NCBI RefSeq assembly: GCF_009761675.1
Contig: NZ_QUZH01000012.1
Location: 62,001-126,000 of the forward strand
Origin: Bhargavaea sp. CC-171006
GTDB taxonomy: Bacteria; Bacillota; Bacilli; Bacillales_A; Planococcaceae
DNA length: 64,000 nt
Reading direction: 5' to 3'
The translations under genes and the position numbers were made by a program. Position 1 is the stretch's first letter. Every line of letters starts with the position of its first letter. The notes beneath the pieces are model-generated. The model did not search any database and was not told the origin of the DNA. It saw only the letters and a list, made by a program, of their open reading frames with translations. Of this stretch, positions 1 to 64,000 are shown piece after piece.

Positions 1-754
1 TATACGGGTGGCGCGGTTTGCGGAACAGTGTCCGCACATCGCTATATTCGACAACCTGTCCGGCGTACATGACTGCTACGTAGTCGCATGTTTCCGCAAC
101 CACGCCAAGGTCGTGGGTGATGAGGATAATTGACATGCCCAGGCGGTTCTGGAGATCCTTCATCAGGCCGAGGATCTGGGCCTGGATCGTTACGTCGAGC
201 GCGGTGGTCGGCTCATCCGCGACAAGAACCTCCGGGTTACATGCCAGGGCCATCGCGATCATGACACGCTGGCGCATACCGCCTGACAGTTCATAAGGGT
301 ATTGAGTGACACGTTTTTCCGGAGACGGGATGCCGACCAGCTTCAGCAGGTCGACGGATTTCGCCATCGCCTGTTTTTTATTCATGCCCTGGTGGGTCGT
401 AAGGGACTCCGAGATCTGCTGGCCGACCGTAAAGACCGGGTTCAGCGATGTCATCGGCTCCTGGAAGATCATCGAAATCTTATTTCCGCGGAGACTCCGC
501 ATCTTCTTTTCCGAGAAATCAAGGATGTTCTCGCCTTTATAGCGGATTTCGCCGTCGACCACCTTGCCATTTTCCGCGAGGAGCCGGAGGATCGACAGAG
601 AAGTGATACTCTTGCCGGACCCCGACTCGCCCACGATTCCTAGTGTTTTACCTTTCGGGACGGAGAAGCTCACGCCGTCGACGGCTTTGACTTCCCCCTC
701 GTCCGTGAAGAAAGAGGTGCGCAGGCCGCGCACGTCCAAAATCGTTTCTTCCAA
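1..754 (-). CDS. ABC importer ATP-binding subunit, DppD/OppD type (partial)
   Basis: ATPase subunit of a dipeptide/oligopeptide/nickel-class importer, acting on the cytoplasmic face with the two permeases just upstream. About 251 N-terminal codons are visible; the C-terminus lies beyond the left edge. The start is a TTG at 754, preceded by TAAGGAGGAA at ideal spacing; no ATG fits. The Walker A motif GESGSGKS is at residues 42-49, followed by the signature LSGGMRQRV and the switch [10 protein letters not shown]. It is last in a leftward operon, 35 bases after the DppB-like gene. Substrate cannot be read from the ATPase. Confidence 0.92.
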
Positions 755-789
755 TGATCTTTCCTCCTTAGGCCGTTGGCCGGGACCGA

Positions 790-1731
790 TCAGTTCAGGT
801 CGATCCGCTTGTTGAGCAGTTTATATGAGATATCCACAATCAGGTTAACGAAAACGAACAGGACTGACAGTACCAGTACGGCACCCTGAACAATCGGGAA
901 GTCGCGCTGGGTGATGGCTTGTACGGTCAGGCGGCCCATGCCATTGATGGCAAAGATCGTCTCTGTCAGGACCGCGCCGCCGAGGAAGCCGCCGAATTCA
1001 AGACCGACAACCGTTACGACAGGGATGAGCGCATTCTTGAGCGCGTGCCGGTATGTAACGATGCGGTCGGTGAGCCCTTTTGCCCGCGCCGTCCGGATGT
1101 AGTCCTGGTTGATGACCTCAAGCATCGAAGACCGCGTCATGCGGGCGATGATCGCCGCGCCTCCCGTTCCGAGCGTGATGACCGGCAGGATGACCTGGCG
1201 CCAGCTGTCGCCCCAGCCGGACGGGCGCAATTTCGCCCAATCGGGCAGCCAGTCCCCGCCGATGGCGAACCAGTCGATCAGGACAAGGCCCAGCCAGAAG
1301 TTCGGCATGGAGAGGCCGAACAGCGCCACTATCATAATCGCCGTATCGGCCAGCGTATAGCGCCGGACGGCCGATATAATCCCCGCCATCAGTCCAATGA
1401 AGACGGCGAGGACGGTAGCATAGAATGATAATTCCACCGTGACCCAAAAACGGGTTGCGATTTCGTCTGAAACGGCGCGGCCGCTCCGGACGGAATTTCC
1501 GAGGTCGCCCTGGAGGACGCCACTCATATAGTTGAAATATTGGATATGGATCGGGTCATTCAGGCCGAGACGTTCCTCGATCTGCCTGACTGTCTGCTCC
1601 GATGCACCTTCGCCTGCGATGATCTGGGCCGGGTTGCCCGGGATCAGATGCATCAGGGAGAAGACGAGAATGGAGACACCGATCAGCACCGGGATAGTCT
1701 GAAGGACCCGCCGGATGATGTATTTGAGCAT
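790..1731 (-). CDS. ABC importer permease, DppB/OppB type
   Basis: Inner-membrane permease of the peptide/nickel importer family; 313 residues, normal for DppB. The N-terminus has the usual first helix and the conserved HLIPGNP stretch. The cytoplasmic EAA loop is visible as [21 protein letters not shown], which docks the ATPase. The C-terminus ends in [10 protein letters not shown], typical of the family. It lies 15 bases downstream of the DppC-like gene and is followed by the ATPase, so the three form one transcription unit. Confidence 0.93.
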
Positions 1732-1746
1732 TTCGCTTCTCCCTCC

Positions 1747-2640
1747 TTATTTGTTCGCTTTCGGGTCAAGCGCATCGCGCAGCCCGTCGCCGAAGATATT
1801 GAATGCAAGAACGACAAGGACGATGGCAATCCCCGGAATCAGGATCATGTGCGGAGATTCCGCCATGTACGAACGTCCCGCAGAGAGCATTGCGCCCCAC
1901 TCAGGCGTCGGCGGCTGCGCACCGAGGCCGAGGAATGACAGTCCGGCCGCAGTCAGGACCGCAGTCGCGATCCGGAGCGTCGCCTGGACGATGATCGGTG
2001 ACAGGACGTTCGGCAGGATGTGCTTGAAGATGATCCGGAAGTCGGAAGCCCCGAGCGCCCTCATGGCATCGATATATTCAAGCTTACGTACCGACAGGGT
2101 CGACCCGCGCACGATCCGCGCAAAGGCAGGGACCGAGAAGATCCCGATTGCGATGATCATGTTCTGGATGCTGCCCCCGAGCACACTCACGATGGCGAGC
2201 GCCAGGAGAATCCCCGGGAAGGCGAGCAGGATGTCCATGAGACGCATGATGATTGTGTCGACTTTGCCGCCGTAGTATCCGGCAATGATTCCGAACAGGA
2301 CACCGACGATTCCGCCGATCACTACCGATACGAACCCGACAATCAGCGTCAGCCCTGTCCCGTGAATGATCCGCGAAAAGATATCCCGGCCATAGTTGTC
2401 AGTCCCAAACCAGTGCTCCGCAGATGGAGGCTGGAGCTTGTTGGTGATATCCGTGGCGTTCGGATCGGCGCTTACAAGCATCGGTCCGAAGATGGCCACC
2501 AAGATGAAAAACAGCACAACAATCCCGCCTACAAGGGCCGACTTGTTCTTTTTGAATCGTTTCCAAAAGCCCTTATAGAGTTCGAGTCGAGGATTGTAAG
2601 CCTTTTCACCCGAGGAGGCTCCGGCTGTTTGCTCAGACAT
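1747..2640 (-). CDS. ABC importer permease, DppC/OppC type
   Basis: Second permease of the importer, 297 residues. An OppC N-terminal segment (FWKRFKKNKSALVGG and the first helix) precedes the BPD transport domain; the EAA loop reads DAMRALGASDFRIIFKHILPN. The frame is open 49 codons further upstream, but the start is placed at the ATG at 2640 because GAAAGAGGG lies before it and the protein then begins MSEQTAG, ahead of the conserved region. First gene of the leftward operon, divergent from the substrate-binding proteins. Confidence 0.92.
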   Translation of the reverse strand: MSEQTAGASSGEKAYNPRLELYKGFWKRFKKNKSALVGGIVVLFFILVAIFGPMLVSADPNATDITNKLQPPSAEHWFGTDNYGRDIFSRIIHGTGLTLIVGFVSVVIGGIVGVLFGIIAGYYGGKVDTIIMRLMDILLAFPGILLALAIVSVLGGSIQNMIIAIGIFSVPAFARIVRGSTLSVRKLEYIDAMRALGASDFRIIFKHILPNVLSPIIVQATLRIATAVLTAAGLSFLGLGAQPPTPEWGAMLSAGRSYMAESPHMILIPGIAIVLVVLAFNIFGDGLRDALDPKANK

Positions 2641-2864
2641 AGTAATCCCTCTTTCCCCTTGGCGGCAATGAGGTGCCGCCTTTTTCTCAATATCTATAAT
2701 CGATAGTCTACCATGAATAGTGTGAATTCGACACATGAATTTAAATACGGAAAAGTACAAAAAGATAATAATTTTTGATACTTTCAAATTACCTTTTTCT
2801 CTCTATCGGGTTGAAGCGCGAAAGAGTTCATACATTTATATCAACAGTATTCGCAAGACGACTA
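2641..2864. other. Divergent intergenic region between permease operon and binding protein
   Basis: AT-rich spacer of about 310 bases (to 2952) separating the leftward dpp-type operon from the rightward binding-protein gene. A 7-bp stem hairpin (GGCGGCA at 2661-2667, TGCCGCC at 2674-2680) sits about 20 bases before the permease start and would lie in its leader. No convincing leftward -35/-10 pair could be fixed; TAGACT and TATAG-like words occur on the minus strand around 2695-2715. No gene seen. Confidence 0.5.
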
Positions 2865-2893
2865 TTGTCACCAACAATTTGGTATGGTATATT
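2865..2893 (+). promoter_or_regulatory. Sigma-A promoter of the first binding-protein gene
   Basis: TTGTCA (2865-2870), 17-base spacer, TATATT (2888-2893). Transcription would begin near 2900, giving a leader of about 50 bases before the start codon at 2953. Confidence 0.75.
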
Positions 2894-2952
2894 CTTTCTG
2901 AATATTGCGGTCGATTGCGCAATATCAAAAACAAAATAGGGGGAGAATTTGC

Positions 2953-4569
2953 ATGAAGAATAAGCGCAGCTCTTTGTTGCTCTTGATCCTGATGCTGGTC
3001 GTTTCCATGTTCCTCGCGGCATGTGCCGGCGGCGGAAATGACAGCGCTTCCGACAGCGGCAGCGAAGGTGAAGAGGGCACAACAGAAGGCGGCGGCGAAG
3101 GCGGCGACCTCATTCTCGCAGTCCTTTCCGATGCTTCTTCGCTTGATCCGGCCGGATCAAACGATGTTCCGTCCTCCAACATCCAGGCAAATGTCTTTGA
3201 AACACTTGTCAACCGCAATGATGACAACGAAATCGAGCCTGGCCTTGCGACGGAATGGAACGCAATCGACGATACAACTTGGGAGTTCAAACTCCAGGAA
3301 GGCGTCAAATTCCATGACGGCGAAGAGTTCAACGCAGAAGCAGTCAAGAAAAGCCTTGACCGCGTACGCGACCCTGAAATCGCATCTCCTCGCTTCTTCC
3401 TCTTCGAGATGATTGAGAGCGTGGATGTCGTGGACGACTATACAGTCCAGATCAAGACTGCTTATCCATTTGCACCGCTTCTCGCCCACCTGTCCCATAA
3501 CGGCGGCAGCATCATCAGCCCTAAGTCCATCGAAGAAGACTACGCGGCTATGGAAAATGGCGAAGAACCGGGTTCTGTCATCTCCGAGAACCCTGTAGGT
3601 ACCGGCTTCTTCAAATTTGAAAGCTGGAAGCCAGGTTCCGAGATCAAACTCGTGAAGAATGAAGACTATTGGAACGAACCGGCAAAGGTCGACTCCGTCA
3701 CATTCAAGGTCGTCCCTGAAGCCGCTACACGTGTAGCCGAGCTTGAAACGGGCAACGCACACATCATCGACCCGGTTCAGCCTAACGAAGTTCAGCAGAT
3801 CAATGACTCCGGCAGCGGAACGGTTCACCAGAAGCCATCTTCGAGCCTCTCGTACATCGGCTTCAACACGGAAAAAGAACCGTTTAACGATGTCCGCGTC
3901 CGCCAGGCGATCTCGATGCTCGTAAACAAAGAAGATATCATCTCCGGCGTCTACGAAGGATTCGGCATCCCGGCGAAAGGTCCTCTTGCACCTGGCATCT
4001 TCGGGTACAACGAAGACGCAAAACCGATCGAGTACAACGTTGAAGAAGCGAAAAAGCTGCTTGAAGAAGCAGGCTATGCGGACGGCTTCTCCACAAGTAT
4101 CTGGACAAACGACAACCCGCAGCGCGTTGATGCAGCGGTCCTTCTCCAGCAAGAGCTGAAGAAAGTCAATATCGACGTCAAGATCGAACAAATGGAATTC
4201 GGTACGTACCTCGACCAGACGGCTGCAGGCGAGCATGATATGTTCATTCTCGGCTGGTCCAACCCGACAGGCGATGCGGACTACGGCATGTATGCCCTAT
4301 TCCACTCGTCCCAGAAGGGTGACCCGGGCAACCGCTCGTTCTACGAGAACCCTGAAGTCGACAAGCTTCTTGACGAAGGCCGCCAGGAAACCGATCCTGA
4401 TGCCCGCCAAGAAATCTACAACAAGGTTCAGGAACTCCTGATCGAAGACGCACCAATGGTCTATATCCATCACCAGGAATACCTGACAGGTCTTGCAAAT
4501 GGCGTTGAAGGCTTTGATATCGACACTTCCGGTATCTACCAGCTCAAGAACGTCACTCTGTCCGAGTAA
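2953..4569 (+). CDS. Peptide ABC transporter substrate-binding lipoprotein (copy 1)
   Basis: Extracellular, lipid-anchored binding protein (SBP_bac_5 family) that delivers substrate to the divergent permeases. 538 residues: signal peptide with lipobox LAAC and Cys24, a Gly/Glu/Ser-rich linker, then the mature domain beginning GGDLILAVLSDAS. Family hallmarks such as WEFKLQEGVKFHDG are clear. The start at 2953 follows GGGGGAG; 16 codons further upstream are open but have no ribosome site. It is about 70% identical by eye to the next gene, so the two arose by duplication. Confidence 0.94.
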   Translation: MKNKRSSLLLLILMLVVSMFLAACAGGGNDSASDSGSEGEEGTTEGGGEGGDLILAVLSDASSLDPAGSNDVPSSNIQANVFETLVNRNDDNEIEPGLATEWNAIDDTTWEFKLQEGVKFHDGEEFNAEAVKKSLDRVRDPEIASPRFFLFEMIESVDVVDDYTVQIKTAYPFAPLLAHLSHNGGSIISPKSIEEDYAAMENGEEPGSVISENPVGTGFFKFESWKPGSEIKLVKNEDYWNEPAKVDSVTFKVVPEAATRVAELETGNAHIIDPVQPNEVQQINDSGSGTVHQKPSSSLSYIGFNTEKEPFNDVRVRQAISMLVNKEDIISGVYEGFGIPAKGPLAPGIFGYNEDAKPIEYNVEEAKKLLEEAGYADGFSTSIWTNDNPQRVDAAVLLQQELKKVNIDVKIEQMEFGTYLDQTAAGEHDMFILGWSNPTGDADYGMYALFHSSQKGDPGNRSFYENPEVDKLLDEGRQETDPDARQEIYNKVQELLIEDAPMVYIHHQEYLTGLANGVEGFDIDTSGIYQLKNVTLSE

Positions 4570-4573
4570 TCCC

Positions 4574-4611
4574 AAAAGAGGAGCCTCCCGCTATTGCGGG
4601 AGGCTCCTTTT
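4574..4611 (+). terminator. Intrinsic terminator after binding protein 1
   Basis: 12-bp stem GGAGCCTCCCGC / GCGGGAGGCTCC with a TATT loop, followed by TTTT. It isolates the two binding-protein genes transcriptionally. Confidence 0.9.
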
Positions 4612-4705
4612 GTGTCTTTTAATTTTTCTTGGCGGAAGTCCAGAATCTTTGCGGTTTTGCAAACGCTCTCTTGATTTTTGGCTGATAATGGCCGGTGAAC
4701 ACCTA

Positions 4706-4734
4706 TTGTTCGTGTCAGTTTTGTGTGATATATT
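4706..4734 (+). promoter_or_regulatory. Sigma-A promoter of the second binding-protein gene
   Basis: TTGTTC (4706-4711), 17-base spacer, TATATT (4729-4734); same -10 and spacing as the promoter of copy 1, so the paralogues can be expressed independently. Confidence 0.65.
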
Positions 4735-4786
4735 TCAGAAATATCGCATTAGACATAATTAGCGGTAAAAAAAGGGGGATAACACC

Positions 4787-6382
4787 ATGAGAAAGAACAC
4801 AAAACTGCTCCTGATCCTGACCCTTGTGCTGTCCATGTTCCTTGCGGCATGTGCCGGCGGCGGCCAGGAAGACGCCGGCGGTGACAACAGCAACAAAGAA
4901 AGCGGTTCAGCGTCCGGCGGCGACCTGATCCTTGCGGTCCTGTCCGATGCATCGACACTGGATCCTCAGGGCTCGAACGATGTTCCGTCCAACAATATCC
5001 ATAACAATCTGTTCGACACGCTTGTCGAACTGAACGACGAAAACGAAATCGTTCCAAGCTTGGCAACAGAGTGGAAAACGATCGATGAGACGACGTGGGA
5101 GTTTAAGCTCCGTGAAGGAGTGAAATTCCACGACGGCACAGATTTCACCGCTGAAGCGGTCAAGAAAACCTTTGACCGTGTGCGTGACCCGAAAGTGGCA
5201 TCCGGGAAAGCCTATCTGTATGAAATGCTCGAGAGCGTGGAAGTCATCGATGACCACACCGTACAGATCAAAACGGCTTATCCGTTCTCGCCGCTCCTCT
5301 CCCACCTGTCCCACTCCGGCGGCGCCATCATCAGTCCAAAGCTGATCGATGAAGACTATGCGGCGATGGAGAACGGTGAAGAGCCGGGCTCTGCCATCAA
5401 CCAGCATCCTGTCGGCACCGGTTTCTTCAAATTCGAAAGCTGGGATCCGGGTGTTGCCGTCAAGCTCGTGAAAAACGAAGACTACTGGAACGGCGCACCT
5501 AAAGTGGACTCCGTTACATTCAAGGTCATTCCGGAAAGCGCGACACGCCTTGCAGAACTCGAAACCGGCAATGCCCATATCATCGACCCGCTCCAGCCGA
5601 ACGAAGTGGCACAGATTGAAGGCGGCGATTACGGAACCGTCAACAAGCAGCTTTCCCGCGCCCTGTCGTTTGTCGGGTTCAACACGGAAAAAGAGCCGTT
5701 CAACGATGTCCGCGTCCGTCAGGCCATCTCGATGATGATTGATAACGAAGAGATCGTAAACGGCATCTATGAAGGATACGGCGTTCCTGCCCACGGTCCG
5801 CTGTCCCCTGGCACCTTCGCTTATGATGAAAACATCAAAGGCCTCGGATACAATCCGGAAGAAGCGAAAAAACTCCTTGAAGAAGCCGGCTACGGCGACG
5901 GATTCAAGACGACCATCATCACCAATGACAACCCACAGCGGATCGACATCGCTGTCCTCCTCCAGCAGAAGCTGAAGGAACTGAACATCGACGTGAAAGT
6001 CGAGCAGATGGAGTTCGGCTCCTACCTGGAAACACTGACAGCCGGCGAGCAGGATATGTACCAGCTGGGCTGGTCCAACGCAACCGGTGACGCCGACAAC
6101 GGACTCTACTCCCTCTTCCATTCCTCGCAGAAAGGGACGGGAGCAAACAAGGCATTCTACGGCAATCCTGAAGTAGACAAGCTTCTGGATGCCGGCCGCG
6201 CAGAAATCGATGAAGCGAAGCGCAAAGAGATTTACGACCAGCTTCAGCAGATTCTGATCGAAGAAGCTCCGATTTCCTACATTCACCACCAGGAGTACCT
6301 GACCGGTGTCGCCAACAATGTTGAAGGTTTCAGCGTCGACCCTAGCGGCTACTATCAGCTTAAAGACGTCACGCTGAATTGA
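4787..6382 (+). CDS. Peptide ABC transporter substrate-binding lipoprotein (copy 2)
   Basis: Second SBP_bac_5 lipoprotein, 531 residues, lipobox LAAC with Cys22, linker, then GGDLILAVLSDAS as in copy 1. The start follows AAGGGGGAT. Similarity to copy 1 runs over the whole length, with the linker and several binding-lobe loops most different. That suggests partly different ligands for one shared permease, which is inference. It has its own promoter and terminator. Confidence 0.94.
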   Translation: MRKNTKLLLILTLVLSMFLAACAGGGQEDAGGDNSNKESGSASGGDLILAVLSDASTLDPQGSNDVPSNNIHNNLFDTLVELNDENEIVPSLATEWKTIDETTWEFKLREGVKFHDGTDFTAEAVKKTFDRVRDPKVASGKAYLYEMLESVEVIDDHTVQIKTAYPFSPLLSHLSHSGGAIISPKLIDEDYAAMENGEEPGSAINQHPVGTGFFKFESWDPGVAVKLVKNEDYWNGAPKVDSVTFKVIPESATRLAELETGNAHIIDPLQPNEVAQIEGGDYGTVNKQLSRALSFVGFNTEKEPFNDVRVRQAISMMIDNEEIVNGIYEGYGVPAHGPLSPGTFAYDENIKGLGYNPEEAKKLLEEAGYGDGFKTTIITNDNPQRIDIAVLLQQKLKELNIDVKVEQMEFGSYLETLTAGEQDMYQLGWSNATGDADNGLYSLFHSSQKGTGANKAFYGNPEVDKLLDAGRAEIDEAKRKEIYDQLQQILIEEAPISYIHHQEYLTGVANNVEGFSVDPSGYYQLKDVTLN

Positions 6383-6389
6383 TGAAGAC

Positions 6390-6428
6390 AAAAAACTCCC
6401 TTCCGCTTTTGCGGGAGGGAGTTTTTTT
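6390..6428. terminator. Bidirectional terminator between binding protein 2 and hflX
   Basis: AAAAAACTCCCTTCCGC / GCGGGAGGGAGTTTTTT stem with a TTTT loop. It is A-rich on one side and T-rich on the other, so it can stop convergent transcription from both sides. Confidence 0.88.
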
Positions 6429-6438
6429 CTCAGGCAAA

Positions 6439-7716
6439 TTATTCTTCAGGCGGAGCGAGAAACTCACTGAAGCGGCTCCGGTCGGCCTCTCTGATTTCAA
6501 CATCCATGAGTGTTCCGTCCTCCGTGTACTCCGTCTCTTTTACATCTGCACGCTCATTCAGGTACGAGACAACATCTCCACGGCCGAACGGGACCAGCAG
6601 CCTGACCCTGACGTAATCCCCGAAGATTTTCGAAGCGATCATGCCGGTCAGCTCACTGATGTCACCGGAATCCTTCGCAGAAATCCAGATACTGTTTCCT
6701 TGAGTTCTCGGATGCTCAAGGCCTGCAAGATCAGACTTATTGTATACATGCACTTCCGGGATGCCTTCGATGCCGATGTCGGCGAGCGTGTCCTCTGTGA
6801 CGTCCATCATGTAGCGGTGCTCAGGGTGGGATACATCGACGACATGGAGCAGAAGATCCGCATCAGCTGCCTCCTCAAGTGTCGAACGGAACGCCTTCAC
6901 TAGGTGATGGGGAAGCTTCCCGACGAATCCGACCGTGTCAGTCAGCAGAAATTCCCGGTTGTCCTGCAGATGAATGTTCCGCACCGATGTATCCAATGTC
7001 GCAAACAGCATGTCCCGCTCGAGCACATTTCTGCCTGCCCCGTCTCCGATGCCCTCAAGCATCGAGTTCATGATCGTCGATTTGCCCGCATTCGTGTAGC
7101 CGACAAGCGAGACGACCGGTACATCACGTTTTACCCGCCGCTTCCGCTGCGTTTCACGATGACTTTTCACCGATTCCAATTCTCGGCGCAAGCGTGCAAT
7201 CTGGTCTTCGATCCTCCGGCGGTCGAGTTCAAGTTTCGTCTCACCGGGACCGCGGGTTGCAACGCCGCCGCCCGTCGAACCTGCCTGCCGGCTGAGCGAG
7301 GCGCGCAGGCCGACGAGACGCGGCAGCATGTACTGCAGCTGTGCCAGTTCCACCTGGAGCTGCGCCTCACGGGTTTTCGCCCTTCTCGCAAAGATATCCA
7401 GAATGAGCATCGTCCGGTCGATCACCTTTGTATCAAGTTCCGTTTCCAGATTCCTGATTTGTGAAGGTGACAGCTCATCGTTGAATATGACGAGATTGGA
7501 ATCCGTCTCATCGTGGAACATAAGGATCTCCTTCACCTTTCCGGAGCCGATGTAGTGGCTCGGATTCGGGCGCTCGAGATTCTGCGTGACCTTGCCGGAA
7601 ACCTCCACGCCACAGGCCTCCGCAAGGCTTGCGAGCTCTTCCATCGAATAGTCAAACTGCTCATCGTCATCCAGCCGGACGCCGACGAGCACGGCCCGTT
7701 CCAGTATTTCTTCCAT
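6439..7716 (-). CDS. hflX: GTPase HflX
   Basis: Ribosome-associated GTPase that splits stalled or stress-inactivated 70S ribosomes. 425 residues: N-terminal HflX domain with the family motif YIGSGKVKE, a Arg/Lys-rich helical linker, then the G domain with P-loop VGYTNAGKST near residue 205, DTVGFVGKLPHHLV (G3/switch II) and NKSD (G4). GGAGGGG lies before the ATG at 7716. A short gap separates it from the upstream glyoxalase-like gene on the same strand, so co-transcription is likely. Confidence 0.95.
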   Translation of the reverse strand: MEEILERAVLVGVRLDDDEQFDYSMEELASLAEACGVEVSGKVTQNLERPNPSHYIGSGKVKEILMFHDETDSNLVIFNDELSPSQIRNLETELDTKVIDRTMLILDIFARRAKTREAQLQVELAQLQYMLPRLVGLRASLSRQAGSTGGGVATRGPGETKLELDRRRIEDQIARLRRELESVKSHRETQRKRRVKRDVPVVSLVGYTNAGKSTIMNSMLEGIGDGAGRNVLERDMLFATLDTSVRNIHLQDNREFLLTDTVGFVGKLPHHLVKAFRSTLEEAADADLLLHVVDVSHPEHRYMMDVTEDTLADIGIEGIPEVHVYNKSDLAGLEHPRTQGNSIWISAKDSGDISELTGMIASKIFGDYVRVRLLVPFGRGDVVSYLNERADVKETEYTEDGTLMDVEIREADRSRFSEFLAPPEE

Positions 7717-7770
7717 TAAATCCCCTCCAGTTGTGGCTGCCTGTCCTCAGTATACCCGTCCGGCAAGACT

Positions 7771-8472
7771 TCAGCGCATTCCATCATGAGTGAGGATGAC
7801 ATCAGCCAGGCGCTCGGGCTCCTTTCCCCGCTTAAAGACCAGTTCGGCATTCTCAAGCACGAGCCGGTTGCCTGCCGGCTTGCCGAGTCCGAGCATTTCA
7901 GCCCAGCGGCCTGCTGTCGCTTCCGGCTCCCTGACAAGGAAGACCGCCTCCGTGATGCGGGATGCCAGGTTTTCTTCAGGCATCGTTCCTGATGAGAGCA
8001 GCTGCTTCATCCGGACATCGTCCTCCATTCCCCAGTCGATAAAAAATGGTTTCGGCAGATCGTCCCCGATCTCCTCGTCAATGAAGAGCAGTTTCCACTC
8101 CAGCAGATCTCCCGATGCCGTCCTTCTTGAAGCCTCCTGGACGCCGGTTGTCCGGAAACCTTTTTCGTTTAACCTCTCATCGAACTCATACAAGTTTCCC
8201 GGCCTCAGGCAGATCGTCCCCCACCCGGGGCCGTATGCCGCCAGGTCATGGACCAGAAGACGTGCCAGTGGCTGAGTGCTCGTCTCGGCAATTTCCGGCT
8301 TTTCCACAGAGAGCGCTTCAATATAGGCATTCCTAGCATAGTAAAGCGCATTTTGCGTTCCCCACTGCTCATGCCGGCCGCCCGGTGCTCCGTTCATCCC
8401 CTGTTCCTTCCACGCGGCCGCATCCTCCTCAGGCGTCCGATTGCTCAAATAAACTGCATGGTCCAGTTTCAA
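7771..8472 (-). CDS. Glyoxalase-like (VOC superfamily) protein
   Basis: Cytoplasmic protein of 233 residues opening with KLDHAVYLSN, the typical first strand of glyoxalase-like domains (resembles Glyoxalase_3). The C-terminal part (DVRMKQLLSSG onward) looks like a second, weaker repeat of the fold. The start is TTG at 8472, directly after AAGGAGAG; 21 further codons are open upstream but lack a ribosome site. Substrate unknown. It precedes hflX on the same strand. Confidence 0.75.
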   Translation of the reverse strand: MKLDHAVYLSNRTPEEDAAAWKEQGMNGAPGGRHEQWGTQNALYYARNAYIEALSVEKPEIAETSTQPLARLLVHDLAAYGPGWGTICLRPGNLYEFDERLNEKGFRTTGVQEASRRTASGDLLEWKLLFIDEEIGDDLPKPFFIDWGMEDDVRMKQLLSSGTMPEENLASRITEAVFLVREPEATAGRWAEMLGLGKPAGNRLVLENAELVFKRGKEPERLADVILTHDGMR

Positions 8473-8560
8473 ATTGCTCTCTCCTTTCGATATTTTCCGA
8501 CAAAAGTAGTCAATTAGACCTAACTTTTCCGTCAATTTCCGTTTTAGCCTTGAAGCCCCC

Positions 8561-8585
8561 GTTCATCTTCGTTACCCTCGGGTAT
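8561..8585 (+). promoter_or_regulatory. Candidate sigma-B promoter of the betaine transporter
   Basis: GTTCAT (8561-8566), 13-base spacer, GGGTAT (8580-8585). The -10 matches the Bacillus sigma-B consensus exactly and the -35 at four of six positions. Osmotic or general-stress induction of such transporters is known in relatives; here it is inferred. Confidence 0.5.
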
Positions 8586-8590
8586 ACATC

Positions 8591-8613
8591 TATTATGTAA
8601 CCCTTACATAATA
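8591..8613. promoter_or_regulatory. Perfect palindrome (probable operator) before the betaine transporter
   Basis: TATTATGTAA (8591-8600), CCC, TTACATAATA (8604-8613): a 10-bp inverted repeat with a 3-base centre. It lies just downstream of the promoter and about 28 bases before the start codon, placed to act as a repressor roadblock. The cognate regulator is not in the window as far as can be told. Confidence 0.6.
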
Positions 8614-8640
8614 AAACCAAATTAACAGAAGGAGAGGAAC

Positions 8641-10209
8641 ATGGACAGTTCAAACTGGAAAAACCCAGTATTTGTTGTTTCCGCACTCTTTATCCTAGCC
8701 CTTGTCTTGGTCGGAGCCATTGTACCGGAGGCATTTGCTTCGGTTGCCTCTGTTGTCTACGACTTCACGATCGACACATTCAGCTGGTTTTACCTGCTGG
8801 CAGTTTTTATCTTCATTCTCTTTTTGCTGGGCGTCGCACTCAGCAAGTACGGCAGCATCCGCCTGGGTGCCGAAGACGAAAAACCGGAATTCTCATTTTT
8901 CACCTGGACCGCTATGCTCTTTTCGGCAGGCTTCGGCGCTGGCCTTGTGTTCTGGGGCGTAGCCGAACCGATGAGCCATATGTTTAATCCGGCTTTTGAA
9001 GACCTGGAGCCGATGACGGAAGAAACGGCCCGGAATGCGATGGGATACTCCATGTTCCACTGGGGCATGCACCAATGGGTCATGTTCACGCTCACCGGCC
9101 TGGTCATCGCCTTCCTGCAGTTCAGGAAAAAGAAGAACGGTCTCATCTCGACTGCGCTCGAGCCGATTGTCGGATCATCAAAGCCTGTCAAAAACACCAT
9201 TGATATCCTCGCAGTCATCGCGACGATCATGGGGATGGCTACTTCAATCGGATTGGGCGTACTCCAGATGAACGGCGGGCTCAATGCCGTCGCTGGCATT
9301 GAGATCTCCCCTTATGTCCAGTTGGGAATCATCGCAGTCATGATGGTCGCCTATCTGATGTCATCGACAACCGGATTGCACCGGGGCATCCGCTATCTCA
9401 GTAACCTCAACCTTGGTCTTGCACTCGGCCTTCTGCTATTTACCTTTTTTGCCGGGCCGACTGTCTTTATCCTTGAAACCTTTGTAGTCGGGCTCGGTGA
9501 CTATATCACCAATTTTGTTCAGTATAGCCTTCGGCTTGAGCCTTATAAAGAACGGCTCTGGGTCCAGGAATGGACCGTCTTCTACTGGGCATGGGTCATG
9601 GCCTGGTCGCCGTTCATCGGGGCATTTGTCGCGCGTGTCTCGCGCGGACGGACCATCAGGGAGTTTATTGTAGGCACACTGATTATCCCACCGGCTATTG
9701 CCATGTTCTGGATGGCGGTATTCGGAGGAACGGCAATCTACAGCGACTTGAACAACGGGACCAACATTGCGGAAATGGTCAATCAGGATGTCACTTCTGC
9801 GCTCTTCACGACATTCGACCAGACCCTGCCATTGCCGGGACTGCTCTCAGTTCTTGCCATCCTGCTGATCTTCACCTTCATTGTCACATCCGCTGACTCG
9901 GCCACGTATATCCTGGCCAGCATGACTTCGGGCGGAACGCTGAATCCGAAGATGCCTGCCAAGCTGATCTGGGGCATTCTTATGGGTGCGATCGCAGGGG
10001 TCCTGCTCTTCACAGGCGGCATCAACGGTCTGGAAACCGCATCACTCGCCTCGGCCCTGCCGTTCGGCATCATCCTTATCATGCTGATGTTCTCCATGAT
10101 CATCCTCCTGAGGAGAGAACCGCTGCCGGTCAACAAACGGGAACTCCGCCGGTTCCAGCGACTCGAGAACATGTCAAAAAAAGAAAAAGTCGATCGAACT
10201 ACGAAATAA
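8641..10209 (+). CDS. opuD: BCCT-family glycine betaine/choline transporter
   Basis: Secondary transporter for compatible solutes, 522 residues with about 12 membrane helices. FGAGLVFWGVAEPMSH and the BCCT signature region WTVFYWAWVMAWSPFIG in helix 8 identify the family. A charged C-terminal tail follows the last helix, as in osmosensing members. Start codon after AAGGAGAGGAAC. A stand-alone gene with its own promoter and terminator. The symbol reflects best resemblance to Bacillus OpuD; substrate is inferred. Confidence 0.88.
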   Translation: MDSSNWKNPVFVVSALFILALVLVGAIVPEAFASVASVVYDFTIDTFSWFYLLAVFIFILFLLGVALSKYGSIRLGAEDEKPEFSFFTWTAMLFSAGFGAGLVFWGVAEPMSHMFNPAFEDLEPMTEETARNAMGYSMFHWGMHQWVMFTLTGLVIAFLQFRKKKNGLISTALEPIVGSSKPVKNTIDILAVIATIMGMATSIGLGVLQMNGGLNAVAGIEISPYVQLGIIAVMMVAYLMSSTTGLHRGIRYLSNLNLGLALGLLLFTFFAGPTVFILETFVVGLGDYITNFVQYSLRLEPYKERLWVQEWTVFYWAWVMAWSPFIGAFVARVSRGRTIREFIVGTLIIPPAIAMFWMAVFGGTAIYSDLNNGTNIAEMVNQDVTSALFTTFDQTLPLPGLLSVLAILLIFTFIVTSADSATYILASMTSGGTLNPKMPAKLIWGILMGAIAGVLLFTGGINGLETASLASALPFGIILIMLMFSMIILLRREPLPVNKRELRRFQRLENMSKKEKVDRTTK

Positions 10210-10216
10210 TACGAAT

Positions 10217-10249
10217 CCGATCCTGCCATATGGCCGGGTCGGTTTTTTT
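10217..10249 (+). terminator. Terminator of the betaine transporter gene
   Basis: CCGATCCTGCC / GGCCGGGTCGG stem with two G-U pairs, ATAT loop, then seven Ts. Confidence 0.75.
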
Positions 10250-10256
10250 CCATATA

Positions 10257-10288
10257 AAAACCGGAAAGCCAGTCGGCTTTCCGGTTTT
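10257..10288 (-). terminator. Terminator of putP (usable in both directions)
   Basis: Perfect 14-bp stem AAAACCGGAAAGCC / GGCTTTCCGGTTTT with AGTC loop, six bases before the putP stop codon as read leftward. Confidence 0.88.
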
Positions 10289-10293
10289 GTCGT

Positions 10294-11781
10294 TTACTTG
10301 CGCTCGCGTTCGAGCAGCTCGAGAGATTCCGTGAATTCCCGATCGATTTCTTCGTTCTGACGGTAGGTTGCGTTACTGACCAGCACTGCCACGAGCAGAC
10401 TCAGGAGGAAGCCTGGAACAATCTCGTATAGTGAATCGGTCAGAGCGTCAATGTTCCCCCAGATCATCACGACCACCGCACCGGTGATCATTCCCCATAG
10501 TGCCCCTTGAGACGTAAGCTTGCGCCAGTACAGCGACAGAAGGACAACCGGTCCGAATGCCGCACCGAAACCGGCCCACGCGAACGATACCAGCTTCAGG
10601 ATCGTGTCGTTCTGTTCCCAGGACAGGAAGAATGCCACGAGCGAAACAACCAGGACCGCAAGCCGTCCGTACAGGACATACGTCTTGTCTTCCGCATCCG
10701 ACTTGATGACTGCCTTATACAGGTCTTCGACGAGCGCCGAAGAAGTAACAATCAGCTGAGACGAAATTGTACTCATTACTGCTGCAAGGACTGCCGAAAG
10801 GATGATCCCTGCGATGAACGGATGGAAGATGACCTGGCCCATCTCGATAAAGATCGCTTCCGGATCGGTCAGCGTGAGCTGCGGGTTCTGCTGGAAATAC
10901 GCGTATCCGACAAGTGCCGTCAGCAAAGCACCGATCAGGCTCAGCATCATCCAGCCGATTCCGATCCGGCGGGCGGAACGGGTCTCCTTGACGGAGCTGA
11001 TCGCCATGAAGCGGACGATGATATGCGGCTGGCCGAAGTAGCCGAGCCCCCAGGCAAGCGAGGAAATGATTCCCGCCACCGTCGTGCCTGCAACGAGGCT
11101 CAGGTGTTCCGGTTTGGCTTCACGGATCGTGCTGATGGTCTCGGCCGGGCCACCTGTGAGGAAGACGCCGACAATCGGCACCATGATCAGTGCCAGGAAC
11201 ATGATGATGCCCTGGACAAAGTCCGTATAGCTGACCGCGAGGAACCCGCCGAACAACGTGTAGGCCACAACGACTAGAGAAACGATGATCAGTCCGGCAT
11301 GGTAATTCAGACCAAACGAGCTCTCAAAAAAGACGCCGCCTGCGACCATTCCGGAAGATACATAGAAAGTGAAGAAGATGAGGATGATCAGGCCGGAAGC
11401 GATCCGCAAAAACGGCGAACGGTCCTTGAGCCGGCTCTGCAAATAGCTCGGGATGGTGATCGAGTTGCTTGAAACCTGCGTGTATGTACGGAGCCGGGGT
11501 GCCACGTAAAGCCAGTTCAGGTACGCACCGGCGGTCAGGCCGACTCCAATCCAGATCTCGCCCAGCCCCGCAAGATAGATTGCCCCCGGGAACCCCATAA
11601 GCAGCCAGCCGGACATGTCCGCCGCCCCGGCACTGAGCGCAGTGACCGCGGGCCCAAGCGAGCGCCCCCCAAGCATGTAGTCCGTCAGGTTGGCAGTTTT
11701 CCTGTAGGCGTACCAGCCGATGAGCAGCATGGCCGCCATGTAGATTATGATTGCGAGTAATTTAAAAGTAGTGTCTGTCAC
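10294..11781 (-). CDS. putP: Sodium/proline symporter PutP
   Basis: Na+-coupled proline uptake carrier of the SSS family; 495 residues, about 13 helices. Hallmarks are YMLGGRSLGPAVTALSAGAADMSGW near the N-terminus and GYFGQPHIIVRFMAI in mid-protein, both diagnostic of PutP/OpuE-type carriers. The start is GTG at 11781, seven bases after AGGGGGAG; nine further upstream codons are open but sit on top of the ribosome site. Together with the neighbouring BCCT gene it suggests osmoprotection or proline use. Confidence 0.92.
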   Translation of the reverse strand: MTDTTFKLLAIIIYMAAMLLIGWYAYRKTANLTDYMLGGRSLGPAVTALSAGAADMSGWLLMGFPGAIYLAGLGEIWIGVGLTAGAYLNWLYVAPRLRTYTQVSSNSITIPSYLQSRLKDRSPFLRIASGLIILIFFTFYVSSGMVAGGVFFESSFGLNYHAGLIIVSLVVVAYTLFGGFLAVSYTDFVQGIIMFLALIMVPIVGVFLTGGPAETISTIREAKPEHLSLVAGTTVAGIISSLAWGLGYFGQPHIIVRFMAISSVKETRSARRIGIGWMMLSLIGALLTALVGYAYFQQNPQLTLTDPEAIFIEMGQVIFHPFIAGIILSAVLAAVMSTISSQLIVTSSALVEDLYKAVIKSDAEDKTYVLYGRLAVLVVSLVAFFLSWEQNDTILKLVSFAWAGFGAAFGPVVLLSLYWRKLTSQGALWGMITGAVVVMIWGNIDALTDSLYEIVPGFLLSLLVAVLVSNATYRQNEEIDREFTESLELLERERK

Positions 11782-12062
11782 AATATCACTCCCCCTTCTG
11801 TAACCCATCCTAACATAAGACCTGGGCCTATATGACTGCCAATTTGGAGAAATGAGAAATCAGTAGAAGAAAACAGAGGATGCTGACGAAATAGAAGAAT
11901 GAAGCTTCCTGCTCGCCCATTATTTCCCGGGAAATCGACTGTCGCTGACATAAGGAGTGTCGGATGATGCCCCATTAGCAGTCGCCTGAAGAAGCAACCC
12001 GAATGCCGGTGGAACCTGTCTGCATATGAGGAGGACAGTCAAAAGAAGAGTCTGGAGGAAAG
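11782..12062. other. Intergenic spacer upstream of putP and the YdaT-like gene
   Basis: Divergent region of about 330 bases in total. Apart from the candidate sigma-B promoter at its right end, no gene, RNA or repeat was recognised. A leftward 65-codon frame at 11778-11975 runs into putP out of frame and has no family signal. Confidence 0.4.
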
Positions 12063-12087
12063 GTTTAGCCACTTCTTCCCGGGGAAT
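12063..12087 (+). promoter_or_regulatory. Candidate sigma-B promoter of the YdaT-like gene
   Basis: GTTTAG (12063-12068), 13-base spacer, GGGAAT (12082-12087), one mismatch to each sigma-B element. The predicted start near 12094 is just before the AAGGAGG ribosome site. B. subtilis ydaT belongs to the sigma-B regulon, which agrees. Confidence 0.5.
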
Positions 12088-12115
12088 TTCCTTATATATA
12101 AGGAGGCGATCCGGA

Positions 12116-12487
12116 ATGCCGTGGAATGAACAGGATTATCCGGACTCGTTCAAGAACTTGGACGAGCCGGTCAGGGAGAAAGCGATAGAAATCGCCAACG
12201 CTCTCCTGCGCGACGGATACGAAGACAGCCGTGCCATCCCGATTGCGATGGACCAGGCACGCGAGTATGTGCACGGAGACGATGACAGCGGAAGGCCGGT
12301 GTACGAAGTGAGGGAAGATGGAGAGGAATGGGTGCTCCGTAAAAAGGGCAGCGACAGCGACATTCTGCGCGAAGACACGAAAGACGATCTTCTCGAAAAA
12401 GCCAAGCCGCAAGTCAACGACGACAATGGAGTGCTGAAAATCTACAAGGGCGACGGCGAACTCGAAGACACGCTTTATGAAGGGTGA
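12116..12487 (+). CDS. YdaT-like general stress protein with DUF2188 domain
   Basis: Small cytoplasmic protein, 123 residues. The N-terminal half MPWNEQDYPDSFKNL...EIANALLRDGYEDSRAIPIAM is the conserved YdaT/YdaS-type segment. The C-terminal half (VYEVREDGEEWVLRKKG to the end) is a DUF2188 domain. The start at 12116 follows AAGGAGGCGAT; 30 codons further upstream are open but are basic, unconserved, and lie across the promoter. Function unknown; stress role inferred from the family and promoter. Confidence 0.85.
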   Translation: MPWNEQDYPDSFKNLDEPVREKAIEIANALLRDGYEDSRAIPIAMDQAREYVHGDDDSGRPVYEVREDGEEWVLRKKGSDSDILREDTKDDLLEKAKPQVNDDNGVLKIYKGDGELEDTLYEG

Positions 12488-12516
12488 AAAAGACCGCACT
12501 GGATGCGGTCTTTTTC
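12486..12516 (+). terminator. Terminator of the YdaT-like gene
   Basis: 13-bp stem GAAAAAGACCGCA / TGCGGTCTTTTTC overlapping the stop codon region. Confidence 0.88.
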
Positions 12517-12539
12517 ACGGCTTTCGGGTGGCTTTCGGT

Positions 12540-12644
12540 GAGTCGTTGATGATCTTCATTGAGACGTTGCGATATTTCATTGAGACGTTAACATACTCTA
12601 CTGAGACGTTGCGATACAGGAATGAAACGTTGACATAGCCAACG
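12540..12644. repeat. Array 1: five direct units with an exact 21-base period
   Basis: Units begin at 12540, 12561, 12582, 12603 and 12624. The core is GAGACGTTG (GAGTCGTTG in the first, GAAACGTTG in the last), followed by a partly conserved CGATA/ACATA word and a variable remainder. The array lies precisely between the terminator of the YdaT-like gene and that of the convergent acyl-CoA synthetase gene, so neither operon needs to transcribe it. Confidence 0.9.
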
Positions 12645-12653
12645 TTCCGCACC

Positions 12654-12688
12654 AAAAAAACCGTCCCGGCACCATGCCAGGACGGTTT
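12654..12688 (-). terminator. Terminator of the acyl-CoA synthetase gene
   Basis: ACCGTCCCGGC / GCCAGGACGGT stem, read leftward into seven Ts. Confidence 0.85.
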
Positions 12689-12693
12689 CCCCT

Positions 12694-14337
12694 TTAATTC
12701 GCCCCGATGCCGGTGCGTTCCTCGGACATCTCGCGAAGCTTGAATTTCTGGATCTTGCCAGATGCGGTCATCGGGTATTCGTCGATGAATTCGATGTACC
12801 GCGGAATCTTGTGATAGGAGATCTTTCCTTTGCAGTACTCGCGGATCGACTCTTCCGTCTCCTCCGCGCCGGCCTTCAGGATGATCCAGGCCATGAGTTC
12901 TTCGCCGTATTTCGGATCGGGTACGCCGACAACCTGGACGTCACTCACAGACGGGTGTGTATAAAGGAATTCCTCGATCTCTCGCGGATAAATGTTTTCC
13001 CCTCCGCGGATCACCATGTCCTTGATGCGTCCCGTGATATCGATGTACCCGTCTTCGTCCATGACGGCGATGTCGCCGGTATGGAGCCAGCCGTCGCTGT
13101 CGATCGCCTGGCGGGTGGCATCTTCATTATTATAGTAGCCTTTCATGACGTGGTAACCGCGTGTGCACAACTCACCGGGTTCACCCTGCGGAACTTCCTT
13201 GCCTGTCACCGGGTCGATAATCTTCACTTCGACATACGGGTGCGGCTTGCCGACTGTCGCCACACGCTTTTCGATCGGATCATCCGTTGTGGTCTGCGTG
13301 ATGACTGGCGACGACTCCGTCTGGCCGTAGCAGATGGTGATTTCATCGGCCCCCATTTCGTTGATCACTTGCTTCATCACCTCGATCGGACAGGTGGAGC
13401 CGGCCATGATGCCCGTCCGGAGAGAGGATGTGTCAAAGTTCTTGAACTCCGGATGCTGGAGCTCGGCGATGAACATCGTCGGCACGCCATTGAGCGCGGT
13501 GCACTTTTCATCCTGCACGGCTTTTAGCACAGTGAGCGGGTTAAACTGCTCGACAATCACGGAGGTGGATGCGTGCGTGACCGCAGTCAGGGTGCTGAGC
13601 ACACAGCCGAAGCAGTGGAAAAACGGCACCGGGATGCAAAGGCGGTCCTTTTCGGTCAGCTTCATCCGGTCGCCGATCAACTGCGCGTTGTTGACGATGT
13701 TGTTGTGCGTCAGCATGACGCCCTTCGGGAAGCCCGTTGTCCCCGACGTGTACTGCATGTTGATGGCATCCTCCGGATCCAGCGAGCGGAATACCTCTTC
13801 CAGCTCTTCATCAGATACTCCACCGGCCTTTGCCTCGAACTCGGACCACTTGAACATCCCCGGCTCGTCTCGCTCCGTCATGAGGATGATGCGTTTCAGA
13901 TGCGGGAGGTTCTTGCACGAGATCTCACCCTTTTCCGAGACCTCCGCCTCCGGACATACTTGTCGGATGATGTCGATATAGCTTGTCCCCTTGAACCCTT
14001 CATCCAGGATCAGCGTCGTAGACTCGGACTGCTTCAGCAGGTACTCGAGTTCCGCCGCCTGATAGTTGGTATTCACCGTCACGAGCACGGCCCCCATCTT
14101 GCCGGTCGCAAATTGGCTCAAAAACCACTGGCGCTTGTTGTCGCTCCAGATGGCGACATGTTCCCCTTTTTTAATCCCCATACCGAGATATGCCTTCGCC
14201 AGACGGTCCGTCTCTTCGTCGAATTCCCGGTACGTTTTACGGATTCCGTGTTCCGGATAGACGTAGGCTTCCACATCAGGGAACTCCCGTGCCTTTTCCC
14301 GGACTACCTCTCCGACGGTTTTGTTGAGCAGTGCCAT
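12694..14337 (-). CDS. AMP-forming acyl-CoA synthetase (fatty acid/short-branched acid CoA ligase)
   Basis: Adenylates a carboxylic acid and transfers it to CoA; 547 residues, ANL superfamily. The phosphate-binding loop reads YTSGTTGFPKG, followed by A5 motif ITICYGQTESSP, A7 GWLHTGDIAVMDEDGY, A8 GRIKDMVIRGGENIYPREIEE and C-terminal catalytic lysine region PMTASGKIQKFKLRE. Length and motifs match the YngI/AcsF type of Bacillus. Substrate chain length is not readable. Stands alone between a repeat array and a glutamate-synthase-like gene. Confidence 0.9.
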   Translation of the reverse strand: MALLNKTVGEVVREKAREFPDVEAYVYPEHGIRKTYREFDEETDRLAKAYLGMGIKKGEHVAIWSDNKRQWFLSQFATGKMGAVLVTVNTNYQAAELEYLLKQSESTTLILDEGFKGTSYIDIIRQVCPEAEVSEKGEISCKNLPHLKRIILMTERDEPGMFKWSEFEAKAGGVSDEELEEVFRSLDPEDAINMQYTSGTTGFPKGVMLTHNNIVNNAQLIGDRMKLTEKDRLCIPVPFFHCFGCVLSTLTAVTHASTSVIVEQFNPLTVLKAVQDEKCTALNGVPTMFIAELQHPEFKNFDTSSLRTGIMAGSTCPIEVMKQVINEMGADEITICYGQTESSPVITQTTTDDPIEKRVATVGKPHPYVEVKIIDPVTGKEVPQGEPGELCTRGYHVMKGYYNNEDATRQAIDSDGWLHTGDIAVMDEDGYIDITGRIKDMVIRGGENIYPREIEEFLYTHPSVSDVQVVGVPDPKYGEELMAWIILKAGAEETEESIREYCKGKISYHKIPRYIEFIDEYPMTASGKIQKFKLREMSEERTGIGAN

Positions 14338-14412
14338 CCAAACGCCCCCTTGAAATCGTTTTCAACAGTATGTTACCACATTTTTCTGATGGTTTAGAAA
14401 CTTTATTTGGAA

Positions 14413-14443
14413 CAAAAGATGACGCCGCCCCTCAGGACGGCGT
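14413..14443 (-). terminator. Probable terminator of the glutamate-synthase-like gene
   Basis: Leftward ACGCCGTCC / GGGGCGGCGT stem followed by TCATCTTTT; weaker T-run than the others. Confidence 0.5.
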
Positions 14444-14452
14444 GTTCATCAT

Positions 14453-16042
14453 TTATCGCACACTCAGATGTTCGTCATGGGCATGCACAGGATGTGCACG
14501 GCCTCTTTCATCCATGTAGACAAGGTGGCTCCGGTTCAGCTTCGTCGGAGAATCCAGACCGGCCGCCGCCGCAATACGGAAAAGGCCTTCGCGCATCGTA
14601 AGGATATAATTCGTGACACGGTACTTTTTCTCATCCACGACAAGTGCGCGCTGCAGGTCCTCATCGGTTGTAGCCACACCTGCCGGGCATTCATTCGTAT
14701 GGCATTTCAGCGCCATGATGCAGCCGACGGAAATCATGAAGCCGCGGGCAACCTGGACGAGATCCGCTCCGAGCGCAAGCGCGATGGCGGCTTTGTCCGG
14801 AGTCGTGATCTTGCCCGAGGCGATGATCTTCACCCTGTCGCGCACTCCATGCTCTTGAAGCGAATCATCGAGGATTGTGAGTGCCGTCTTGATCGGCAGG
14901 CCCAGACTGTCTGCCAGGTCCTGATAGGTCGCACCGGAGCCGCCTTCCGATCCGTCAACCGAGATAAAGTCCGGACCCTTTCCGGTTTTCTTCATCCATC
15001 CTGCCAATTCATCGGCCTCGCTTTTGCTGCCGATGACCACCTTGATGCCGACGGGCTTTCCTCCGACCTCGCGGATCTGTTCGATAAACTCGAACATCGA
15101 CGGATAGTCATCGAACTCGCGGAATCGGTTCGGGCTGTTGATTGTCGTATACGGCTCGACGGTCCGGATTTTCGCGATTTCTTCGGTCACCTTCTCCCCC
15201 TCGACGTGGCCGCCGCGCATCTTCGCGCCCTGGGCAAGCTTCAGCTCAAATGCCCTCACATTCGGAATGGCGGCCTTCTCCTTCACCTTTTCAATATCGA
15301 ATTCCCCTTCAGGCGTCCGGTAGCCGAACAGACCAGAGCTGATTTGCGCGATGATTTCAGGCCCACCCGACAGATGATGGTCCGATAGACCGCCCTCGCC
15401 CGTGTTCATCCAGGCACCTTTTGCCATGCCGATCCCTTTGGACAAAGCGGTGATGGCGTTTTTGCCGAGCGACCCGAAACTCATCGCCGACTGGCCGAGC
15501 AGGCTGCGCACATGAAACGGCTCCCGGCAATCCGGTCCGATCACAACCGCATCATCCGGGGGCAGCAGCCACGGCAGCGCCGGAATTTCTTCCGTATGCT
15601 CACGGCGCGTAAACAGGCCCTCATCATCAATCACATAATGGCGGGTATCGACAAGATCGGAATTGTCGACGCGCATTTCTTCATTCTGCTTGGTGAACAT
15701 GGCATTGCGGATATAATAGCCGGGCGCTTCAAAGTCCCGTTTTGACCCGAAGCCGATCAGCGAGCTTTTGTACTTGCCGGGAAGTACCATATGCAGGTAC
15801 TCCTCCCGGCTGAACGGCTTTCCGCTGTTGTCATCGGAGAACAGATACTGCCTGAACTCGGGTCCCGTCCTTTCGAGAAAATAGCGGACACGCCCAAGAA
15901 TCGGGAAATTCCGCAGGATGGAGTGCTGCTTTTGCCCGCGGTCATAGAAAAATAGCCAGATCAGCGTCACAATCGGCACGACGACGAGCAGGATAAACAG
16001 GATCATCGCCGTCAGCGACACATTTTCAAAAAAAGTGCTCAC
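14453..16042 (-). CDS. FMN-binding glutamate synthase-family protein, membrane-anchored (YerD-like)
   Basis: 529 residues. One N-terminal membrane helix (about residues 8-30, LTAMILFILLVVVPIVTLIW) precedes a stand-alone GltB-type FMN barrel: GSLGKNAITALSKGIGMAKGA, GEGGLS, SVDGSEGGSGAT, and the cysteine region CHTNECPAGVAT. No glutaminase domain or GltD partner is nearby, so glutamate synthesis by itself is unlikely; the true substrate is unknown. The start is GTG at 16042, nine bases after GGGGAG; a TTG seven codons upstream overlaps the ribosome site. Confidence 0.85.
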   Translation of the reverse strand: MSTFFENVSLTAMILFILLVVVPIVTLIWLFFYDRGQKQHSILRNFPILGRVRYFLERTGPEFRQYLFSDDNSGKPFSREEYLHMVLPGKYKSSLIGFGSKRDFEAPGYYIRNAMFTKQNEEMRVDNSDLVDTRHYVIDDEGLFTRREHTEEIPALPWLLPPDDAVVIGPDCREPFHVRSLLGQSAMSFGSLGKNAITALSKGIGMAKGAWMNTGEGGLSDHHLSGGPEIIAQISSGLFGYRTPEGEFDIEKVKEKAAIPNVRAFELKLAQGAKMRGGHVEGEKVTEEIAKIRTVEPYTTINSPNRFREFDDYPSMFEFIEQIREVGGKPVGIKVVIGSKSEADELAGWMKKTGKGPDFISVDGSEGGSGATYQDLADSLGLPIKTALTILDDSLQEHGVRDRVKIIASGKITTPDKAAIALALGADLVQVARGFMISVGCIMALKCHTNECPAGVATTDEDLQRALVVDEKKYRVTNYILTMREGLFRIAAAAGLDSPTKLNRSHLVYMDERGRAHPVHAHDEHLSVR

Positions 16043-16170
16043 GTTACGTTTCTCCCCTTTCAATATGTATTTCCGGATACTGCAGACCTCTGAAATTGTT
16101 TACCCTAAAACTCTTTTGATAAGCTAAGGTGTGATGTATGAACAGATAAATTTGAAAGGGGTCTTTATTA

Positions 16171-16902
16171 ATGGTCTTAGATCTTCTTGCCTCCCACTCG
16201 TCAGTCCGGGATTACGAGGACGTCACACTCTCCCGGGAAACGGTCGAGCGGCTCGTCAGCGCCGGACAGCATGCGGCCAGTTCCCACTTTGTCCAGGCGT
16301 ATTCGGTCATCCACGTGACCGATCCGGCCAAGCGCGAGGCACTCGCAGAGCTCTCGAAAAACCCGAAGCAGTTCCTGACTGCCGGCGCGGCACTCGTTTT
16401 CTGTATGGATTTCCGCCGGCTGACAGCAGCGGCAGGCCTTCAGAACGAGGAAATCGTCTACTCGAACGCCGAGGCGCTTGTCGTCGGCGTGACGGATACG
16501 GCACTGTTTGCACAGAACGTTGCGGTTGCCGCAGAATCAGAAGGCTACGGCATCTGCTATATCGGCGGTGTGCGGAATGCACCCGAAGAAATCAGCGAAG
16601 TCCTCGGTTTGCCGGAAGGTGTTGCACCACTCTATGGCATGACCATCGGCGTGCCGAAGTTCCGCAACGAAGTGAAGCCGCGCCTGCCTGTCGCTTCCAT
16701 CTTGCATGAGAATGAGTACAATAGTGAAAAGTATGAAGAGCAGCTTCCGGAATACGACCGGACGATGAACGACTATTATCTGAACCGCGGAAGCAACCGG
16801 AAAGACGCCACCTGGTCAGGCGACATGGCGGCATTCCTCAAGGAACCGCGCCGTATGCATCTGAAGGAATTCCTCGCCAAGCAGGGATTCCGGTTCGAAT
16901 GA
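16171..16902 (+). CDS. NADPH-dependent flavin/nitroreductase (NfsA/NfrA family)
   Basis: FMN oxidoreductase of 243 residues reducing nitro compounds, quinones or flavins. It opens with the family segment LLASHSSVRDYEDV, in which the SxR residues contact FMN; GYGICYIGGVRNAPEEISEVLGLP is the second FMN-binding region. The C-terminal RMHLKEFLAKQGFRFE is typical of NfrA1. ATG at 16171 follows AAAGGGG. Followed 39 bases later by the methyltransferase gene. Confidence 0.9.
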   Translation: MVLDLLASHSSVRDYEDVTLSRETVERLVSAGQHAASSHFVQAYSVIHVTDPAKREALAELSKNPKQFLTAGAALVFCMDFRRLTAAAGLQNEEIVYSNAEALVVGVTDTALFAQNVAVAAESEGYGICYIGGVRNAPEEISEVLGLPEGVAPLYGMTIGVPKFRNEVKPRLPVASILHENEYNSEKYEEQLPEYDRTMNDYYLNRGSNRKDATWSGDMAAFLKEPRRMHLKEFLAKQGFRFE

Positions 16903-16941
16903 TCTGAAATGAACGAATCCCTATAAGAAAGGAGGCCTCCT

Positions 16942-18120
16942 ATGGAATTTGAGGAAATGATTGATGCGCTGGCGTCCCGCATGGCGAACGGCACGCTGGT
17001 AAAGGCGACGATCAGCCAGCCGCGCCATAAAACCGAGGAACTGAAGCGCATCAGAATCAAATCCGTTGAACTTCGGGAAGAACTCCATATCCAGTTCGAA
17101 TATCAGTATGAACGCATCCTGAAGCACGAAAATGTGCCTGCAGATAAAGTCCGCCCTGTCCTTGACGAACTGCTCCGCACGTTCCGGCAAGTGCAAGCTA
17201 CCTTCACCGGTGAAGAAGTGCAGGTCAGGCTTTCGAAGAAGCTGAAGGTCTCCTGGAAGACCGAACAGACTGATACGAAAGCGGAACCGAACCTCTCCCA
17301 TAACCGAAAAAAGCAATACATCCTTGAAGAGGGGACGCCGTATCCGTTTCTCGTGCAGCTCGGTGTGCAGACCGAGGACGGGAAAGTGAAAAAGGGCAAA
17401 ATGGACAAGTTCCGGCAGATCAACCGGTTCACCGAGTATATTGCCGACAGCCTCGCCCATCTGCCGACGGACCGGACAATCCGCATCCTCGATTTTGGTT
17501 CGGGCAAGTCGTATCTGACGTTTGCCCTTTACCACTATCTGAGGATCGAAAAGGAACTCGACGTACGGGTCACCGGACTCGATCTGAAAAAAGAAGTGAT
17601 CGAGGAATGCCGGCAGATCGCCGCTGATCTCGGATACGGGGACGACCTGGAGTTTCTCGTCGGTGACATCAACGATTATAATGATGAAACTGCAGTCGAC
17701 ATGGTCGTGACACTGCATGCTTGCGACGTTGCGACCGACATGGCGCTTGCCCGCGCGGTGCGTTGGGAAGCGGATGTCATTTTGAGCGTGCCGTGCTGCC
17801 AGCACGAACTGTTCGGCCAACTGGACTCTCCGGAACTCGGTGTCATGCTGCAGCATGGGCTCATCAAGGAACGCTTCGCGGCGCTCGCAACAGACTCGAT
17901 TCGCGCCGAGTTGCTGAGTCTGCTCGGGTACGACGCGCAGCTTCTGGAATTCATCGACATGGCGCACACGCCGAAAAACATCATGATCCGTGCCTATAAA
18001 ACCGGAAAGACTGCAGGCTCGGAGCGGGTGACCCGCTACAAAGCCTTCCGGAATATGCTCGGCGCGGAACCGTTCATGGAACGGGAACTGAAAAAAGAAC
18101 TCGCTCCGGTGCTTGGATGA
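16942..18120 (+). CDS. Class I SAM-dependent methyltransferase (Methyltransf_32/METTL25-like)
   Basis: 392 residues. An N-terminal domain of about 165 residues of unknown role precedes a Rossmann methyltransferase core with motif I ILDFGSGKSYLTFAL, GLDLKKEVIEEC, VTLHACDVATD and the unusual SVPCCQHEL. The last two are characteristic of the METTL25/RRNAD-like group, whose likely substrates are RNA or protein. The start follows AAAGGAGG inside a self-complementary AGGAGGCCTCCT. It lies in a possible operon between the nitroreductase and purine phosphorylase genes. Confidence 0.8.
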   Translation: MEFEEMIDALASRMANGTLVKATISQPRHKTEELKRIRIKSVELREELHIQFEYQYERILKHENVPADKVRPVLDELLRTFRQVQATFTGEEVQVRLSKKLKVSWKTEQTDTKAEPNLSHNRKKQYILEEGTPYPFLVQLGVQTEDGKVKKGKMDKFRQINRFTEYIADSLAHLPTDRTIRILDFGSGKSYLTFALYHYLRIEKELDVRVTGLDLKKEVIEECRQIAADLGYGDDLEFLVGDINDYNDETAVDMVVTLHACDVATDMALARAVRWEADVILSVPCCQHELFGQLDSPELGVMLQHGLIKERFAALATDSIRAELLSLLGYDAQLLEFIDMAHTPKNIMIRAYKTGKTAGSERVTRYKAFRNMLGAEPFMERELKKELAPVLG

Positions 18121-18199
18121 GGATTCCGCGTATGCGGGCGGGGGTATCAAACTTGTAGGAAGCGGGCGGTTCTGCCGCCGCAGAAGAGGAGAGATTCAA

Positions 18200-19018
18200 A
18201 TGAACCTGTTCCATAAAATCTGGGAAGCCACATCTTATATTAAAGACAAGACAGAACACAGCCCGACGGTCGGCATGATCCTCGGCTCAGGACTCGGCTC
18301 TCTTGCCGATGAAATCGAAGAAGCCATCAGCATTCCGTATGCGGAGATCCCGCATTTCGCGACATCTTCCGCCGTCGGCCATGCCAACGAACTGGTCATC
18401 GGCAAGCTGAACGGCATCACCGTCGCGGCGATGAAGGGCCGCTACCATTACTACGAAGGCTATTCGCTCGAGGAAGTCACATTCCCGGTCCGTGTCATGA
18501 AGGCACTGGGCATCCAGGATCTGATCATCACAAACGCCTGCGGCTCGGTGAACAAGGACTTCAGCCCTGGGGATCTCATGCTGATCACCGATCACCTGAA
18601 CCTGACCGGCACCAACCCGCTGATCGGGCCGAACCACGAGGAACTCGGCACCCGATTCCCGGATCTGACACAGGTGTACAGCAAGGAATTACAGGCGAAG
18701 GCATTCAGTGTGGCCGACAGCCTCGGCTTCGGTTTGCGTGAAGGCGTCTATGCCTGGTGGAGCGGCCCGACGTATGAGACGCCTGCAGAAATCCGTATGA
18801 TCCGCACGCTCGGCGCGGACGCGGTCGGCATGTCGACCGTACCGGAAGTGATTGTCGCGGCACACGGCGGCATGCGCGTCCTCGGCATTTCCTGCCTGAC
18901 GAACATGGCGGCAGGCATCCTTGACCAGCCGCTAAGCCACGACGAAGTGATTGAGGTTGCTGCACAGGTCCGGACTAAATTTGCCGGTCTCGTAAAAGGC
19001 GTTCTCTCGGAAATCTAA
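18200..19018 (+). CDS. punA: Purine nucleoside phosphorylase I
   Basis: Phosphorolysis of (deoxy)inosine and guanosine to base plus (deoxy)ribose-1-phosphate; purine salvage. 272 residues, the standard length of trimeric PNP. Motifs: GMILGSGLG phosphate loop, GRYHYYEGY, ITNACGSVN, WWSGPTYETPAEIRM, VGMSTVPEVI, and CLTNMAAG. The start at 18200 follows AGAGGAGAG; 29 codons upstream are open but arginine-rich, unconserved and overlap the preceding gene's end. A perfect terminator follows. Confidence 0.94.
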   Translation: MNLFHKIWEATSYIKDKTEHSPTVGMILGSGLGSLADEIEEAISIPYAEIPHFATSSAVGHANELVIGKLNGITVAAMKGRYHYYEGYSLEEVTFPVRVMKALGIQDLIITNACGSVNKDFSPGDLMLITDHLNLTGTNPLIGPNHEELGTRFPDLTQVYSKELQAKAFSVADSLGFGLREGVYAWWSGPTYETPAEIRMIRTLGADAVGMSTVPEVIVAAHGGMRVLGISCLTNMAAGILDQPLSHDEVIEVAAQVRTKFAGLVKGVLSEI

Positions 19019-19029
19019 TAATCAGACAA

Positions 19030-19065
19030 AAAACGACAACCTTGAGGGGTTGTCGTTTTATTTTT
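19030..19065 (+). terminator. Terminator after punA
   Basis: AAAACGACAACC / GGTTGTCGTTTT 12-bp stem followed by a T-rich tail. Confidence 0.9.
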
Positions 19066-19133
19066 CAAGCAATATATGATATGCTGTCTAAGGAATTCAA
19101 ATTTTCTAACTCTTATACAGAAAGGTGTTAGCA

Positions 19134-19499
19134 TTGAACGAGACCCTCACATTCGGCGAGCGGCTAAAAGCCCTCCGGATCCAGCACGACGTGTCCCCTG
19201 AGCAATTGGCAGAGACGATCGGTGTCGCCAAAAGCCTGATCTGGACGTTCGAGCTCGACAAGAAACTGCCGACCTTCCCCCAGTTGATTGCCCTTGCAGA
19301 CCACTTCCAAGTGACCACCGACTATCTTCTGAACCGCGAACCCGTTTCCGTGGATATTAAAAAGGCGGCCGACGACATGCTCGATAAATATGAGCTCTGT
19401 CTGGACGGCCGGCGGTTGTCGAAGGACGAACTTTTGGACGCGATGTCGTTCATCCGGACACAGCGGACTGTCCGTCCAAAAGACTATACAGTCGTCTGA
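19134..19499 (+). CDS. XRE-family helix-turn-helix regulator
   Basis: 121 residues. The N-terminal HTH_3 domain spans about residues 7-60, with recognition-helix region QLAETIGVAKSLIWTFELDKKLPTFPQLIALADHF and the closing VTTDYLLNR. A short helical C-terminal extension of unknown role follows. The start is TTG at 19134, eight bases after AAAGG; a GTG three codons upstream overlaps the ribosome site. Target unknown; single gene with its own terminator. Confidence 0.85.
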   Translation: MNETLTFGERLKALRIQHDVSPEQLAETIGVAKSLIWTFELDKKLPTFPQLIALADHFQVTTDYLLNREPVSVDIKKAADDMLDKYELCLDGRRLSKDELLDAMSFIRTQRTVRPKDYTVV

Positions 19500-19525
19500 C
19501 TGAACATGCCGGGCGTATTCCCGGC

Positions 19526-19556
19526 AAGAGCACCGATTTCCGGTGTTCTTTTTATT
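19526..19556 (+). terminator. Terminator after the XRE regulator
   Basis: AAGAGCACCG / CGGTGTTCTT stem then TTTATTTT. A second small hairpin, GCCGGG / CCCGGC, lies at 19508-19525 just before it. Confidence 0.75.
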
Positions 19557-19562
19557 TTGCCC

Positions 19563-20174
19563 TTATCCGGATTGCTGTTCCAGCAGGCTGCGGACTTCCT
19601 CTTCGCCCTTGGCATCACCGGCTCTCCGAAAGGCGCCCATGCTCTGTTGGTAGGCCGGACCGGGATCGTGCCCGAACAGCGCACTTGCCTGTCCGATCCC
19701 CCGCCAGGCGCAGGCGATGCACATATCGTCTTCCGCTTTCTTGCCTTCACGGAGCGCCAACCGGAAAGCACCGATTGCTTCCTCGAGTTGTCCTTCCAAG
19801 AGTGCTGTTTCGCCGAATTCGTAGGCGTTGGCTGAATGTCCCTTGTGGTCATCGGGGAGACGGTCGCGGCGGAGGTTCCGCTCCCGCTCCAGCCACTTTC
19901 TCGCGGTCGATGCGTCCCCTTCCATCCGGCATACCATTGCGAGCTGGTGCATCGAAATGGCGGCGGCTTCATCGTGGTCGTCACTCTGTTCCGCCTGGCG
20001 GAGAAGTTCTTCGTAGAGTGAGCGGGACTCGTTGAATTCCTTTTTCATCGCTAGCGTGAACGCGAGCATATGCATCGCGTTTTCTTCCTGTTCCGGTTCG
20101 GCAAGCAGTGCACGGTAAAGCCGTTCGGCCTCGTCCCAGTCTTCCCTCTCGAACGCCTCAAATGCCTCTTTCAT
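19563..20174 (-). CDS. Tetratricopeptide-repeat protein
   Basis: 203-residue helical protein made of degenerate TPR units, for example DWDEAERLYRALLAEPEQEENAMHMLAF and EGQLEEAIGAFRLALREGKKAEDDMC; no catalytic motif. Its ATG overlaps the stop codon of the upstream Dph6-like gene (ATGA at 20171-20174), so the two are translationally coupled and probably act together. Partner-binding role inferred from the fold. Confidence 0.85.
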   Translation of the reverse strand: MKEAFEAFEREDWDEAERLYRALLAEPEQEENAMHMLAFTLAMKKEFNESRSLYEELLRQAEQSDDHDEAAAISMHQLAMVCRMEGDASTARKWLERERNLRRDRLPDDHKGHSANAYEFGETALLEGQLEEAIGAFRLALREGKKAEDDMCIACAWRGIGQASALFGHDPGPAYQQSMGAFRRAGDAKGEEEVRSLLEQQSG

Positions 20175-20830
20175 CTCTCCAGCTCCATTCGCGCAAACGA
20201 ATAGCCATCCCGTTTCAGGTGGGCGGTCTGATTGAGGCTGAGCGGGTGATTAAAGATGGGACCGTCCGTCACGAGCGTGTGGAACTCGCCGGCCTCCCCG
20301 CACGGGTCGATTCCGCGGCTTTCCATGTCTTCGATCAATTCATGATCGAATGCGCGCCCGACCCATTCGGCCGGGAATCGCTCATCATGTCCGACGACGA
20401 CCGTCGCCCGGAAACCAGCATCCAGAAAGGCGCGGACCACTTCAATTCGGCCCATGCCCCATAGCGGATGCACCGCTTTGATGCCCCGCTCCGCACATGT
20501 GTCGGCCATCCACTTCCGGTGGTCCTCCAGGTCGATGTCCCCGAATACCCCGGTTGTGATTCCCGACGCCTTCATCTTATCCAGCCCCGAGAGAAATTGC
20601 TCCTTATAATCTGTCCAACCGGCGCGCCGGATCTCAAGCGGGATGCCGAGCGCGTCAGCCTGCGCACGAATGATCGCCTCGCTCACCGCATGCGACTTCG
20701 ACCTGTCCCCTTCGCTATCGAACATCGTCAGAAGCTGCTCCGGCCTGCCGCCGTTTTGAATTGCCCGGTGAAGTGCAAGTGCGGAATCCTTGCCCCCGCT
20801 CCATGAGGAGAAAAATGATTGCTTGTCCAT
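20171..20830 (-). CDS. Dph6-like ATP pyrophosphatase (DUF71/ATP_bind_4)
   Basis: 219 residues of the adenine-nucleotide alpha-hydrolase fold; PP-loop SSWSGGKDSALALHRA at residues 6-21, then GVFGDIDLEDHRKWM and VVVGHDERFPAEWVGRAFD typical of the diphthine-ammonia ligase family. Bacteria lack diphthamide, so this member must amidate or adenylate something else; substrate unknown. ATG at 20830 follows AAAGGGGGC; 33 codons further upstream are open but run into repeat array 2. Coupled to the TPR gene. Confidence 0.85.
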   Translation of the reverse strand: MDKQSFFSSWSGGKDSALALHRAIQNGGRPEQLLTMFDSEGDRSKSHAVSEAIIRAQADALGIPLEIRRAGWTDYKEQFLSGLDKMKASGITTGVFGDIDLEDHRKWMADTCAERGIKAVHPLWGMGRIEVVRAFLDAGFRATVVVGHDERFPAEWVGRAFDHELIEDMESRGIDPCGEAGEFHTLVTDGPIFNHPLSLNQTAHLKRDGYSFARMELER

Positions 20831-20881
20831 CGAGTAAGCCCCCTTTAGGGAGAGTGTAGCATATGGGGTTGCCGGGAGTAA

Positions 20882-20986
20882 TTTCGTAGCGGCATGGGAT
20901 GGGTTCGCGGCGGCAACGTGCAATTTCACGACCGCAACTCACAGTTTCACGACCGCAACTCACCATTTCGCGGCGGCTCTGATTTT
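20882..20986. repeat. Array 2: five direct units with an exact 21-base period
   Basis: Units begin at 20882, 20903, 20924, 20945 and 20966. The third and fourth share TTTCACGACCGCAACTCAC; the outer ones carry TTTCG(C/T)(G/A)GCGGC variants. The array lies between the leftward lipoprotein terminator and the upstream side of the Dph6-like gene. Confidence 0.88.
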
Positions 20987-20995
20987 ATTGCATAT

Positions 20996-21022
20996 AAAAA
21001 AGCGGGGCGCTCCCGCCTCGCT
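20996..21022 (-). terminator. Terminator of the PCYCGC lipoprotein gene
   Basis: Leftward AGCGAGGCG / CGCCCCGCT stem with one mismatch followed by six Ts. Confidence 0.7.
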
Positions 21023-21028
21023 TCCCTC

Positions 21029-21577
21029 TTATGCCGGCATCGGCGTAGGAGTCGGCTCTGCATAGCCTTCGTTATAAGTCTCGTCGATCGTCTCACGGAT
21101 TTCCTTGAGCGACTTTCCGTCCTGCGCCATCTTCACCGATTCCACCGCGATTTCCAGGCATACGAGGCAGCGCGTGCCATGGTCATCCCAGACAACCGAG
21201 CCGTCTTCGCGGACTTCCGAGATAAAGCAGTTCATGTTGCTTTTGTGCCCGGCACTATCCCCGCAGCCGCAGTAGCATGGCATCCATTCCAGAATCTCAG
21301 TTGCGGAGCCCGCCACCTGATAAACCAGTTGCATGTCTTCCGGCTTGTCATCTAGGAATGACGGCAGCTCCTCCGCCGAAGCGGTCACTTCCTGGAGGTC
21401 GCCATTCGGCAGCACCGTCTGGCCTTCCTTCACTTCCCGCTCGGCAGGAGCCGCATGGTCATGTCCTTCATGGGAAGGCTCATCCTCATGGGCATCCGTC
21501 TCACCAGCTGCGTCATTGCCGCATGCGGACAAAACAAGACCGAGCGCAGCGAGTATATAGATGAACCGCTTCTTCAT
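21029..21577 (-). CDS. PCYCGC-motif lipoprotein
   Basis: 182 residues, exported and lipid-anchored: signal peptide with lipobox LSAC, Cys19. A His/Asp/Glu-rich linker (HEDEPSHEGHDHAAP, a possible metal-binding stretch) precedes the family core EWMPCYCGCGDSAGHKSNMNCF and the C-terminal CLVCLEIA. The clustered cysteines suggest metal or redox chemistry outside the membrane, but the family has no defined function. Starts after GGAGTGA; a TATAGT -10-like word lies on the minus strand near 21605. Confidence 0.88.
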   Translation of the reverse strand: MKKRFIYILAALGLVLSACGNDAAGETDAHEDEPSHEGHDHAAPAEREVKEGQTVLPNGDLQEVTASAEELPSFLDDKPEDMQLVYQVAGSATEILEWMPCYCGCGDSAGHKSNMNCFISEVREDGSVVWDDHGTRCLVCLEIAVESVKMAQDGKSLKEIRETIDETYNEGYAEPTPTPMPA

Positions 21578-21685
21578 GTGGGATCACTCCTTTGCGTACC
21601 ACTATACCGCAAGATGCGGCGAGATGCTGTGAGCAAAAAGTGACATCCGTTGGAGGTAGTGAGTGAGGGATGAATTCCTGCCCGG

Positions 21686-21871
21686 TTTCGTCATTCACCG
21701 GTTTGATTTCGTCATTCGCGTCTCCGATTTCGTCATTCAGCTTCCCAATTTCGTCATTCGCGTATGTCCCGATGATGAATGACGAGACTGAAGGACCGAA
21801 TGACGAGATTCTGGCCACGAATGACGAGATTACCGGTCTGAATGACGAAACCGCCCCCCGCCATCACGAAA
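21686..21871. repeat. Array 3: 21-base-period array in two opposing orientations
   Basis: Four units TTTCGTCATTC begin at 21686, 21707, 21728 and 21749. After an 18-base centre, their reverse complement GAATGACGA(G/A)A begins at 21777, 21798, 21819 and 21840, with a decayed fifth unit at 21861. Every step is exactly 21 bases within each half. The two halves could pair as one long hairpin or cruciform. It sits between the fumC terminator and the lipoprotein promoter region, filling most of a 346-base gap that holds no gene. Confidence 0.92.
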
Positions 21872-21881
21872 AATCCCCATA

Positions 21882-21913
21882 TAAAAACAGCCGGGGACCC
21901 GAGTCCCCGGCTG
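21882..21913 (-). terminator. Terminator of fumC
   Basis: CAGCCGGGGA / TCCCCGGCTG 10-bp stem, read leftward into TTTTTAT. Confidence 0.88.
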
Positions 21914-21923
21914 CACCAATTAA

Positions 21924-23309
21924 TTATCGTCCGATCATTTTAGACGGAACGACCCATTCATCAAACTGCTCTTCTGTCAGAAGGCCGGACTTGATCGCCG
22001 CTTCTTTCAGAGTCGAGCCTTCCGCGTGGGCCGTCTTCGCGATTTTCGCCGCGTTTTCATAGCCGATGTGCGGGTTCAGCGCGGTAACGAGCATGAGCGA
22101 GTTGTCCAGAAGCTCCTGGATCTTCTCTTGGTTCGGCTCGATGCCGACTGCGCAGTTGTCGTTGAAGCTGATGATCCCGTCAGTCAGCAGGCGAACCGAC
22201 TGAAGGAAGTTGTAGGCGATGACCGGCTTGAAGACGTTCAGCTCGAAGTTGCCCTGGCTCGCGGCAAATCCGATTGTCGCGTCGTTGCCCATTACTTGGG
22301 CGACAACCATCGTCAGTGCTTCGCTCTGTGTCGGGTTGACCTTGCCCGGCATGATCGAGCTGCCCGGCTCGTTGGCAGGGATTGTGATTTCACCGATGCC
22401 GGAACGCGGGCCGCTTGCCAGCCAGCGCACGTCGTTTGCGATTTTCATTAGATCAGCCGCGAGTGCCTTGATCGCGCCGTGCGTGAAGACGGCTTCGTCA
22501 TAGCTTGTGAGCGCGTGGAACTTGTTGACCGCGGACGTGAACTCGATTCCCACCTGCTTGGAGATCTGGGCCGCGACTTTGTCGCCGAATCCTGCAGGTG
22601 CGTTCAGGCCCGTACCGACAGCGGTGCCGCCGATTGCAAGTTCTTTCATTTGTTCGACTGCAGTTTCAATCATGACACGGTCTTTTTCAAGCATGCGCAC
22701 CCAACCGCTGATTTCCTGGCCGAGTGTGAGCGGTGTTGCGTCCTGCAGGTGCGTACGGCCGATCTTGATGATGTCGTCGAACTGCTTCGACTTGTCTTCA
22801 AGCGTCTCTTTCAGCTTGTCGATCGCCGGAAGAAGGTCGTTCAGAACGGCAACGACTGCGGAAACGTGGAGCGCCGTCGGATATGTATCGTTCGACGATT
22901 GGGACTTGTTGATGTCATCGTTCGGGTGGAGACGGTCTTCCTCGCCCCACTCTTCAAGCAACTGGTTGCCGCGGTGAGCAAGCACTTCGTTCATGTTCAT
23001 GTTAGACTGCGTGCCGGAACCGGTCTGCCAGACAACGAGCGGGAAGTTGTCGTCGAGCTTGCCTTCGATCACTTCGTCGGCTGCAGCCGCAATCGCTTTC
23101 GCCTTTGCGTCAGACAGGTTGCCGAGCTCGTTGCTTGTGATCGCTGCTGCCTTTTTCAGGTTGGCGAATGCACGGACGACTTCCATCGGCATTTTCTCCC
23201 AGCCGATTTTGAAGTTCTGCTTGCTTCGCTGCGTCTGGGCACCCCAAAGCTTGTCCGCAGGTACCTGGATTTCGCCGATCGTATCGCGTTCAATGCGGTA
23301 TTCCATCAT
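21924..23309 (-). CDS. fumC: Class II fumarate hydratase
   Basis: Reversible hydration of fumarate to malate in the TCA cycle; 461 residues, iron-independent tetramer. Family signature [11 protein letters not shown] near residue 320 carries the catalytic serine loop; [24 protein letters not shown], and [16 protein letters not shown] complete the active site. Two adjacent ATGs (23309, 23306) both fit the ribosome site AAGGATGAGGA. Monocistronic by its own terminator. Confidence 0.96.
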
Positions 23310-23490
23310 TCCTCATCCTTTCGGGTCTGCTGAAATTCAATCCTTCTCTATTTTGCTACATTTCCGGTCAAGAAACAATAGAAGGCACGGCCAGGTACTT
23401 CCCGGGCAAGCACGCATCACGGCCGCCGGTACCGAATAGGATAAAACAGGCCGCCAGACCGGAAACGGCAGGCAGGCCCTTACATAGGAA

Positions 23491-23516
23491 AGGCATCCGA
23501 CTCAGCTCGGATGCCT
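23491..23516 (-). terminator. Probable terminator of the MacB-like permease gene
   Basis: AGGCATCCGA / TCGGATGCCT 10-bp stem with a 6-base loop. Leftward T-run is short (TTTCC), so efficiency is uncertain; rightward it continues into TGTTTCATTT. Confidence 0.55.
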
Positions 23517-23545
23517 GTTTCATTTATTGGGTAACCGCTTATCCC

Positions 23546-24826
23546 TCAAAGCTCATGCCGCAGCGCACCGATGACGTCCGTCTTCGTCGCCTTTCGTGCC
23601 GGACGCCAGCCGGAGATCATGGCGACAGTCAGTGAAATTGCGGAGGCGATCAGGACGAGCTGCCATGGGATGACGGAGAATGTCACTTTGAACGAGTCTC
23701 CAGTTTCCCCGCCTAGCGCAGCGTCCACTACAATCGGAAGAATTGCATTGGCCGCGAAGCTTACGCCATAGGAAATCACGACCGCAATGACCGTACCGAC
23801 AAGCCCGATCCATGCGCTTTCCATCAGGAACAGCCGCTGAATCAGTTTAGGTCCGGCACCGAGTGCTTTCATGACGCCGATTTCACGCGTCCGTTCCGTG
23901 ACCGCCATCGTCATCGTGTTAAAGATGCCGATTGAGGCGATCAGGATTGCAATCGTTCCGACAAAGATCAGTCCAGCCTTCAGCGCGAGGAAGAAGACAT
24001 CAATCTGTTCGATCTCCTCAGAGACCGAGTAAACTGCGTACCCATCGTCCTTCAGCGTCTGCGTGATGGCCTTTACGTTCGCCAGGTCATCAGCATACAC
24101 ATTCACCGAGCTGTTCGTGAATGACATATCCTCCTGTTCGTTATCCGAAGAAGCTGCAATATAAGCCGACTCCATCTCTTCCATGAACGATTCATCCAGG
24201 TAGAGGTAACCATCGAACGCCCAGTCCTTGCCCGGAGCTTCTTTGACACCGACGATTGTAAACGGCCATGTCTTCGAGGCGGTTTCGTCATTCTCCCCTT
24301 CGAATGAAAACGCAAATGTTTGGCCAATGACCTTTCCTTCATAAGAGGCCGGTTCTTCGCCTTCCTCCACTTCCACGCTTTCGTCAATCAGTTGCGCTGC
24401 GAACTGAGAACCGACAATCACTTCGCCAGGCTTTTCCGGGAACCGACCTTCCGCAAGCTTGAAGCCGGATGCCTGTTCATCACCGAAGTCCGTGAAGTAT
24501 GTGTTCATGCTGCCGGTATGGCCTTCCAGTTCGCCCATAGCCATCGGCACCAGCGATTTTCGGTGGACGACCGCCTCGACATGATCGATCTTCTTCATCG
24601 CGTCAGCTTTCGCGTCCGTCATGTCTTCGCTGTACACTTCGATCTGCGTCACCATCTGGTTCGACAGGATATCGTCCTTGATCGTCTTCTGCAGCCCAAA
24701 GCCGACCGACGCAAGGACGATCAGGAACGCCGTCCCCATCGTCGCAGCCAGCACAGTCATGAACACCCGGAGCCGGTTCCGCCGGATATGCTGGCGGACA
24801 AATGCAATCTGATCCTTAAACGACAT
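23546..24826 (-). CDS. ABC transporter permease, MacB/FtsX type
   Basis: 426 residues: one N-terminal helix (VFMTVLAATMGTAFLIVLASVG), a large extracytoplasmic MacB_PCD domain (about residues 45-290), then three C-terminal FtsX helices ending RPARKATKTDVIGALRHEL. This mechanotransmission-type permease exports or extracts substrates such as peptides or lipoproteins, or drives signalling; specificity unknown. The ATG at 24826 follows AAGGGGGCCTCC and lies inside the 3' end of the ATPase gene (11-base overlap), so the pair is coupled. Confidence 0.9.
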   Translation of the reverse strand: MSFKDQIAFVRQHIRRNRLRVFMTVLAATMGTAFLIVLASVGFGLQKTIKDDILSNQMVTQIEVYSEDMTDAKADAMKKIDHVEAVVHRKSLVPMAMGELEGHTGSMNTYFTDFGDEQASGFKLAEGRFPEKPGEVIVGSQFAAQLIDESVEVEEGEEPASYEGKVIGQTFAFSFEGENDETASKTWPFTIVGVKEAPGKDWAFDGYLYLDESFMEEMESAYIAASSDNEQEDMSFTNSSVNVYADDLANVKAITQTLKDDGYAVYSVSEEIEQIDVFFLALKAGLIFVGTIAILIASIGIFNTMTMAVTERTREIGVMKALGAGPKLIQRLFLMESAWIGLVGTVIAVVISYGVSFAANAILPIVVDAALGGETGDSFKVTFSVIPWQLVLIASAISLTVAMISGWRPARKATKTDVIGALRHEL

Positions 24827-25514
24827 GGCGGAGGCCCCCTTCCGTAAGCTCGCCGTCGTGCATCCGGTACTGGCGCTTGGCAATGGCCGCGACCTCGTCG
24901 TCATGAGTGATGATGACGAATGTGATGCCGTACTTCTTATTCAATGAAAGAATCAGGTTCAGGATATCCTGTTCGGTTTCGGAATCGAGGCTGCCCGTCG
25001 GCTCATCGGCGAAGATGACCGGCGGCTCGGTAATGAGGGCTCGCGCGATGCCGACCCGCTGCTGCTGTCCGCCCGACAGCTCGTTCGGATAATGTCCGCG
25101 GATTTCCGTGAGTCCGGTGCTTTCCAGCAACTCCTCCACTTTCCGCTTGCGCTCGGCCGCCGGCACGCCCTTCAGCGTCAGTGGTAATTCGATATTCTCG
25201 AATGCCGTCAGCCCGGGCATCAGCTGGAAGTTCTGAAAGACGAATCCGAACCGGTCCAGCCGGAACGCCGCCCGTTGCGCTTCACTCATCGAGGTGAGAT
25301 CTGTGCCGTCGACAAGTACCCGCCCCGCATCCGGCTGCAGGAATCCCGCCAGGATATGAAGAAGTGTCGACTTCCCCGACCCGCTCCGCCCGACGATTGA
25401 CACGATTTCCCCGTCCCGCGCTTTCAGTGACAGCTCTTTTAAGACGGGCACTTCCGTCTCCTTCCCCTTCTTGCCGACCCGGAACGAGTGGGACAGCCCC
25501 TTCACTTCAATCAT
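24816..25514 (-). CDS. ABC transporter ATP-binding protein, MacB/LolD type
   Basis: 232 residues. Walker A GRSGSGKST, Q-loop FVFQNFQLMPGLTAFENIELPL, signature LSGGQQQRVGIARAL, Walker B VIFADEPTGSLD and switch ITHDDEV are all intact; the LDSET and PTGSLD wording is typical of the LolD/MacB group. Of two ATGs the second (25514) has better spacing from GGAGG. First gene of a two-gene leftward operon; array 4 lies upstream. Confidence 0.93.
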   Translation of the reverse strand: MIEVKGLSHSFRVGKKGKETEVPVLKELSLKARDGEIVSIVGRSGSGKSTLLHILAGFLQPDAGRVLVDGTDLTSMSEAQRAAFRLDRFGFVFQNFQLMPGLTAFENIELPLTLKGVPAAERKRKVEELLESTGLTEIRGHYPNELSGGQQQRVGIARALITEPPVIFADEPTGSLDSETEQDILNLILSLNKKYGITFVIITHDDEVAAIAKRQYRMHDGELTEGGLRHVV

Positions 25515-25612
25515 GTTCATTCCTCCAATAAGTGGTTAGTGATTTCAGTATAGAGGGAGAATCTGAAGGATTACGGAGGGGGAAAATGAAGATTTTCTTA
25601 AGGCCAGAAGGC

Positions 25613-25696
25613 GAGTCTTCACATTGGCCGGCCGAGATTACACAATCAGTCCGCGAGATTACACATTGACGTTGGGAAATTACACATTCCCGCCCC
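25613..25696. repeat. Array 4: four direct units with an exact 21-base period
   Basis: Units begin at 25613, 25634, 25655 and 25676. The core is GAGATTACACA (GAGTCTTCACA in the first, GAAATTACACA in the last) with variable remainders. It occupies the middle of the divergent gap between the ABC operon and the GtrA gene, away from both ribosome sites. Confidence 0.88.
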
Positions 25697-25748
25697 GGTT
25701 CATCCGAGCACCCCAAGGGTATGGAACATTAAAAAAGGAGGTGCGGCC

Positions 25749-26219
25749 ATGAAAAGAATCCGAAAAGAGACGTACCGCACCTTCAGCTGGTTCACCCTCT
25801 CGGCCGTCGCCTCTTTCGCCATCGACATCGGCCTGTTCTGGGTGTTCTCGAGGTGGCTCGAGGACGATTCACCGGTCATGTATATCACATTTGCAACCGT
25901 CATAGCCCGAACGATGTCCGCGGTGTTCAACTATACCGTCAACCGGCGTCTCGTCTTCAAATCCGGATCAAAAAATTCATTCCTGAAGTATGCGGCACTC
26001 GCCCTCTTCAACATGGCGGCATCCGCCGCGCTCGTCACCGCTATCCACTTCCTGTTCAGGTTCATGAATGAAACGATGCTGAAGGTCCTCGTCGATTTTG
26101 GCCTGTTCATTGCAGGTTTCCTCATCCAGCGGGCGTGGGTGTTCGCGGGCAAACAGAGTGATCGCAAGCATCAGCCAGCGCACCAGTACGCCATCAAAAA
26201 AATCCCTGCACGGAAATGA
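25749..26219 (+). CDS. GtrA-family membrane protein
   Basis: 156 residues with four predicted helices. FSWFTLSAVASFAIDIGLFWVF and ARTMSAVFNYTVNRRLVFKS (NYxxNRxxVF motif) are diagnostic of GtrA, a flippase-like family moving undecaprenyl-linked sugars for cell-envelope glycosylation. No glycosyltransferase is adjacent. Start after AAAAAGGAGGTG. A Lys/His-rich C-terminal tail (SDRKHQPAHQYAIKKIPARK) extends beyond the last helix. Confidence 0.88.
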   Translation: MKRIRKETYRTFSWFTLSAVASFAIDIGLFWVFSRWLEDDSPVMYITFATVIARTMSAVFNYTVNRRLVFKSGSKNSFLKYAALALFNMAASAALVTAIHFLFRFMNETMLKVLVDFGLFIAGFLIQRAWVFAGKQSDRKHQPAHQYAIKKIPARK

Positions 26220-26253
26220 TTCTTCCGGAGCAGGGGCGAATGAATGTCAGCAT

Positions 26254-26262
26254 GTTAAAATA
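26254..26262 (+). promoter_or_regulatory. Extended -10 promoter of the type I toxin gene
   Basis: TGTTAAAAT (TGn plus TAAAAT) at 26254-26262; the -35 region is poor. The predicted leader of about 60 bases contains CACTCCC (26301-26307), which can pair with GGGGGTG (26317-26323) and mask the ribosome site. Confidence 0.5.
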
Positions 26263-26329
26263 AACGAACAGCAGCACGGTTTGCGCAGGGTGGTCTGCCC
26301 CACTCCCCGACAGAGAGGGGGTGAGGCCT

Positions 26330-26413
26330 GTGTCCATATATGAAACGCTGATGTTCGCAGTGGCTTTTGCGGCTTTGGTTGTCGCCATTATGGAATCAAC
26401 ACACAAAAAATGA
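26330..26413 (+). CDS. Type I toxin peptide (putative holin-like toxin family)
   Basis: 27-residue peptide VSIYETLMFAVAFAALVVAI then MESTHKK: one hydrophobic helix and a short basic tail, as in the Hol_Tox peptides of Bacillus, which resemble TxpA/BsrG membrane toxins. The start is GTG at 26330, behind AGGGGGTGA, which is predicted to be sequestered in a leader hairpin. The stop codon lies inside a 13-bp hairpin. An antisense promoter downstream completes a toxin-antitoxin layout. Toxicity is inferred. Confidence 0.75.
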   Translation: MSIYETLMFAVAFAALVVAIMESTHKK

Positions 26414-26530
26414 CCCCCTGACCTGAGTTGACGGCTCGCTAAGGGGGTCATTTTCTGATTCGCTGACTGCGGGCAGCTTCTCTGAGCGCCGTGTTGCTGG
26501 GCCATCCGGTTGCCGCCGGATGGCTTTTCT
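26405..26530 (-). ncRNA. Predicted antisense antitoxin RNA
   Basis: A leftward extended -10 promoter (TGG plus TATACT, plus-strand 26537-26545, with TTTTAG at 26560-26565 seventeen bases upstream) would start an RNA near 26530. It could end at the two-way hairpin 26407-26454, which is followed leftward by six Ts. The resulting RNA of about 125 bases is complementary to the 3' part of the toxin transcript, as in bsrG/SR4-type systems. Confidence 0.5.
26407..26454. terminator. Two-way hairpin at the toxin stop codon
   Basis: AAAATGACCCCCT / AGGGGGTCATTTT, 13-bp stem. Leftward it is a good terminator for the antisense RNA; rightward it may also stop part of the toxin transcript. Confidence 0.8.
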
Positions 26531-26536
26531 GATTTT
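26501..26536 (+). terminator. Distal terminator of the toxin transcript
   Basis: GCCATCCGG / CCGGATGGC stem followed by TTTTCTGATTTT. Confidence 0.75.
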
Positions 26537-26637
26537 AGTATACCACGGTTCAGTTTATTCTAAAACCGCAGTAAAAGTTCCTGATGCGTCCGACACTCCG
26601 ATCAGATAAAATGGATAAAAAAGGAGGAAGTTGTTCT

Positions 26638-26931
26638 GTGATTTCCAACCGGCGCCTTTTCATGACATCCTTCCTGCTTCTTGTGGCAGGCATCAGCCTG
26701 AACATCATCCTCACACGTCTCGGCCATTTTGCAGGCTCGAACTCAAGCATGGTCAGCATCCCGCTTTCCTCTGAACAAGGGTATTTCGCCTCCGGTCTCG
26801 TTCTTCTTGCGATGACCGTCACCGGCCTTATCCTTCTCATTGTTTCACTAAAACAGAATCGGACTGTTGCTTTTGTCGTTTCAATAGCGGCTGTCATCCT
26901 GATACCGCCGCTGATCCAGAGCTTTCTCTGA
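26638..26931 (+). CDS. Small three-helix membrane protein, unknown
   Basis: 97 residues with three hydrophobic segments (about residues 8-25, 47-65, 73-92) and no recognised family. The start is GTG at 26638, ten bases after AAGGAGG; an upstream ATG lies before the ribosome site and is not used. Followed after 14 bases by another membrane microprotein whose ribosome site overlaps this gene's end, so the pair forms a small operon. Confidence 0.7.
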   Translation: MISNRRLFMTSFLLLVAGISLNIILTRLGHFAGSNSSMVSIPLSSEQGYFASGLVLLAMTVTGLILLIVSLKQNRTVAFVVSIAAVILIPPLIQSFL

Positions 26932-26945
26932 TAAGGAGGTACGTT

Positions 26946-27047
26946 ATGATCTCTAGTTTTAGCCCGATTGGCATCCTCATATCCCTTTTAATGCTAATGG
27001 CCTTCTTTACTTTGATCCGCTATATCATTCTGAAGTTCAGGGAATAA
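26946..27047 (+). CDS. 33-residue membrane microprotein
   Basis: Sequence MISSFSPIGILISLLMLMAF followed by FTLIRYIILKFRE: one hydrophobic helix and a basic end. AAGGAGGT directly after the previous stop codon gives a strong ribosome site. Followed by a shared terminator. Function unknown; perhaps a partner of the preceding membrane protein. Confidence 0.65.
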   Translation: MISSFSPIGILISLLMLMAFFTLIRYIILKFRE

Positions 27048-27051
27048 AACG

Positions 27052-27095
27052 AACCCGGATCCGCGCCTCCCAAAAGGCCTGATCCGGGTTTTATT
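27052..27095. terminator. Bidirectional terminator before floT
   Basis: AACCCGGATC / GATCCGGGTT 10-bp outer stem around an AGGCCT-type inner hairpin; TTATT on the right, CGTTTTATT leftward. Confidence 0.75.
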
Positions 27096-27102
27096 CATTT
27101 CA

Positions 27103-28677
27103 TCAAACTTCCACCTGCTCCACATCTTCCGTCGGGGATTCCTCATCCGCAGCTTCAGATACAGGCACTTCCTTCTTCTCCCTCTTCTCCTTCATCTCAA
27201 ACGCGATGTCATCAAGACTAGGGCGCAGGTTGTGCTTGCCGGAGTAGTTCTCTAGCATTTCCTTCACGTCGATGCCGGAGCTCGCCTTGAGCGATTCCTG
27301 CAGGCTCGTCATGAGGCCGGTGGCATAGCCCGCGACACGGTTGGCGCCGCCGCCTTCGCCGCTGCCCGTGTCGACGACCGTCAGCTTGTCGATGTTGCTG
27401 AGCGGAGTCGCCACGTTTTTCGCGTATTCCGGAAGCATCCGGACGATCATGTCGAGCACAGCGGCCTGGCCGTACTGCTCGAACGCTTCGGCAATCTTGC
27501 GTTTGGCTTCCGCCTCGGCAAGACCCTTCAGGCGGATAACGTCCGCTTCCGATTCACCCTGCGCGCGCTCTGATTCGGCTTTGGCAATCCCGTCGAGCCG
27601 GATCTTTTCGGCGTCGGCTTTCGCACGCGCTTCGATGCGGTATTTCTCGGCGTCCGCTTCCGCGAGCTGCTTCGCCTTGTCGGCTGCCGCGTTTTGCTCG
27701 ATGGCGTAGCGGTCGGCGTCGGCTTTCTTCTTCACTTCCGAGTCGTACTGTCTCTCACGACGGAGGATTTCCTTTTCCTCGAGCTCGATCTGCTTCTGGC
27801 GTTCGATGATGCGCACTTGCATCTCCTGCTCGGTGACCTCCTGCTTGGCGCGTGCGGATTCCAGTTCGTACGCCTGGTCGGCGCGCGCTTTGGCGACGTC
27901 CTGCTCTCGGCGGTATTCCGCGACTTTCAGCTGATTATCCTTCTCGGATTCGGCGATTTCAGTCGCGCGGAACAGTTCCGCCTGCTTGGCTTCCTTGTCG
28001 GCTTCGGCGCGCTTGATGCGTGTTTCCTTTTCCGCTTCAGCCGTCGCGATATCTGCATCGCGTTTGACCTGGGCGATCCGCGGCTTCCCGAGCGAGTCGA
28101 GGTAGCCGTTTTTATCGCGTACATCTTTAATAGTAAAGGAAACAATCACGAGGCCCATTTTCGCCAGATCGTGTGAAGCGACGCGCTGGACTTCCTGGGA
28201 GAACTTATCACGGTTCTTGTAGATTTCCTCGACGGTCATCGAACCGAGGATCGAGCGGAGGTGACCTTCCAGCACTTCCTTCGCTTCGTTTTCGCGGTCT
28301 TCCTTAGCTTTACCGAGGAATTGCTCGGCGGCCGTCGCGATCTCGGAGATCGAGCCGCCGATCTTGATGATCGCCGTGCCGTCTGCCATGACCGGCACGC
28401 CCTGCTCGGTGTAAACTTCCGGCGTCGTCACTTCGAGCTTGCTCGAGAGCAAACTGAGCGGCTCCGCCTGCTGGAACACCGGGAAGACGAACGTTCCGCC
28501 TCCGCGGATGATCTTGATCTTGTTGCCCGCTTCATCCGTGTGCACAGTTTTCGAACCGAGATAACTTCCCGTGACGATCAGCGCCTCGTCCGGCCCCGCG
28601 GTGCGGTAGCGCGTCACATAGACCCCGATGATGGCCAGAAGCACAAATGCTACAATCCCGACTGCAATCCAAACCAT
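27103..28677 (-). CDS. floT: Flotillin-like protein FloT
   Basis: Membrane scaffold of functional membrane microdomains; 524 residues. N-terminal membrane-inserting hydrophobic segment (residues 2-22), PHB/SPFH domain to about residue 190, then a long Ala/Glu-rich coiled coil (about 195-400), and a C-terminal tail ending in acidic residues. Start after AAAGGGGGC. Downstream of and co-directional with the NfeD-like gene, the standard nfeD-floT pairing, and presumably co-transcribed. Confidence 0.95.
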   Translation of the reverse strand: MVWIAVGIVAFVLLAIIGVYVTRYRTAGPDEALIVTGSYLGSKTVHTDEAGNKIKIIRGGGTFVFPVFQQAEPLSLLSSKLEVTTPEVYTEQGVPVMADGTAIIKIGGSISEIATAAEQFLGKAKEDRENEAKEVLEGHLRSILGSMTVEEIYKNRDKFSQEVQRVASHDLAKMGLVIVSFTIKDVRDKNGYLDSLGKPRIAQVKRDADIATAEAEKETRIKRAEADKEAKQAELFRATEIAESEKDNQLKVAEYRREQDVAKARADQAYELESARAKQEVTEQEMQVRIIERQKQIELEEKEILRRERQYDSEVKKKADADRYAIEQNAAADKAKQLAEADAEKYRIEARAKADAEKIRLDGIAKAESERAQGESEADVIRLKGLAEAEAKRKIAEAFEQYGQAAVLDMIVRMLPEYAKNVATPLSNIDKLTVVDTGSGEGGGANRVAGYATGLMTSLQESLKASSGIDVKEMLENYSGKHNLRPSLDDIAFEMKEKREKKEVPVSEAADEESPTEDVEQVEV

Positions 28678-28727
28678 TTTTGTTGCCCCCTTTTTTCAGA
28701 TATCAAGCAGAACAGCTGAGGAGATGT

Positions 28728-29270
28728 TCAAGACAATTCTTTGAAGCGGAACGGCTCGTACTCCTTCACGATGAGCGTGCCATCCCGGATCTCGATGATG
28801 AGCACTTCCCGGTCATAGCCGATTGCGGCATTTTCCAGACCCGCCGCCCGTTTGGAGATGAGGCCGTTCACCGTCTCGATGACGACTTCCCCGAAACCGT
28901 CTTCCGGGACCGGCGTGATCACGCGGCCGACCTGTCCGAGGAGCGACTCCTCGGTGTAGGCGGTTGACGCCTCGGCGGACCGGAGCGGCAGAAGAACAAA
29001 GAAATAAAGAAGAAACGACAGCACCGCTGAAATTCCGGCCGAAACCATCAGGATCGGCACACTGCCCATCCCCGTCACGTTCTCGAAGATGAACCCGGAA
29101 GCCGACATGAAGGTAACGAACGCAAGGATCACCGCCGGATTCAGGAAAGGCAGCGCCTCCCCGGCACCGTCCGCTACATCACCAAAAAACAGATAAAGAA
29201 CGGTTGCCAGACCGGCTACGACCAGGACGATCAGATACAGCTGCTCCACCGGCAGCCCGAACACATTCAT
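28728..29270 (-). CDS. NfeD-like membrane protein (YuaF type)
   Basis: 180 residues: about four N-terminal membrane helices and a C-terminal OB-fold (LLGQVGRVITPVPEDGFGEVVIE to the end). NfeD proteins partner flotillins and influence membrane fluidity and raft organisation. The ATG at 29270 follows GAGGGGGTGGGG; 13 codons upstream are open without a ribosome site. First gene of the nfeD-floT operon. Confidence 0.9.
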   Translation of the reverse strand: MNVFGLPVEQLYLIVLVVAGLATVLYLFFGDVADGAGEALPFLNPAVILAFVTFMSASGFIFENVTGMGSVPILMVSAGISAVLSFLLYFFVLLPLRSAEASTAYTEESLLGQVGRVITPVPEDGFGEVVIETVNGLISKRAAGLENAAIGYDREVLIIEIRDGTLIVKEYEPFRFKELS

Positions 29271-29352
29271 CCTCCCCACCCCCTCTGTTTGCTTACCTGT
29301 ACTACGCACAAGGATTGAAAAGGTTTCAAATTTTTCTCAAATATAGGCGATT

Positions 29353-29374
29353 AGAAGACAGAGGTCTGTCTTCT
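29353..29374. promoter_or_regulatory. Perfect 10-bp inverted repeat upstream of the cold-shock promoter
   Basis: AGAAGACAGA, GG, TCTGTCTTCT. It ends 20 bases before the csp -35 element and lies between divergent nfeD and csp promoters; possible operator or hairpin. Confidence 0.55.
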
Positions 29375-29394
29375 CGAACTCTTCGGCATTTCAC

Positions 29395-29423
29395 TTGCAA
29401 TGATCTGGATGGGCTGTTATGAT
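29395..29423 (+). promoter_or_regulatory. Sigma-A promoter of the cold-shock gene
   Basis: TTGCAA (29395-29400), 17-base spacer, TATGAT (29418-29423) preceded by TGT as an extended -10. Start near 29430 gives a leader of about 120 bases, typical of cold-shock mRNAs that control their own translation. Confidence 0.78.
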
Positions 29424-29549
29424 GTAGAAGAATTATTTTTGTTCGGCAATGACGTTCGGGTGGAATTCTCTTCATCCTGACACATCAAGACTTGAGCAAG
29501 GATAGTAACACACGTGTGCCGGACGATGGCACGCAAGGAGGAAACAAAC

Positions 29550-29750
29550 ATGGAACAAGGTAAAGTAAAATGGTTTAACGCAGAAAAGGGCTTCGGTTTC
29601 ATCGAGCGCGAAGATGGCGACGATGTATTCGTACACTTCTCCGCTATCCAGCAAGACGGGTTCAAGTCCCTTGATGAAGGTCAAGAAGTAGAATTCGAAA
29701 TCGAAGAAGGCCCACGCGGTCTTCAAGCTGCGAACGTCGTAAAAATGTAA
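29550..29750 (+). CDS. Cold-shock protein (CspA/CspB family)
   Basis: 66-residue single OB-fold binding single-stranded nucleic acid, an RNA chaperone. RNP1 KGFGFIE and RNP2 VFVHFS are intact. ATG at 29550 follows CAAGGAGGAAAC; twelve in-frame codons upstream belong to the leader. Its codon use is biased as in highly expressed genes. Followed by a strong terminator. Confidence 0.96.
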
Positions 29751-29767
29751 TCCATTTAACGACTGCT

Positions 29768-29803
29768 AAAAACGCCGTCTCCTCCGGGAGACGGCGTTTT
29801 TTT
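29768..29803 (+). terminator. Terminator of the cold-shock gene
   Basis: AACGCCGTCTCC / GGGAGACGGCGTT stem with A-run before and seven Ts after; may serve the convergent gene too. Confidence 0.9.
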
Positions 29804-29806
29804 GTG

Positions 29807-30028
29807 TTACCGGGGATTGGCCAGCAAGAAGCCCATCAGAAGCAGCGCCACAATCAGCAGGTTCCATCCCCGCTTCTCCCCTTCTTTCGGCCGGATCACC
29901 CGGTAGACAAAGGCAAGTGCGAATGCGAGAAACATGAAGCGGAACAAGTCGCGATCAAATATGGAAGCCACCAGGATCACCAGAGCAATCCCGAAAAGAA
30001 CCTTCTCGGCCGTTGACAGATTCCTCAA
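29807..30028 (-). CDS. Small membrane protein, unknown
   Basis: 73 residues, two to three helices (ALVILVASIF, FMFLAFALAFVYRVI, LLIVALLLMGFLLAN) separated by a charged loop with RPKEGEKRG. The start is TTG at 30028, seven bases after AGGAGGG. No family recognised. It lies 34 bases downstream of the MarR gene on the same strand, so may share its transcript. Confidence 0.65.
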   Translation of the reverse strand: MRNLSTAEKVLFGIALVILVASIFDRDLFRFMFLAFALAFVYRVIRPKEGEKRGWNLLIVALLLMGFLLANPR

Positions 30029-30062
30029 TCGGATTCCCTCCTGCCATCTTTGATTCTCTTCC

Positions 30063-30503
30063 TTACAATTCCCTGTTTCCCAGCTCCCAATCCATTGAAA
30101 GGATCTCCTTCAGCGCCGCCACCTTGTCAGATCCGATGGCTTCGGCTATCCGTGCCTCCAGTTCCGCTTTCAGGTTTTCATTATGTTGATAGCACTCATG
30201 CCCAAACTTCGTCAGGCGCACGCGCTTCACTTTTTTGTTCCGATCATCGTCGGACACTTCCACGAGCCCCTTGTCCGACATTTTGCGGATCAGCTTGTGA
30301 GTCGCCTGGCGAGTGATATCCACCTGCCGGCCTACCTCTGCGATGGTCGGCCCGCCAGTTCCGATCCTCGCCATGAGGAACCATTCAGAGTTTGAAATTG
30401 CCATGTCTCCACGCTCATTCCATAGTTCCTCCGCGAGCCGCCGAAGGCCGAAATGCCGCTCTCCAAGCAGATCAATCAAGTCCAGTCCGCTCAATTCAGG
30501 CAT
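30063..30503 (-). CDS. MarR-family transcriptional regulator
   Basis: 146-residue winged-helix dimeric repressor. HTH TIAEVGRQVDITRQATHKLIRKM and wing GLVEVSDDDRNKKVKRVRLTKFG are clear. Divergent from a CarD-like gene; the gap contains TTGTCAA/TTGACAA palindromes over back-to-back promoters, so it probably represses both genes. No cysteine is placed like that of OhrR, so a ligand rather than peroxide may be sensed. Confidence 0.9.
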   Translation of the reverse strand: MPELSGLDLIDLLGERHFGLRRLAEELWNERGDMAISNSEWFLMARIGTGGPTIAEVGRQVDITRQATHKLIRKMSDKGLVEVSDDDRNKKVKRVRLTKFGHECYQHNENLKAELEARIAEAIGSDKVAALKEILSMDWELGNREL

Positions 30504-30560
30504 CCTGACCCTTCCTTTCCATATCCGGTTTCATAACGGGATTATCATGACAAGCCGCAG

Positions 30561-30632
30561 GCATATTGTCAACTGACTTGACAAAATGCGCAATCAGCGT
30601 TACAATGAATGTAAACTTAGTTGACAATATGC
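30561..30632. promoter_or_regulatory. Divergent promoter/operator between the MarR and CarD genes
   Basis: A 13-bp inverted repeat GCATATTGTCAAC (30561-30573) / GTTGACAATATGC (30620-30632) flanks the core. TTGTCAA and TTGACAA also face each other at 30566-30584. The rightward promoter is TTGACA (30578-30583), 17 bases, TACAAT (30601-30606); a leftward TTGACA, 17 bases, CATGAT overlaps the other half-site. Confidence 0.75.
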
Positions 30633-30650
30633 CATGAGGAGGCCATGCGG

Positions 30651-31148
30651 ATGTTTGAGATCGGTGACGTCGTCATCTATTCCGAGCACGGACTGTGCAA
30701 AATCGATGACATTTGCAAGAAGGATCTGTTTGGCGAAACCCGGCTTTATTATGTACTCCACCCGCTTGGAGAACAGACGCTGAAAATCAGCACGCCGGTG
30801 GACGGCAAGAAAAAGCGGATCATGAGGACGTTGAACCGGGAAGAAGCCCTGGAACTGATGGACGTATTCGGAAAACCCGGCATTGATTGGGTCGATGATC
30901 CGAAACACCGGGCACGCGCCTACCAGGCCCTTGTCCAGTCAGGCGACCGGCAGAAGATCGCTGAAGTGGCCGGCGCACTCATGGACAAGAAACTCAACAC
31001 CGACCAGAAGATTTATGATCAGGACCGCAGAATCCTGACTCATGTCCAATCGATTTTGTTCAGGGAACTCTCGATGGCCCTCGGCATCTCGATCGAAGAA
31101 GTGGCAGACCAGGTGGAAGAACGCATCCTGGCCGTCACCCCGCAATAA
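30651..31148 (+). CDS. CarD/CdnL-family transcriptional regulator
   Basis: 165 residues. The N-terminal CarD_TRCF RNA-polymerase-interacting domain (FEIGDVVIYSEHGLCKIDDI...YYVLHPL, about residues 1-60) is followed by a helical DNA-binding domain. Such proteins contact the polymerase beta subunit and stabilise open complexes. The ATG at 30651 is chosen because it stands eight bases after GAGGAGG; the ATG at 30645 is only two bases away from it. Similar to B. subtilis YdeB. Confidence 0.88.
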   Translation: MFEIGDVVIYSEHGLCKIDDICKKDLFGETRLYYVLHPLGEQTLKISTPVDGKKKRIMRTLNREEALELMDVFGKPGIDWVDDPKHRARAYQALVQSGDRQKIAEVAGALMDKKLNTDQKIYDQDRRILTHVQSILFRELSMALGISIEEVADQVEERILAVTPQ

Positions 31149-31157
31149 ATTCACTTG

Positions 31158-31189
31158 AACGCATCCCGCAAACGGGGTGCGTTTTTTTG
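31158..31189 (+). terminator. Terminator of the CarD-like gene
   Basis: AACGCATCCCG / CGGGGTGCGTT stem then TTTTTT. Confidence 0.88.
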
Positions 31190-31325
31190 TATACGACCCG
31201 AAATGATCCGGATTGTACTCTTATCTCATTTCGCAAAACGAGCCGGCCGATAACCGTCTCTTTACCGCCCTTCCCACACGACAAATCCTCTTCCTCTCAT
31301 GTAAACTATTGGAGAAAAACAATCT

Positions 31326-33476
31326 ATGATTGACCTGAAAGGAAGAAGCCTTTTGCGCACGCTAGCAAATCTCGTCATCCGGTTCCCGAAGTGGATCATC
31401 GCGCTCTGGATCGTCATTGCCGCTTTCATGGCGTTCCAGGCCATCAAGCTTCCGGGCGTCCTCGAAGGAGACGGTTTCCGGATGGATGGCGAATATGAAC
31501 AAGTGGCCGACAGCCTGACGGACAAGTTCGGCCTGCCGGCGGAAACGATGTTCCTCGTCTTCGAAAACATGACCGATGAGGAAATCGGGACTGCTGTCTC
31601 GGATGTGGAGAATCTGGGGCTCGCAGAAGAAATTGTATCTCCATTGGACGACGACTCCCTCTACACCGAGAACCTCTCCTATGCCCTCCTTCACTTTGAA
31701 GAAGACACGGACATGAGCGCAGCGGTGTCGGCCATCCAGGAAACGGCCGATCATGACGGTGCCGTCCTGACCGGCGGCACCGCAATCAGCGAAGACATCA
31801 ATAAGGCAAGCCAGCGCGACCTGGTCAAAGCGGAAACGATCGGGCTGCCGATTGCCTTGATTGTTCTGCTGCTCGCATTCGGCTCGGTCGTCGCAGCACT
31901 CGTGCCGTTCTTTGTCGGGGTCGCCACGATCATCACGACATTCGGCACAATGACACTGATCGGCCAGTGGATGGACCTGTCCATCTTCATGCTGAACATC
32001 GTGCCGATGCTGGGTCTTGCCCTCAGCATCGACTTCTCGCTCCTGTTCATCAACCGTTACCGCGAGGAGCGGAAAAAGCAGTCCGTCGAGGATGCGGTGC
32101 GGACGACGATCCTTACCGCGGGGCGCTCCGTCCTGTTTTCGGCGTTCTGCGTGTTCATCGGGCTTGGTGCCCTGTTCATCATACAGATCGATCTGTTCAA
32201 AAATATCGGTGTAGGAGGCATGGCGGTTGTGTCGCTTGCCGTCCTGTCATCACTTACGCTCCTGCCGTCTGTTTTGCTCGTCCTCGGCGATCGTCTGAAC
32301 AAATGGACCATCCTCAAAGTGAAGGAGGAAGGCGCGAGCGGCTGGCGCAAGTTTGCGGAACGTGTCATTAAGCGTCCCGTTCTTGTCACAATCGGCGCCC
32401 TCCTCATCCTCGGGATTTTTATGATCCCGGTGAAGGACATGGAACTGACCATTCCGGAAATGGACTCTCTCCCGGCTTCCAATGACACCCGCCAGGCGTT
32501 CGAGAAGATCGAAGATGAATTCGGCCTGTCGAACTCCACGGCCTACCTCATTGCCGAGCGCGAGGGCGGTTGGGAAGATGAAGACGGCATCCGCGAAATC
32601 GAGAAACTGCAGGACGCCCTGCTTGATGACAGCCGCACCGCTGAAGTCTCCACCATCTTCACCGAAGGCGAAATCGAAGATGCCGACACGTGGCTGCAGG
32701 CCACCCGGATGCCGGAAACAGCCGCAGCCGTCGAGCCTCTTCTGGATTCCTTCATTGAAGGCGACTCTCTTCTCGTGCCGGTTACGCTGAAGCCGGAAGG
32801 CGCATCGGCAGAAGCGCAGGAATGGGCACGCGACTGGGCTGAGAAAGACACCGAATGGAACCTGTCGGTCGGTGGCTATCCGAAGTTCAACCAGGAAATC
32901 TTTGATGAGATCTGGGACAAGATCGGCTATGTGCTCGCGATCATCATCGTCTCGACGTACATCATCCTGATGATTGCATTCCGCTCCGTCCTGATTCCGC
33001 TGAAGGCGATCCTTATGAACATCATCGGCCTGTCCGCGGCGTTCGGCGCGCTCGTCTACATCTTCCAGTATGGCCACTTCGGCCTGGAAGCCGGCACGAT
33101 CGCGCTGATCATCCCGGTGCTTGTCTTCAGCCTCGTCTTCGGACTCAGCATGGACTACGAAGTGTTTCTCATCTCCCGCATCCAGGAAGAATACACGAAG
33201 GACTACGACAATGACCGCGCAACCGTCGAAGGCCTTGCCGCAACGAGCAAGATCATCACGTCCGCGGCACTGATCATGATCGTCCTCACCGGCGCGTTTG
33301 CGTTCACCGAAGTCATGCCGGTCAAGCAGATCGGCGTCGGCATCGCGATCGCCGTCGCCATTGACGCTACGATCATCCGCCTCCTCCTCGTCCCGAGCCT
33401 CATGAAACTGTTCGGCAAATGGAACTGGTGGATGCCGTTCCGGAAAGGACCTTATAAGGCCGGGAACTGGCATTAA
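31326..33476 (+). CDS. MMPL-family exporter (YdfJ-like)
   Basis: RND-superfamily membrane exporter, 716 residues in two similar halves: helix 1, an extracytoplasmic domain, then five to six helices, repeated. GLALSIDFSLLFINRYREER in the first half and GLSMDYEVFLISRIQEEY in the second carry the proton-relay Asp-Tyr/Asp-Phe motif of MMPL proteins. Substrate likely lipid or hydrophobic compound; unknown. Weak ribosome site (GGAG 11 bases before the ATG). Single gene. Confidence 0.92.
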   Translation: MIDLKGRSLLRTLANLVIRFPKWIIALWIVIAAFMAFQAIKLPGVLEGDGFRMDGEYEQVADSLTDKFGLPAETMFLVFENMTDEEIGTAVSDVENLGLAEEIVSPLDDDSLYTENLSYALLHFEEDTDMSAAVSAIQETADHDGAVLTGGTAISEDINKASQRDLVKAETIGLPIALIVLLLAFGSVVAALVPFFVGVATIITTFGTMTLIGQWMDLSIFMLNIVPMLGLALSIDFSLLFINRYREERKKQSVEDAVRTTILTAGRSVLFSAFCVFIGLGALFIIQIDLFKNIGVGGMAVVSLAVLSSLTLLPSVLLVLGDRLNKWTILKVKEEGASGWRKFAERVIKRPVLVTIGALLILGIFMIPVKDMELTIPEMDSLPASNDTRQAFEKIEDEFGLSNSTAYLIAEREGGWEDEDGIREIEKLQDALLDDSRTAEVSTIFTEGEIEDADTWLQATRMPETAAAVEPLLDSFIEGDSLLVPVTLKPEGASAEAQEWARDWAEKDTEWNLSVGGYPKFNQEIFDEIWDKIGYVLAIIIVSTYIILMIAFRSVLIPLKAILMNIIGLSAAFGALVYIFQYGHFGLEAGTIALIIPVLVFSLVFGLSMDYEVFLISRIQEEYTKDYDNDRATVEGLAATSKIITSAALIMIVLTGAFAFTEVMPVKQIGVGIAIAVAIDATIIRLLLVPSLMKLFGKWNWWMPFRKGPYKAGNWH

Positions 33477-33493
33477 GTGATATCTAACATGAC

Positions 33494-33536
33494 AAAAGCG
33501 GCTTGCCCGATTACGGAGCAGCCGCTTTTATTTTAT
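33494..33536 (+). terminator. Terminator of the MMPL gene
   Basis: AAAAGCGGCT / AGCCGCTTTT stem with a 16-base loop and T-rich tail. Confidence 0.8.
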
Positions 33537-33573
33537 ATCGCCAATTTATAGATAATTATAAATATACTTGTAG

Positions 33574-33579
33574 TATAAT
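33574..33579 (+). promoter_or_regulatory. -10 element before the orphan permease pair
   Basis: Perfect TATAAT in an AT-rich stretch, 40 bases before the start codon; no good -35 seventeen bases upstream. Confidence 0.4.
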
Positions 33580-33618
33580 TAATGAAATAGTTCCTTTTAC
33601 ATACAGGGGTGTTTCTTT

Positions 33619-34554
33619 TTGATCAAAACCATTTCACTCCGGACTGCCGTCTGGCTGTTCTCATTCGGAATCCTGGTGTTGCTGCTACTGATACCGATGG
33701 ATACTGTTTTTGAGGAAGGAAGGGGCGGCATGTTCATGGGTGCCGCTTATGATTATCAGGTTCAAAATCATGTCTCCAATATCCAATCCTTCTTCACTTA
33801 TATCTACGAAACCGGAGGTCTGGGGACGGATGAAGCTGGCCGCCCGATCATGGACCAGGTCACCTCCGTCTTTTTACGGAGTATGCTCATTTTCATGCCG
33901 GCCATCCTAATCGGTTTCTTCGTCGGCATCGCGAAAGGGATTTTCGATTTCAACACAAGAAAAACAAAGGCGAAGTTCATCGGACAGCCGGTCACCATCG
34001 GCTTTTTGTCAGTACCGGACATCGCCATCATCGTCTTCATTCAGTTGACCGTGCTCTTTCTTCAAGGTTACGGCCTGGTGGAGATCGATCTGTTCGGCCA
34101 TGACAAAATCGACAATATACTGATGAATATCCTTTACCTGTCGATCTATCCGGTCATGTTCATCGCCAACATCACTTTCAAGACGCTTGAAAACGAGCAG
34201 GGCCTCGACTATATCCGGACCGCGCGCTCGAAAGGGACAGGGGAACTGAAAATCCTGTATCGCCACATGCTGAAAAACGGCCTGCCGAAAATACTGGCCT
34301 ACTCCAACACGATGGTCCTCTACACCCTATCCAATCTGTTTATCGTTGAGGTGTTCACCGACTATAAGGGCGCCGCTTATTACATGTACACCACACTCGG
34401 GAGTTCGACCACTTTTTACGTCGGCGCACTCGTCTCCCCGAATATCATTGCGCAAATCGGCTATATCTTTTTATTTACCGTCGTGATCCTGGTCTTTAAT
34501 ATCGTTTCAGGAATCGCGCGTTCAGCCATTTCGCCACTGGGGGAAGAACGATGA
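33619..34554 (+). CDS. Peptide-type ABC permease, OppB-like (orphan pair, subunit 1)
   Basis: 311 residues, BPD_transp_1 domain; EAA loop DYIRTARSKGTGELKILYRHMLKNGLPKIL. Compared with normal OppB, the first extracytoplasmic loop has a family-unusual segment (GRGGMFMGAAYDYQVQNHVSNIQSFFTYIYE). The start is TTG at 33619 behind AGGGGTG. Its stop overlaps the next gene's start (ATGA). No ATPase or binding protein is adjacent, so it must borrow these or serve another role. Confidence 0.88.
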   Translation: MIKTISLRTAVWLFSFGILVLLLLIPMDTVFEEGRGGMFMGAAYDYQVQNHVSNIQSFFTYIYETGGLGTDEAGRPIMDQVTSVFLRSMLIFMPAILIGFFVGIAKGIFDFNTRKTKAKFIGQPVTIGFLSVPDIAIIVFIQLTVLFLQGYGLVEIDLFGHDKIDNILMNILYLSIYPVMFIANITFKTLENEQGLDYIRTARSKGTGELKILYRHMLKNGLPKILAYSNTMVLYTLSNLFIVEVFTDYKGAAYYMYTTLGSSTTFYVGALVSPNIIAQIGYIFLFTVVILVFNIVSGIARSAISPLGEER

Positions 34555-35444
34555 ACCGGACATTATGGATCGGATCTGTCATGAGCGGCACCGTGCTGAT
34601 CCTCATTTTATTCGGCCCCTATCTGCCAATGGTCGATGGCACAATGGACCGGACGCTCGTCCTGAGAGATTCGGAAGGCGCGCTGCTCGTGCCCCCCATC
34701 TCGCCATCCGACGAGTATTTCCTTGGAACCGACCGGAAAGGGGTGGATCTCTGGTCCAGGGTGATCATCGGTGCGAGGGAAACCTTCTATATCCTCGCCG
34801 TGATCGTGGCTGTTCGTGTCGTGGCCGCCCTGCTTATTTCCGTTGGTGCATTTTACTTTAAGGGACTGCGCTTCCTGATGAATCTGTGGAACTCCATCTT
34901 CTCGTTCATGCCGACGATTTTCATTATCTGCATTTTACTCGCCATTCCCGGTGTGATGTTTTCCGATTATCGATCTTTCTGGGTGCTCGTCATCATCTCG
35001 GCAGTCGAAGTCGGCCGATTGGCCATGGTGTTTTATGAAAATCTGCACCGTCAGCGCAAACAGACATTCATGGAAGCCGCCATCACGAATGGCGGCAGCA
35101 GATGGACACTTTTCAAGAATTACTACTGGCCGTCCCTCTTAAGGGAACTGTTCATTACGACTCCGATGGAAGCAGGCCGCGCCATGATCCTGCTTGTCCA
35201 ATTGGGCGTGATCGGTATCTACGTCAACCAGCAATTCTTTTCACAATTGGACAGAAGTTACCGGGCAGTGGAAACGTCCGATGCCTGGCCCGTGCTCTTG
35301 AGCAGCCTTCGGCAGGACATCTATTCAGCCCAATGGATCCCGATTTCCGCGCTGTTCGCGATGACGTTTTCCATCATCGGCTTTTACCTGCTGGCAGAAG
35401 GGCTGAAAAAGCGGCAGGCACTTAAAATGCGGCGTCAATTTTAG
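34551..35444 (+). CDS. Peptide-type ABC permease, OppC-like (orphan pair, subunit 2)
   Basis: 297 residues, BPD_transp_1 domain with LGTDRKGVDLWSRVIIGARETFYI, the OppC-type entry region, and a divergent EAA loop TFMEAAITNGGSRWTLFKNYYWPSL. Translationally coupled to subunit 1 through a 4-base overlap. A strong terminator follows, so the operon holds only the two permeases. Confidence 0.88.
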   Translation: MNRTLWIGSVMSGTVLILILFGPYLPMVDGTMDRTLVLRDSEGALLVPPISPSDEYFLGTDRKGVDLWSRVIIGARETFYILAVIVAVRVVAALLISVGAFYFKGLRFLMNLWNSIFSFMPTIFIICILLAIPGVMFSDYRSFWVLVIISAVEVGRLAMVFYENLHRQRKQTFMEAAITNGGSRWTLFKNYYWPSLLRELFITTPMEAGRAMILLVQLGVIGIYVNQQFFSQLDRSYRAVETSDAWPVLLSSLRQDIYSAQWIPISALFAMTFSIIGFYLLAEGLKKRQALKMRRQF

Positions 35445-35454
35445 ATCCAAATGA

Positions 35455-35487
35455 AAACAGCTGACCTCTGACGGTCAGCTGTTTTTC
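35455..35487 (+). terminator. Terminator of the permease pair
   Basis: AAAACAGCTGACC / GGTCAGCTGTTTTT stem. It overlaps the 3' end of the small minus-strand gene at 35475-35648. Confidence 0.88.
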
Positions 35488-35648
35488 TGTTTTTCCTTTT
35501 TCCCCGGAATGAACAGGCCCGCAATGTAAAAGCAGCCGATGCCCAGAAGGATTTTCAACAGTGTTCCGGCCATCCCAATCCCATCAATTGTCAGTACGAA
35601 AATAAAGGAACCAATCAGGATAAATAAGAAAACCATTGACCATCTCAT
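35475..35648 (-). CDS. 57-residue membrane protein, unknown
   Basis: Two hydrophobic helices (MVFLFILIGSFIFVLTI and LLKILLGIGCFYIAGLF) and a lysine-rich tail KKEKQKNS. ATG at 35648 follows AAGGGGGC. No family recognised. The last codons lie in the terminator stem of the convergent permease operon. Confidence 0.65.
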   Translation of the reverse strand: MRWSMVFLFILIGSFIFVLTIDGIGMAGTLLKILLGIGCFYIAGLFIPGKKEKQKNS

Positions 35649-35790
35649 GTTGCAGCCCCCTTGTTGTCATCATCCGGAAAAGCTTTAGGATGCCAAGCAA
35701 AGAATTGGCATGGACTGCGATGCTTCGTCAGACGACGCTCCATATCCCGGGTGATCACCTTTTTCCTCCATACTAACACACCACTATCCG

Positions 35791-36702
35791 CTACTCCGCC
35801 GCAGGTTTCTTGCTGAACACCATGAACAAAATCATGCCGATGATGGCGGCAGTTCCGGCCCACTGGAACCCGCCGAATGGCTCATTCAGCCAGAAGACCG
35901 TGGTCAGGACGGCCGCCAGCGGCTCGAGGCTCCCGAGCAGGCTCGTTTCCTTCGGCTGGAGGCTCTGGAGACTTTCTATGTAGAACCAGAAGGCGATCAT
36001 CGTGCCGAAGATGATGATGAAAGCGATGTAGCCGAGCGCTTCCATGGATAGTCCCGACCAGTCGATCTGCCATGGCGGATGGATGAAACTGAGCGCAAGG
36101 CCGCCGATGATCATCGCCCACCCGACGATGACCAAAGAGTCGAACCGTGCGAGTAGCGGAATGGCATACAGGGTGTAAAACGCCAGCGAAACCCCTGATA
36201 GCACACCCCAGATGATGGCCGGCGCCGGAACGGACAGGCCGGAAAGCGAGCCGTTCGTCAGCAGGAGAAAACATCCGCTAAGCGCGAGGATAACCGTCAC
36301 CAAGTCCTCCCGTCGAAATACCGTCTGCCGGCGGAGGACCAGGTAGAAGATGATCATGACCGGCGCCAGGTACTGCAGCAATGTCGCCACCGCGGCATTG
36401 CCGTGTCGTATGGAAGCCATGTAGGTATACTGAACCGCAAGCATGCCAAGAAGCCCGAACACAATCAGTTGGGCGCCTGTCCGCTTTTCTTTCCAGACGC
36501 CGAATATTTGGGAGCGGTCTTTCAACAGAAACTGGACACCCAAAAGCAAAAGCCCGGCAATAAGGAGCCGTGTGGTGACGAGCCAGTTAACGTCGATTCC
36601 GTACTGCTGGAAGAGCTTCTGCGCGACGGTGCCCCCGATTCCCCAAAGTGTCGCTCCCGTGATGACCAGGAAAAAGCCCGTTTTTCTCGAATTGTTCCCC
36701 AT
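35791..36702 (-). CDS. DMT-superfamily transporter (EamA)
   Basis: 303 residues, ten helices in two EamA repeats (residues about 8-140 and 152-295). [17 protein letters not shown] near the N-terminus and [38 protein letters not shown] near the C-terminus are the repeat hallmarks. Such carriers usually export amino acids or metabolites; substrate unknown. No terminator obvious downstream. Confidence 0.9.
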
Positions 36703-36730
36703 CGTGCTCCCCCCTGCATTTCTTGCTCTT

Positions 36731-36760
36731 AAAAAGACGCTTCCGAAAAACGGAAGCGCC
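36731..36760 (-). terminator. Terminator of the HIT operon
   Basis: CGCTTCCG / CGGAAGCG stem with a TTTTT loop, followed leftward by TCTTTTT. Confidence 0.85.
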
Positions 36761-36762
36761 CA

Positions 36763-37173
36763 TTATTGTGGTTTAATCTCAGTGTCCGGTCTCCTGTTGT
36801 CCGGGCTTTTCAGCCAGTGCCGGATTCCTTTTCCGGCATACGGCTCATCGGCAAATCTCGGAACAACATGAAGATGGGCATGCCGGATGTGCTGCCCGCC
36901 GGCCACTCCCGAATTCCAGCCTACATTATATCCGTCCGGCGAGTATTCCCGGTCAAGCATCGCCTTCGCCTCTGCAAGCAGATCCTGTGTTGCCCGCCAT
37001 TCCCCCGGTGTCAGGTCGAACACCGTCTCGCGGTGGGCAACCGGCACAATCACCCCGGAGCCTTTCAGCACTTCCTGCGGCATCATGAGAAACCTGCATA
37101 GGCTGTTTTCCAGAACGACTTCCTGCCCTTCCATCATGGAAAGGTCACAGAACGGACAGTGAGCGCCTCTCAC
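36763..37173 (-). CDS. HIT-family nucleotide hydrolase/transferase
   Basis: 136 residues. The histidine triad reads HIRHAHLHVVPR (HxHxHxx) near residue 97; the N-terminal CPFC is a likely zinc-site pair, as in many HIT proteins. Hydrolyses AMP-linked or dinucleoside compounds. The start is GTG at 37173, overlapping the stop of the upstream microprotein (GTGA) with AGGTGG just before, so translation is coupled. Confidence 0.88.
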   Translation of the reverse strand: MRGAHCPFCDLSMMEGQEVVLENSLCRFLMMPQEVLKGSGVIVPVAHRETVFDLTPGEWRATQDLLAEAKAMLDREYSPDGYNVGWNSGVAGGQHIRHAHLHVVPRFADEPYAGKGIRHWLKSPDNRRPDTEIKPQ

Positions 37174-37271
37174 TGGTCCACCTGGTAGAACACCCAGAAG
37201 CTGAGCAGGACACCGATGATGACCAGGATGAAAATCGTGAGGAAGACAAAGACGAACTTCTTGCCGTCCAT
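37170..37271 (-). CDS. 33-residue membrane microprotein coupled to HIT protein
   Basis: MDGKKFVFVFLTIFILVIIG then VLLSFWVFYQVDQ: a single helix with short basic start. Its ATG overlaps the stop of the upstream gene (TAATG) and its TGA overlaps the GTG of the HIT gene, so three genes are chained by overlapping codons. No known family; retention by tight coupling argues it is real. Confidence 0.7.
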   Translation of the reverse strand: MDGKKFVFVFLTIFILVIIGVLLSFWVFYQVDQ

Positions 37272-37738
37272 TACATGGCGCCTCCCGATTTCAGGCGGAA
37301 GCCATCTTCCTTCAGATATAGATGCGCTTCCTTTGCGGAGTCGAACCCTTCCTCAAGGTTATCGCCGTAGTACAGGTTAAAGTAGCCGTTCTCCTCTTTC
37401 AGATGGAGCTCGGTGCCCTCGCGGTTCACCCACGCTTCATTGACGGGTTTTCCGGCAGGGTCGGTTGAAAGATAGCGGACTGATTCCGACAGGACCTCTT
37501 CAAGCTCCTCTGACGAGAAGTCGCGGATGTTGATGAATCCTTTTTTATCCGCTTCGTACTGCGGCAGCTTACCGACGTAGACGAAGCCGTTGCCGTTTTC
37601 GTGCAGATGGCGCACGACGATTTTCTTTTCATGAAGAGATTCTTCATAATGGTAGTTTAAGCGCCCCATCGACACTTCTTTCCGGGTCAGTTCCGGGAAT
37701 TTCGCGATGATGGCTTCTTTTTCTTGAAAACTAAGCAT
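37271..37738 (-). CDS. Conserved hypothetical protein
   Basis: 155 residues, soluble, acidic, rich in aromatic residues; begins MLSFQEKEAIIAKFPELTRKEV. Similar proteins of this opening occur in many Bacillaceae without known function. GGAAGGTG lies before the ATG. First of a three-gene coupled operon with the microprotein and the HIT protein. Confidence 0.75.
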   Translation of the reverse strand: MLSFQEKEAIIAKFPELTRKEVSMGRLNYHYEESLHEKKIVVRHLHENGNGFVYVGKLPQYEADKKGFINIRDFSSEELEEVLSESVRYLSTDPAGKPVNEAWVNREGTELHLKEENGYFNLYYGDNLEEGFDSAKEAHLYLKEDGFRLKSGGAM

Positions 37739-37802
37739 CCTAAAAACACCTTCCTTAATTCCTCCGCATTACGGGGATTTCTTTTTCTTACATCCGAGGT
37801 GC

Positions 37803-38174
37803 TTACTGCCTCCAGAACGTATTGCAATCAGCCTTGTCCTTAATGTTGAACTCGATGAACTTCCTGAGCAGGTCATAGTCGACTTCCTTTTTCCACGGCA
37901 TTCGGACCAATCCCTTCGTATAGGTCAATCCGGATGATTCGATGTCTTCCCCGAACTTCACCATCGTCGCTTCCTCGGGTGCGACCGACAGATGGTTCTT
38001 GGCGACGCTGAAGCCGATGATGTATGTGCCGTGATGGGTGAACATCGGCTGGTTCCACTTGATCACCGGTTCGAGCTCCGGATATGTTTCGGCCACCCAG
38101 CCGAGCAGTTCCTCCATCCGCTCCCGATGGTCGGGATGGTCGATGCTGATCAGATATTCTTTAAAAACTTCCAT
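37803..38174 (-). CDS. DUF1801-family protein (YdhG/Fra-type iron chaperone fold)
   Basis: 123-residue protein of the DUF1801 family. PVIKWNQPMFTHHGTYIIGFSVAKNHLSVAPEEATM is the diagnostic stretch; members include the Bacillus frataxin-like iron chaperone, but that activity cannot be assumed. Downstream of the pentapeptide-repeat gene by 18 bases, so likely co-transcribed. Confidence 0.82.
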   Translation of the reverse strand: MEVFKEYLISIDHPDHRERMEELLGWVAETYPELEPVIKWNQPMFTHHGTYIIGFSVAKNHLSVAPEEATMVKFGEDIESSGLTYTKGLVRMPWKKEVDYDLLRKFIEFNIKDKADCNTFWRQ

Positions 38175-38192
38175 TGATATTCCTCCAGCAGG

Positions 38193-38834
38193 TCAGTCTT
38201 CTTCCACCAGCAGCCCGAACGTGCGGGCAAACCCGATCGCCTGCTCACGCGTCACCTTGCAGCCCGCGAGTTTAGACGGCGTGACCGTGATCCGGCTGAA
38301 TTCCGTTTTCGTCAGGTCGATGCCGTCAAGATCAGTATCGAGAAAGCTGATGTCGTCCAGCCGGTTTTTGCCGAATTCCACAGCCTTCATCGAACAGTCG
38401 ACGAAATCTGCCGACTCAAGCTCGCAGCCGTCGAATGCCGCGTTCCTCAGCTTTGAGAAGTTGAAACTTGAGTAACGCCCCGCGCAGTCCGTGAAGCGCA
38501 CGTCCCGGAGCATCGATTCGCTGAAGACGGCGCCGGTCAGCTTCGTGCCACGGAACTCACAGCGGTGCAGCGAAGACCGGGAAAAGTCCGCATTCGACAG
38601 GTCGCACCCGTCGAACACGACATCCATCAGTTCGGATGCAGGCGCCCGGAAGCCCCGGAAGTCGGTTTTCCTGAACAAAGCGCCGTCCAGGATCACCCGG
38701 CCGTCCGATACTGCAGTGCCGCCATCCACGCAGACCGAGCGGACGGAAGCATCTTCCCCGTCGTAAGCCTCTTCCCATGAAATTCCCGGCAGTACCTTGG
38801 CGAGTTTCGGCGTCCGGATCTTCACGCCTGTCAT
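38193..38834 (-). CDS. Pentapeptide-repeat protein
   Basis: 213 residues; right-handed beta-helix predicted from repeats such as CDLSNADFSRSSLHRCEFRG and TKLTGAVFSESMLRDVRFTD, about residues 55-190. Related proteins mimic DNA (Qnr, McbG) or are of unknown role. The start at 38834 is chosen because its ATG overlaps the stop of the upstream microprotein (ATGA) with GGTGG before it; 22 further upstream codons are open in a different reading of the same DNA. Confidence 0.82.
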   Translation of the reverse strand: MTGVKIRTPKLAKVLPGISWEEAYDGEDASVRSVCVDGGTAVSDGRVILDGALFRKTDFRGFRAPASELMDVVFDGCDLSNADFSRSSLHRCEFRGTKLTGAVFSESMLRDVRFTDCAGRYSSFNFSKLRNAAFDGCELESADFVDCSMKAVEFGKNRLDDISFLDTDLDGIDLTKTEFSRITVTPSKLAGCKVTREQAIGFARTFGLLVEED

Positions 38835-38929
38835 CTTGTCCACCATTCGGCGAAGAGGATGAACAAAATCACCACACAGATTGCGAGGACGTAAAACCAC
38901 ATCGGGACGCTATCCATTCCGAAAATCAT
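38831..38929 (-). CDS. 32-residue membrane microprotein coupled to pentapeptide-repeat gene
   Basis: MIFGMDSVPMWFYVLAICVV then ILFILFAEWWTR: one helix ending in Trp/Arg. ATG at 38929 follows GGGGAGGAG. Its TGA overlaps the ATG of the pentapeptide-repeat gene. No family recognised. Confidence 0.68.
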   Translation of the reverse strand: MIFGMDSVPMWFYVLAICVVILFILFAEWWTR

Positions 38930-39072
38930 GCGTTCTCCTCCCCGGCCCGCAAATACGGGTTTTCATGTTCCCAGTATACCTGTCCGCCCGCTCCGGCGCA
39001 TCCCCCGGCGTTTACACTCTCCGGAAAACGGAAACGATTATGGAAGACACCCCAAAGGAGGAGTTCGACTAA

Positions 39073-40218
39073 ATGAGAGCAGTGACGATTCATGGCGCAA
39101 AAGACATCCAGGTCAAGAATGTGGACGCCCCGAAAATCGAGAAAGACGATGACATCATCATCCGCGTCACCTCCACCGCCATCTGCGGCTCGGACCTGCA
39201 CATCTACGCAGGCTCCATCATGACCCGTCCCGGATATATCATCGGCCATGAGCCGATGGGCATCGTCGAAGAAATCGGTCCCGCCGTCACAAAAGTGAAA
39301 AAGGGCGACCGGGTCGTCATTCCGTTCAACGTTGCCTGCGGGGAATGCTGGTACTGCACACATGACATGGAGAGCCAGTGCGAACACCCCGAGTCCAATC
39401 CGACACCAGGCACCGACTTCGCCGGCTATTTCGGTTATACGGAGATGTTCGGCAACCACCCGGGCGGACAGGCCGAATATATGCGCGTGCCGTTCGGAAA
39501 CTTCCTGCCGTTTGTCATCCCGGAATCTGCCGAAGTCCCTGACGAAGCAGTCCTCTTCATGTCGGACGTCCTCCCGACCGCCTACTGGAGCGTGCTCCAC
39601 TCCGGCGTGAAAAAAGGGGATACTGTGATCGTTCTCGGATGCGGCCCAGTCGGCCTCATGACCCAGAAATTCGCCTGGATGATGGGCGCCAAGCGCGTCA
39701 TCGGTGTCGATCATGTTCCGTACCGCCTGGCTAAGGCGAGAGAAATGAACAAAGTCGAGACCGTCACCTATCGCGATCCGAACGAGACAGGCGACTATCT
39801 GAAGGAACTTACCTCCGGCGGTGCCGATGTCGTCATCGACTGTGTCGGGATGGACGGTGAAAAAACGGCTCCCGAGAAGGTCCAGCAGAAGCTTAAGGTC
39901 CACGGCGGATCGCTCACAGCGCTGCGCACCGCCCACCGTGCCGTCCGCCGCTTCGGCACCGTCCAGCTCACCGGCGTTTACGGCCTCTGGTATAACGCAT
40001 TCCCTCTAGGCCGATTTTTCGAACGGAATGTCACCATCAAAACCGGGCAGGCTCCCGTGCCTCACTTGATGCCGGAATTGTTCAAGATGATCACGGAACA
40101 CAAAATCGATCCGACCGAGATCATCTCGCATATTGTCCCGCTTGAAGAAGCGCCGATTGCTTATAAGACGTTTTATGAGCATGGGGACGAATGCACGAAA
40201 GTGATTCTGAAACCATAA
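39073..40218 (+). CDS. Zinc-dependent alcohol dehydrogenase, copy 1 (YycR-like)
   Basis: Medium-chain dehydrogenase, 381 residues. Catalytic-zinc ligands in ICGSDLH and GHEPMG; structural-zinc cysteines in ACGECWYCTHDMESQC; NAD-binding VIVLGCGPVGLMTQ. Resembles glutathione-independent formaldehyde dehydrogenases and B. subtilis YycR; substrate uncertain. ATG follows AAAGGAGGAG. First of a tandem pair with period 1336 bases. Confidence 0.92.
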   Translation: MRAVTIHGAKDIQVKNVDAPKIEKDDDIIIRVTSTAICGSDLHIYAGSIMTRPGYIIGHEPMGIVEEIGPAVTKVKKGDRVVIPFNVACGECWYCTHDMESQCEHPESNPTPGTDFAGYFGYTEMFGNHPGGQAEYMRVPFGNFLPFVIPESAEVPDEAVLFMSDVLPTAYWSVLHSGVKKGDTVIVLGCGPVGLMTQKFAWMMGAKRVIGVDHVPYRLAKAREMNKVETVTYRDPNETGDYLKELTSGGADVVIDCVGMDGEKTAPEKVQQKLKVHGGSLTALRTAHRAVRRFGTVQLTGVYGLWYNAFPLGRFFERNVTIKTGQAPVPHLMPELFKMITEHKIDPTEIISHIVPLEEAPIAYKTFYEHGDECTKVILKP

Positions 40219-40277
40219 CGAGATATGAAAAGGACTTTCCGTATGACGGGAAGCTTTCCATCAGAATCTCCTCCCTG

Positions 40278-40300
40278 ACCCGCATTTTGCGGGTTTTTTT
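40278..40300 (+). terminator. Terminator between the two alcohol dehydrogenase copies
   Basis: ACCCGCA / TGCGGGT 7-bp stem then seven Ts. The hairpin homologous to that after copy 2 (40231-40260) is decayed here. Confidence 0.8.
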
Positions 40301-40408
40301 GTTCCCGCTAAACCTGTCCTTCTCCCGCTGCGGCGCCTCCTCTGGTGTTTACCCCCTCCAGAAACCGGTAACTAGTTAAGGAGACACCCCAAAGGAGGAG
40401 TTTGACTG

Positions 40409-41554
40409 ATGAGAGCCGTAACATTCCAAGGTGCAAAGGACATCCAGGTAAAAAACGTCGATGCACCGAAAATAGAAAAAGACGACGATATTATCATCCG
40501 CGTCACCTCGACCGCGATCTGCGGGTCGGACCTGCACATCTACACAGGGGCCATGATGACACGGCCGGGATACGTCATCGGCCATGAACCGATGGGCATC
40601 GTCGAGGAAGTAGGACCTTCCGTTACGAAGGTGAAAAAAGGCGACCGGGTCGTCATCCCGTTCAACGTTGCCTGCGGTGAATGCTGGTACTGCACGCATG
40701 ACATGGAAAGCCAGTGCGAGCATCCTGAGACGAACTCGACGCCGAACACCGATTTCGGGGGCTATTTCGGATTTACGGAATTGTACGGCAATCATCCGGG
40801 CGGCCAGGCCGAGTACATGCGCGTACCGTTCGGCAACTTCCTGCCGTTTGTCATCCCGGAATCGGCGGAGGTTCCTGACGAAGCGGTTCTCTTTATGTCC
40901 GACGTTCTCCCGACCGCTTACTGGAGTGTCCTCAACTCCGGCGTGAAGAAAGGCGACACCGTCGTTGTGATGGGCTGCGGTCCGATCGGCCTCATGACCC
41001 AGAAGTTCGCGTGGATGATGGGCGCCAAGCGGGTCATCGGCGTCGACAACGTTCCATATCGCCTGGCAAAGGCGAGGGAGATGAACAAAGTCGAGACGGT
41101 CACCTACACGGATCCGAACGAGACGGGCGACTATCTCAAAGAACTCACACACGGCGGTGCCGATGTCGTCATCGACTGCGTCGGCATGGACGGAGAAAAG
41201 ACTGTCCCCGAGAAGATCCAGCAAAAACTGAAGGCTTCTGGCGGATCACTTACTGCTCTCCGCACCGCCCACCGTGCCGTCCGCCGCTTCGGAACCGTCC
41301 AGCTTACCGGTATTTACGGTCTTTGGTACAACGCCTTCCCGCTCGGCCGTTTCTTCGAGCGCAACGTCACGATCAAGTCCGGGCAGGCACCTGTCCCGCA
41401 TCTGATGCCGGAACTGTTCAAGATGATCACTGAACACAAACTTGATCCGACCGAGATCATTTCCCATATCGTCCCGCTTGATGAAGCGCCGATCGCTTAT
41501 CAGACGTTCTATGAGCATGGGGACGAATGCACGAAAGTGATTCTGAAACCGTAA
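40409..41554 (+). CDS. Zinc-dependent alcohol dehydrogenase, copy 2
   Basis: 381 residues, differing from copy 1 at 31 positions (about 92% identical) with no gap. All zinc and NAD motifs are conserved. Changes cluster around residues 112-130 (PESNPTPGTDFAGYFGYTEMF versus its counterpart), a region near the structural-zinc lobe, which may alter specificity. Same AAAGGAGGAG ribosome site; the duplicated unit includes about 100 bases upstream. Confidence 0.92.
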   Translation: MRAVTFQGAKDIQVKNVDAPKIEKDDDIIIRVTSTAICGSDLHIYTGAMMTRPGYVIGHEPMGIVEEVGPSVTKVKKGDRVVIPFNVACGECWYCTHDMESQCEHPETNSTPNTDFGGYFGFTELYGNHPGGQAEYMRVPFGNFLPFVIPESAEVPDEAVLFMSDVLPTAYWSVLNSGVKKGDTVVVMGCGPIGLMTQKFAWMMGAKRVIGVDNVPYRLAKAREMNKVETVTYTDPNETGDYLKELTHGGADVVIDCVGMDGEKTVPEKIQQKLKASGGSLTALRTAHRAVRRFGTVQLTGIYGLWYNAFPLGRFFERNVTIKSGQAPVPHLMPELFKMITEHKLDPTEIISHIVPLDEAPIAYQTFYEHGDECTKVILKP

Positions 41555-41567
41555 CTAGATATGAGAG

Positions 41568-41597
41568 GGGCTTTCCGCATGACGGGAAGCCCTTTTT
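41568..41597 (+). terminator. Terminator after alcohol dehydrogenase copy 2
   Basis: GGGCTTTCC / GGGAAGCCC stem with GCATGAC loop, then TTTTT. Confidence 0.85.
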
Positions 41598-41742
41598 CCG
41601 TCCGAATGAAAAAGTGTTCCGGATGCAATAATTGTATGGTCCGGATGTTGACAGGAATTGGTTCCTTGTCCGCAGGAATTTTCACTAATCCCGCATCGTT
41701 GCACGCTTTTATCATTTCCCCCTCCCTAATTTCAAGAATCAA

Positions 41743-41751
41743 TGTTATACT
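41743..41751 (+). promoter_or_regulatory. Extended -10 promoter of the DUF3298 protein gene
   Basis: TGTTATACT (TGn plus TATACT); -35 poor. 75 bases before the start codon. Confidence 0.45.
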
Positions 41752-41826
41752 GTACGAGTTAATAGGGGGGTCGCCCGAACATATAAATAACGGGTGGCCA
41801 AAAAATAAAAGGGCTGATTTACATTT

Positions 41827-42609
41827 ATGAAAACGCGAATGAAGCGGCCGGGCTGGCCCGCATGGTCTCTTGTGGCCGTGCTGGTTCTGACCGCAGTGCT
41901 GGGATTCGCCTCTTCGCAGACCGGCAAGCCGGCTGCGATCGGTGAGGATTCAGGCATCGCGGATGCGGCCGTCACGAAGGACCAACCGGAAACGCCGGGC
42001 CTTCAGCTTCAGACGGTTAGAGAAAAGACAAAATGGTACACCATGGACATCAATACGGTGACGGCGGATCACGCGGAACTCGAAAAGCCGATTACCAAAT
42101 GGATCGACGAACAGAAAGTTCTCTTTGAAGGCGGCGTCGACGAATATAAAATGCAGCTTGAAGACGGCGAGCGGGCGCACCTTAGGCTTACCGCGGAAAA
42201 GCTTCCCAATACCGGCAGCCTCTACAGTCTGCTGTACACATCGTACCAGTACACCGGAGGCAAAAACGGCATTACGAAGATCAAACCGTTCAATATTGAT
42301 CCGGTTCAAGGCCGGATTGTCGAACTTTCCGATCTGTTCGACCTGGAAGCCGACAAAAGCGTACTCCAGAAACTCGTAAAAGAGCATCTTCTCGCACAGA
42401 AGCCGCTCAAAGATGCTCTCTTCGATGACCTTCTTGCGATGGCACTGAACGACCCGGCCTCTTGGAAATGGGCGATCCGAAATGACCGGATCTCGGTTTA
42501 TTTCGATGAATACGAGATCGCGGAAGGTGCCGCGGGCATCATCCGGGCGGACATCCCGCTCGATCAGGTGCACGGTTTCCTGAAAGACGAATACGCCGAA
42601 CGGCTCTGA
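41827..42609 (+). CDS. Membrane-anchored DUF4163/DUF3298 protein
   Basis: 260 residues: N-terminal membrane anchor (WSLVAVLVLTAVLGFASS) then an extracytoplasmic domain like the N-terminal part of PdaC and the sensor part of RsiV (YSLLYTSYQYTGGKNG...FNIDPVQGRIVELSDLFD). No catalytic deacetylase domain follows, so it may bind peptidoglycan or a ligand. Ribosome site is weak (AAGGGCTG is rather far), so the start is uncertain. Confidence 0.78.
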   Translation: MKTRMKRPGWPAWSLVAVLVLTAVLGFASSQTGKPAAIGEDSGIADAAVTKDQPETPGLQLQTVREKTKWYTMDINTVTADHAELEKPITKWIDEQKVLFEGGVDEYKMQLEDGERAHLRLTAEKLPNTGSLYSLLYTSYQYTGGKNGITKIKPFNIDPVQGRIVELSDLFDLEADKSVLQKLVKEHLLAQKPLKDALFDDLLAMALNDPASWKWAIRNDRISVYFDEYEIAEGAAGIIRADIPLDQVHGFLKDEYAERL

Positions 42610-42625
42610 CCTTCCGGCTCGTGAC

Positions 42626-42648
42626 AAGACCCCCGGCGGGTCTTTTTT
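42626..42648 (+). terminator. Terminator after the DUF3298 protein gene
   Basis: AAGACCC / GGGTCTT stem followed by a T-run. Confidence 0.8.
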
Positions 42649-42723
42649 GTTTTGCCTCAGGATGTTTCGCCCTCCCCTGCTCAGGGCATGTGGAAAACAA
42701 CCACTGAGTAGGAGGCGTTCAAA

Positions 42724-43509
42724 TTGAACAAAACGGTATTCATCACCGGAGCGGGAAGCGGCCTTGGCCGGGGGGCTGCTTTCGGTCTGGCAAGACAGGG
42801 GCACCGGATTATCGCCACAACCGAGACCACATCACAGAAAACGGACGTTCTGAGACAGGCTGAAGCGGAAGGGCTGGACATGGACGTATTCAAGCTCGAC
42901 ATCACCAACCCCCGTGATCTTATGCAGATCCGGGAAACCGACTTTGATATCTTCGTTGCGAACGCGGCAATCAATGAAGGCGGCCCGCTTGCAGAAGTCC
43001 CGCTGGACCGTGTTCGAGCGCTGTTCGAAGTAAATATTTTCGCCACGCTCGAGTCTGTCCAGCTGGCAGCTGCGCGGCTCGTCGGCAAAGGACATGGCAA
43101 GGTCATCTTCATGAGTTCAATGGCCGGCATTTCAGCCACGCCGTTTGTCGGCCCTTACACGGCCACGAAGCACGCAATCGAAGGCATCGCACAGACCATG
43201 CGCAAAGAACTTGAGCCGTTCGGCGTGCAGGTCGCGACCATTAATCCCGGCGCTTACGATACCGGCTTCAACGACCGTGCGGGTGAGGAAATCTGGAAAT
43301 GGTTTGACGACAGCGTCCACTTCACCAGGAAGGAAGACATCCTGAAGCAGCAGGAAAACCTGAAAAACCAGTTTGACCCTCAAGACATGATCGACAAGAT
43401 GGTCGAGATCATCCCGAAAGACCATCACCCGTTCCGCACCGTCCATCCGCAGGAAACGGAAGACCAGCTGAAAAAGGCGGAGAAGAAGCGGTGGGAGATG
43501 GAAATCTGA
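42724..43509 (+). CDS. Short-chain dehydrogenase/reductase
   Basis: 261-residue classical SDR. TGAGSGLGRGAAFG cofactor loop, NAAINEGG, catalytic Ser in MSSMAGIS, and YTATK with the Tyr-Lys pair, then NPGAYDTGF. The dinucleotide loop is followed by TTETT, suggesting preference is not obvious. The start is TTG at 42724 after GTAGGAGGCG. Substrate unknown. Confidence 0.9.
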   Translation: MNKTVFITGAGSGLGRGAAFGLARQGHRIIATTETTSQKTDVLRQAEAEGLDMDVFKLDITNPRDLMQIRETDFDIFVANAAINEGGPLAEVPLDRVRALFEVNIFATLESVQLAAARLVGKGHGKVIFMSSMAGISATPFVGPYTATKHAIEGIAQTMRKELEPFGVQVATINPGAYDTGFNDRAGEEIWKWFDDSVHFTRKEDILKQQENLKNQFDPQDMIDKMVEIIPKDHHPFRTVHPQETEDQLKKAEKKRWEMEI

Positions 43510-43512
43510 ACG

Positions 43513-43550
43513 AACAGGGGCTGTCCCGGACGGGATGGCCCCTGTTGTGT
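43513..43550. terminator. Two-way terminator between SDR and symporter genes
   Basis: AACAGGGGC / GCCCCTGTT outer stem around TCCCG/CGGGA inner stem. Confidence 0.7.
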
Positions 43551-44524
43551 TAATTATTCCGCCGTAACGCCTGCCCTTCCCGGTTCCCTGAACCGCGGCG
43601 GTGCTCGATCACTTTTCCGAAAACAGCGGACAGCACCTGCTGGAACAGCATCCCGCAGACCACCGGCACGGCGACTTTCGCCGGGAAGTAGACCGTCGCG
43701 ACGACGACACCAAGGGCGATATTGCGCATCCCGCCATTAAAGACAAACATGACTGAAATGTCCGGACTGTTTTTCCACACCTTTTCCCCGATCAGGAGAG
43801 CGAACGCATATCCAGACGCGGCAAGCACCAGGACGCCCCCAATCACCTTGAGCAGTTCCAGATCAAAATCTTTGAGGTAAGGCGCAATCACACTGCTGTT
43901 GATGAGTACGATCGCAAAGATGGAAAGCTTTGACACCGGAGAAAGCTTGGGACCGAGCAACTTCCCCGCTTGTCCCTTCGTCCATTCATTCAGGAGCAGT
44001 CCCGCAATCGACGGCAGGACGACCATCAGGAGCAAGTCCAGGACAAGGGCCCCAGTATCGACGGGGACCCCCTTCCCCGCAACCACGAAAAGGGTCGCCG
44101 GGATAATGATCGGTGCGAGCATCGTGTTGATGAGGATGACCGACAGGCACAGCGCCAGGTTCCCCCGGTACATGCTTACCCAGATGATGCTCGAGACTCC
44201 CGTCGGCACGGCTGCAGACAGGACAAACCCGATTGTCAGCAGATGATCATCGAACACCAGGACCGAGAATACATAAGCCCAAACCGGTATGAGCAAGTGC
44301 AGAAAAGCGAGGCTCAGCAATACCGCCAGCGGATGCCTGACCGCGTTCCTGAGATCCGCTGCCCGCATCCCCAGGCTGCCCGCAAACGTCATGAGTGCGA
44401 AGATCCACGGGACGAGGCCCAGGAGGCGGCTGCCTGTATCCGCTATGAGCACGCCGGCAACCAGACACAGCGGCGTGATGACCGGCATTCCTTTCTTCAG
44501 GAAGCCGTCGAAACGTTCCAGCAT
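43550..44524 (-). CDS. Bile acid:sodium symporter family (SBF/BASS) protein
   Basis: 324 residues, about nine to ten helices. TFAGSLGMRAADLRNAVRHP, SAAVPTGVSSIIWVSMYRGN and FVFNGGMRNIALGVV are the conserved cores of the family. Bacterial members carry organic anions; actual substrate unknown. The ATG at 44524 follows AGAAGGA; a long open N-terminal extension upstream has no homology or ribosome site. Confidence 0.88.
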   Translation of the reverse strand: MLERFDGFLKKGMPVITPLCLVAGVLIADTGSRLLGLVPWIFALMTFAGSLGMRAADLRNAVRHPLAVLLSLAFLHLLIPVWAYVFSVLVFDDHLLTIGFVLSAAVPTGVSSIIWVSMYRGNLALCLSVILINTMLAPIIIPATLFVVAGKGVPVDTGALVLDLLLMVVLPSIAGLLLNEWTKGQAGKLLGPKLSPVSKLSIFAIVLINSSVIAPYLKDFDLELLKVIGGVLVLAASGYAFALLIGEKVWKNSPDISVMFVFNGGMRNIALGVVVATVYFPAKVAVPVVCGMLFQQVLSAVFGKVIEHRRGSGNREGQALRRNN

Positions 44525-44654
44525 GGGGGGGAATCCTTCTCTCTTTGCATCGTTGGGAACTATTATACTCCTCCGCCGGACAGGTTTCGAATAGACGGAT
44601 GCATGAAACCGTGCCGTTGGTGGTAAAATGGAAAGATAAAGGAGGTGATTGTGC

Positions 44655-45794
44655 ATGGTGAGACGGTTGTTCGGATTGATTCTTTTGGCCGTCCTGGTCT
44701 TTATTGCCCGGCCGCTTTGGGAAGAGCCGCTTTCCCGCGTCGTCGACCTGTCATTCCTGGACCGGGTAGACGGGCTGATTGCAGACATCAGCGGACAGCC
44801 CGCTGTCGACCAGGCCCTCGGCAAGCTGAATGAAGGCGCAAACTCGCTTTATGCCAAGCTGGAGCAGTCCGTAAAGGACGAGCGAGTCCGCCAGTCTTCC
44901 GGCGCGGAGGCAGAGAAGCCGGATTTGGAGCGCCCGGAATCCGTACCGATCACCGTGCACAATATCGGGATCGGGGACACCCGGGAAGCAGTCCAGGCAG
45001 AACTCGGTGAACCAGCCCGCTCCACGATGAACGAATACGGCGTCGAATGGCACGCCTACCATGACGGCTATCGCAACTTCGCAATGGTGTCGTTTGACGG
45101 GGATGGCCGCGTGAACGGGCTGTTCACCAACCAGGACATCATCGCCTCAACGAGCGGTATCGCCTATGGTTCCCAGAAAGCATCCGTCCGGGCGGAATAC
45201 GGCCGCCCGCTCGATCGCATCGTCAAAGGGCGCAGCGCATTCCTCATCCAAAGCAACGGCGAATATGACGTGTTCGAACTGGACGACAGTTATGTCACGA
45301 TCTTCTATGACTTACATCGGAATGATACCGTCACCGCCGTGCAGGTCATCGAAAAAGAACTCGAGCAGTCACAGGATGCGCTATACGGTTCCTCCAATGC
45401 TGACCTGAAGGAAGGGTTCGAGCGCCAGTTGTTCGACCTGACGAACGCCGCCCGCGTGGCGCACGGCTACGGCGCCCTCGACTGGGACGGGCGTACCGCC
45501 GCCACTGCAGTGAAGCACAGCGAGGACATGGCCGTGAATGACTACTTCGCGCACGAGAATCAGCAGGGCCAGTCGCCGTTTGACCGCATGGCGGAAGACG
45601 GCATCCAATTCAGGGGCGCGGGCGAAAACCTCGCCTACGGCCAGCCGAGCAGCATCTTCGCCCACGAAGGGCTCATGAACTCGCTTGGCCACCGGAAAAA
45701 CATCCTGAACGAAGACTACCGCATGCTCGGCGTCGGGGTCGCCTTCAACGAAGAAGACCAGCCGTACTACACGGAAAACTTCCTGTTTAAGTAA
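44655..45794 (+). CDS. CAP-domain protein with CAP-associated N-terminal domain (YlbC-like)
   Basis: 379 residues. N-terminal signal/anchor helix (LFGLILLAVLVFIARPLW), a CAP_assoc_N domain (about residues 100-240, starting ITVHNIGIGDTREAV), and a C-terminal SCP/CAP domain with HSEDMAVNDYFAHEN and GHRKNILNEDYRMLGVGVAF. Secreted or surface protein of unknown activity. ATG at 44655 follows AAGGAGGTGATT, a near-perfect ribosome site. Confidence 0.9.
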   Translation: MVRRLFGLILLAVLVFIARPLWEEPLSRVVDLSFLDRVDGLIADISGQPAVDQALGKLNEGANSLYAKLEQSVKDERVRQSSGAEAEKPDLERPESVPITVHNIGIGDTREAVQAELGEPARSTMNEYGVEWHAYHDGYRNFAMVSFDGDGRVNGLFTNQDIIASTSGIAYGSQKASVRAEYGRPLDRIVKGRSAFLIQSNGEYDVFELDDSYVTIFYDLHRNDTVTAVQVIEKELEQSQDALYGSSNADLKEGFERQLFDLTNAARVAHGYGALDWDGRTAATAVKHSEDMAVNDYFAHENQQGQSPFDRMAEDGIQFRGAGENLAYGQPSSIFAHEGLMNSLGHRKNILNEDYRMLGVGVAFNEEDQPYYTENFLFK

Positions 45795-45841
45795 GCATAT
45801 GAAAACCGCACGCGGCCGGCGTGCGGTTTTTCGTATGCTTA
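45793..45841. terminator. Long two-way terminator between CAP and sodC genes
   Basis: AAGCATA...AAAACCGCACGC / GCGTGCGGTTTT...TATGCTT; the outer arms include the stop codons of both convergent genes. Confidence 0.88.
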
Positions 45842-46414
45842 CTTTTTGTTGAATGCAGCGCAGGCGATGCGGTCACCTGAATTCCCGGCCGGATCCGTCT
45901 TGTAGTCATCCGCCTTCTCATGGACGACAACCGCGCTGCCGTCTTCATCAAGCAAATAGCCCGGATGCCCTTCCTTCAGGGAGATGTACTGGGATACGGT
46001 CTCGAGGTCGACCTTGCCCTCTGCATCCACTTCAATGTTCGGCAGATCCCCGGCATGGAAGCCTTTCGGGTTCTCGAATCCATGCTCCTTGTGTTCCGGA
46101 TTAAAGTGAGAGCCGGCGGACTTGAAGTCAGGCGGCGTGCACTCGCCTTTTTCGTGGACATGGATCGCCTTTACCCCGGGTTCAAGCCCTTCAGCGGAAA
46201 TGCGGATGCCCGTCCCCTTCTTGTCTCCCGTAAGGAGAATTTTCCCGATGGCCTCTCCCTCGGCATTGATCAGATCCGATTCAATGGCAGTGGTCACCCC
46301 CTCGCTCATGATCGGAACCTTCACTTCATTGTCCGTCTCTTCCTTCTCCGCCTGCATGCCGCACCCGGCAAGGACCACGGCTGCGGCAGCCGCTCCGTAT
46401 ATCCATTTCTTCAT
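45839..46414 (-). CDS. sodC: Copper/zinc superoxide dismutase-like lipoprotein
   Basis: 191 residues, exported lipoprotein: lipobox LAGC with Cys18. The Sod_Cu fold has metal-ligand motifs HVHEKGEC, GSHFNP and VVHEKADDY, and GNSGDRIACAAF at the C-terminus closing the conserved disulphide. Related B. subtilis YojM lacks full ligand set; here the His ligands of HVH, SHF and VVH are present, so activity is plausible. The ATG at 46414 is preferred over one three codons upstream that touches GGAGG. Confidence 0.9.
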   Translation of the reverse strand: MKKWIYGAAAAAVVLAGCGMQAEKEETDNEVKVPIMSEGVTTAIESDLINAEGEAIGKILLTGDKKGTGIRISAEGLEPGVKAIHVHEKGECTPPDFKSAGSHFNPEHKEHGFENPKGFHAGDLPNIEVDAEGKVDLETVSQYISLKEGHPGYLLDEDGSAVVVHEKADDYKTDPAGNSGDRIACAAFNKK

Positions 46415-46504
46415 TTCAATCATCCTCCTTCCTTTGGAGGATGGTCAAGGCGGGGAAAAGGTATTCAGTGAGCCGTGGAAATCAGATAGGCAAGCACGGA
46501 GAAA

Positions 46505-46744
46505 TCGGACTTAGCACGGTCGGTTCGGACTTACAAGGTTGATTTCGGACTTAGAATGCCGGAATCGGACTTAGCCGCAGGATTTCGGATTTATGGGGAG
46601 ATTTTCGGAGTAGGGGCTTCAATTCCGGAGTATCCGGTTTGGTTTCGTATTTATTCTCACGACATCGTAGGATGGCAGCGATTTTCGGAATAAGACTCGG
46701 GTTTTCGTAGTATCCAGTACAAAATTGTATTTACATCCGGTATT
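46505..46744. repeat. Array 5: twelve direct units with an exact 20-base period
   Basis: Units start at 46505, 46525, 46545 and so on to 46725. The core begins as TTCGGACTTA and drifts along the array (TTCGGATTTA, TTCGGAGTAG, TTCGTATTTA, ATCGTAGGAT, ATTGTATTTA). The remainder of each unit is variable. Because 20 is not a multiple of three, no reading frame can carry a repeated peptide. Confidence 0.92.
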
Positions 46745-46800
46745 GGGCGGGATTTAGATGGGGAACTCGACGGTTGAGTCTGCCGGTATTGGAAACGTTG

Positions 46801-47040
46801 TTGCAATTACACCGCCCATGGGTCATTTTTGTCCCCCATGTGGCAATTCCGCACCCCATGCGGCAATTCTCCACTCCTTGTTTCAACTCCCCGCTCTTTA
46901 TTTCAACTCCCCGCTCCTTATTTCAACTTCCCACTCCTTATTTCAATTCCCTGCTCCTTATTTCAATTCTCACCTCCTTATTTCAATTCCCACCCCCTTA
47001 TTGCAACTTCCCACTCCTAATCTCACCATCCCGATCTCTT
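46801..47040. repeat. Array 6: twelve direct units with an exact 20-base period
   Basis: Units start every 20 bases from 46801 to 47021. The middle units are nearly identical (core TTTCAACTCCCC or TTTCAATTCCC followed by a CTCCTTA end) and the outer units are increasingly diverged, as expected of tandem expansion. It is separated from array 5 by about 55 bases without visible repeats, and with it fills a 679-base gap that holds no gene. Confidence 0.92.
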
Positions 47041-47051
47041 CCTGCTCCCGC

Positions 47052-47086
47052 AAAAAAGCACCCGCCCCCAAAAGGGACAGGTGCCG
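47052..47086 (-). terminator. Terminator of the RND pump gene
   Basis: Leftward GGCACCTGTCCC / GGGGGCGGGTGC imperfect stem followed by six Ts. Confidence 0.75.
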
Positions 47087-47093
47087 TCATAAC

Positions 47094-50000
47094 TTATTCT
47101 GGTTCCACCATTGGCTTTTTGCGGAATTTCGCTAGGATTTCGTACACGATCGGCACGATGAGCAGAGTCAGCAGGGTCGAGCTGACGAGGCCGCCGATAA
47201 CCGTGATGCCGAGGCCTTTGGAAATCATGCCGCCGCCCTCTGCTCCGATAGCGAGCGGGATCAGGGCGAAGATGGTCGCGAGCGCGGTCATCAGAATCGG
47301 GCGGAGACGGGTGGCGCCGGCTTCAAGCAGTGCCTGGCGCGTCGTTTCGCCTTCGTTTTCCTTGTGGATGACGCGGTCGATGAGGACGATTGCGTTCGTG
47401 ACGACGATCCCGATCAGCATGAGCGCGCCGATCATGACGGACACCGAAATCGGTTCGTCCGCGATCCAGAGCGCCACGAAACTTCCGATGAGCGCAAATG
47501 GCAGCGAGAACAGGATGGCGAACGGTGCGAGCGCGCCGCCGAATGTCACGACGAGGACGAAGTAGACAATCGCGATCGCTGCAAGCATGGCGAGGCCGAG
47601 CTGCGTGAACGATTCGTTGATCTGCTCGGTGATGCCCCCGAATTCAACCGTGGTGCCAGCCGGAAGATCCAGCTTATCCACTTCTTCCTGGACTTCACGG
47701 GAGATGGCTGTGGAGTCCTTGCCGGTCACTTCCGCGGAGACGGTCGTGTAAAGTTTGCCGTTACGGCGGGTCACCGTCGTCGGTGCTTCGCCTTCTTCGA
47801 CTTCGGCAATTTCTCCAAGCTCGACCGTGCCGCCGAGAGCGGTCGGGATTTCGGTCGTTTCAAGCGCATCAAACGTTTCAAATTCCTTTTCTTCAACAGC
47901 GACGAAGACGTCAAGCGTCTCTCCGTCATGCTTCACGGAGGTGAGGGCGGCGCCCTGGACACCTTCATTCAGTGCAATACCGATCTGCGCAGTGGTCAGG
48001 CCGAGTTCGGCAAGCCGCTGCTGGTCGGTGACGAAGGTGTACTGGTCGTACGCTTCCGTCAGGTCGCTTTCGACCGCTTCAAGTCCTTCCTTGCCATTCA
48101 GGATTTCCTCGACCTGGTCGGATGTGGCCTTCAAGTCGTCTTCGTTGTCCGCGTAGACGAACAATTCGAAGCCGCCGCTCATGGACGTGAAGTCCATCGA
48201 GCCCCATTCACCTTTTCCGGTTTCTTCGTTCAGTGTCTCGACGAGCTTTTTCGGCTCTTCCGAGAAGTTTTCGAAGTCGGAGTCATATTCGATGAAGAAC
48301 AGCGCGGAGTTGGCGCTGCCGCCCATCATCATGCCCATGCCGCCGGCTTCCTCAATGGAGAACTGGTAGGACGTGACGCCCTTCCGCTCTTCCAGGAGCT
48401 CTTCCGCGCGGGAGACGATTTCAAGCGTTTCTTCCTTCGGCTGGCCGGCTTCAGGATTATAGGTCGCCATGACCACTTTCTGTTCTTCTTCTGGCATGAA
48501 CGTGACGCCAATCAGGGGAACGAGCAGGAAGCTCGCCGCCAGCAGAAGAACCGAGATGCCGGCCGTGATCCACTTATGGTTAAGCGCCCATTCCAGGACA
48601 CCCGTATACCACTTCGCGAGGCGTCCGGGCTTCTCGGTCTTGCGGGCAACCCCGGTCTTGCTGCCGTAAAGCTGCTTTTTAAAGAGCGAGTGGGACAGCA
48701 TCGGCACGACCGTGATTGCGACGAGAAGTGATGCAAGCAGGGCGAAAACGACTGCAAGCGCGAACGGCAGGAACAGTTCGCCGACCTGGCCGGAGACGAG
48801 CGCAAGCGGCAGGAACACCGCGATCGTGACGATCGTCGATGACGCAATCGGGACAAACATTTCCCTAGTTGCTTCCGAAATCAGTTTCTTGCCCTTGAGC
48901 GGCTCATCCGGCAGATGCATCCTGCGGTAGATGTTTTCGACGACGACAATCGAGTCGTCGATGACCCGCCCGATTGCGACGGTGAGCGCGCCGAGCGTCA
49001 TGATGTTGAGTGTGATGTCCATCGAGTTCAGTACAAGCAGTGCAATGAGAAGCGACAGCGGAATCGAAATGACCGCGATGAATGTCGTCTTGAGGCTTCT
49101 CAGGAAAAGCAGGATGATGATGATTGCGAACAGCGCACCGAAGAGCGCCTTCGACAGCATCGTCTCGACCGACTGTTCAATCGGCTCACCCTGGTCAAAC
49201 GTGACGGCGATGTCGACGTCATAGTTTTCTTCAAGTTTTTTTGCTTCGTCTTTTACGCCGTTGACGACATCGACCGTATTGGCATCCGGGCTCTTGACGA
49301 TCTGGATGCCGATCGAGTCTTGCCCGTTCGTGCGGGAGATCGACTCCGATTCGTTGATGACCTCGATGGTCGCCACATCGGAAAGAGCGACCGTCGGAAG
49401 ACCTGCCATCGCGGCCGGCGGCATCGCGCCTGCGCCGGTTTCACCTGCTCCCGGAGTGGCCTGGTTCGCAGTTCCAGGTGCCGCCTGGCCTGCGCCGGCA
49501 TCCGGGGCGCCTTGGCCCGCGCCTTGGCCGGACTGCGCCGCGTCAATGCCCTGCTGAGCTGCGCCCTGGGAAGGGACTGCCGGGATCTGCAGGTTTTCCA
49601 GTGCCTCGAGTGAGGCGATCGAACCGTCGATGACGACGTTCTTCATGGAGCCGTCGAGCTGGTTCAGTCCGAGCGGGAAGGCGATGTTGGAGCCTTGGAT
49701 GATGCCAGTGACCGTCTCGCGGTCGAGGCCGGCCTCGGCAAGCTTGGCATCGTCAAAGTCAATCCGGACTTCCTTCGACTTCTGGCCGCTTGCCTGGACG
49801 GTTCCTACCCCTTCGACTTCTTCCATTGCCGGGACGATGTCCTTGACTGCGATTTCCGTCAGTTCATCGAGATCCTGTCCGTTGCCCGTGATGCTGAGGG
49901 CGACGACAGGGAAAGCATTGATGCTGATCCGGGAAATGGACGGATCCTGGGCGTCATCCGGAAGCGAGACGTTTTTCAGGACACCTTCCACTTCCGTGAC

Positions 50001-50315
50001 CGCCCGGTCCATGTCCTTCTCGAAGTCAAACTCAAGCTGGATGGACGACACGTTCTCCATCGAGGAGGAGAGCATCGACTTCACGCCCTCGACGTTCCTC
50101 AAACTCTGCTCGACCGGGACGGTGACCGAGTCGGCGACCTCATCCGGGGATGCACCCGGATAGACGGTCATGACCGATACGACCGGTACCGTGATGTCCG
50201 GCATCGACTCCTGCTTCATAGTAGCAGCGGAATAAATCCCCGCCGCGATCGCCATGATCGTCAGAAGCCAGATGGCGAACTTATTGTTGATGGAAAAGTT
50301 GATGATCTTTTTCAA
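47094..50315 (-). CDS. swrC: RND efflux transporter SwrC (AcrB/YerP family)
   Basis: 1073 residues, proton-driven exporter (surfactin and fatty-acid-type compounds in relatives). Twelve helices in two halves with two large extracytoplasmic loops; VIDDSIVVVENIYRRMH in the first half includes the acidic proton-relay region. An unusual Gly/Ala/Gln/Pro-rich stretch of about 60 residues (about 240-305) interrupts the first loop. The start is TTG at 50315 after GGAGGAAAG; 27 open upstream codons cross the operator and are not used. Divergent from its TetR regulator. Confidence 0.92.
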   Translation of the reverse strand: MKKIINFSINNKFAIWLLTIMAIAAGIYSAATMKQESMPDITVPVVSVMTVYPGASPDEVADSVTVPVEQSLRNVEGVKSMLSSSMENVSSIQLEFDFEKDMDRAVTEVEGVLKNVSLPDDAQDPSISRISINAFPVVALSITGNGQDLDELTEIAVKDIVPAMEEVEGVGTVQASGQKSKEVRIDFDDAKLAEAGLDRETVTGIIQGSNIAFPLGLNQLDGSMKNVVIDGSIASLEALENLQIPAVPSQGAAQQGIDAAQSGQGAGQGAPDAGAGQAAPGTANQATPGAGETGAGAMPPAAMAGLPTVALSDVATIEVINESESISRTNGQDSIGIQIVKSPDANTVDVVNGVKDEAKKLEENYDVDIAVTFDQGEPIEQSVETMLSKALFGALFAIIIILLFLRSLKTTFIAVISIPLSLLIALLVLNSMDITLNIMTLGALTVAIGRVIDDSIVVVENIYRRMHLPDEPLKGKKLISEATREMFVPIASSTIVTIAVFLPLALVSGQVGELFLPFALAVVFALLASLLVAITVVPMLSHSLFKKQLYGSKTGVARKTEKPGRLAKWYTGVLEWALNHKWITAGISVLLLAASFLLVPLIGVTFMPEEEQKVVMATYNPEAGQPKEETLEIVSRAEELLEERKGVTSYQFSIEEAGGMGMMMGGSANSALFFIEYDSDFENFSEEPKKLVETLNEETGKGEWGSMDFTSMSGGFELFVYADNEDDLKATSDQVEEILNGKEGLEAVESDLTEAYDQYTFVTDQQRLAELGLTTAQIGIALNEGVQGAALTSVKHDGETLDVFVAVEEKEFETFDALETTEIPTALGGTVELGEIAEVEEGEAPTTVTRRNGKLYTTVSAEVTGKDSTAISREVQEEVDKLDLPAGTTVEFGGITEQINESFTQLGLAMLAAIAIVYFVLVVTFGGALAPFAILFSLPFALIGSFVALWIADEPISVSVMIGALMLIGIVVTNAIVLIDRVIHKENEGETTRQALLEAGATRLRPILMTALATIFALIPLAIGAEGGGMISKGLGITVIGGLVSSTLLTLLIVPIVYEILAKFRKKPMVEPE

Positions 50316-50338
50316 ACCTGCTTTCCTCCGTTCCTGTG

Positions 50339-50352
50339 ACTGACCGGTCAGT
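50339..50352. promoter_or_regulatory. TetR operator 1
   Basis: Perfect 14-bp palindrome ACTGACCGGTCAGT just upstream of the swrC ribosome site. Confidence 0.75.
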
Positions 50353-50434
50353 TTACCTATATTAGGATAAAGGAAACACCGTCCGGATACAATCATATGA
50401 GTCGGTTGTCACACTTTATCCATTTTCATTCTGC

Positions 50435-50462
50435 TATACTGGATTTACTGACCGACCGGTCA
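50435..50462. promoter_or_regulatory. tetR -10 element and operator 2
   Basis: TATACT at 50435-50440 and, from 50449, the near-palindrome TGACCGACCGGTCA, matching operator 1 in both outer arms. The operator covers the likely start point of the regulator gene, implying autoregulation. Confidence 0.65.
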
Positions 50463-50479
50463 AAGGAGGACCAAAGCCC

Positions 50480-51370
50480 ATGAACGAAACCAAGAAGCGC
50501 ATCATCGAAGCGGCAATCGCCCTTTTCACGGAAAAAGGGTTCCACGGTACCTCGATCCAGGAAATCGCCGCGCATGCCGGAATTTCCAAAGGCGCCTTCT
50601 ATCTTCACTTTAAATCAAAGGATGCTCTCCAAGTGGAGATTTTCAGATACTACACCTCGCTGATCCAGGAGGAAATGGTAAATGCCATCGATCCCGGTCT
50701 TTCCCCGGAGGAGAACTTCCGGCGTCAGACGGAGATCCAGATCGCCCAAATGCAGAGACATACCGACTTTATCGTCATGGTCATCCGCGAGCAGGCATAT
50801 AGCCTGAATCCCGAGCTTATCGAATTCATCGAGGAACTCCGGATCTCGCAGTCCGAGTGGTACCGCGATCAGCTCACTTCCATATACGGCGAGTCGATCC
50901 GGCCGTTCGTCCATGATATCTATGTCATCACAGAAGGCATCAAGAGCCACTATATGCAGCATTTCATCTCGAATCCACAAGCTTTGAATCCCGAAGGCCT
51001 GACAGAACTCATCTTCAGGATGACTGCACAGGCAGCAGAGGGCTTTCTCGGCGGCACCCTCCGCCCGCTTCTGGATGAAGAAACCTTGCGGACGCTGTTT
51101 TCCGGATTTTTCCCCGAAGAAGGGGAATCGGAAGAGTTGACCGGGGTGATTGACGCCATGCGGACCATCTTGTACGGACAGGCCCTACCCCGTGCGACTG
51201 TCCAGTACCTGCTGTCGACCCTGGACTTTCTTGAAGTGCAGGCCCAAGCCGGTCCCGGTGCCGATCTCACAGCCATAGAGGGAGCCCTCGCCATTTTCCG
51301 CCCCTACCCGGAATTCGGGGATTGCCTTCGCCTTCTGGAGGAAAAGTTTGGGGCGGATATGCATAATTAA
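50480..51370 (+). CDS. TetR/AcrR-family regulator of the RND pump (YerO-like)
   Basis: 296 residues, longer than usual for TetR. N-terminal HTH IIEAAIALFTEKGFHGTSIQEIAAHAGISKGAFYLHFKSKDAL (residues 8-51), then a ligand-binding helical domain and an extra C-terminal helical region (after about residue 190). Start after CAAAGGAGGACC. The divergent arrangement with swrC and paired operators indicates repression of both genes until a pump substrate binds. Confidence 0.92.
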   Translation: MNETKKRIIEAAIALFTEKGFHGTSIQEIAAHAGISKGAFYLHFKSKDALQVEIFRYYTSLIQEEMVNAIDPGLSPEENFRRQTEIQIAQMQRHTDFIVMVIREQAYSLNPELIEFIEELRISQSEWYRDQLTSIYGESIRPFVHDIYVITEGIKSHYMQHFISNPQALNPEGLTELIFRMTAQAAEGFLGGTLRPLLDEETLRTLFSGFFPEEGESEELTGVIDAMRTILYGQALPRATVQYLLSTLDFLEVQAQAGPGADLTAIEGALAIFRPYPEFGDCLRLLEEKFGADMHN

Positions 51371-51397
51371 CGGATCCGGCGATGCGATCTGTCCAAT

Positions 51398-51436
51398 CAA
51401 AAAGCACCTGCCCATTTCCGGGCAGGTGCTTTTTTC
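51398..51436. terminator. Terminator between tetR and purC-like genes
   Basis: AAAAAGCACCTGCCC / GGGCAGGTGCTTTTTT, strong in both directions. Confidence 0.92.
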
Positions 51437-51444
51437 GTATCCGC

Positions 51445-52128
51445 TCACCCGAACAGCAGCTGTTCGAGTTGGAGCGGTTCGATGTATTCTCCGTTTTTGT
51501 AGACGCGCATATTGCCCCCGGAGATCTCATCGATCAGGAGGACTTCGCCGGTTTCTGCGTCGCGTCCGAATTCAAGCTTGATGTCATACAGTTCCATGCC
51601 GCGGGCGGCGAGTTCGTCCTTCACGACACCGGAAATCTGTTTGGTCAGTTCTTTAAGCGTGTCATACTCATCCGCATCCAGGATGCCAAGCTCGACAAGG
51701 GCATCTTTGCTGATTGGCGGGTCCTGGCGCTCATCGTCCTTGATCGTCACCTCGACGAATGCGTCAAGCGGCTGTCCTTCTTCCGCATAGGCACCGTAGC
51801 GGCGCAGGAAGCTTCCGACTGCCCGGTAGCGGCAGATCACTTCAAGCCCTTTGCCGAACACGTCCGCTTTCCGGACGTTCATTGTCTGGTCATCAACATC
51901 CGCGCCGAGAAAGTGTGTCGGAATACCGGCCTCGGCCAGCTTTCCGAAAAAGTATTCGGTCATTCGGAGGCCGGCGCGGCCGGCACCCTCGATTGTCAGG
52001 CCAACCGTGTTGGCACCCGGGTCGAACACTCCGTCTTCACCGGTCACATCATCTTTGAACTTCAGCTGGATCGTCCCGTCCTCCAGCTCATAGACATCCT
52101 TTGTCTTGCCTTCGTAAATCCGCTTCAC
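51445..52128 (-). CDS. purC: SAICAR synthase-like protein (divergent, stand-alone PurC)
   Basis: 227 residues. YEGKTKDVYELEDG, DGVFDPGANTVG, VICRYRAVGSFLRRYG and LYDIKLEFG place it in the PurC family, which joins CAIR and aspartate in purine synthesis. The usual DEISPDTCRLWD signature is replaced by DEISGGNMRVYKNG, and no other pur gene is near, so it may be a second paralogue or have altered activity. The start is GTG at 52128 after GAGGTGG; an ATG ten codons upstream lacks a ribosome site. TATAAT lies on the minus strand near 52160. Confidence 0.8.
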   Translation of the reverse strand: MKRIYEGKTKDVYELEDGTIQLKFKDDVTGEDGVFDPGANTVGLTIEGAGRAGLRMTEYFFGKLAEAGIPTHFLGADVDDQTMNVRKADVFGKGLEVICRYRAVGSFLRRYGAYAEEGQPLDAFVEVTIKDDERQDPPISKDALVELGILDADEYDTLKELTKQISGVVKDELAARGMELYDIKLEFGRDAETGEVLLIDEISGGNMRVYKNGEYIEPLQLEQLLFG

Positions 52129-52214
52129 GCAGTCCACCTCTTTCGGCTGATCTGACATAATTATAACCGAAAGACGAACATTATGAAATGATTGTATAGA
52201 TATTTTACGCCTTT

Positions 52215-53255
52215 TCACTCTTCTGCCGTTTCACCGGTCACCCGATTCCGGCCGGTTCGCTTGGAATGGTACATCCGCTCATCAGCCCTGTTCAGCAAGC
52301 GCTCCGGCGTGTCCCCGGGCAGCTCGCCCGCGACGCCGAAGCTCGCGGTCACTTTATCCGCCTTCCCGAAGTGATGGGAACCGATGGCTTCACGAAGACG
52401 CTCCGCAAGCGCCATCGTGTCCGGGAGCTCTGCATCTGTGATAATGATGAATTCCTCACCGCCCCACCGGCCGAACAGATCCCCCGGCCCAAGTTGCGAT
52501 CGCACAAGGTCCGCCATCTGCCTCAGCACATCATCCCCCGTTTTATGACCATACTCATCGTTCACACTCTTGAAATGGTCCATGTCGAAGAGGATGATCG
52601 AGAACTCGGTGCCTTCCTGGTCCGCCCGTTCCGCCTTTTCCGCTAGCCACTCATCGATCCGGTGGCGGTTCGCCGCCCCGGTAAGGGCATCGATATAGGC
52701 AAATCGGGCAATCGCCCGCTGCTCCGCACGTCTCCGATAAAGGATGTGGAGGAAAAACGACAGCAGCGTGTAGACAAACAGGCTTATGTAAAGCGTGATC
52801 AGCGAATTAATCTGACTGTCCGTCAGTCTGCCCCATACAGGGATGGCCGGCGCGATCATGAAGAGAAGCAGTGTGAAGCAGGCAATGACCGCCTGCTTCC
52901 GCTCAAGGATAAGAAAGCCAAGGACGACGACAAGCGGCATATAAAGAATGAAATCTCCAAGCCGCGGCTCGCCCTGTGCCAGCATATCGATAAACAGCGA
53001 GCTTAGGATCGCCGCAAGCAGGTAGATGAGGGAGATGATCAGGATGAGGATTTCCGGAACGGCAAGCGGAAACCGTGTCCAAAGAAGCCCCCAGCAGATC
53101 ATGATTCCGACAAGCAGGATGAAGTTGATGATCTGAACCGGACGGATCTCATCGGTGATCAGAAGATTCAGCGCAAGAGACGCGGCGACGACCGGCAGGA
53201 CGAACAGGTACACACGCCTCTTCTGCTCTTCGAACCGCTTTTGCTCACTTCCCAT
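52215..53255 (-). CDS. Membrane-bound diguanylate cyclase (GGDEF), copy A
   Basis: 346 residues: about six N-terminal helices (residues 16-175) then a GGDEF domain (about 185-340). Active-site loop RWGGEEF is intact and FDMDHFKSVND carries the metal-binding Asp; YIDALTGAANRHRID is the domain entry. Expected to make cyclic di-GMP in response to a membrane signal. No RxxD inhibitory site is visible before the loop. The ATG at 53255 follows GGAAGGGGGAGGG. Downstream paralogue of the next gene. Confidence 0.9.
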   Translation of the reverse strand: MGSEQKRFEEQKRRVYLFVLPVVAASLALNLLITDEIRPVQIINFILLVGIMICWGLLWTRFPLAVPEILILIISLIYLLAAILSSLFIDMLAQGEPRLGDFILYMPLVVVLGFLILERKQAVIACFTLLLFMIAPAIPVWGRLTDSQINSLITLYISLFVYTLLSFFLHILYRRRAEQRAIARFAYIDALTGAANRHRIDEWLAEKAERADQEGTEFSIILFDMDHFKSVNDEYGHKTGDDVLRQMADLVRSQLGPGDLFGRWGGEEFIIITDAELPDTMALAERLREAIGSHHFGKADKVTASFGVAGELPGDTPERLLNRADERMYHSKRTGRNRVTGETAEE

Positions 53256-53280
53256 TTCCCTCCCCCTTCCAAAGCCCTGT

Positions 53281-54330
53281 TCACCCATCTCCGCTCACCA
53301 TTGTGCGCCCGGTCACACGGTTCCTGCCGGCTTGCTTGGCATGATACATGCGCTCATCGGCCCGCGATACGACCGATTCCGCAGTGTCGCCGGGACGGTT
53401 GACCGACAGGCCGAAACTGGCGGTCACACGGCCTGCGATTCCGAAGTCATGATCCTCCAACGCCTTCCGCAGCCGCTCCGCAAGCCGGAAAGATTCCTCC
53501 TCCCCCGTGTCGGTCAGGACGACAAACTCTTCACCGCCCCACCTTCCAAACAAGTCACCATGATCAAGCTCCTCCCCGACCACTTTTGACAGCTGCCGCA
53601 GCACATCATCACCTGTTTTGTGCCCGTAGATATCATTGATGTCCTTGAAGTTGTCCAGGTCGAAAAAGATGAGCGAGAACAGCTTTCCGGTCTCCTCCCC
53701 GAGCTCGACCTTCTTCCTCAGCCAGGTGTCGATCCGGTGCCGGTTCGCAATGCCCGTCAGTGCGTCAACGTAGGCGAAACGCAGCATTGCGTTTTGTTCG
53801 GCACGCGTTCTGTAAAGCTGGTGGAGGAAATAAGCAAGGCTTGTGTAGACCACGATCCCCGAATAAAACAGGATCAGTGACTCGTTCTGCTCCGGATTCA
53901 GGCGCGGGAATGCCGGCACTGCCGGAAGCACCAGGACGGTGAAGAGGGCAAGGTTTGCGATCAGTGCGGGCCACCTGTCAAAGAGGAGAAACATCAGCAG
54001 GGAGATCATCGGCATCCAGACGATGAAGTCCCCAAGAGACGTCTCGCCGTGACCCAGCATCTGCGTGTAGACTCCCTGGACAACCATCGTGAGCAGATAG
54101 ATTCCCGCAAGGGTGAGCAGGAACCATTCAATGACACGGAGCGGGAGTTTCGTTGACAAGAAAAGCCAGGCGAACAGCATTCCGACCAGCAGGATGAGGT
54201 TGATCGTCAGGAGCAGTCCCTTGTGAGCCGACATAAACAGGCTCAGTCCCAGCGAAACCGTCAGCACCGGCAGGACGATTTTATAGACACGCCGCTTCAT
54301 ATTCATGAACCGTTGCTGTTCGGTATCCAT
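53281..54330 (-). CDS. Membrane-bound diguanylate cyclase (GGDEF), copy B
   Basis: 349 residues with the same layout as copy A and about half identical by eye: six helices, then GGDEF with RWGGEEF, FDLDNFKDINDIYGHKTGDDVLR and YVDALTGIANRHRID. The ATG at 54330 follows GGAGGGAGGGG; 48 upstream codons are open without ribosome site. The two genes are 25 bases apart and form an operon of tandem duplicates. Confidence 0.9.
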   Translation of the reverse strand: MDTEQQRFMNMKRRVYKIVLPVLTVSLGLSLFMSAHKGLLLTINLILLVGMLFAWLFLSTKLPLRVIEWFLLTLAGIYLLTMVVQGVYTQMLGHGETSLGDFIVWMPMISLLMFLLFDRWPALIANLALFTVLVLPAVPAFPRLNPEQNESLILFYSGIVVYTSLAYFLHQLYRTRAEQNAMLRFAYVDALTGIANRHRIDTWLRKKVELGEETGKLFSLIFFDLDNFKDINDIYGHKTGDDVLRQLSKVVGEELDHGDLFGRWGGEEFVVLTDTGEEESFRLAERLRKALEDHDFGIAGRVTASFGLSVNRPGDTAESVVSRADERMYHAKQAGRNRVTGRTMVSGDG

Positions 54331-54487
54331 CCGCACCCCTCCCTCCAACCAGTTACTTTCCGTATTCCCCTCCGGATTGCAAAAAACGCTTTTCACAGGA
54401 AATATCTTCAGGAACTTGACGGTGGTCAAGGAAGCGGCCACCGATTCATCCGATAATGAAGACAACAAGAACAAGGGAGGAATCGAA

Positions 54488-54709
54488 ATGAAACAAGTTG
54501 TCCTTCAGATGGAAGCCCTCACTTGCCCGAGCTGCATCAAGAAAATTGAAGGTGCCCTCGGCAAGATGGACGGCGTTGAGCAGGCGAAGGTGTTGTTCAA
54601 CTCCGGCAAGGTGAAAGCCAGGTTCGACGACGGTAAAGTCAGCGCAGAAGAGATCGAAGGTACAGTGAAGAAACTCGGTTATCCGGTTCTTTCGAAGAAA
54701 GTTTCATAG
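54488..54709 (+). CDS. Heavy-metal-associated (HMA) domain protein, metallochaperone
   Basis: 73-residue ferredoxin-like fold with metal site TCPSC (Cys13, Cys16), of the CopZ type. Likely delivers metal to the P-type ATPase 33 bases downstream, which has no HMA domain of its own. ATG follows AAGGGAGGAATC. A 6-4-6 palindrome CTTGAC GGTG GTCAAG at 54415-54430 upstream may be a regulator site. Confidence 0.9.
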   Translation: MKQVVLQMEALTCPSCIKKIEGALGKMDGVEQAKVLFNSGKVKARFDDGKVSAEEIEGTVKKLGYPVLSKKVS

Positions 54710-54742
54710 CTGCCCGCCAAATCAGGAAAGGTGTGAATCAAA

Positions 54743-56647
54743 ATGACAGGCAAACAAAAAGCCTGGATCACGGCCGTCACGGGCGGCCTTCTGGTCCTGG
54801 CCATCCTCTTTCACCTGACCGGCTTACAGGAACTCAAGTCGTTTACGCTCATTTTCTCCACCGTCATCGCGGGAATACCGATCGCCCTGAAGGCCCTCCA
54901 GGCACTCCGCATGAAAGCCTTCAGCATCGAACTGCTCGTCACGATCGCCGTTGTCGGCGCCCTGTTCATCGGCGAGTATGTCGAGTCGGCTGCCGTCACG
55001 TTCCTCTTCCTGTTCGGCGCTTATCTGGAAGCCCGGACACTTGAGAAAACACGGAAATCGCTGAAAGACCTGATCGATATGGCGCCGCAGGAAGCGACCG
55101 TCATGCGGGACGGCCTCGAAAGGGTCATCCCTGCCGATGAGGTCGAAGCGGGAGACCGGGTCCTCATCCGCACGGGAGGCAAAGTGCCCGTCGACGGGCG
55201 GGTTGCCGGCGGACGTGCGCATCTGAACGAAGCCGCCATCACAGGCGAGTCTGTGCCCGCGGCAAAATCGGACGGCGACACAGTCTTCAGCGGAACGATT
55301 GTCGACAGCGGCTACCTGGAAGTCATCGCGGAAAAGACCGGTGATGACACCACGTTCGCGAGGATTATCGAACTCGTCGAAGAAGCACAGGACTCGAAGA
55401 CAAAGACCCAGCAGTTCCTTGAGAAGTTTGCGAACATCTACACACCGGGCATCATCATCCTGTCGATCATCGTTTACCTGTTCACCCGCAACATTGAACT
55501 GACGCTCACGTTCCTCGTCATCGCCTGCCCGGGCGCGCTCGTCATCTCGGCACCTGTATCGATTGTCGCCGGCATCGGCAACGGCGCGAAGAACGGCGTC
55601 CTGTTCAAGGGCGGTGAATCAGTGGAAGCCCTCGCGAAGACCGATACGGTCGTGTTCGACAAGACCGGCACGCTGACGAAAGGCCGGCCGGAAGTGACGG
55701 GGATCGATGCATTCGGCGGAGACGCCAGCCGGTTGCTCCGGATCGTTGCTGCGGCGGAAACCGCCTCGGAGCACCACCTCGGACGCACGATCGTGGAAGA
55801 AGCAGGCAGGCGCGGCTTTATCGGACTGGAACAGCCGGAAGACGTTGAAATCATCAAGGGGCATGGGCTCACCGCGATGGTCGGCGGACGTCATGTCATC
55901 GCCGGTACCCGGGAGCTGATGGCCGATAATGGCATCACTATTCCGGCGAGAGCGGACGCTGCCGCAACCGAACGCGAAAAGGCCGGCAACACGGCCATCT
56001 TCGCCGCGGTCGACGGACAGCTTCGCGGACTGATCTCCATCGCCGACCAGATCCGGCCCGAAGCGCATGACGCCATCCGCCGGCTCCGCGCAGGCGGCGT
56101 CAAGCAGATCATCATGCTCACCGGGGACAACCGCCATGCCGCTGCACTCGTCGGCAAACAGCTCGGCCTGGATGAAGTTCACGCCGAACTTCTTCCGGAA
56201 GACAAAGTAGCATTCGTGAAAAAGCTGAAAGACGCAGGGCGCCGGGTCGCGATGGCCGGCGACGGGGTCAATGACGCACCGGCGATCGCCACCGCCGACA
56301 TCGGCATCGCGATGGGCGCCGGCGGCACGGACATCTCCATGGAAACCGCGGACGTCGTGCTCATGGCCGACCGGCTCGACCAGTTCGCCCACGCCCGCTC
56401 GCTCGCCAAGGCCACCGTCCGCAACATGAAGCAGAACACCTGGTTTGCCGTCGGCACCGTCTTCCTGCTGCTCGCCGGCGTCCTGCTCGGCAAGATCTTC
56501 CTCGCATCCGGCATGCTGATTCATGAACTCAGCGTCCTGATCGTCATCCTCAACGCCATCCGGCTGGTCCGGTATAATGGCAGTAAGAAGGAACGGATGC
56601 CTGGCGGCGTGGAACCGTTCGGGCCGCAGCCGGCTATGGTGGAGTGA
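54743..56647 (+). CDS. Heavy-metal-translocating P1B-type ATPase
   Basis: 634 residues, exports or imports divalent/monovalent metal. Actuator loop AITGESVPA, membrane metal site CPGAL (Cys262; most relatives have CPC), phosphorylation DKTGTLT (Asp306), nucleotide domain SEHHLG where most relatives have SEHPL, and hinge GDGVNDAPA. No N-terminal metal domain; the separate HMA gene upstream supplies it. Metal not determinable; zinc/cadmium/cobalt group is most likely. Ends directly at repeat array 7. Confidence 0.9.
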   Translation: MTGKQKAWITAVTGGLLVLAILFHLTGLQELKSFTLIFSTVIAGIPIALKALQALRMKAFSIELLVTIAVVGALFIGEYVESAAVTFLFLFGAYLEARTLEKTRKSLKDLIDMAPQEATVMRDGLERVIPADEVEAGDRVLIRTGGKVPVDGRVAGGRAHLNEAAITGESVPAAKSDGDTVFSGTIVDSGYLEVIAEKTGDDTTFARIIELVEEAQDSKTKTQQFLEKFANIYTPGIIILSIIVYLFTRNIELTLTFLVIACPGALVISAPVSIVAGIGNGAKNGVLFKGGESVEALAKTDTVVFDKTGTLTKGRPEVTGIDAFGGDASRLLRIVAAAETASEHHLGRTIVEEAGRRGFIGLEQPEDVEIIKGHGLTAMVGGRHVIAGTRELMADNGITIPARADAAATEREKAGNTAIFAAVDGQLRGLISIADQIRPEAHDAIRRLRAGGVKQIIMLTGDNRHAAALVGKQLGLDEVHAELLPEDKVAFVKKLKDAGRRVAMAGDGVNDAPAIATADIGIAMGAGGTDISMETADVVLMADRLDQFAHARSLAKATVRNMKQNTWFAVGTVFLLLAGVLLGKIFLASGMLIHELSVLIVILNAIRLVRYNGSKKERMPGGVEPFGPQPAMVE

Positions 56648-56665
56648 AATAGACGGGGCGTTGGC

Positions 56666-56770
56666 GAATGACGAGATTGGGGAGTCGAATGACGAGATCA
56701 AGCGGCCGAATGACGAGACCGAACGGCCGAATGACGAGATTGACGGCTCGAATGACGAAATTAGGGAAAG
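56666..56770. repeat. Array 7: five direct units with an exact 21-base period
   Basis: Units GAATGACGAGAT(T/C) (last one GAATGACGAAATT) begin at 56666, 56687, 56708, 56729 and 56750. The word is the same as in the rightward half of array 3, 35 kb away. The array starts right behind the ATPase stop codon and runs to the ribosome site of the Crp/Fnr gene. Confidence 0.92.
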
Positions 56771-56782
56771 GGGCGGAGCGGG

Positions 56783-57499
56783 ATGGAACAGGAACCGATG
56801 CAGCAGTGCGCCTCCTGTGCACACGCTGAATCAGACCATGCGCATGACATGTGCATCTCGATCGTGCCGATCTTTAATCACCTTGACGAAGCGGAGCTCC
56901 GGGAAATCGTCCGGACGGTCGTACCCAGGCAGGTAAAGCGCGGAGAGACGATCTACTCGGCAGGCGATACATCCGACCGGCTGTATATCGTCCATAAAGG
57001 ACGGGTGAAAATCTACCGCCTGTCCGACAACGGCAAGGAGCAGCTTGTCCGGATCCTCGGGCCCGGTGACTTTACCGGAGAGCTCGCCGTCTTTAATGAG
57101 ACGGTCCATGACGCCTATGCGGAGGCACTTGAGAAAACCGAACTCTGCACACTCGGACGGAAAGACCTGCAGTCTTTCCTCTTGAAATACCCGACCATCT
57201 CGCTCCGCATCATGGATGAGTTCGCCCGCCGGCTCGGCCACTCCGAAAAGCAGGCGGCGAGCTTCGCGACGGAACCCGCCGACACCCGGATCGCCATGTA
57301 CCTTGCCGAACTATCGGATCGGCTGAACTCCCCGACCATCAGGCTGCCGATGACGAGGAAGGACCTGGCATCGCATCTCGGCACGACGCCCGAGACGATC
57401 AGCCGCAAGTTCGCGGAGTTCGAGGATGCGGGGTGGATCCGGCAGAATGGGCAGAAAGAGATAGAGATTCTTGACTTGGATGCGCTGCTGTTGGCATGA
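56783..57499 (+). CDS. Crp/Fnr-family regulator with N-terminal cysteine cluster
   Basis: 238 residues. Cysteines at 9, 12 and 24 (CASC...HDMC) plus Cys122 recall the four iron-sulphur ligands of FNR, with wider spacing (CX2CX11C). A cyclic-nucleotide-binding-like barrel (about 30-145) and HTH_Crp with TRKDLASHLGTTPETISRKFAEF follow. Likely a redox, oxygen or metal sensor for the neighbouring metal genes (inference). Ribosome site is GGAGCGGG, weaker than neighbours. Confidence 0.88.
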   Translation: MEQEPMQQCASCAHAESDHAHDMCISIVPIFNHLDEAELREIVRTVVPRQVKRGETIYSAGDTSDRLYIVHKGRVKIYRLSDNGKEQLVRILGPGDFTGELAVFNETVHDAYAEALEKTELCTLGRKDLQSFLLKYPTISLRIMDEFARRLGHSEKQAASFATEPADTRIAMYLAELSDRLNSPTIRLPMTRKDLASHLGTTPETISRKFAEFEDAGWIRQNGQKEIEILDLDALLLA

Positions 57500-57537
57500 A
57501 AAAGATGCCGGGCCAATTGGCCTCGGCGTCTTTTCGT
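57500..57537 (+). terminator. Terminator of the Crp/Fnr gene (copy A of a duplicated hairpin)
   Basis: AAAGATGCCG...GGCCAATTGGCC...CGGCGTCTTTT. Bases 57511-57533 recur identically at 58237-58259. Confidence 0.88.
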
Positions 57538-57554
57538 AAACCGATTTGATGAAC

Positions 57555-58061
57555 CTATTTCCCCTTCCATTCTTCGCCCAATATTCCATAGACAACATGG
57601 TCTACGTAATGGTCGTATAGCCACTCTGCTTGTCTAATACATCCTTCATTTACATAGTTCAATCTCTCAGGAATCGCCCTGCTTTTCTTATTGCCGACAG
57701 CTGCTCTTATTTCAACCTTATTAAGACCTAATTCATCAAAAGCATAATGGGTCAATGTTTTAGCCACTGCGGTCATTATTCCATGTCCTTGAAATCCTTC
57801 TCCAAGCCAATACTGGATATATGCAGTTTTATTTGCCCAATTGATGTCATTGTAGCCGGCAACTCCAACAATTTTCCCCTCAAACAAAATGACAGAAGTC
57901 AAGCTCTTGTTTTCAGCAAACCCCTTTAAGCATCCTTTTATTAATTCTGTGGTATCTTCGATCTTTGTAGTAGAATCCAACCAAGGAAGCAATTTTCTCA
58001 AATGCTCTCTTTACCTATCTGTTAATTCGAATATGCTTTCGCTATCTCTTAGATTTCTCCC
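57555..58061 (-). pseudogene. GNAT acetyltransferase (RimL/YdaF-like), disrupted N-terminus
   Basis: The frame from TTG 58001 gives 148 residues with the acetyl-CoA region WLGEGFQGHGIMTAVAKTL and ELGLNKVEIRAAVGNKKSR, typical of RimL/YdaF ribosomal-protein acetyltransferases (about 180 residues). The expected N-terminus continues in the same frame beyond a stop codon TAA at 58011-58013: LRDSESIFELTDR, stop, REHLRKLLPW. A second stop (58062-58064) precedes any start. Hence a nonsense-mutated gene, or a shortened product lacking the first strand. AT-rich compared with neighbours. Confidence 0.65.
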
Positions 58062-58225
58062 TCATATATGTGATGGGTGATGGCGCTATTAACTCTCTTT
58101 TGTATTTTTTAGGTCGTGTCATATTTGTATTCGGCGAATGCAGTCGGTTTCCTTCTAGGTCATAGATGATTGCTTCATTCCCTAAGATGGACAACTGCAT
58201 CAGATGGTGTTGCTGGTGACTTGAA
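58062..58225. other. AT-rich stretch without recognised gene
   Basis: Upstream remnant of the disrupted acetyltransferase block. A leftward frame reads MQLSILGNEAIIYDLEGNRL but has no family signal and crosses the hairpin at 58226-58262; not called. Confidence 0.3.
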
Positions 58226-58262
58226 CAAAGACGCCTGGCCAATTGGCCTCGGCGTCTTTGTT
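58226..58262. terminator. Terminator of the helicase gene (copy B of the duplicated hairpin)
   Basis: CAAAGACGCC...GGCCAATTGGCC...GGCGTCTTTG, symmetrical; leftward it ends the helicase transcript. Shares 23 identical bases with the hairpin at 57511-57533. Confidence 0.85.
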
Positions 58263-58407
58263 GTGGAGAACTCTTGGCGACTTCACGAAACAGCCTGTGG
58301 ATAAGCGGGTTATCCCCGGATCCACGTGCAAAAGTCGGATTTTTCTGTGGAGGAGGGGGAAAACCCGGTGATTCGGGCCGTGCAGACATCCGGACACCCG
58401 TGGATAA
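58262..58407. promoter_or_regulatory. Cluster of DnaA-box-like 9-mers
   Basis: TTCTCCACA (minus, 58262-58270), TTATCCACA (minus, 58296-58304, perfect consensus), TTATCCCCG (plus, 58310-58318) and TTATCCACG (minus, 58399-58407). Four matches of 7-9/9 in 146 bases outside a coding region suggest a DnaA-binding site; function inferred. Confidence 0.45.
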
Positions 58408-58409
58408 CT

Positions 58410-60968
58410 TTAACGCCATCCGCTGATGCGCTCGGGTTCCGGGACGAATTCCGAGGACAGCGCACGCATCCTTGCCTCAAGCAGCCGGCGGCGGCCTTCA
58501 GGTGTCCTCGTATAGATCAGATCGGCCCGGCCGACACGCTTTTTCCATTCTTCCAGGAAGATTTCCACGGTCTCCTTTTTACGCCCCAGTTCCTCCGGCA
58601 CGGCATGGATGTCGGTCCGCTTTCCGAATCCGCGCGAGCGCCGCACAATCAGGTATCGCGGGTTCTCAATCGGTCCGAGCAGTTCGGCGAGTGCGTTCAT
58701 GAACCGGGTCTTTTCATGGGTCGTGCCTACCGTGAGCCAGCATGTGTAATAGCCCTGCCCGTCATCAGTGACCCGGATGGCATCCTCTTCTATCGGCTCG
58801 GCCAACATCCCGCTCCGGTGCATCGCGGCATACAGCGCTTCCGCGATCTCCTTCAGGCTCGATTCGACAGAGGGATGCCGCATGTACAGTCGGCCAGCAC
58901 GCCAGAAGGAAGGCGCGGCGACCGCAAGCCCGGCAAGCCCGCCCCAAAGAGTGGATTCACCGAACGGCGTGTCGGTCAGCTGGCGAATCCAGCCGCCCGC
59001 GTCCCACGCCGCACCGGCCGCAGTGAATCCGGCCACATATAAAAGCCCCTTCAGCGTATTGTCGAGATAAAATGGCCTCGGGACGGAGCGGCGCGGCAGG
59101 ACCGCCTCCTCCACCATCCGGTTGCCGGAATCGACAGCTCGCATCCACCGCTCCCGGAGCGATTCCCGCGAGCAGGCCCGTCGCTCCATTTCCGCGTTCA
59201 GCCGGTCGATCTCCTCCATTGAAAAAGGAGGCTCCCCGACCGCGAGCCGTCCGATGCCCGTCTCGATTATATCCCGCTCCGCCCCCGGCCCCGCAAGCGA
59301 ACGGAACCGGCGGACGAGCGACCGCCAGTCATCGCCGCCGTCTTCCGCGTCGCGGTCGACAGTGACCAAATGCCAGATCGACGCCGTCTTGTCCCGGTCA
59401 GCCGGGTTGCGGCGGATCGCCCGGCCGCGCATCTGATTGGACAGCATGTACGAACCGACATAGGACGCCATGATGAGCGAGTTCACACATGGCGCGTCCC
59501 AGCCCTCGCCGAGGAGAGCCGCCGTCCCGGTGAGCACATCGATTTCGCCTTTTTCAAGAAGCTCTGTGACAGCCGCGACCATTCCCTGCCGGTTCGCATC
59601 GTTCACGGGGATCCGCACGAACGACGGATCATGCGGGAGCGGCACCGCCCCCTCCAGCCTCGACGCTGCCGTTGCCGGCACGACCGCAATCGAGCCTGTA
59701 AGAATGGCCGGCTTCACCTGGTCACTCAACGTCCGCCGCAGCATCTCGAACACCGGAACCGCGCCGATCCGGGTCAGCGGCTTTTCATCTCCGGGCGCAG
59801 ACGGCATGTCATCCGCCCGTATGTAATCGGTCAGGATGACCATACGCAACCGATCACCTAATATCTCTCTTTCAAGACGAACGGTCTCCGCAACTGCCTT
59901 AAGTTTCGATTGGCTCTGGACAAGCGCGCGGCTGATCGCCGGCGTGGACGTCAGGTAAACGGCGCGCCGGTGGATGACCCCGATCCGGGACAGCTTTTTA
60001 CGCAGACGTTTGACCGTTTCCTCCTCTTCGTCCCCCAGCCGGAACAAAAGACCCGTGAGCAGCTCTTCCATCCAGCTCCGGTCAAGTGCCGGCATCGTCT
60101 CCTCCGGCATGCCGATCAGAGGCAGCGCTTCCCGGTACGCCTCCGAACCGCTTTCCTTCAATACCATCAGCATCGCCGAAAACACCGCCGGCATCCCGAG
60201 GATCTCCTCGACATGGGCCCCCGTCTTAGCGATCCACCGGTGCTGCTCGAGATAGCGGATGAATTCCCCGTCTTCCCGCAGCTCATCCAGGAATTCATCC
60301 GTCCGTTCCCGGAACGCCAAAATATCAGAGAGCTCTCCGGCCGATGGAACCGTGAAGCGGATATAATCCTGATGCGGACACAGGTCGCCCGCCTTCACGA
60401 GCGAGGCAACCGGGATTTCGAGATCGATCGGTCCGCACAGCGAAACGTACCGCTGCCATCCGGCCGGCGACTCGTCATAAGGAGGCGTCGCGGTCAGGGC
60501 GACAACCACCGGGTTTCCGATCCCCTCTTTAATATCCATCATCGTTTTCCACCAGGAAGTCCGAAGGTGATGCGCCTCGTCCAACACAATCGTGCCTAAA
60601 CCTTCGGCGAGCAGCGGCCCTTCCCCGCCAGATTTGAACAGCGCGTGAAGCGACTGGTACGTTGTCACCGTCACAAATGCCGGCGACGAAAGATCAGACG
60701 ACAGCCAGTCCGGCCGAACGCCCTCCAGGAACAGTCCGGTGAGCCGGTCCGTCCACTGCTCCCTGAGCGCAATCGTCGGAGCGACAATCAGCGTCCGCCT
60801 GCCGATCCGCCGCATCACCTCCAGCCCCAGCACCGTCTTCCCCGAACCCGGCGGCGCGACCAGATGGAGATGCCCATTTTCCAGGTGCTGATCAAGCTCC
60901 GACAACACCTCTTCCTGATAAGACCGCCAAGGATGGCAGAACCTCATCGCCACCGGAAACTTCTCCAT
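58410..60968 (-). CDS. Superfamily 2 DEAD/DEAH-box helicase with C-terminal hydrophobic hairpin
   Basis: 852 residues. Walker A APPGSGKT (38-45), DEAH at 130-133, motif III LTATPP (159-163), motif V/VI region LLGEGWDAPCVN and QMRGRAIRR. The two RecA-like domains span about residues 10-560. The C-terminal third is unassigned and contains two hydrophobic stretches (about 637-655 and 673-690) that could insert in a membrane, unusual for a helicase. Role unknown; DNA repair or defence are possible. Start after GAGGAGGTAATC. Confidence 0.85.
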   Translation of the reverse strand: MEKFPVAMRFCHPWRSYQEEVLSELDQHLENGHLHLVAPPGSGKTVLGLEVMRRIGRRTLIVAPTIALREQWTDRLTGLFLEGVRPDWLSSDLSSPAFVTVTTYQSLHALFKSGGEGPLLAEGLGTIVLDEAHHLRTSWWKTMMDIKEGIGNPVVVALTATPPYDESPAGWQRYVSLCGPIDLEIPVASLVKAGDLCPHQDYIRFTVPSAGELSDILAFRERTDEFLDELREDGEFIRYLEQHRWIAKTGAHVEEILGMPAVFSAMLMVLKESGSEAYREALPLIGMPEETMPALDRSWMEELLTGLLFRLGDEEEETVKRLRKKLSRIGVIHRRAVYLTSTPAISRALVQSQSKLKAVAETVRLEREILGDRLRMVILTDYIRADDMPSAPGDEKPLTRIGAVPVFEMLRRTLSDQVKPAILTGSIAVVPATAASRLEGAVPLPHDPSFVRIPVNDANRQGMVAAVTELLEKGEIDVLTGTAALLGEGWDAPCVNSLIMASYVGSYMLSNQMRGRAIRRNPADRDKTASIWHLVTVDRDAEDGGDDWRSLVRRFRSLAGPGAERDIIETGIGRLAVGEPPFSMEEIDRLNAEMERRACSRESLRERWMRAVDSGNRMVEEAVLPRRSVPRPFYLDNTLKGLLYVAGFTAAGAAWDAGGWIRQLTDTPFGESTLWGGLAGLAVAAPSFWRAGRLYMRHPSVESSLKEIAEALYAAMHRSGMLAEPIEEDAIRVTDDGQGYYTCWLTVGTTHEKTRFMNALAELLGPIENPRYLIVRRSRGFGKRTDIHAVPEELGRKKETVEIFLEEWKKRVGRADLIYTRTPEGRRRLLEARMRALSSEFVPEPERISGWR

Positions 60969-61027
60969 CTGATTACCTCCTCCCGCCTTCCGCCAGGCAT
61001 TATTCTTATTCTTCTCCTTATCCTATC

Positions 61028-61057
61028 AAACCCGCAGGGAGGTGTCCCTGCGGGTTT
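61028..61057. terminator. Hairpin upstream of the AT-rich block (copy A)
   Basis: AAACCCGCAGGGA / TCCCTGCGGGTTT, 13-bp perfect stem, GGTG loop. 28 of 30 bases match the hairpin at 61887-61916. Confidence 0.85.
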
Positions 61058-61172
61058 AAAATTCAATTTTCTTCAGTATAATAAAATGAAATAGATAAAA
61101 TTGGGATTTTAATTGCTTTAGTCAGAGCGGATTCAAAAGTTAATCTTCTAGATAAAGGGGGGCATTGTTAAC

Positions 61173-61388
61173 ATGGAACATAACAAAAAGACGGGTTGGA
61201 CCTATAATTGGATATATACTTTAGTTGCTTTAGGTGCATTGGGAGTGGTTGCAATCTTGAACTTTTTAGTTGGCCCATCAATGTTTCTCCCTCAAACCGC
61301 ATCATTTGTACTAGCACTTGCAATTACTTTCCCTATCAATGTGGCTATTAATTTATATAGATATATAAGAAACAAAAAGGCTTCTTAA
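61173..61388 (+). CDS. Small membrane protein, AT-rich
   Basis: 71 residues with two helices (WIYTLVALGALGVVAILNFLV and ASFVLALAITFPINVAINLY) and basic ends. Ribosome site AAAGGGGGG is rather far from the ATG. TATAAT at 61077-61082 may be its -10. Base composition is clearly lower in GC than the main window, suggesting acquisition. No family recognised. Confidence 0.65.
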   Translation: MEHNKKTGWTYNWIYTLVALGALGVVAILNFLVGPSMFLPQTASFVLALAITFPINVAINLYRYIRNKKAS

Positions 61389-61483
61389 AGCCGATTACAG
61401 GAAATTTATCGTTCCGTTAAAGGAACAAAGTATATAGAAATGGAACTAATTTAATATGCCGATTGAAAAAAGGAGCGAAGGCT

Positions 61484-61855
61484 ATGCGCCAATCATTTAT
61501 TGAACAAGTACATTACATTAGAATTCCTGTAAAAGATTTAAAACTGTCCGCACGATGGTATAGGGATGTATTAGGGCTCCAGTTACTAGACACTACGGAT
61601 GAACGTGCAATCATTAAAGTAAATGAAGGACATTTCTTGCTGATCTTAGTTCCTACCGAAGATGAAACATATGCACACTTTACAATTGACCATGAACCAG
61701 AATTCAGCATCGGCTTTACAAGTCCGGAATTATCCAACTTTCATCAACACTTAATTGATCATCAAGTTAAGGTCGAAGATATTAAAGAGGATAACGGCCA
61801 TGCCTTCTTCCACTTTTATGACCCCAATGGAAATAAACTTCAAGTACACTGGTAA
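61484..61855 (+). CDS. VOC-family (glyoxalase/bleomycin-resistance fold) protein
   Basis: 123 residues, one complete VOC domain: VHYIRIPVKDLKLSARWYRDVLGLQLLD, central LLILVPTEDE, and C-terminal FYDPNGNKLQVHW with the usual metal/substrate-side residues (HxR..., E/H at the end). Lyase, dioxygenase or binding protein; unknown. The ATG at 61484 follows AAAAAGGAGCG. AT-rich like the preceding gene. Confidence 0.85.
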   Translation: MRQSFIEQVHYIRIPVKDLKLSARWYRDVLGLQLLDTTDERAIIKVNEGHFLLILVPTEDETYAHFTIDHEPEFSIGFTSPELSNFHQHLIDHQVKVEDIKEDNGHAFFHFYDPNGNKLQVHW

Positions 61856-61886
61856 TGGGTCCAAGGCGGCCTGAGCAATAGGCGAT

Positions 61887-61916
61887 AAACCCGCAGGAAG
61901 GAGTCCCTGCGGGTTT
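61887..61916. terminator. Hairpin downstream of the AT-rich block (copy B)
   Basis: AAACCCGCAGG AAGGAG TCCCTGCGGGTTT then CTTTT; near-copy of 61028-61057. Also ends the leftward YezG-like gene. Confidence 0.85.
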
Positions 61917-61924
61917 CTTTTCAC

Positions 61925-62395
61925 TTAGTTATCTTGGCTTTTCACTTCTTCAAACCATGCATCAAAAATATGGTCCGGAAGCAACTCTTCACTATTTGAA
62001 TACACCAGATCATAGCGATATTTCCCGCTAAGTTTGTTTTGTTTCGCATTATAATGCAGCTTGATTTCTGTTGGCATTTCCCGATTATATTCTTCGCATT
62101 TTTTTCGTATCTCTTTTAAGTTCTTAATGCCGATTTTCAGTATTGCCAACTGCCTGTTATCAGAAACATCATACTCATGTGTTTGTAAATTACCTGTTTG
62201 TTGAACAGTCTGATTTAATTGATGTTTGTGGACAACCTGCCCATTAACCTTATAGAAAACATCAAAAGCATACATGTTAGGTTCAAACGAGCCATAGATA
62301 TATATTTCATCTGCTTGATGATCTGCATATTCCATACAAACTGCAACCATATCGGTCTGTGCTTCAGAAAAGTAATCCTCAAATGTCTTGCCCAC
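61925..62395 (-). CDS. YezG-family immunity protein (DUF600)
   Basis: 156 residues of the YezG/DUF600 family, known as antitoxins of LXG polymorphic toxins. The stretch EIYIYGSFEPNMYAFDVFYK and C-terminal KLSGKYRYDLVYSNSEELLPDHIFDAWFEE are characteristic. AT-rich. Downstream of the SUKH gene and the toxin on the same strand. Whether it neutralises this toxin or an earlier, lost one cannot be told. Confidence 0.85.
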   Translation of the reverse strand: MGKTFEDYFSEAQTDMVAVCMEYADHQADEIYIYGSFEPNMYAFDVFYKVNGQVVHKHQLNQTVQQTGNLQTHEYDVSDNRQLAILKIGIKNLKEIRKKCEEYNREMPTEIKLHYNAKQNKLSGKYRYDLVYSNSEELLPDHIFDAWFEEVKSQDN

Positions 62396-62410
62396 TAATA
62401 TCTCCCCGTT

Positions 62411-62851
62411 TTATATGAGTTGTTTTATGAAAGAACTGAAACTATCTGCAATCCAATAGGTGTTCTCTTCATCTGTAGACTCATCAAATTGATAAGAGTC
62501 ATCCCAGTAATAAACGCCCTCAAATTCGCCCTCGCAAATCAGAACAATGAACCCCTGCATCAAGTCGTCACCGATGATCATCGCATGTTCCAGTAAATCA
62601 TCCTCAAATTTGTTCATCCAGGTTTCAATGTCGGATGTTCTACTACCAGTTTGCAACCCATACAACACGTCAACATGAATATAGGCAGAGATGTCCTTTA
62701 TAAAAACTTTGTTCTCATCATTTTTTTCTATAACGCCACCATTGAATTCCTTCAAAAATTCCACATAATCATATGGCAGTTTTACTTCATACTGTTTTTC
62801 AATTTTAGTGATTTCCTGCAGCGTTGCACTACCGAACTTTTGAATAGTCAT
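62411..62851 (-). CDS. SMI1/KNR4 (SUKH) family immunity protein
   Basis: 146 residues; SUKH fold entry IQKFGSATLQEITKIEKQYEVKLPYDYVEFLKEFNGG is typical. SUKH proteins are standard partners of WHH-type nuclease toxins (as YobK with YobL), so this is the likely cognate immunity protein. The ATG at 62851 follows AAGGAGATTAAT, ten bases after the toxin stop; 63 open upstream codons are out-of-frame reading of the toxin gene. Confidence 0.88.
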   Translation of the reverse strand: MTIQKFGSATLQEITKIEKQYEVKLPYDYVEFLKEFNGGVIEKNDENKVFIKDISAYIHVDVLYGLQTGSRTSDIETWMNKFEDDLLEHAMIIGDDLMQGFIVLICEGEFEGVYYWDDSYQFDESTDEENTYWIADSFSSFIKQLI

Positions 62852-62861
62852 ATTAATCTCC

Positions 62862-64000
62862 TTAATTTCGTTTTTTGAGAGCCATGCCGCCTCTATGGGT
62901 ATATTCTTTGTGAATTTCCTTATTAATCTCTTGCATGGTTTTGCCATCTTGATGATGGTGCCAAGTATTATTTTTCGCATCTCTAGGGCCATTTGGTGCC
63001 AACTCATCAGCTCTTTTGAAATCGGTATTATAGTTTTCAAATCTTCCTATATTAACCTCTTGTTTTACAAATCCAGCCTCTTTAAAGTCGGGAAATCCAT
63101 TAGGATATCTGACAAAGTGGCCATCAGGATGCTGATAAATCCATGTTCCATTTTTATCAATATACACACGCCCACCTTTCTCTATCCACTTCCTTGGATT
63201 AGGTGAATTCTTGGGTTTAGTTAATAATTCCTCTTTGGATACAGCATCTGGTTGATCATATTTTTTCTCAATCCCTTTTATTTTTCCGGTCATAGCAGTA
63301 CTATTTATACCTTTACCAGCTCGTCCCATTCCATCTGCCGCATTGCTAATCCCCAAAATTTCCCCACCCAATTTAATACCTTTAATCAGCTTTCCTACAG
63401 GCAAAAGAGAAGCGCCTGCAAGAACTTTTTCTCCACTTGATGTTTCGGGATCTGTAAGAGTCTCTAAATCTTCAAGAAACAAAAAGTCCATAATGCCTTT
63501 CCCAACGCTCATCGCGCCTTCCCCGGCTTCTTCTAAGAATTGCCCGACGCTATTTTCTCTAATTCCCTCTTCATCTTTATGTGGTATAGCTTCTGAAAGA
63601 TTGTATGTATTTGTCTCACCTGCTATGGCCAAAGGTACAGGATAGGAGTTTGCTCCGGATACCGTGTTGGGACGATTCAATCCTGCCATATTAGAAAGTC
63701 CTCCAACAGATGCGTCATGCGCAGTGAAGGAAAGTCGCAGCGGATGCCGGGCCGTGACTGCTTTCCATGAATCTGTAGGAAAATCGACGCCTGTCAATCC
63801 CTCTGCCATCATACTCTCTACATCAATGATCCACTGCTCCATCTTCTTCAAATCTATGGCAACAGGAGATAAAGCCGCAGTCTGGCTTTGGTCGAATTCC
63901 ATCAGTCCTTCAATAGTAGAGTCGCGCTGTCTCTCCGAGGATCTGACACCTTCCTGCACTTCACTGTCATCGAGATGAGGAAGTGATACAATATCTGCAA
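62862..64000 (-). CDS. LXG-type polymorphic toxin with C-terminal WHH nuclease (partial)
   Basis: At least 379 residues; the N-terminus lies beyond the right edge. The visible N-terminal part (VSLPHLDDSEVQEGVRSSERQRDSTIEGLMEFDQSQT) is the later half of an LXG export domain, recognised by type VII (Esx) secretion. A glycine-rich middle region follows. The C-terminal toxin tip has TWHHHQDGKTMQEINKEIHKEYTHRGG, the WHH HNH-type DNase signature. The frame is open to the edge. Immunity genes follow directly. Confidence 0.9.
   Translation of the reverse strand, partial: ADIVSLPHLDDSEVQEGVRSSERQRDSTIEGLMEFDQSQTAALSPVAIDLKKMEQWIIDVESMMAEGLTGVDFPTDSWKAVTARHPLRLSFTAHDASVGGLSNMAGLNRPNTVSGANSYPVPLAIAGETNTYNLSEAIPHKDEEGIRENSVGQFLEEAGEGAMSVGKGIMDFLFLEDLETLTDPETSSGEKVLAGASLLPVGKLIKGIKLGGEILGISNAADGMGRAGKGINSTAMTGKIKGIEKKYDQPDAVSKEELLTKPKNSPNPRKWIEKGGRVYIDKNGTWIYQHPDGHFVRYPNGFPDFKEAGFVKQEVNIGRFENYNTDFKRADELAPNGPRDAKNNTWHHHQDGKTMQEINKEIHKEYTHRGGMALKKRN

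Follow-up and report, generated by a model that had tools for sequence, protein, structure and literature searches.

The short-repeat arrays of Bhargavaea sp. CC-171006 are real and far above chance, and they look like an apparently undescribed class of putative protein-docking arrays near gene ends. From their sequence, they are probably binding sites for cooperatively assembling, sequence-specific double-stranded-DNA-binding proteins. All seven arrays claimed in the initial annotation are present in the window (the whole 64-kb stretch of DNA that was analysed), with closely similar coordinates, and an Rfam scan of the window gave one match, which is unrelated to them. Each array repeats a short conserved word (designated here by a letter), and the one at 21686, described earlier as a simple tandem, is actually a dyad of four minus and four plus units. 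The features are as follows:

12526..12638, plus strand: 4-5 units of word A (TGARACGTTG) repeated at period 21, in the gap between two convergent genes.
20889..20989, minus strand: degenerate array of word J (TTTCRCGACCGCAAC read on the plus strand), period 21, between the 3' end of a PCYCGC-protein gene and a diphthine-ligase-like gene.
21686..21759, minus strand: left arm of a word-B dyad, 4 minus units (TTTCGTCATTC on the plus strand) at exact 21-bp spacing.
21760..21776, no strand: centre of the word-B dyad, 17 bp, the junction being 28 bp start to start.
21777..21850, plus strand: right arm of the word-B dyad, 4 plus units (GAATGACGARA) at exact 21-bp spacing.
25629..25697, plus strand: three units of word I (GARATTACACATT) repeated at period 21, lying between divergent genes (a minority context).
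46491..46574, minus strand: array of word K (TTCGGACTTA on the plus strand), period 20, decaying rightward.
46804..47037, minus strand: array of word E (TTATTTCAAYTC on the plus strand, grading from CCCATGYGGCAATTC), period 20, ~11 units.
56666..56760, plus strand: one-sided array of word B, 5 plus units, flanked by the genes for a heavy-metal P-type ATPase and a Crp/Fnr-type regulator.

A self-similarity scan of the window (63 columns, at least 38 identities) gave two clusters at lag 20, six at lag 21, and zero at the other lags from 10 to 38, with 1, 2, 4, and 2 clusters at lags 39, 40, 42, and 60, respectively. The scan was widened to 443 gaps (110,836 bp) in a sample of the own genome and seven congeners; one stretch of the own-genome sample that reads N throughout was dropped before the counts. 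Lag 20 then gave 10 clusters and lag 21 gave 47 (57 together), lags 40 and 42 gave 9 and 40, and the remaining lags from 14 to 45 totalled five, while 20 dinucleotide shuffles of the same gaps gave zero clusters at lags 20 and 21. The proposed 20- or 21-base period and its excess, a test set beforehand, were thus confirmed in the DNA sampled. With a looser threshold, lag-20/21 clusters also appeared at five loci outside the family (L024, L025, L026, L058, and L068), none of which had noncoding clusters at the stricter threshold; in the stricter scan, the record L080, labelled Sulfuricurvum, was binned with 'other Bacilli'.

The words had been thought to be specific to each locus, which did not hold, since the arrays at 21686 and 56666 have word B in common and other words recur as well. 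Word B occurs in 180 copies in the genome (reversed control, 2) and word A in 51 (reversed control, 9). An array was present in 14 of the 17 stretches retrieved around matches to word B, and the other three had only isolated words; the layout was often minus units, 17 bp, and plus units. By extrapolation, the genome holds about 115 array loci, and by our reading, about 10 different words occur among its own arrays, which would call either for a large set of specificities or for a reader that adapts very easily.

The unit of word B divides sharply into two parts. Over 125 units, drawn from 20 arrays, the information content is 1.4-2.0 bits in ten core columns and at most 0.31 bits in the seven spacer columns; spacer identity is 2.23 of 8 within an array, 2.39 between arrays, and 2.43 as expected from composition, so the length of the spacer is kept and its sequence is not. 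Within the core, which at 14 bp is not self-complementary, three positions are near even C/T and one is 72:28 A/G, with transversions at no more than 3%, and five other A positions carry G in no more than 2%. Such variation, confined to R or Y, fits recognition and not homogenisation. The spacing is equally strict: 216 of 219 tandem intervals of word B (those listed, from five genomes) are multiples of 21, and in a separate count 89 of 91 equal 21. The junctions of the dyads are no more than 1.5 bp away from 28 plus a whole number of helical turns in 58 of 59 cases, 52 of them on 28+21k (within 1 bp) and six of the other seven near 28+10.5+21k. The suggestion of helical phasing is therefore upheld beyond the bare period, as multiples of 21 are kept across randomised-looking spacers and dyads shift by whole turns. 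On DNA of 10.5 bp per turn, the period-20 arrays would drift by ~34 degrees with each unit, and an iteron-like phasing fits them less well.

We envisage a unit made up of a binding site of 12-14 bp (in word B, Y GAATGACG A R A YY) and a free filler that would set the two-turn pitch, and with that pitch bound protomers would lie on one helix face, touching each other. The sites of word B mostly form two opposed rows about a 17-bp centre, and the rows are placed shortly past gene 3' ends and ahead of the promoter region of the next gene. A filament bound there would insulate transcription units, by blocking read-through or holding supercoils, or would bridge loci. We infer that the reader of the words is a protein and not a guide nucleic acid; insulation or bridging as the function is a tentative proposal, and the insulator, nucleoid-protein, and supercoil roles suggested earlier may likewise be kept as candidates.

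The location of the arrays was examined with genes predicted by a simple purpose-written script, which misses some genes. In a test set beforehand, noncoding clusters far outnumbered coding ones (64 versus 4); four of the 63 array loci lie inside predicted genes. Excluding these four and the six loci at stretch or contig ends, and merging two adjacent pairs, the 63 loci gave 51 entries, in which the array starts at a median of 46 bp past gene 3' ends and a median of 96 bp ahead of 5' ends. Arrays were rarer in divergent gaps (7/135) than in other gaps (44/310; p=0.006 counted per gap, which is used here in place of the per-locus p=0.004), and none of the 20 word-B arrays was in a divergent gap. 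They were also said to lie beyond terminators, and a terminator-like hairpin does precede the array on 36 of 55 3' sides, but this is no significant excess over the 3' ends of this genome in general (99/172; p=0.35). Separation of operons is a tendency and not a rule, since the array at 56666 sits between two close co-directional genes, 18-22 bp from each, with no terminator-like hairpin found between the array and either neighbour.

Could the arrays instead function once transcribed, perhaps as hairpins, decoys, or Rho-type signals? The word-B dyad has a very stable predicted RNA fold, a long hairpin of -86.5 kcal/mol (z -11), so word B may have an RNA role, and the plus strand of the word-E array (the strand folded, which is not the gene-sense one) is C-rich, G-poor, and unstructured. 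Nevertheless, the one-sided word-B array (56652-56771) folds like its shuffles (z -0.66), and spacers across the dyad pair at 4.69 of 10 positions compared with 5.20 after shuffling (26 spacer pairs). An exact 21-bp pitch is also unnecessary in RNA. In co-directional gaps, the core read sense at 14 loci and antisense at 11 (27 of 35 loci entered, one tie and one locus without a conserved column set aside), and this lack of a strand preference relative to transcription argues against an RNA-sense role. We therefore consider action in transcripts unlikely. Replication polarity as a general rule was ruled out, because a single contig carries word A in either orientation. The six word-E array loci all read plus on stretches with negative GC skew, although they are few and not independent, and isolated copies on other contigs (five minus, one plus) were left aside in this count.

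Comparisons with congeners separated the core from the filler by rate. Set against its counterparts in four congeners, one orthologous array (a single array, and four comparisons with shared ancestry) had 7/280 differences at the invariant core positions, 60/204 in the spacers and centre, and 30/112 at the four R/Y core positions, of which 29 of 30 were transitions (R-R or Y-Y); the four-fold sites of fumC for those congeners gave 0.18-0.26. No conserved sequence beyond a flanking pyrimidine was found in the 11 dyad centres compared. Unit numbers change between congeners by whole units. In gaps with an array here, distant congeners hold an array of a different word in 4 of 7, compared with 3 of 32 elsewhere. 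The word-B dyad at 21686-21850 is present in congeners G001, G003, G006, and G007, replaced by another word in G002, and absent from G004 and G005; the array at 56666 has word B in G001, G003, and G006 and a different word in G004. Word I of the 25629 array was recognised by eye in G003, G005, G006, and G007, with a different word in G001. In the 20889 gap, an array passes the threshold in G005 and G007, can be traced only more weakly and by eye in G003 and G006, and is missing from G001 and G002; in the 46804 gap, each of the six congeners for which the gap is resolvable has one. As judged from these sequences, related species retain the words or, in some cases, exchange them for others, and the filler drifts.

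These data bear on two further explanations. Neutral tandem repeats, with slippage yielding 20-21 bp units and gene conversion homogenising part of each, would account for the whole-unit changes, and some arrays in relatives have, by eye, near-identical spacers and alternating 40/42-bp units, so unit duplication does occur. We find this origin improbable for the family, however, as the core of the orthologous array changes more than 10-fold slower than its spacers, only two lags and their doubles are seen, and core positions that are even for C/T or 72:28 for A/G with transversions at no more than 3% are not expected from homogenisation. An RNA or DNA guide as the reader of the words, instead of a protein, would explain the many words and their easy swapping, including the different words at shared gaps, and the variable core positions are almost entirely limited to R or Y, a pattern that G:U wobble permits. 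Yet G is nearly absent from the five other core A positions, and the TnpB-type domain PF07282 had no match in any of the eight genus genomes, compared with 6 of 14 controls, which sets the arrays apart from TnpB-type guided repressors; we hold guide-directed sites to be very improbable.

The arrays also come close to several known repeats. Among the matches listed from the open-licence literature were papers on STAR, REP, iterons, and heptamers, and these arrays were not described there. Plasmid iterons (RK2, P1, and R6K) are short direct repeats of 17-22 bp bound by monomers, and a half-helical-turn separation of two iterons abolishes cooperativity (PMC4980987). Word-B direct repeats are similarly pitched at whole helical turns, but the arrays are chromosomal, with about 115 loci (extrapolated) and a variety of words, and they mostly follow gene 3' ends at many dispersed intergenic loci rather than lying in a replication origin, and a Rep_3-type initiator (PF01051, Rep3_N) was found in 0 of 8 genus genomes and 2 of 14 controls. 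STAR elements of staphylococci, whose function is unknown, resemble the arrays in being direct repeats between genes with a conserved motif and locus-distinct spacers (PMC3532100). They use one 14-bp word (motif TNTGTTGNGGCCC) with spacers of 40-44 bp, and the paper reports no STAR neighbourhood common to two species (PMC3532100); our units are of 20-21 bp with other words, and array-bearing gaps are often common to species with the word changed. The TAACTGA repeats of Beggiatoaceae share the abundance of intergenic direct repeats, and are repeats of one heptamer, mostly just upstream of start codons in the main genome (PMC4679880).

REP/REPIN-type miniature mobile repeats deserve separate mention, as a transposase could have copied the units genome-wide without any host role. 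The arrays, like REP, BIME, and REPIN elements, are dispersed, extragenic, and lineage-specific, word B is found in inverted pairs, and REPINs look similar (PMC3116915); BIME-2 attract gyrase (PMC6379681). Here, in contrast, the unit is not palindromic and has no hairpin of its own, the 21-bp pitch is fixed, and the spacers are random without pairing across the dyad. The RAYT domain Y1_Tnp (PF01797) was found in 0 of 8 genus genomes (draft assemblies) and 5 of 14 controls, and PF07282 was likewise missing from all eight. The spacers of different arrays are alike only at chance level, and hence, with the exception of one pair of neighbours in L194, recent copying of whole arrays as blocks does not explain them. 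Viral contigs gave zero matches to a two-unit word-B pattern, and a plasmid search with one dyad array as the query gave no match. Mobile repeats of the REP/REPIN type are an unlikely source.

For protein-docking arrays, we tentatively suggest from the comparisons that in several genera of Caryophanaceae/Planococcaceae they may mark gene 3' ends in a conserved format (two-turn pitch and position) with the word rewritten per lineage, such that a fast-changing set of DNA-binding proteins and about a hundred arrays would co-evolve, as eukaryotic satellites do with their binding proteins. If this is right, the arrays would represent a layer of organisation in bacterial chromosomes that has not been described, with an unusually clean signature in which site, spacer, and pitch are separable by rates of change alone. 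They would then offer a genetic handle on the insulation or bridging of gene ends in Gram-positive bacteria, and their word swaps would form a natural series in which the evolution of DNA-binding specificity could be followed.

From our analysis of the draft genome around the window (3.27 Mb in 32 contigs), whose fumarase finds its best matches in Sporosarcina (83% identity, against database contigs from which near records may have been left out), all seven arrays of the initial annotation, intergenic rows of short words at a 20- or 21-bp period, were found again using Tandem Repeats Finder together with a self-similarity scan over lags. At a threshold of at least 38 identities per 63 columns, the window held two clusters at lag 20, six at lag 21 and none at any other lag from 10 to 38. 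The arrays of three words, and two further features of the window, are as follows:

12526-12638: array of word A (TGARACGTTG)
21686-21850: dyad of word B (GAATGACGARA; minus units, 17-bp centre, plus units) in the gap between fumC and the PCYCGC-protein gene
56666-56760: one-sided array of word B (single orientation)
46804-47037, plus: array of word E (TTATTKCAAYT)
29422-29801, plus: cspA thermoregulator (Rfam match, 88.9 bits), overlapping a predicted 201-bp gene at 29550-29750
39073-40218 and 40409-41554, plus: alcohol-dehydrogenase-like tandem pair (named by eye), 381 aa, 92% identical

We then scanned 443 gaps that were 80 bp or longer (110,836 bp, drawn from a sample of this genome and from 66-72 kb per genome of seven congeners, G001-G007). 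Cluster counts were 10 and 47 at lags 20 and 21, 9 and 40 at their doubles (lags 40 and 42), and 5 for all remaining lags from 14 to 45 together. The excess at lags 20 and 21 is clear, with 57 clusters against none in 20 dinucleotide shuffles, and 50 of the 443 gaps bore an array at the scan threshold. Across 901 kb, 64 lag-20/21 clusters were noncoding and four coding, with 15% of this DNA noncoding by our own gene calls; the arrays, proposed to be always intergenic, are predominantly so. An array-blind sample of this genome (∼365 kb) gave 13 intergenic loci, which extrapolates to ∼115 arrays per genome, although this sample of contig starts may over-count because three of the 13 sit at contig ends. 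Arrays within ∼300 bp of a contig end (72-181 of L090, 9603-9730 of L092 and 168-283 of L107, three of the fetched stretches) may therefore break short-read assemblies.

The words had been regarded as locus-specific, which our counts contradict, as identical words were found at multiple array loci. Word B has 180 copies in this genome, 66-132 in five congeners, 8 in G002 and 6 in G004, against 0-3 for its reversed control in all of them; words A and E have 51 and 29 copies in this genome (controls, 9 and 4). G002 carries 23 copies of a word of its own, GARTCCCTACCTT, which is absent from the other seven genomes. Words are therefore a property of the lineage rather than of a single locus. All six word-E array loci of this genome, including that of the window, are in plus orientation in stretches with negative GC skew, possibly reflecting replication polarity.

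Comparison of orthologous gaps revealed that words change while array places persist. The fumC/PCYCGC-protein gap of G002 has ∼11 units of another word at period 21; the sodC gap has period-20 arrays in four near congeners and period-21 arrays of two other words in G002 and G004; and other words occupy the Fnr-type regulator gap of G004 and the GtrA gap of G001 (words of the last three gaps compared by eye). Among syntenic gaps of near congeners, an array was present in 15/27 where this genome has one versus 4/122 elsewhere; for the distant G002 and G004 it was 4/7 versus 3/32 (p = 0.012, with small numbers and gap length uncontrolled).

In 80 fumarase loci grouped by record titles, noncoding lag-20/21 clusters numbered 10 in eight Sporosarcina loci (162 kb) and four in five Lysinibacillus loci (107 kb), with none in seven loci of other family members (141 kb) or in 60 of Paenibacillaceae, other Bacilli and Exiguobacterium (1.22 Mb). 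A looser threshold gave clusters at five loci outside the family. The words in the arrays of the fumarase loci are again different. Two arrays from Sporosarcina (286-664 of L007 and 1799-2279 of L002), in which spacers are nearly identical or alternate, look young, growing by one- or two-unit duplication.

The anatomy was read from 20 complete word-B arrays (125 units) of this genome. The site, Y-GAATGACGARA-YY, is 90-100% one base at ten columns and almost always R or Y at four, of which three are near even and one is split 72:28; the seven columns 3' of the site carry at most 0.31 bit. Spacer similarity within an array (2.23 of 8 positions) does not exceed that between arrays (2.39) or the level expected from composition (2.43), yet tandem spacing is 21 in 89/91 intervals and the minus-to-plus junction 28 in 12/14. 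Among 400 positions listed of 643 in five genomes, where orthologous loci are not independent, tandem intervals were multiples of 21 in 216/219, junctions fell within 1 bp of 28+21k in 52/59, and 58/84 clusters of at least two copies had both orientations. Six of the seven remaining junctions are displaced from this series by roughly half a unit, or one helical turn, a class noticed post hoc. Plus-to-minus order occurred twice among these positions (100 and 103 bp), once separating adjacent dyads in L194 (2994-3158 and 3227-3391) that lie 233 bp apart, have most spacers in common and are a local whole-array duplication. No conserved sequence was found in 11 dyad centres.

The fumC/PCYCGC-protein dyad, absent from G005 and G004, is common to this genome and G003, G001, G006 and G007, which differ from our copy at 0/80, 1/80, 2/70 and 4/50 invariant core positions, 6/32, 10/32, 10/28 and 4/20 R/Y positions, and 8/57, 19/57, 21/52 and 12/38 spacer and centre positions, respectively. 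Transitions make up 29/30 of the R/Y changes and 30/60 of those in spacers and centre. As fumC four-fold sites differ by 0.26, 0.26, 0.18 and 0.26 in the four congeners, spacers drift much like silent sites and cores are nearly static, in this single array and four comparisons of shared ancestry.

Conserved sites of 12-14 bp, R/Y-only tolerance, free spacers of rigid length and turn-quantised junctions point to a putative protein that would read the words on double-stranded DNA and contact its neighbours along one helix face; iteron-bound Rep proteins likewise touch neighbours on one face, as described in PMC4980987. An RNA hairpin could be relevant to the word-B dyad, and was rejected on folding results for the one-sided word-B array and the folded word-E strand. 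Consistent with a reader of double-stranded DNA, six one-sided word-B arrays have no fixed orientation to transcription (three sense, two antisense, one convergent). RAYT, Rep_3 and TnpB proteins do not account for the arrays, since Y1_Tnp, Rep3_N and PF07282 matched in 0/8 genus genomes. The arrays fail a defining test of every known family tried, and no published description was found among the matches listed in the open-licence repeat literature.

Relative to genes, the 67 convergent gaps contained 11 array loci, the 243 co-directional gaps 35 (in 33 gaps) and the 135 divergent gaps 7, the divergent class being array-poor compared with the rest (p = 0.006 per gap, with gaps of different congeners partly orthologous). 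The 20 word-B arrays comprise 8 convergent, 12 co-directional (one inside a predicted gene) and no divergent cases. Median distances are 46 bp from a 3' end to the start of the array beyond it and 96 bp to a 5' end. A terminator-like hairpin precedes 36/55 (7/47 for control hairpins on 5' sides); terminators are not enriched ahead of arrays, as 99/172 3' ends of this genome have one within 80 bp (gaps of at least 80 bp). In essence, the arrays are a real, strongly constrained and lineage-restricted intergenic class, and, given their position beyond the 3' ends of genes, they may act in insulation or bridging.
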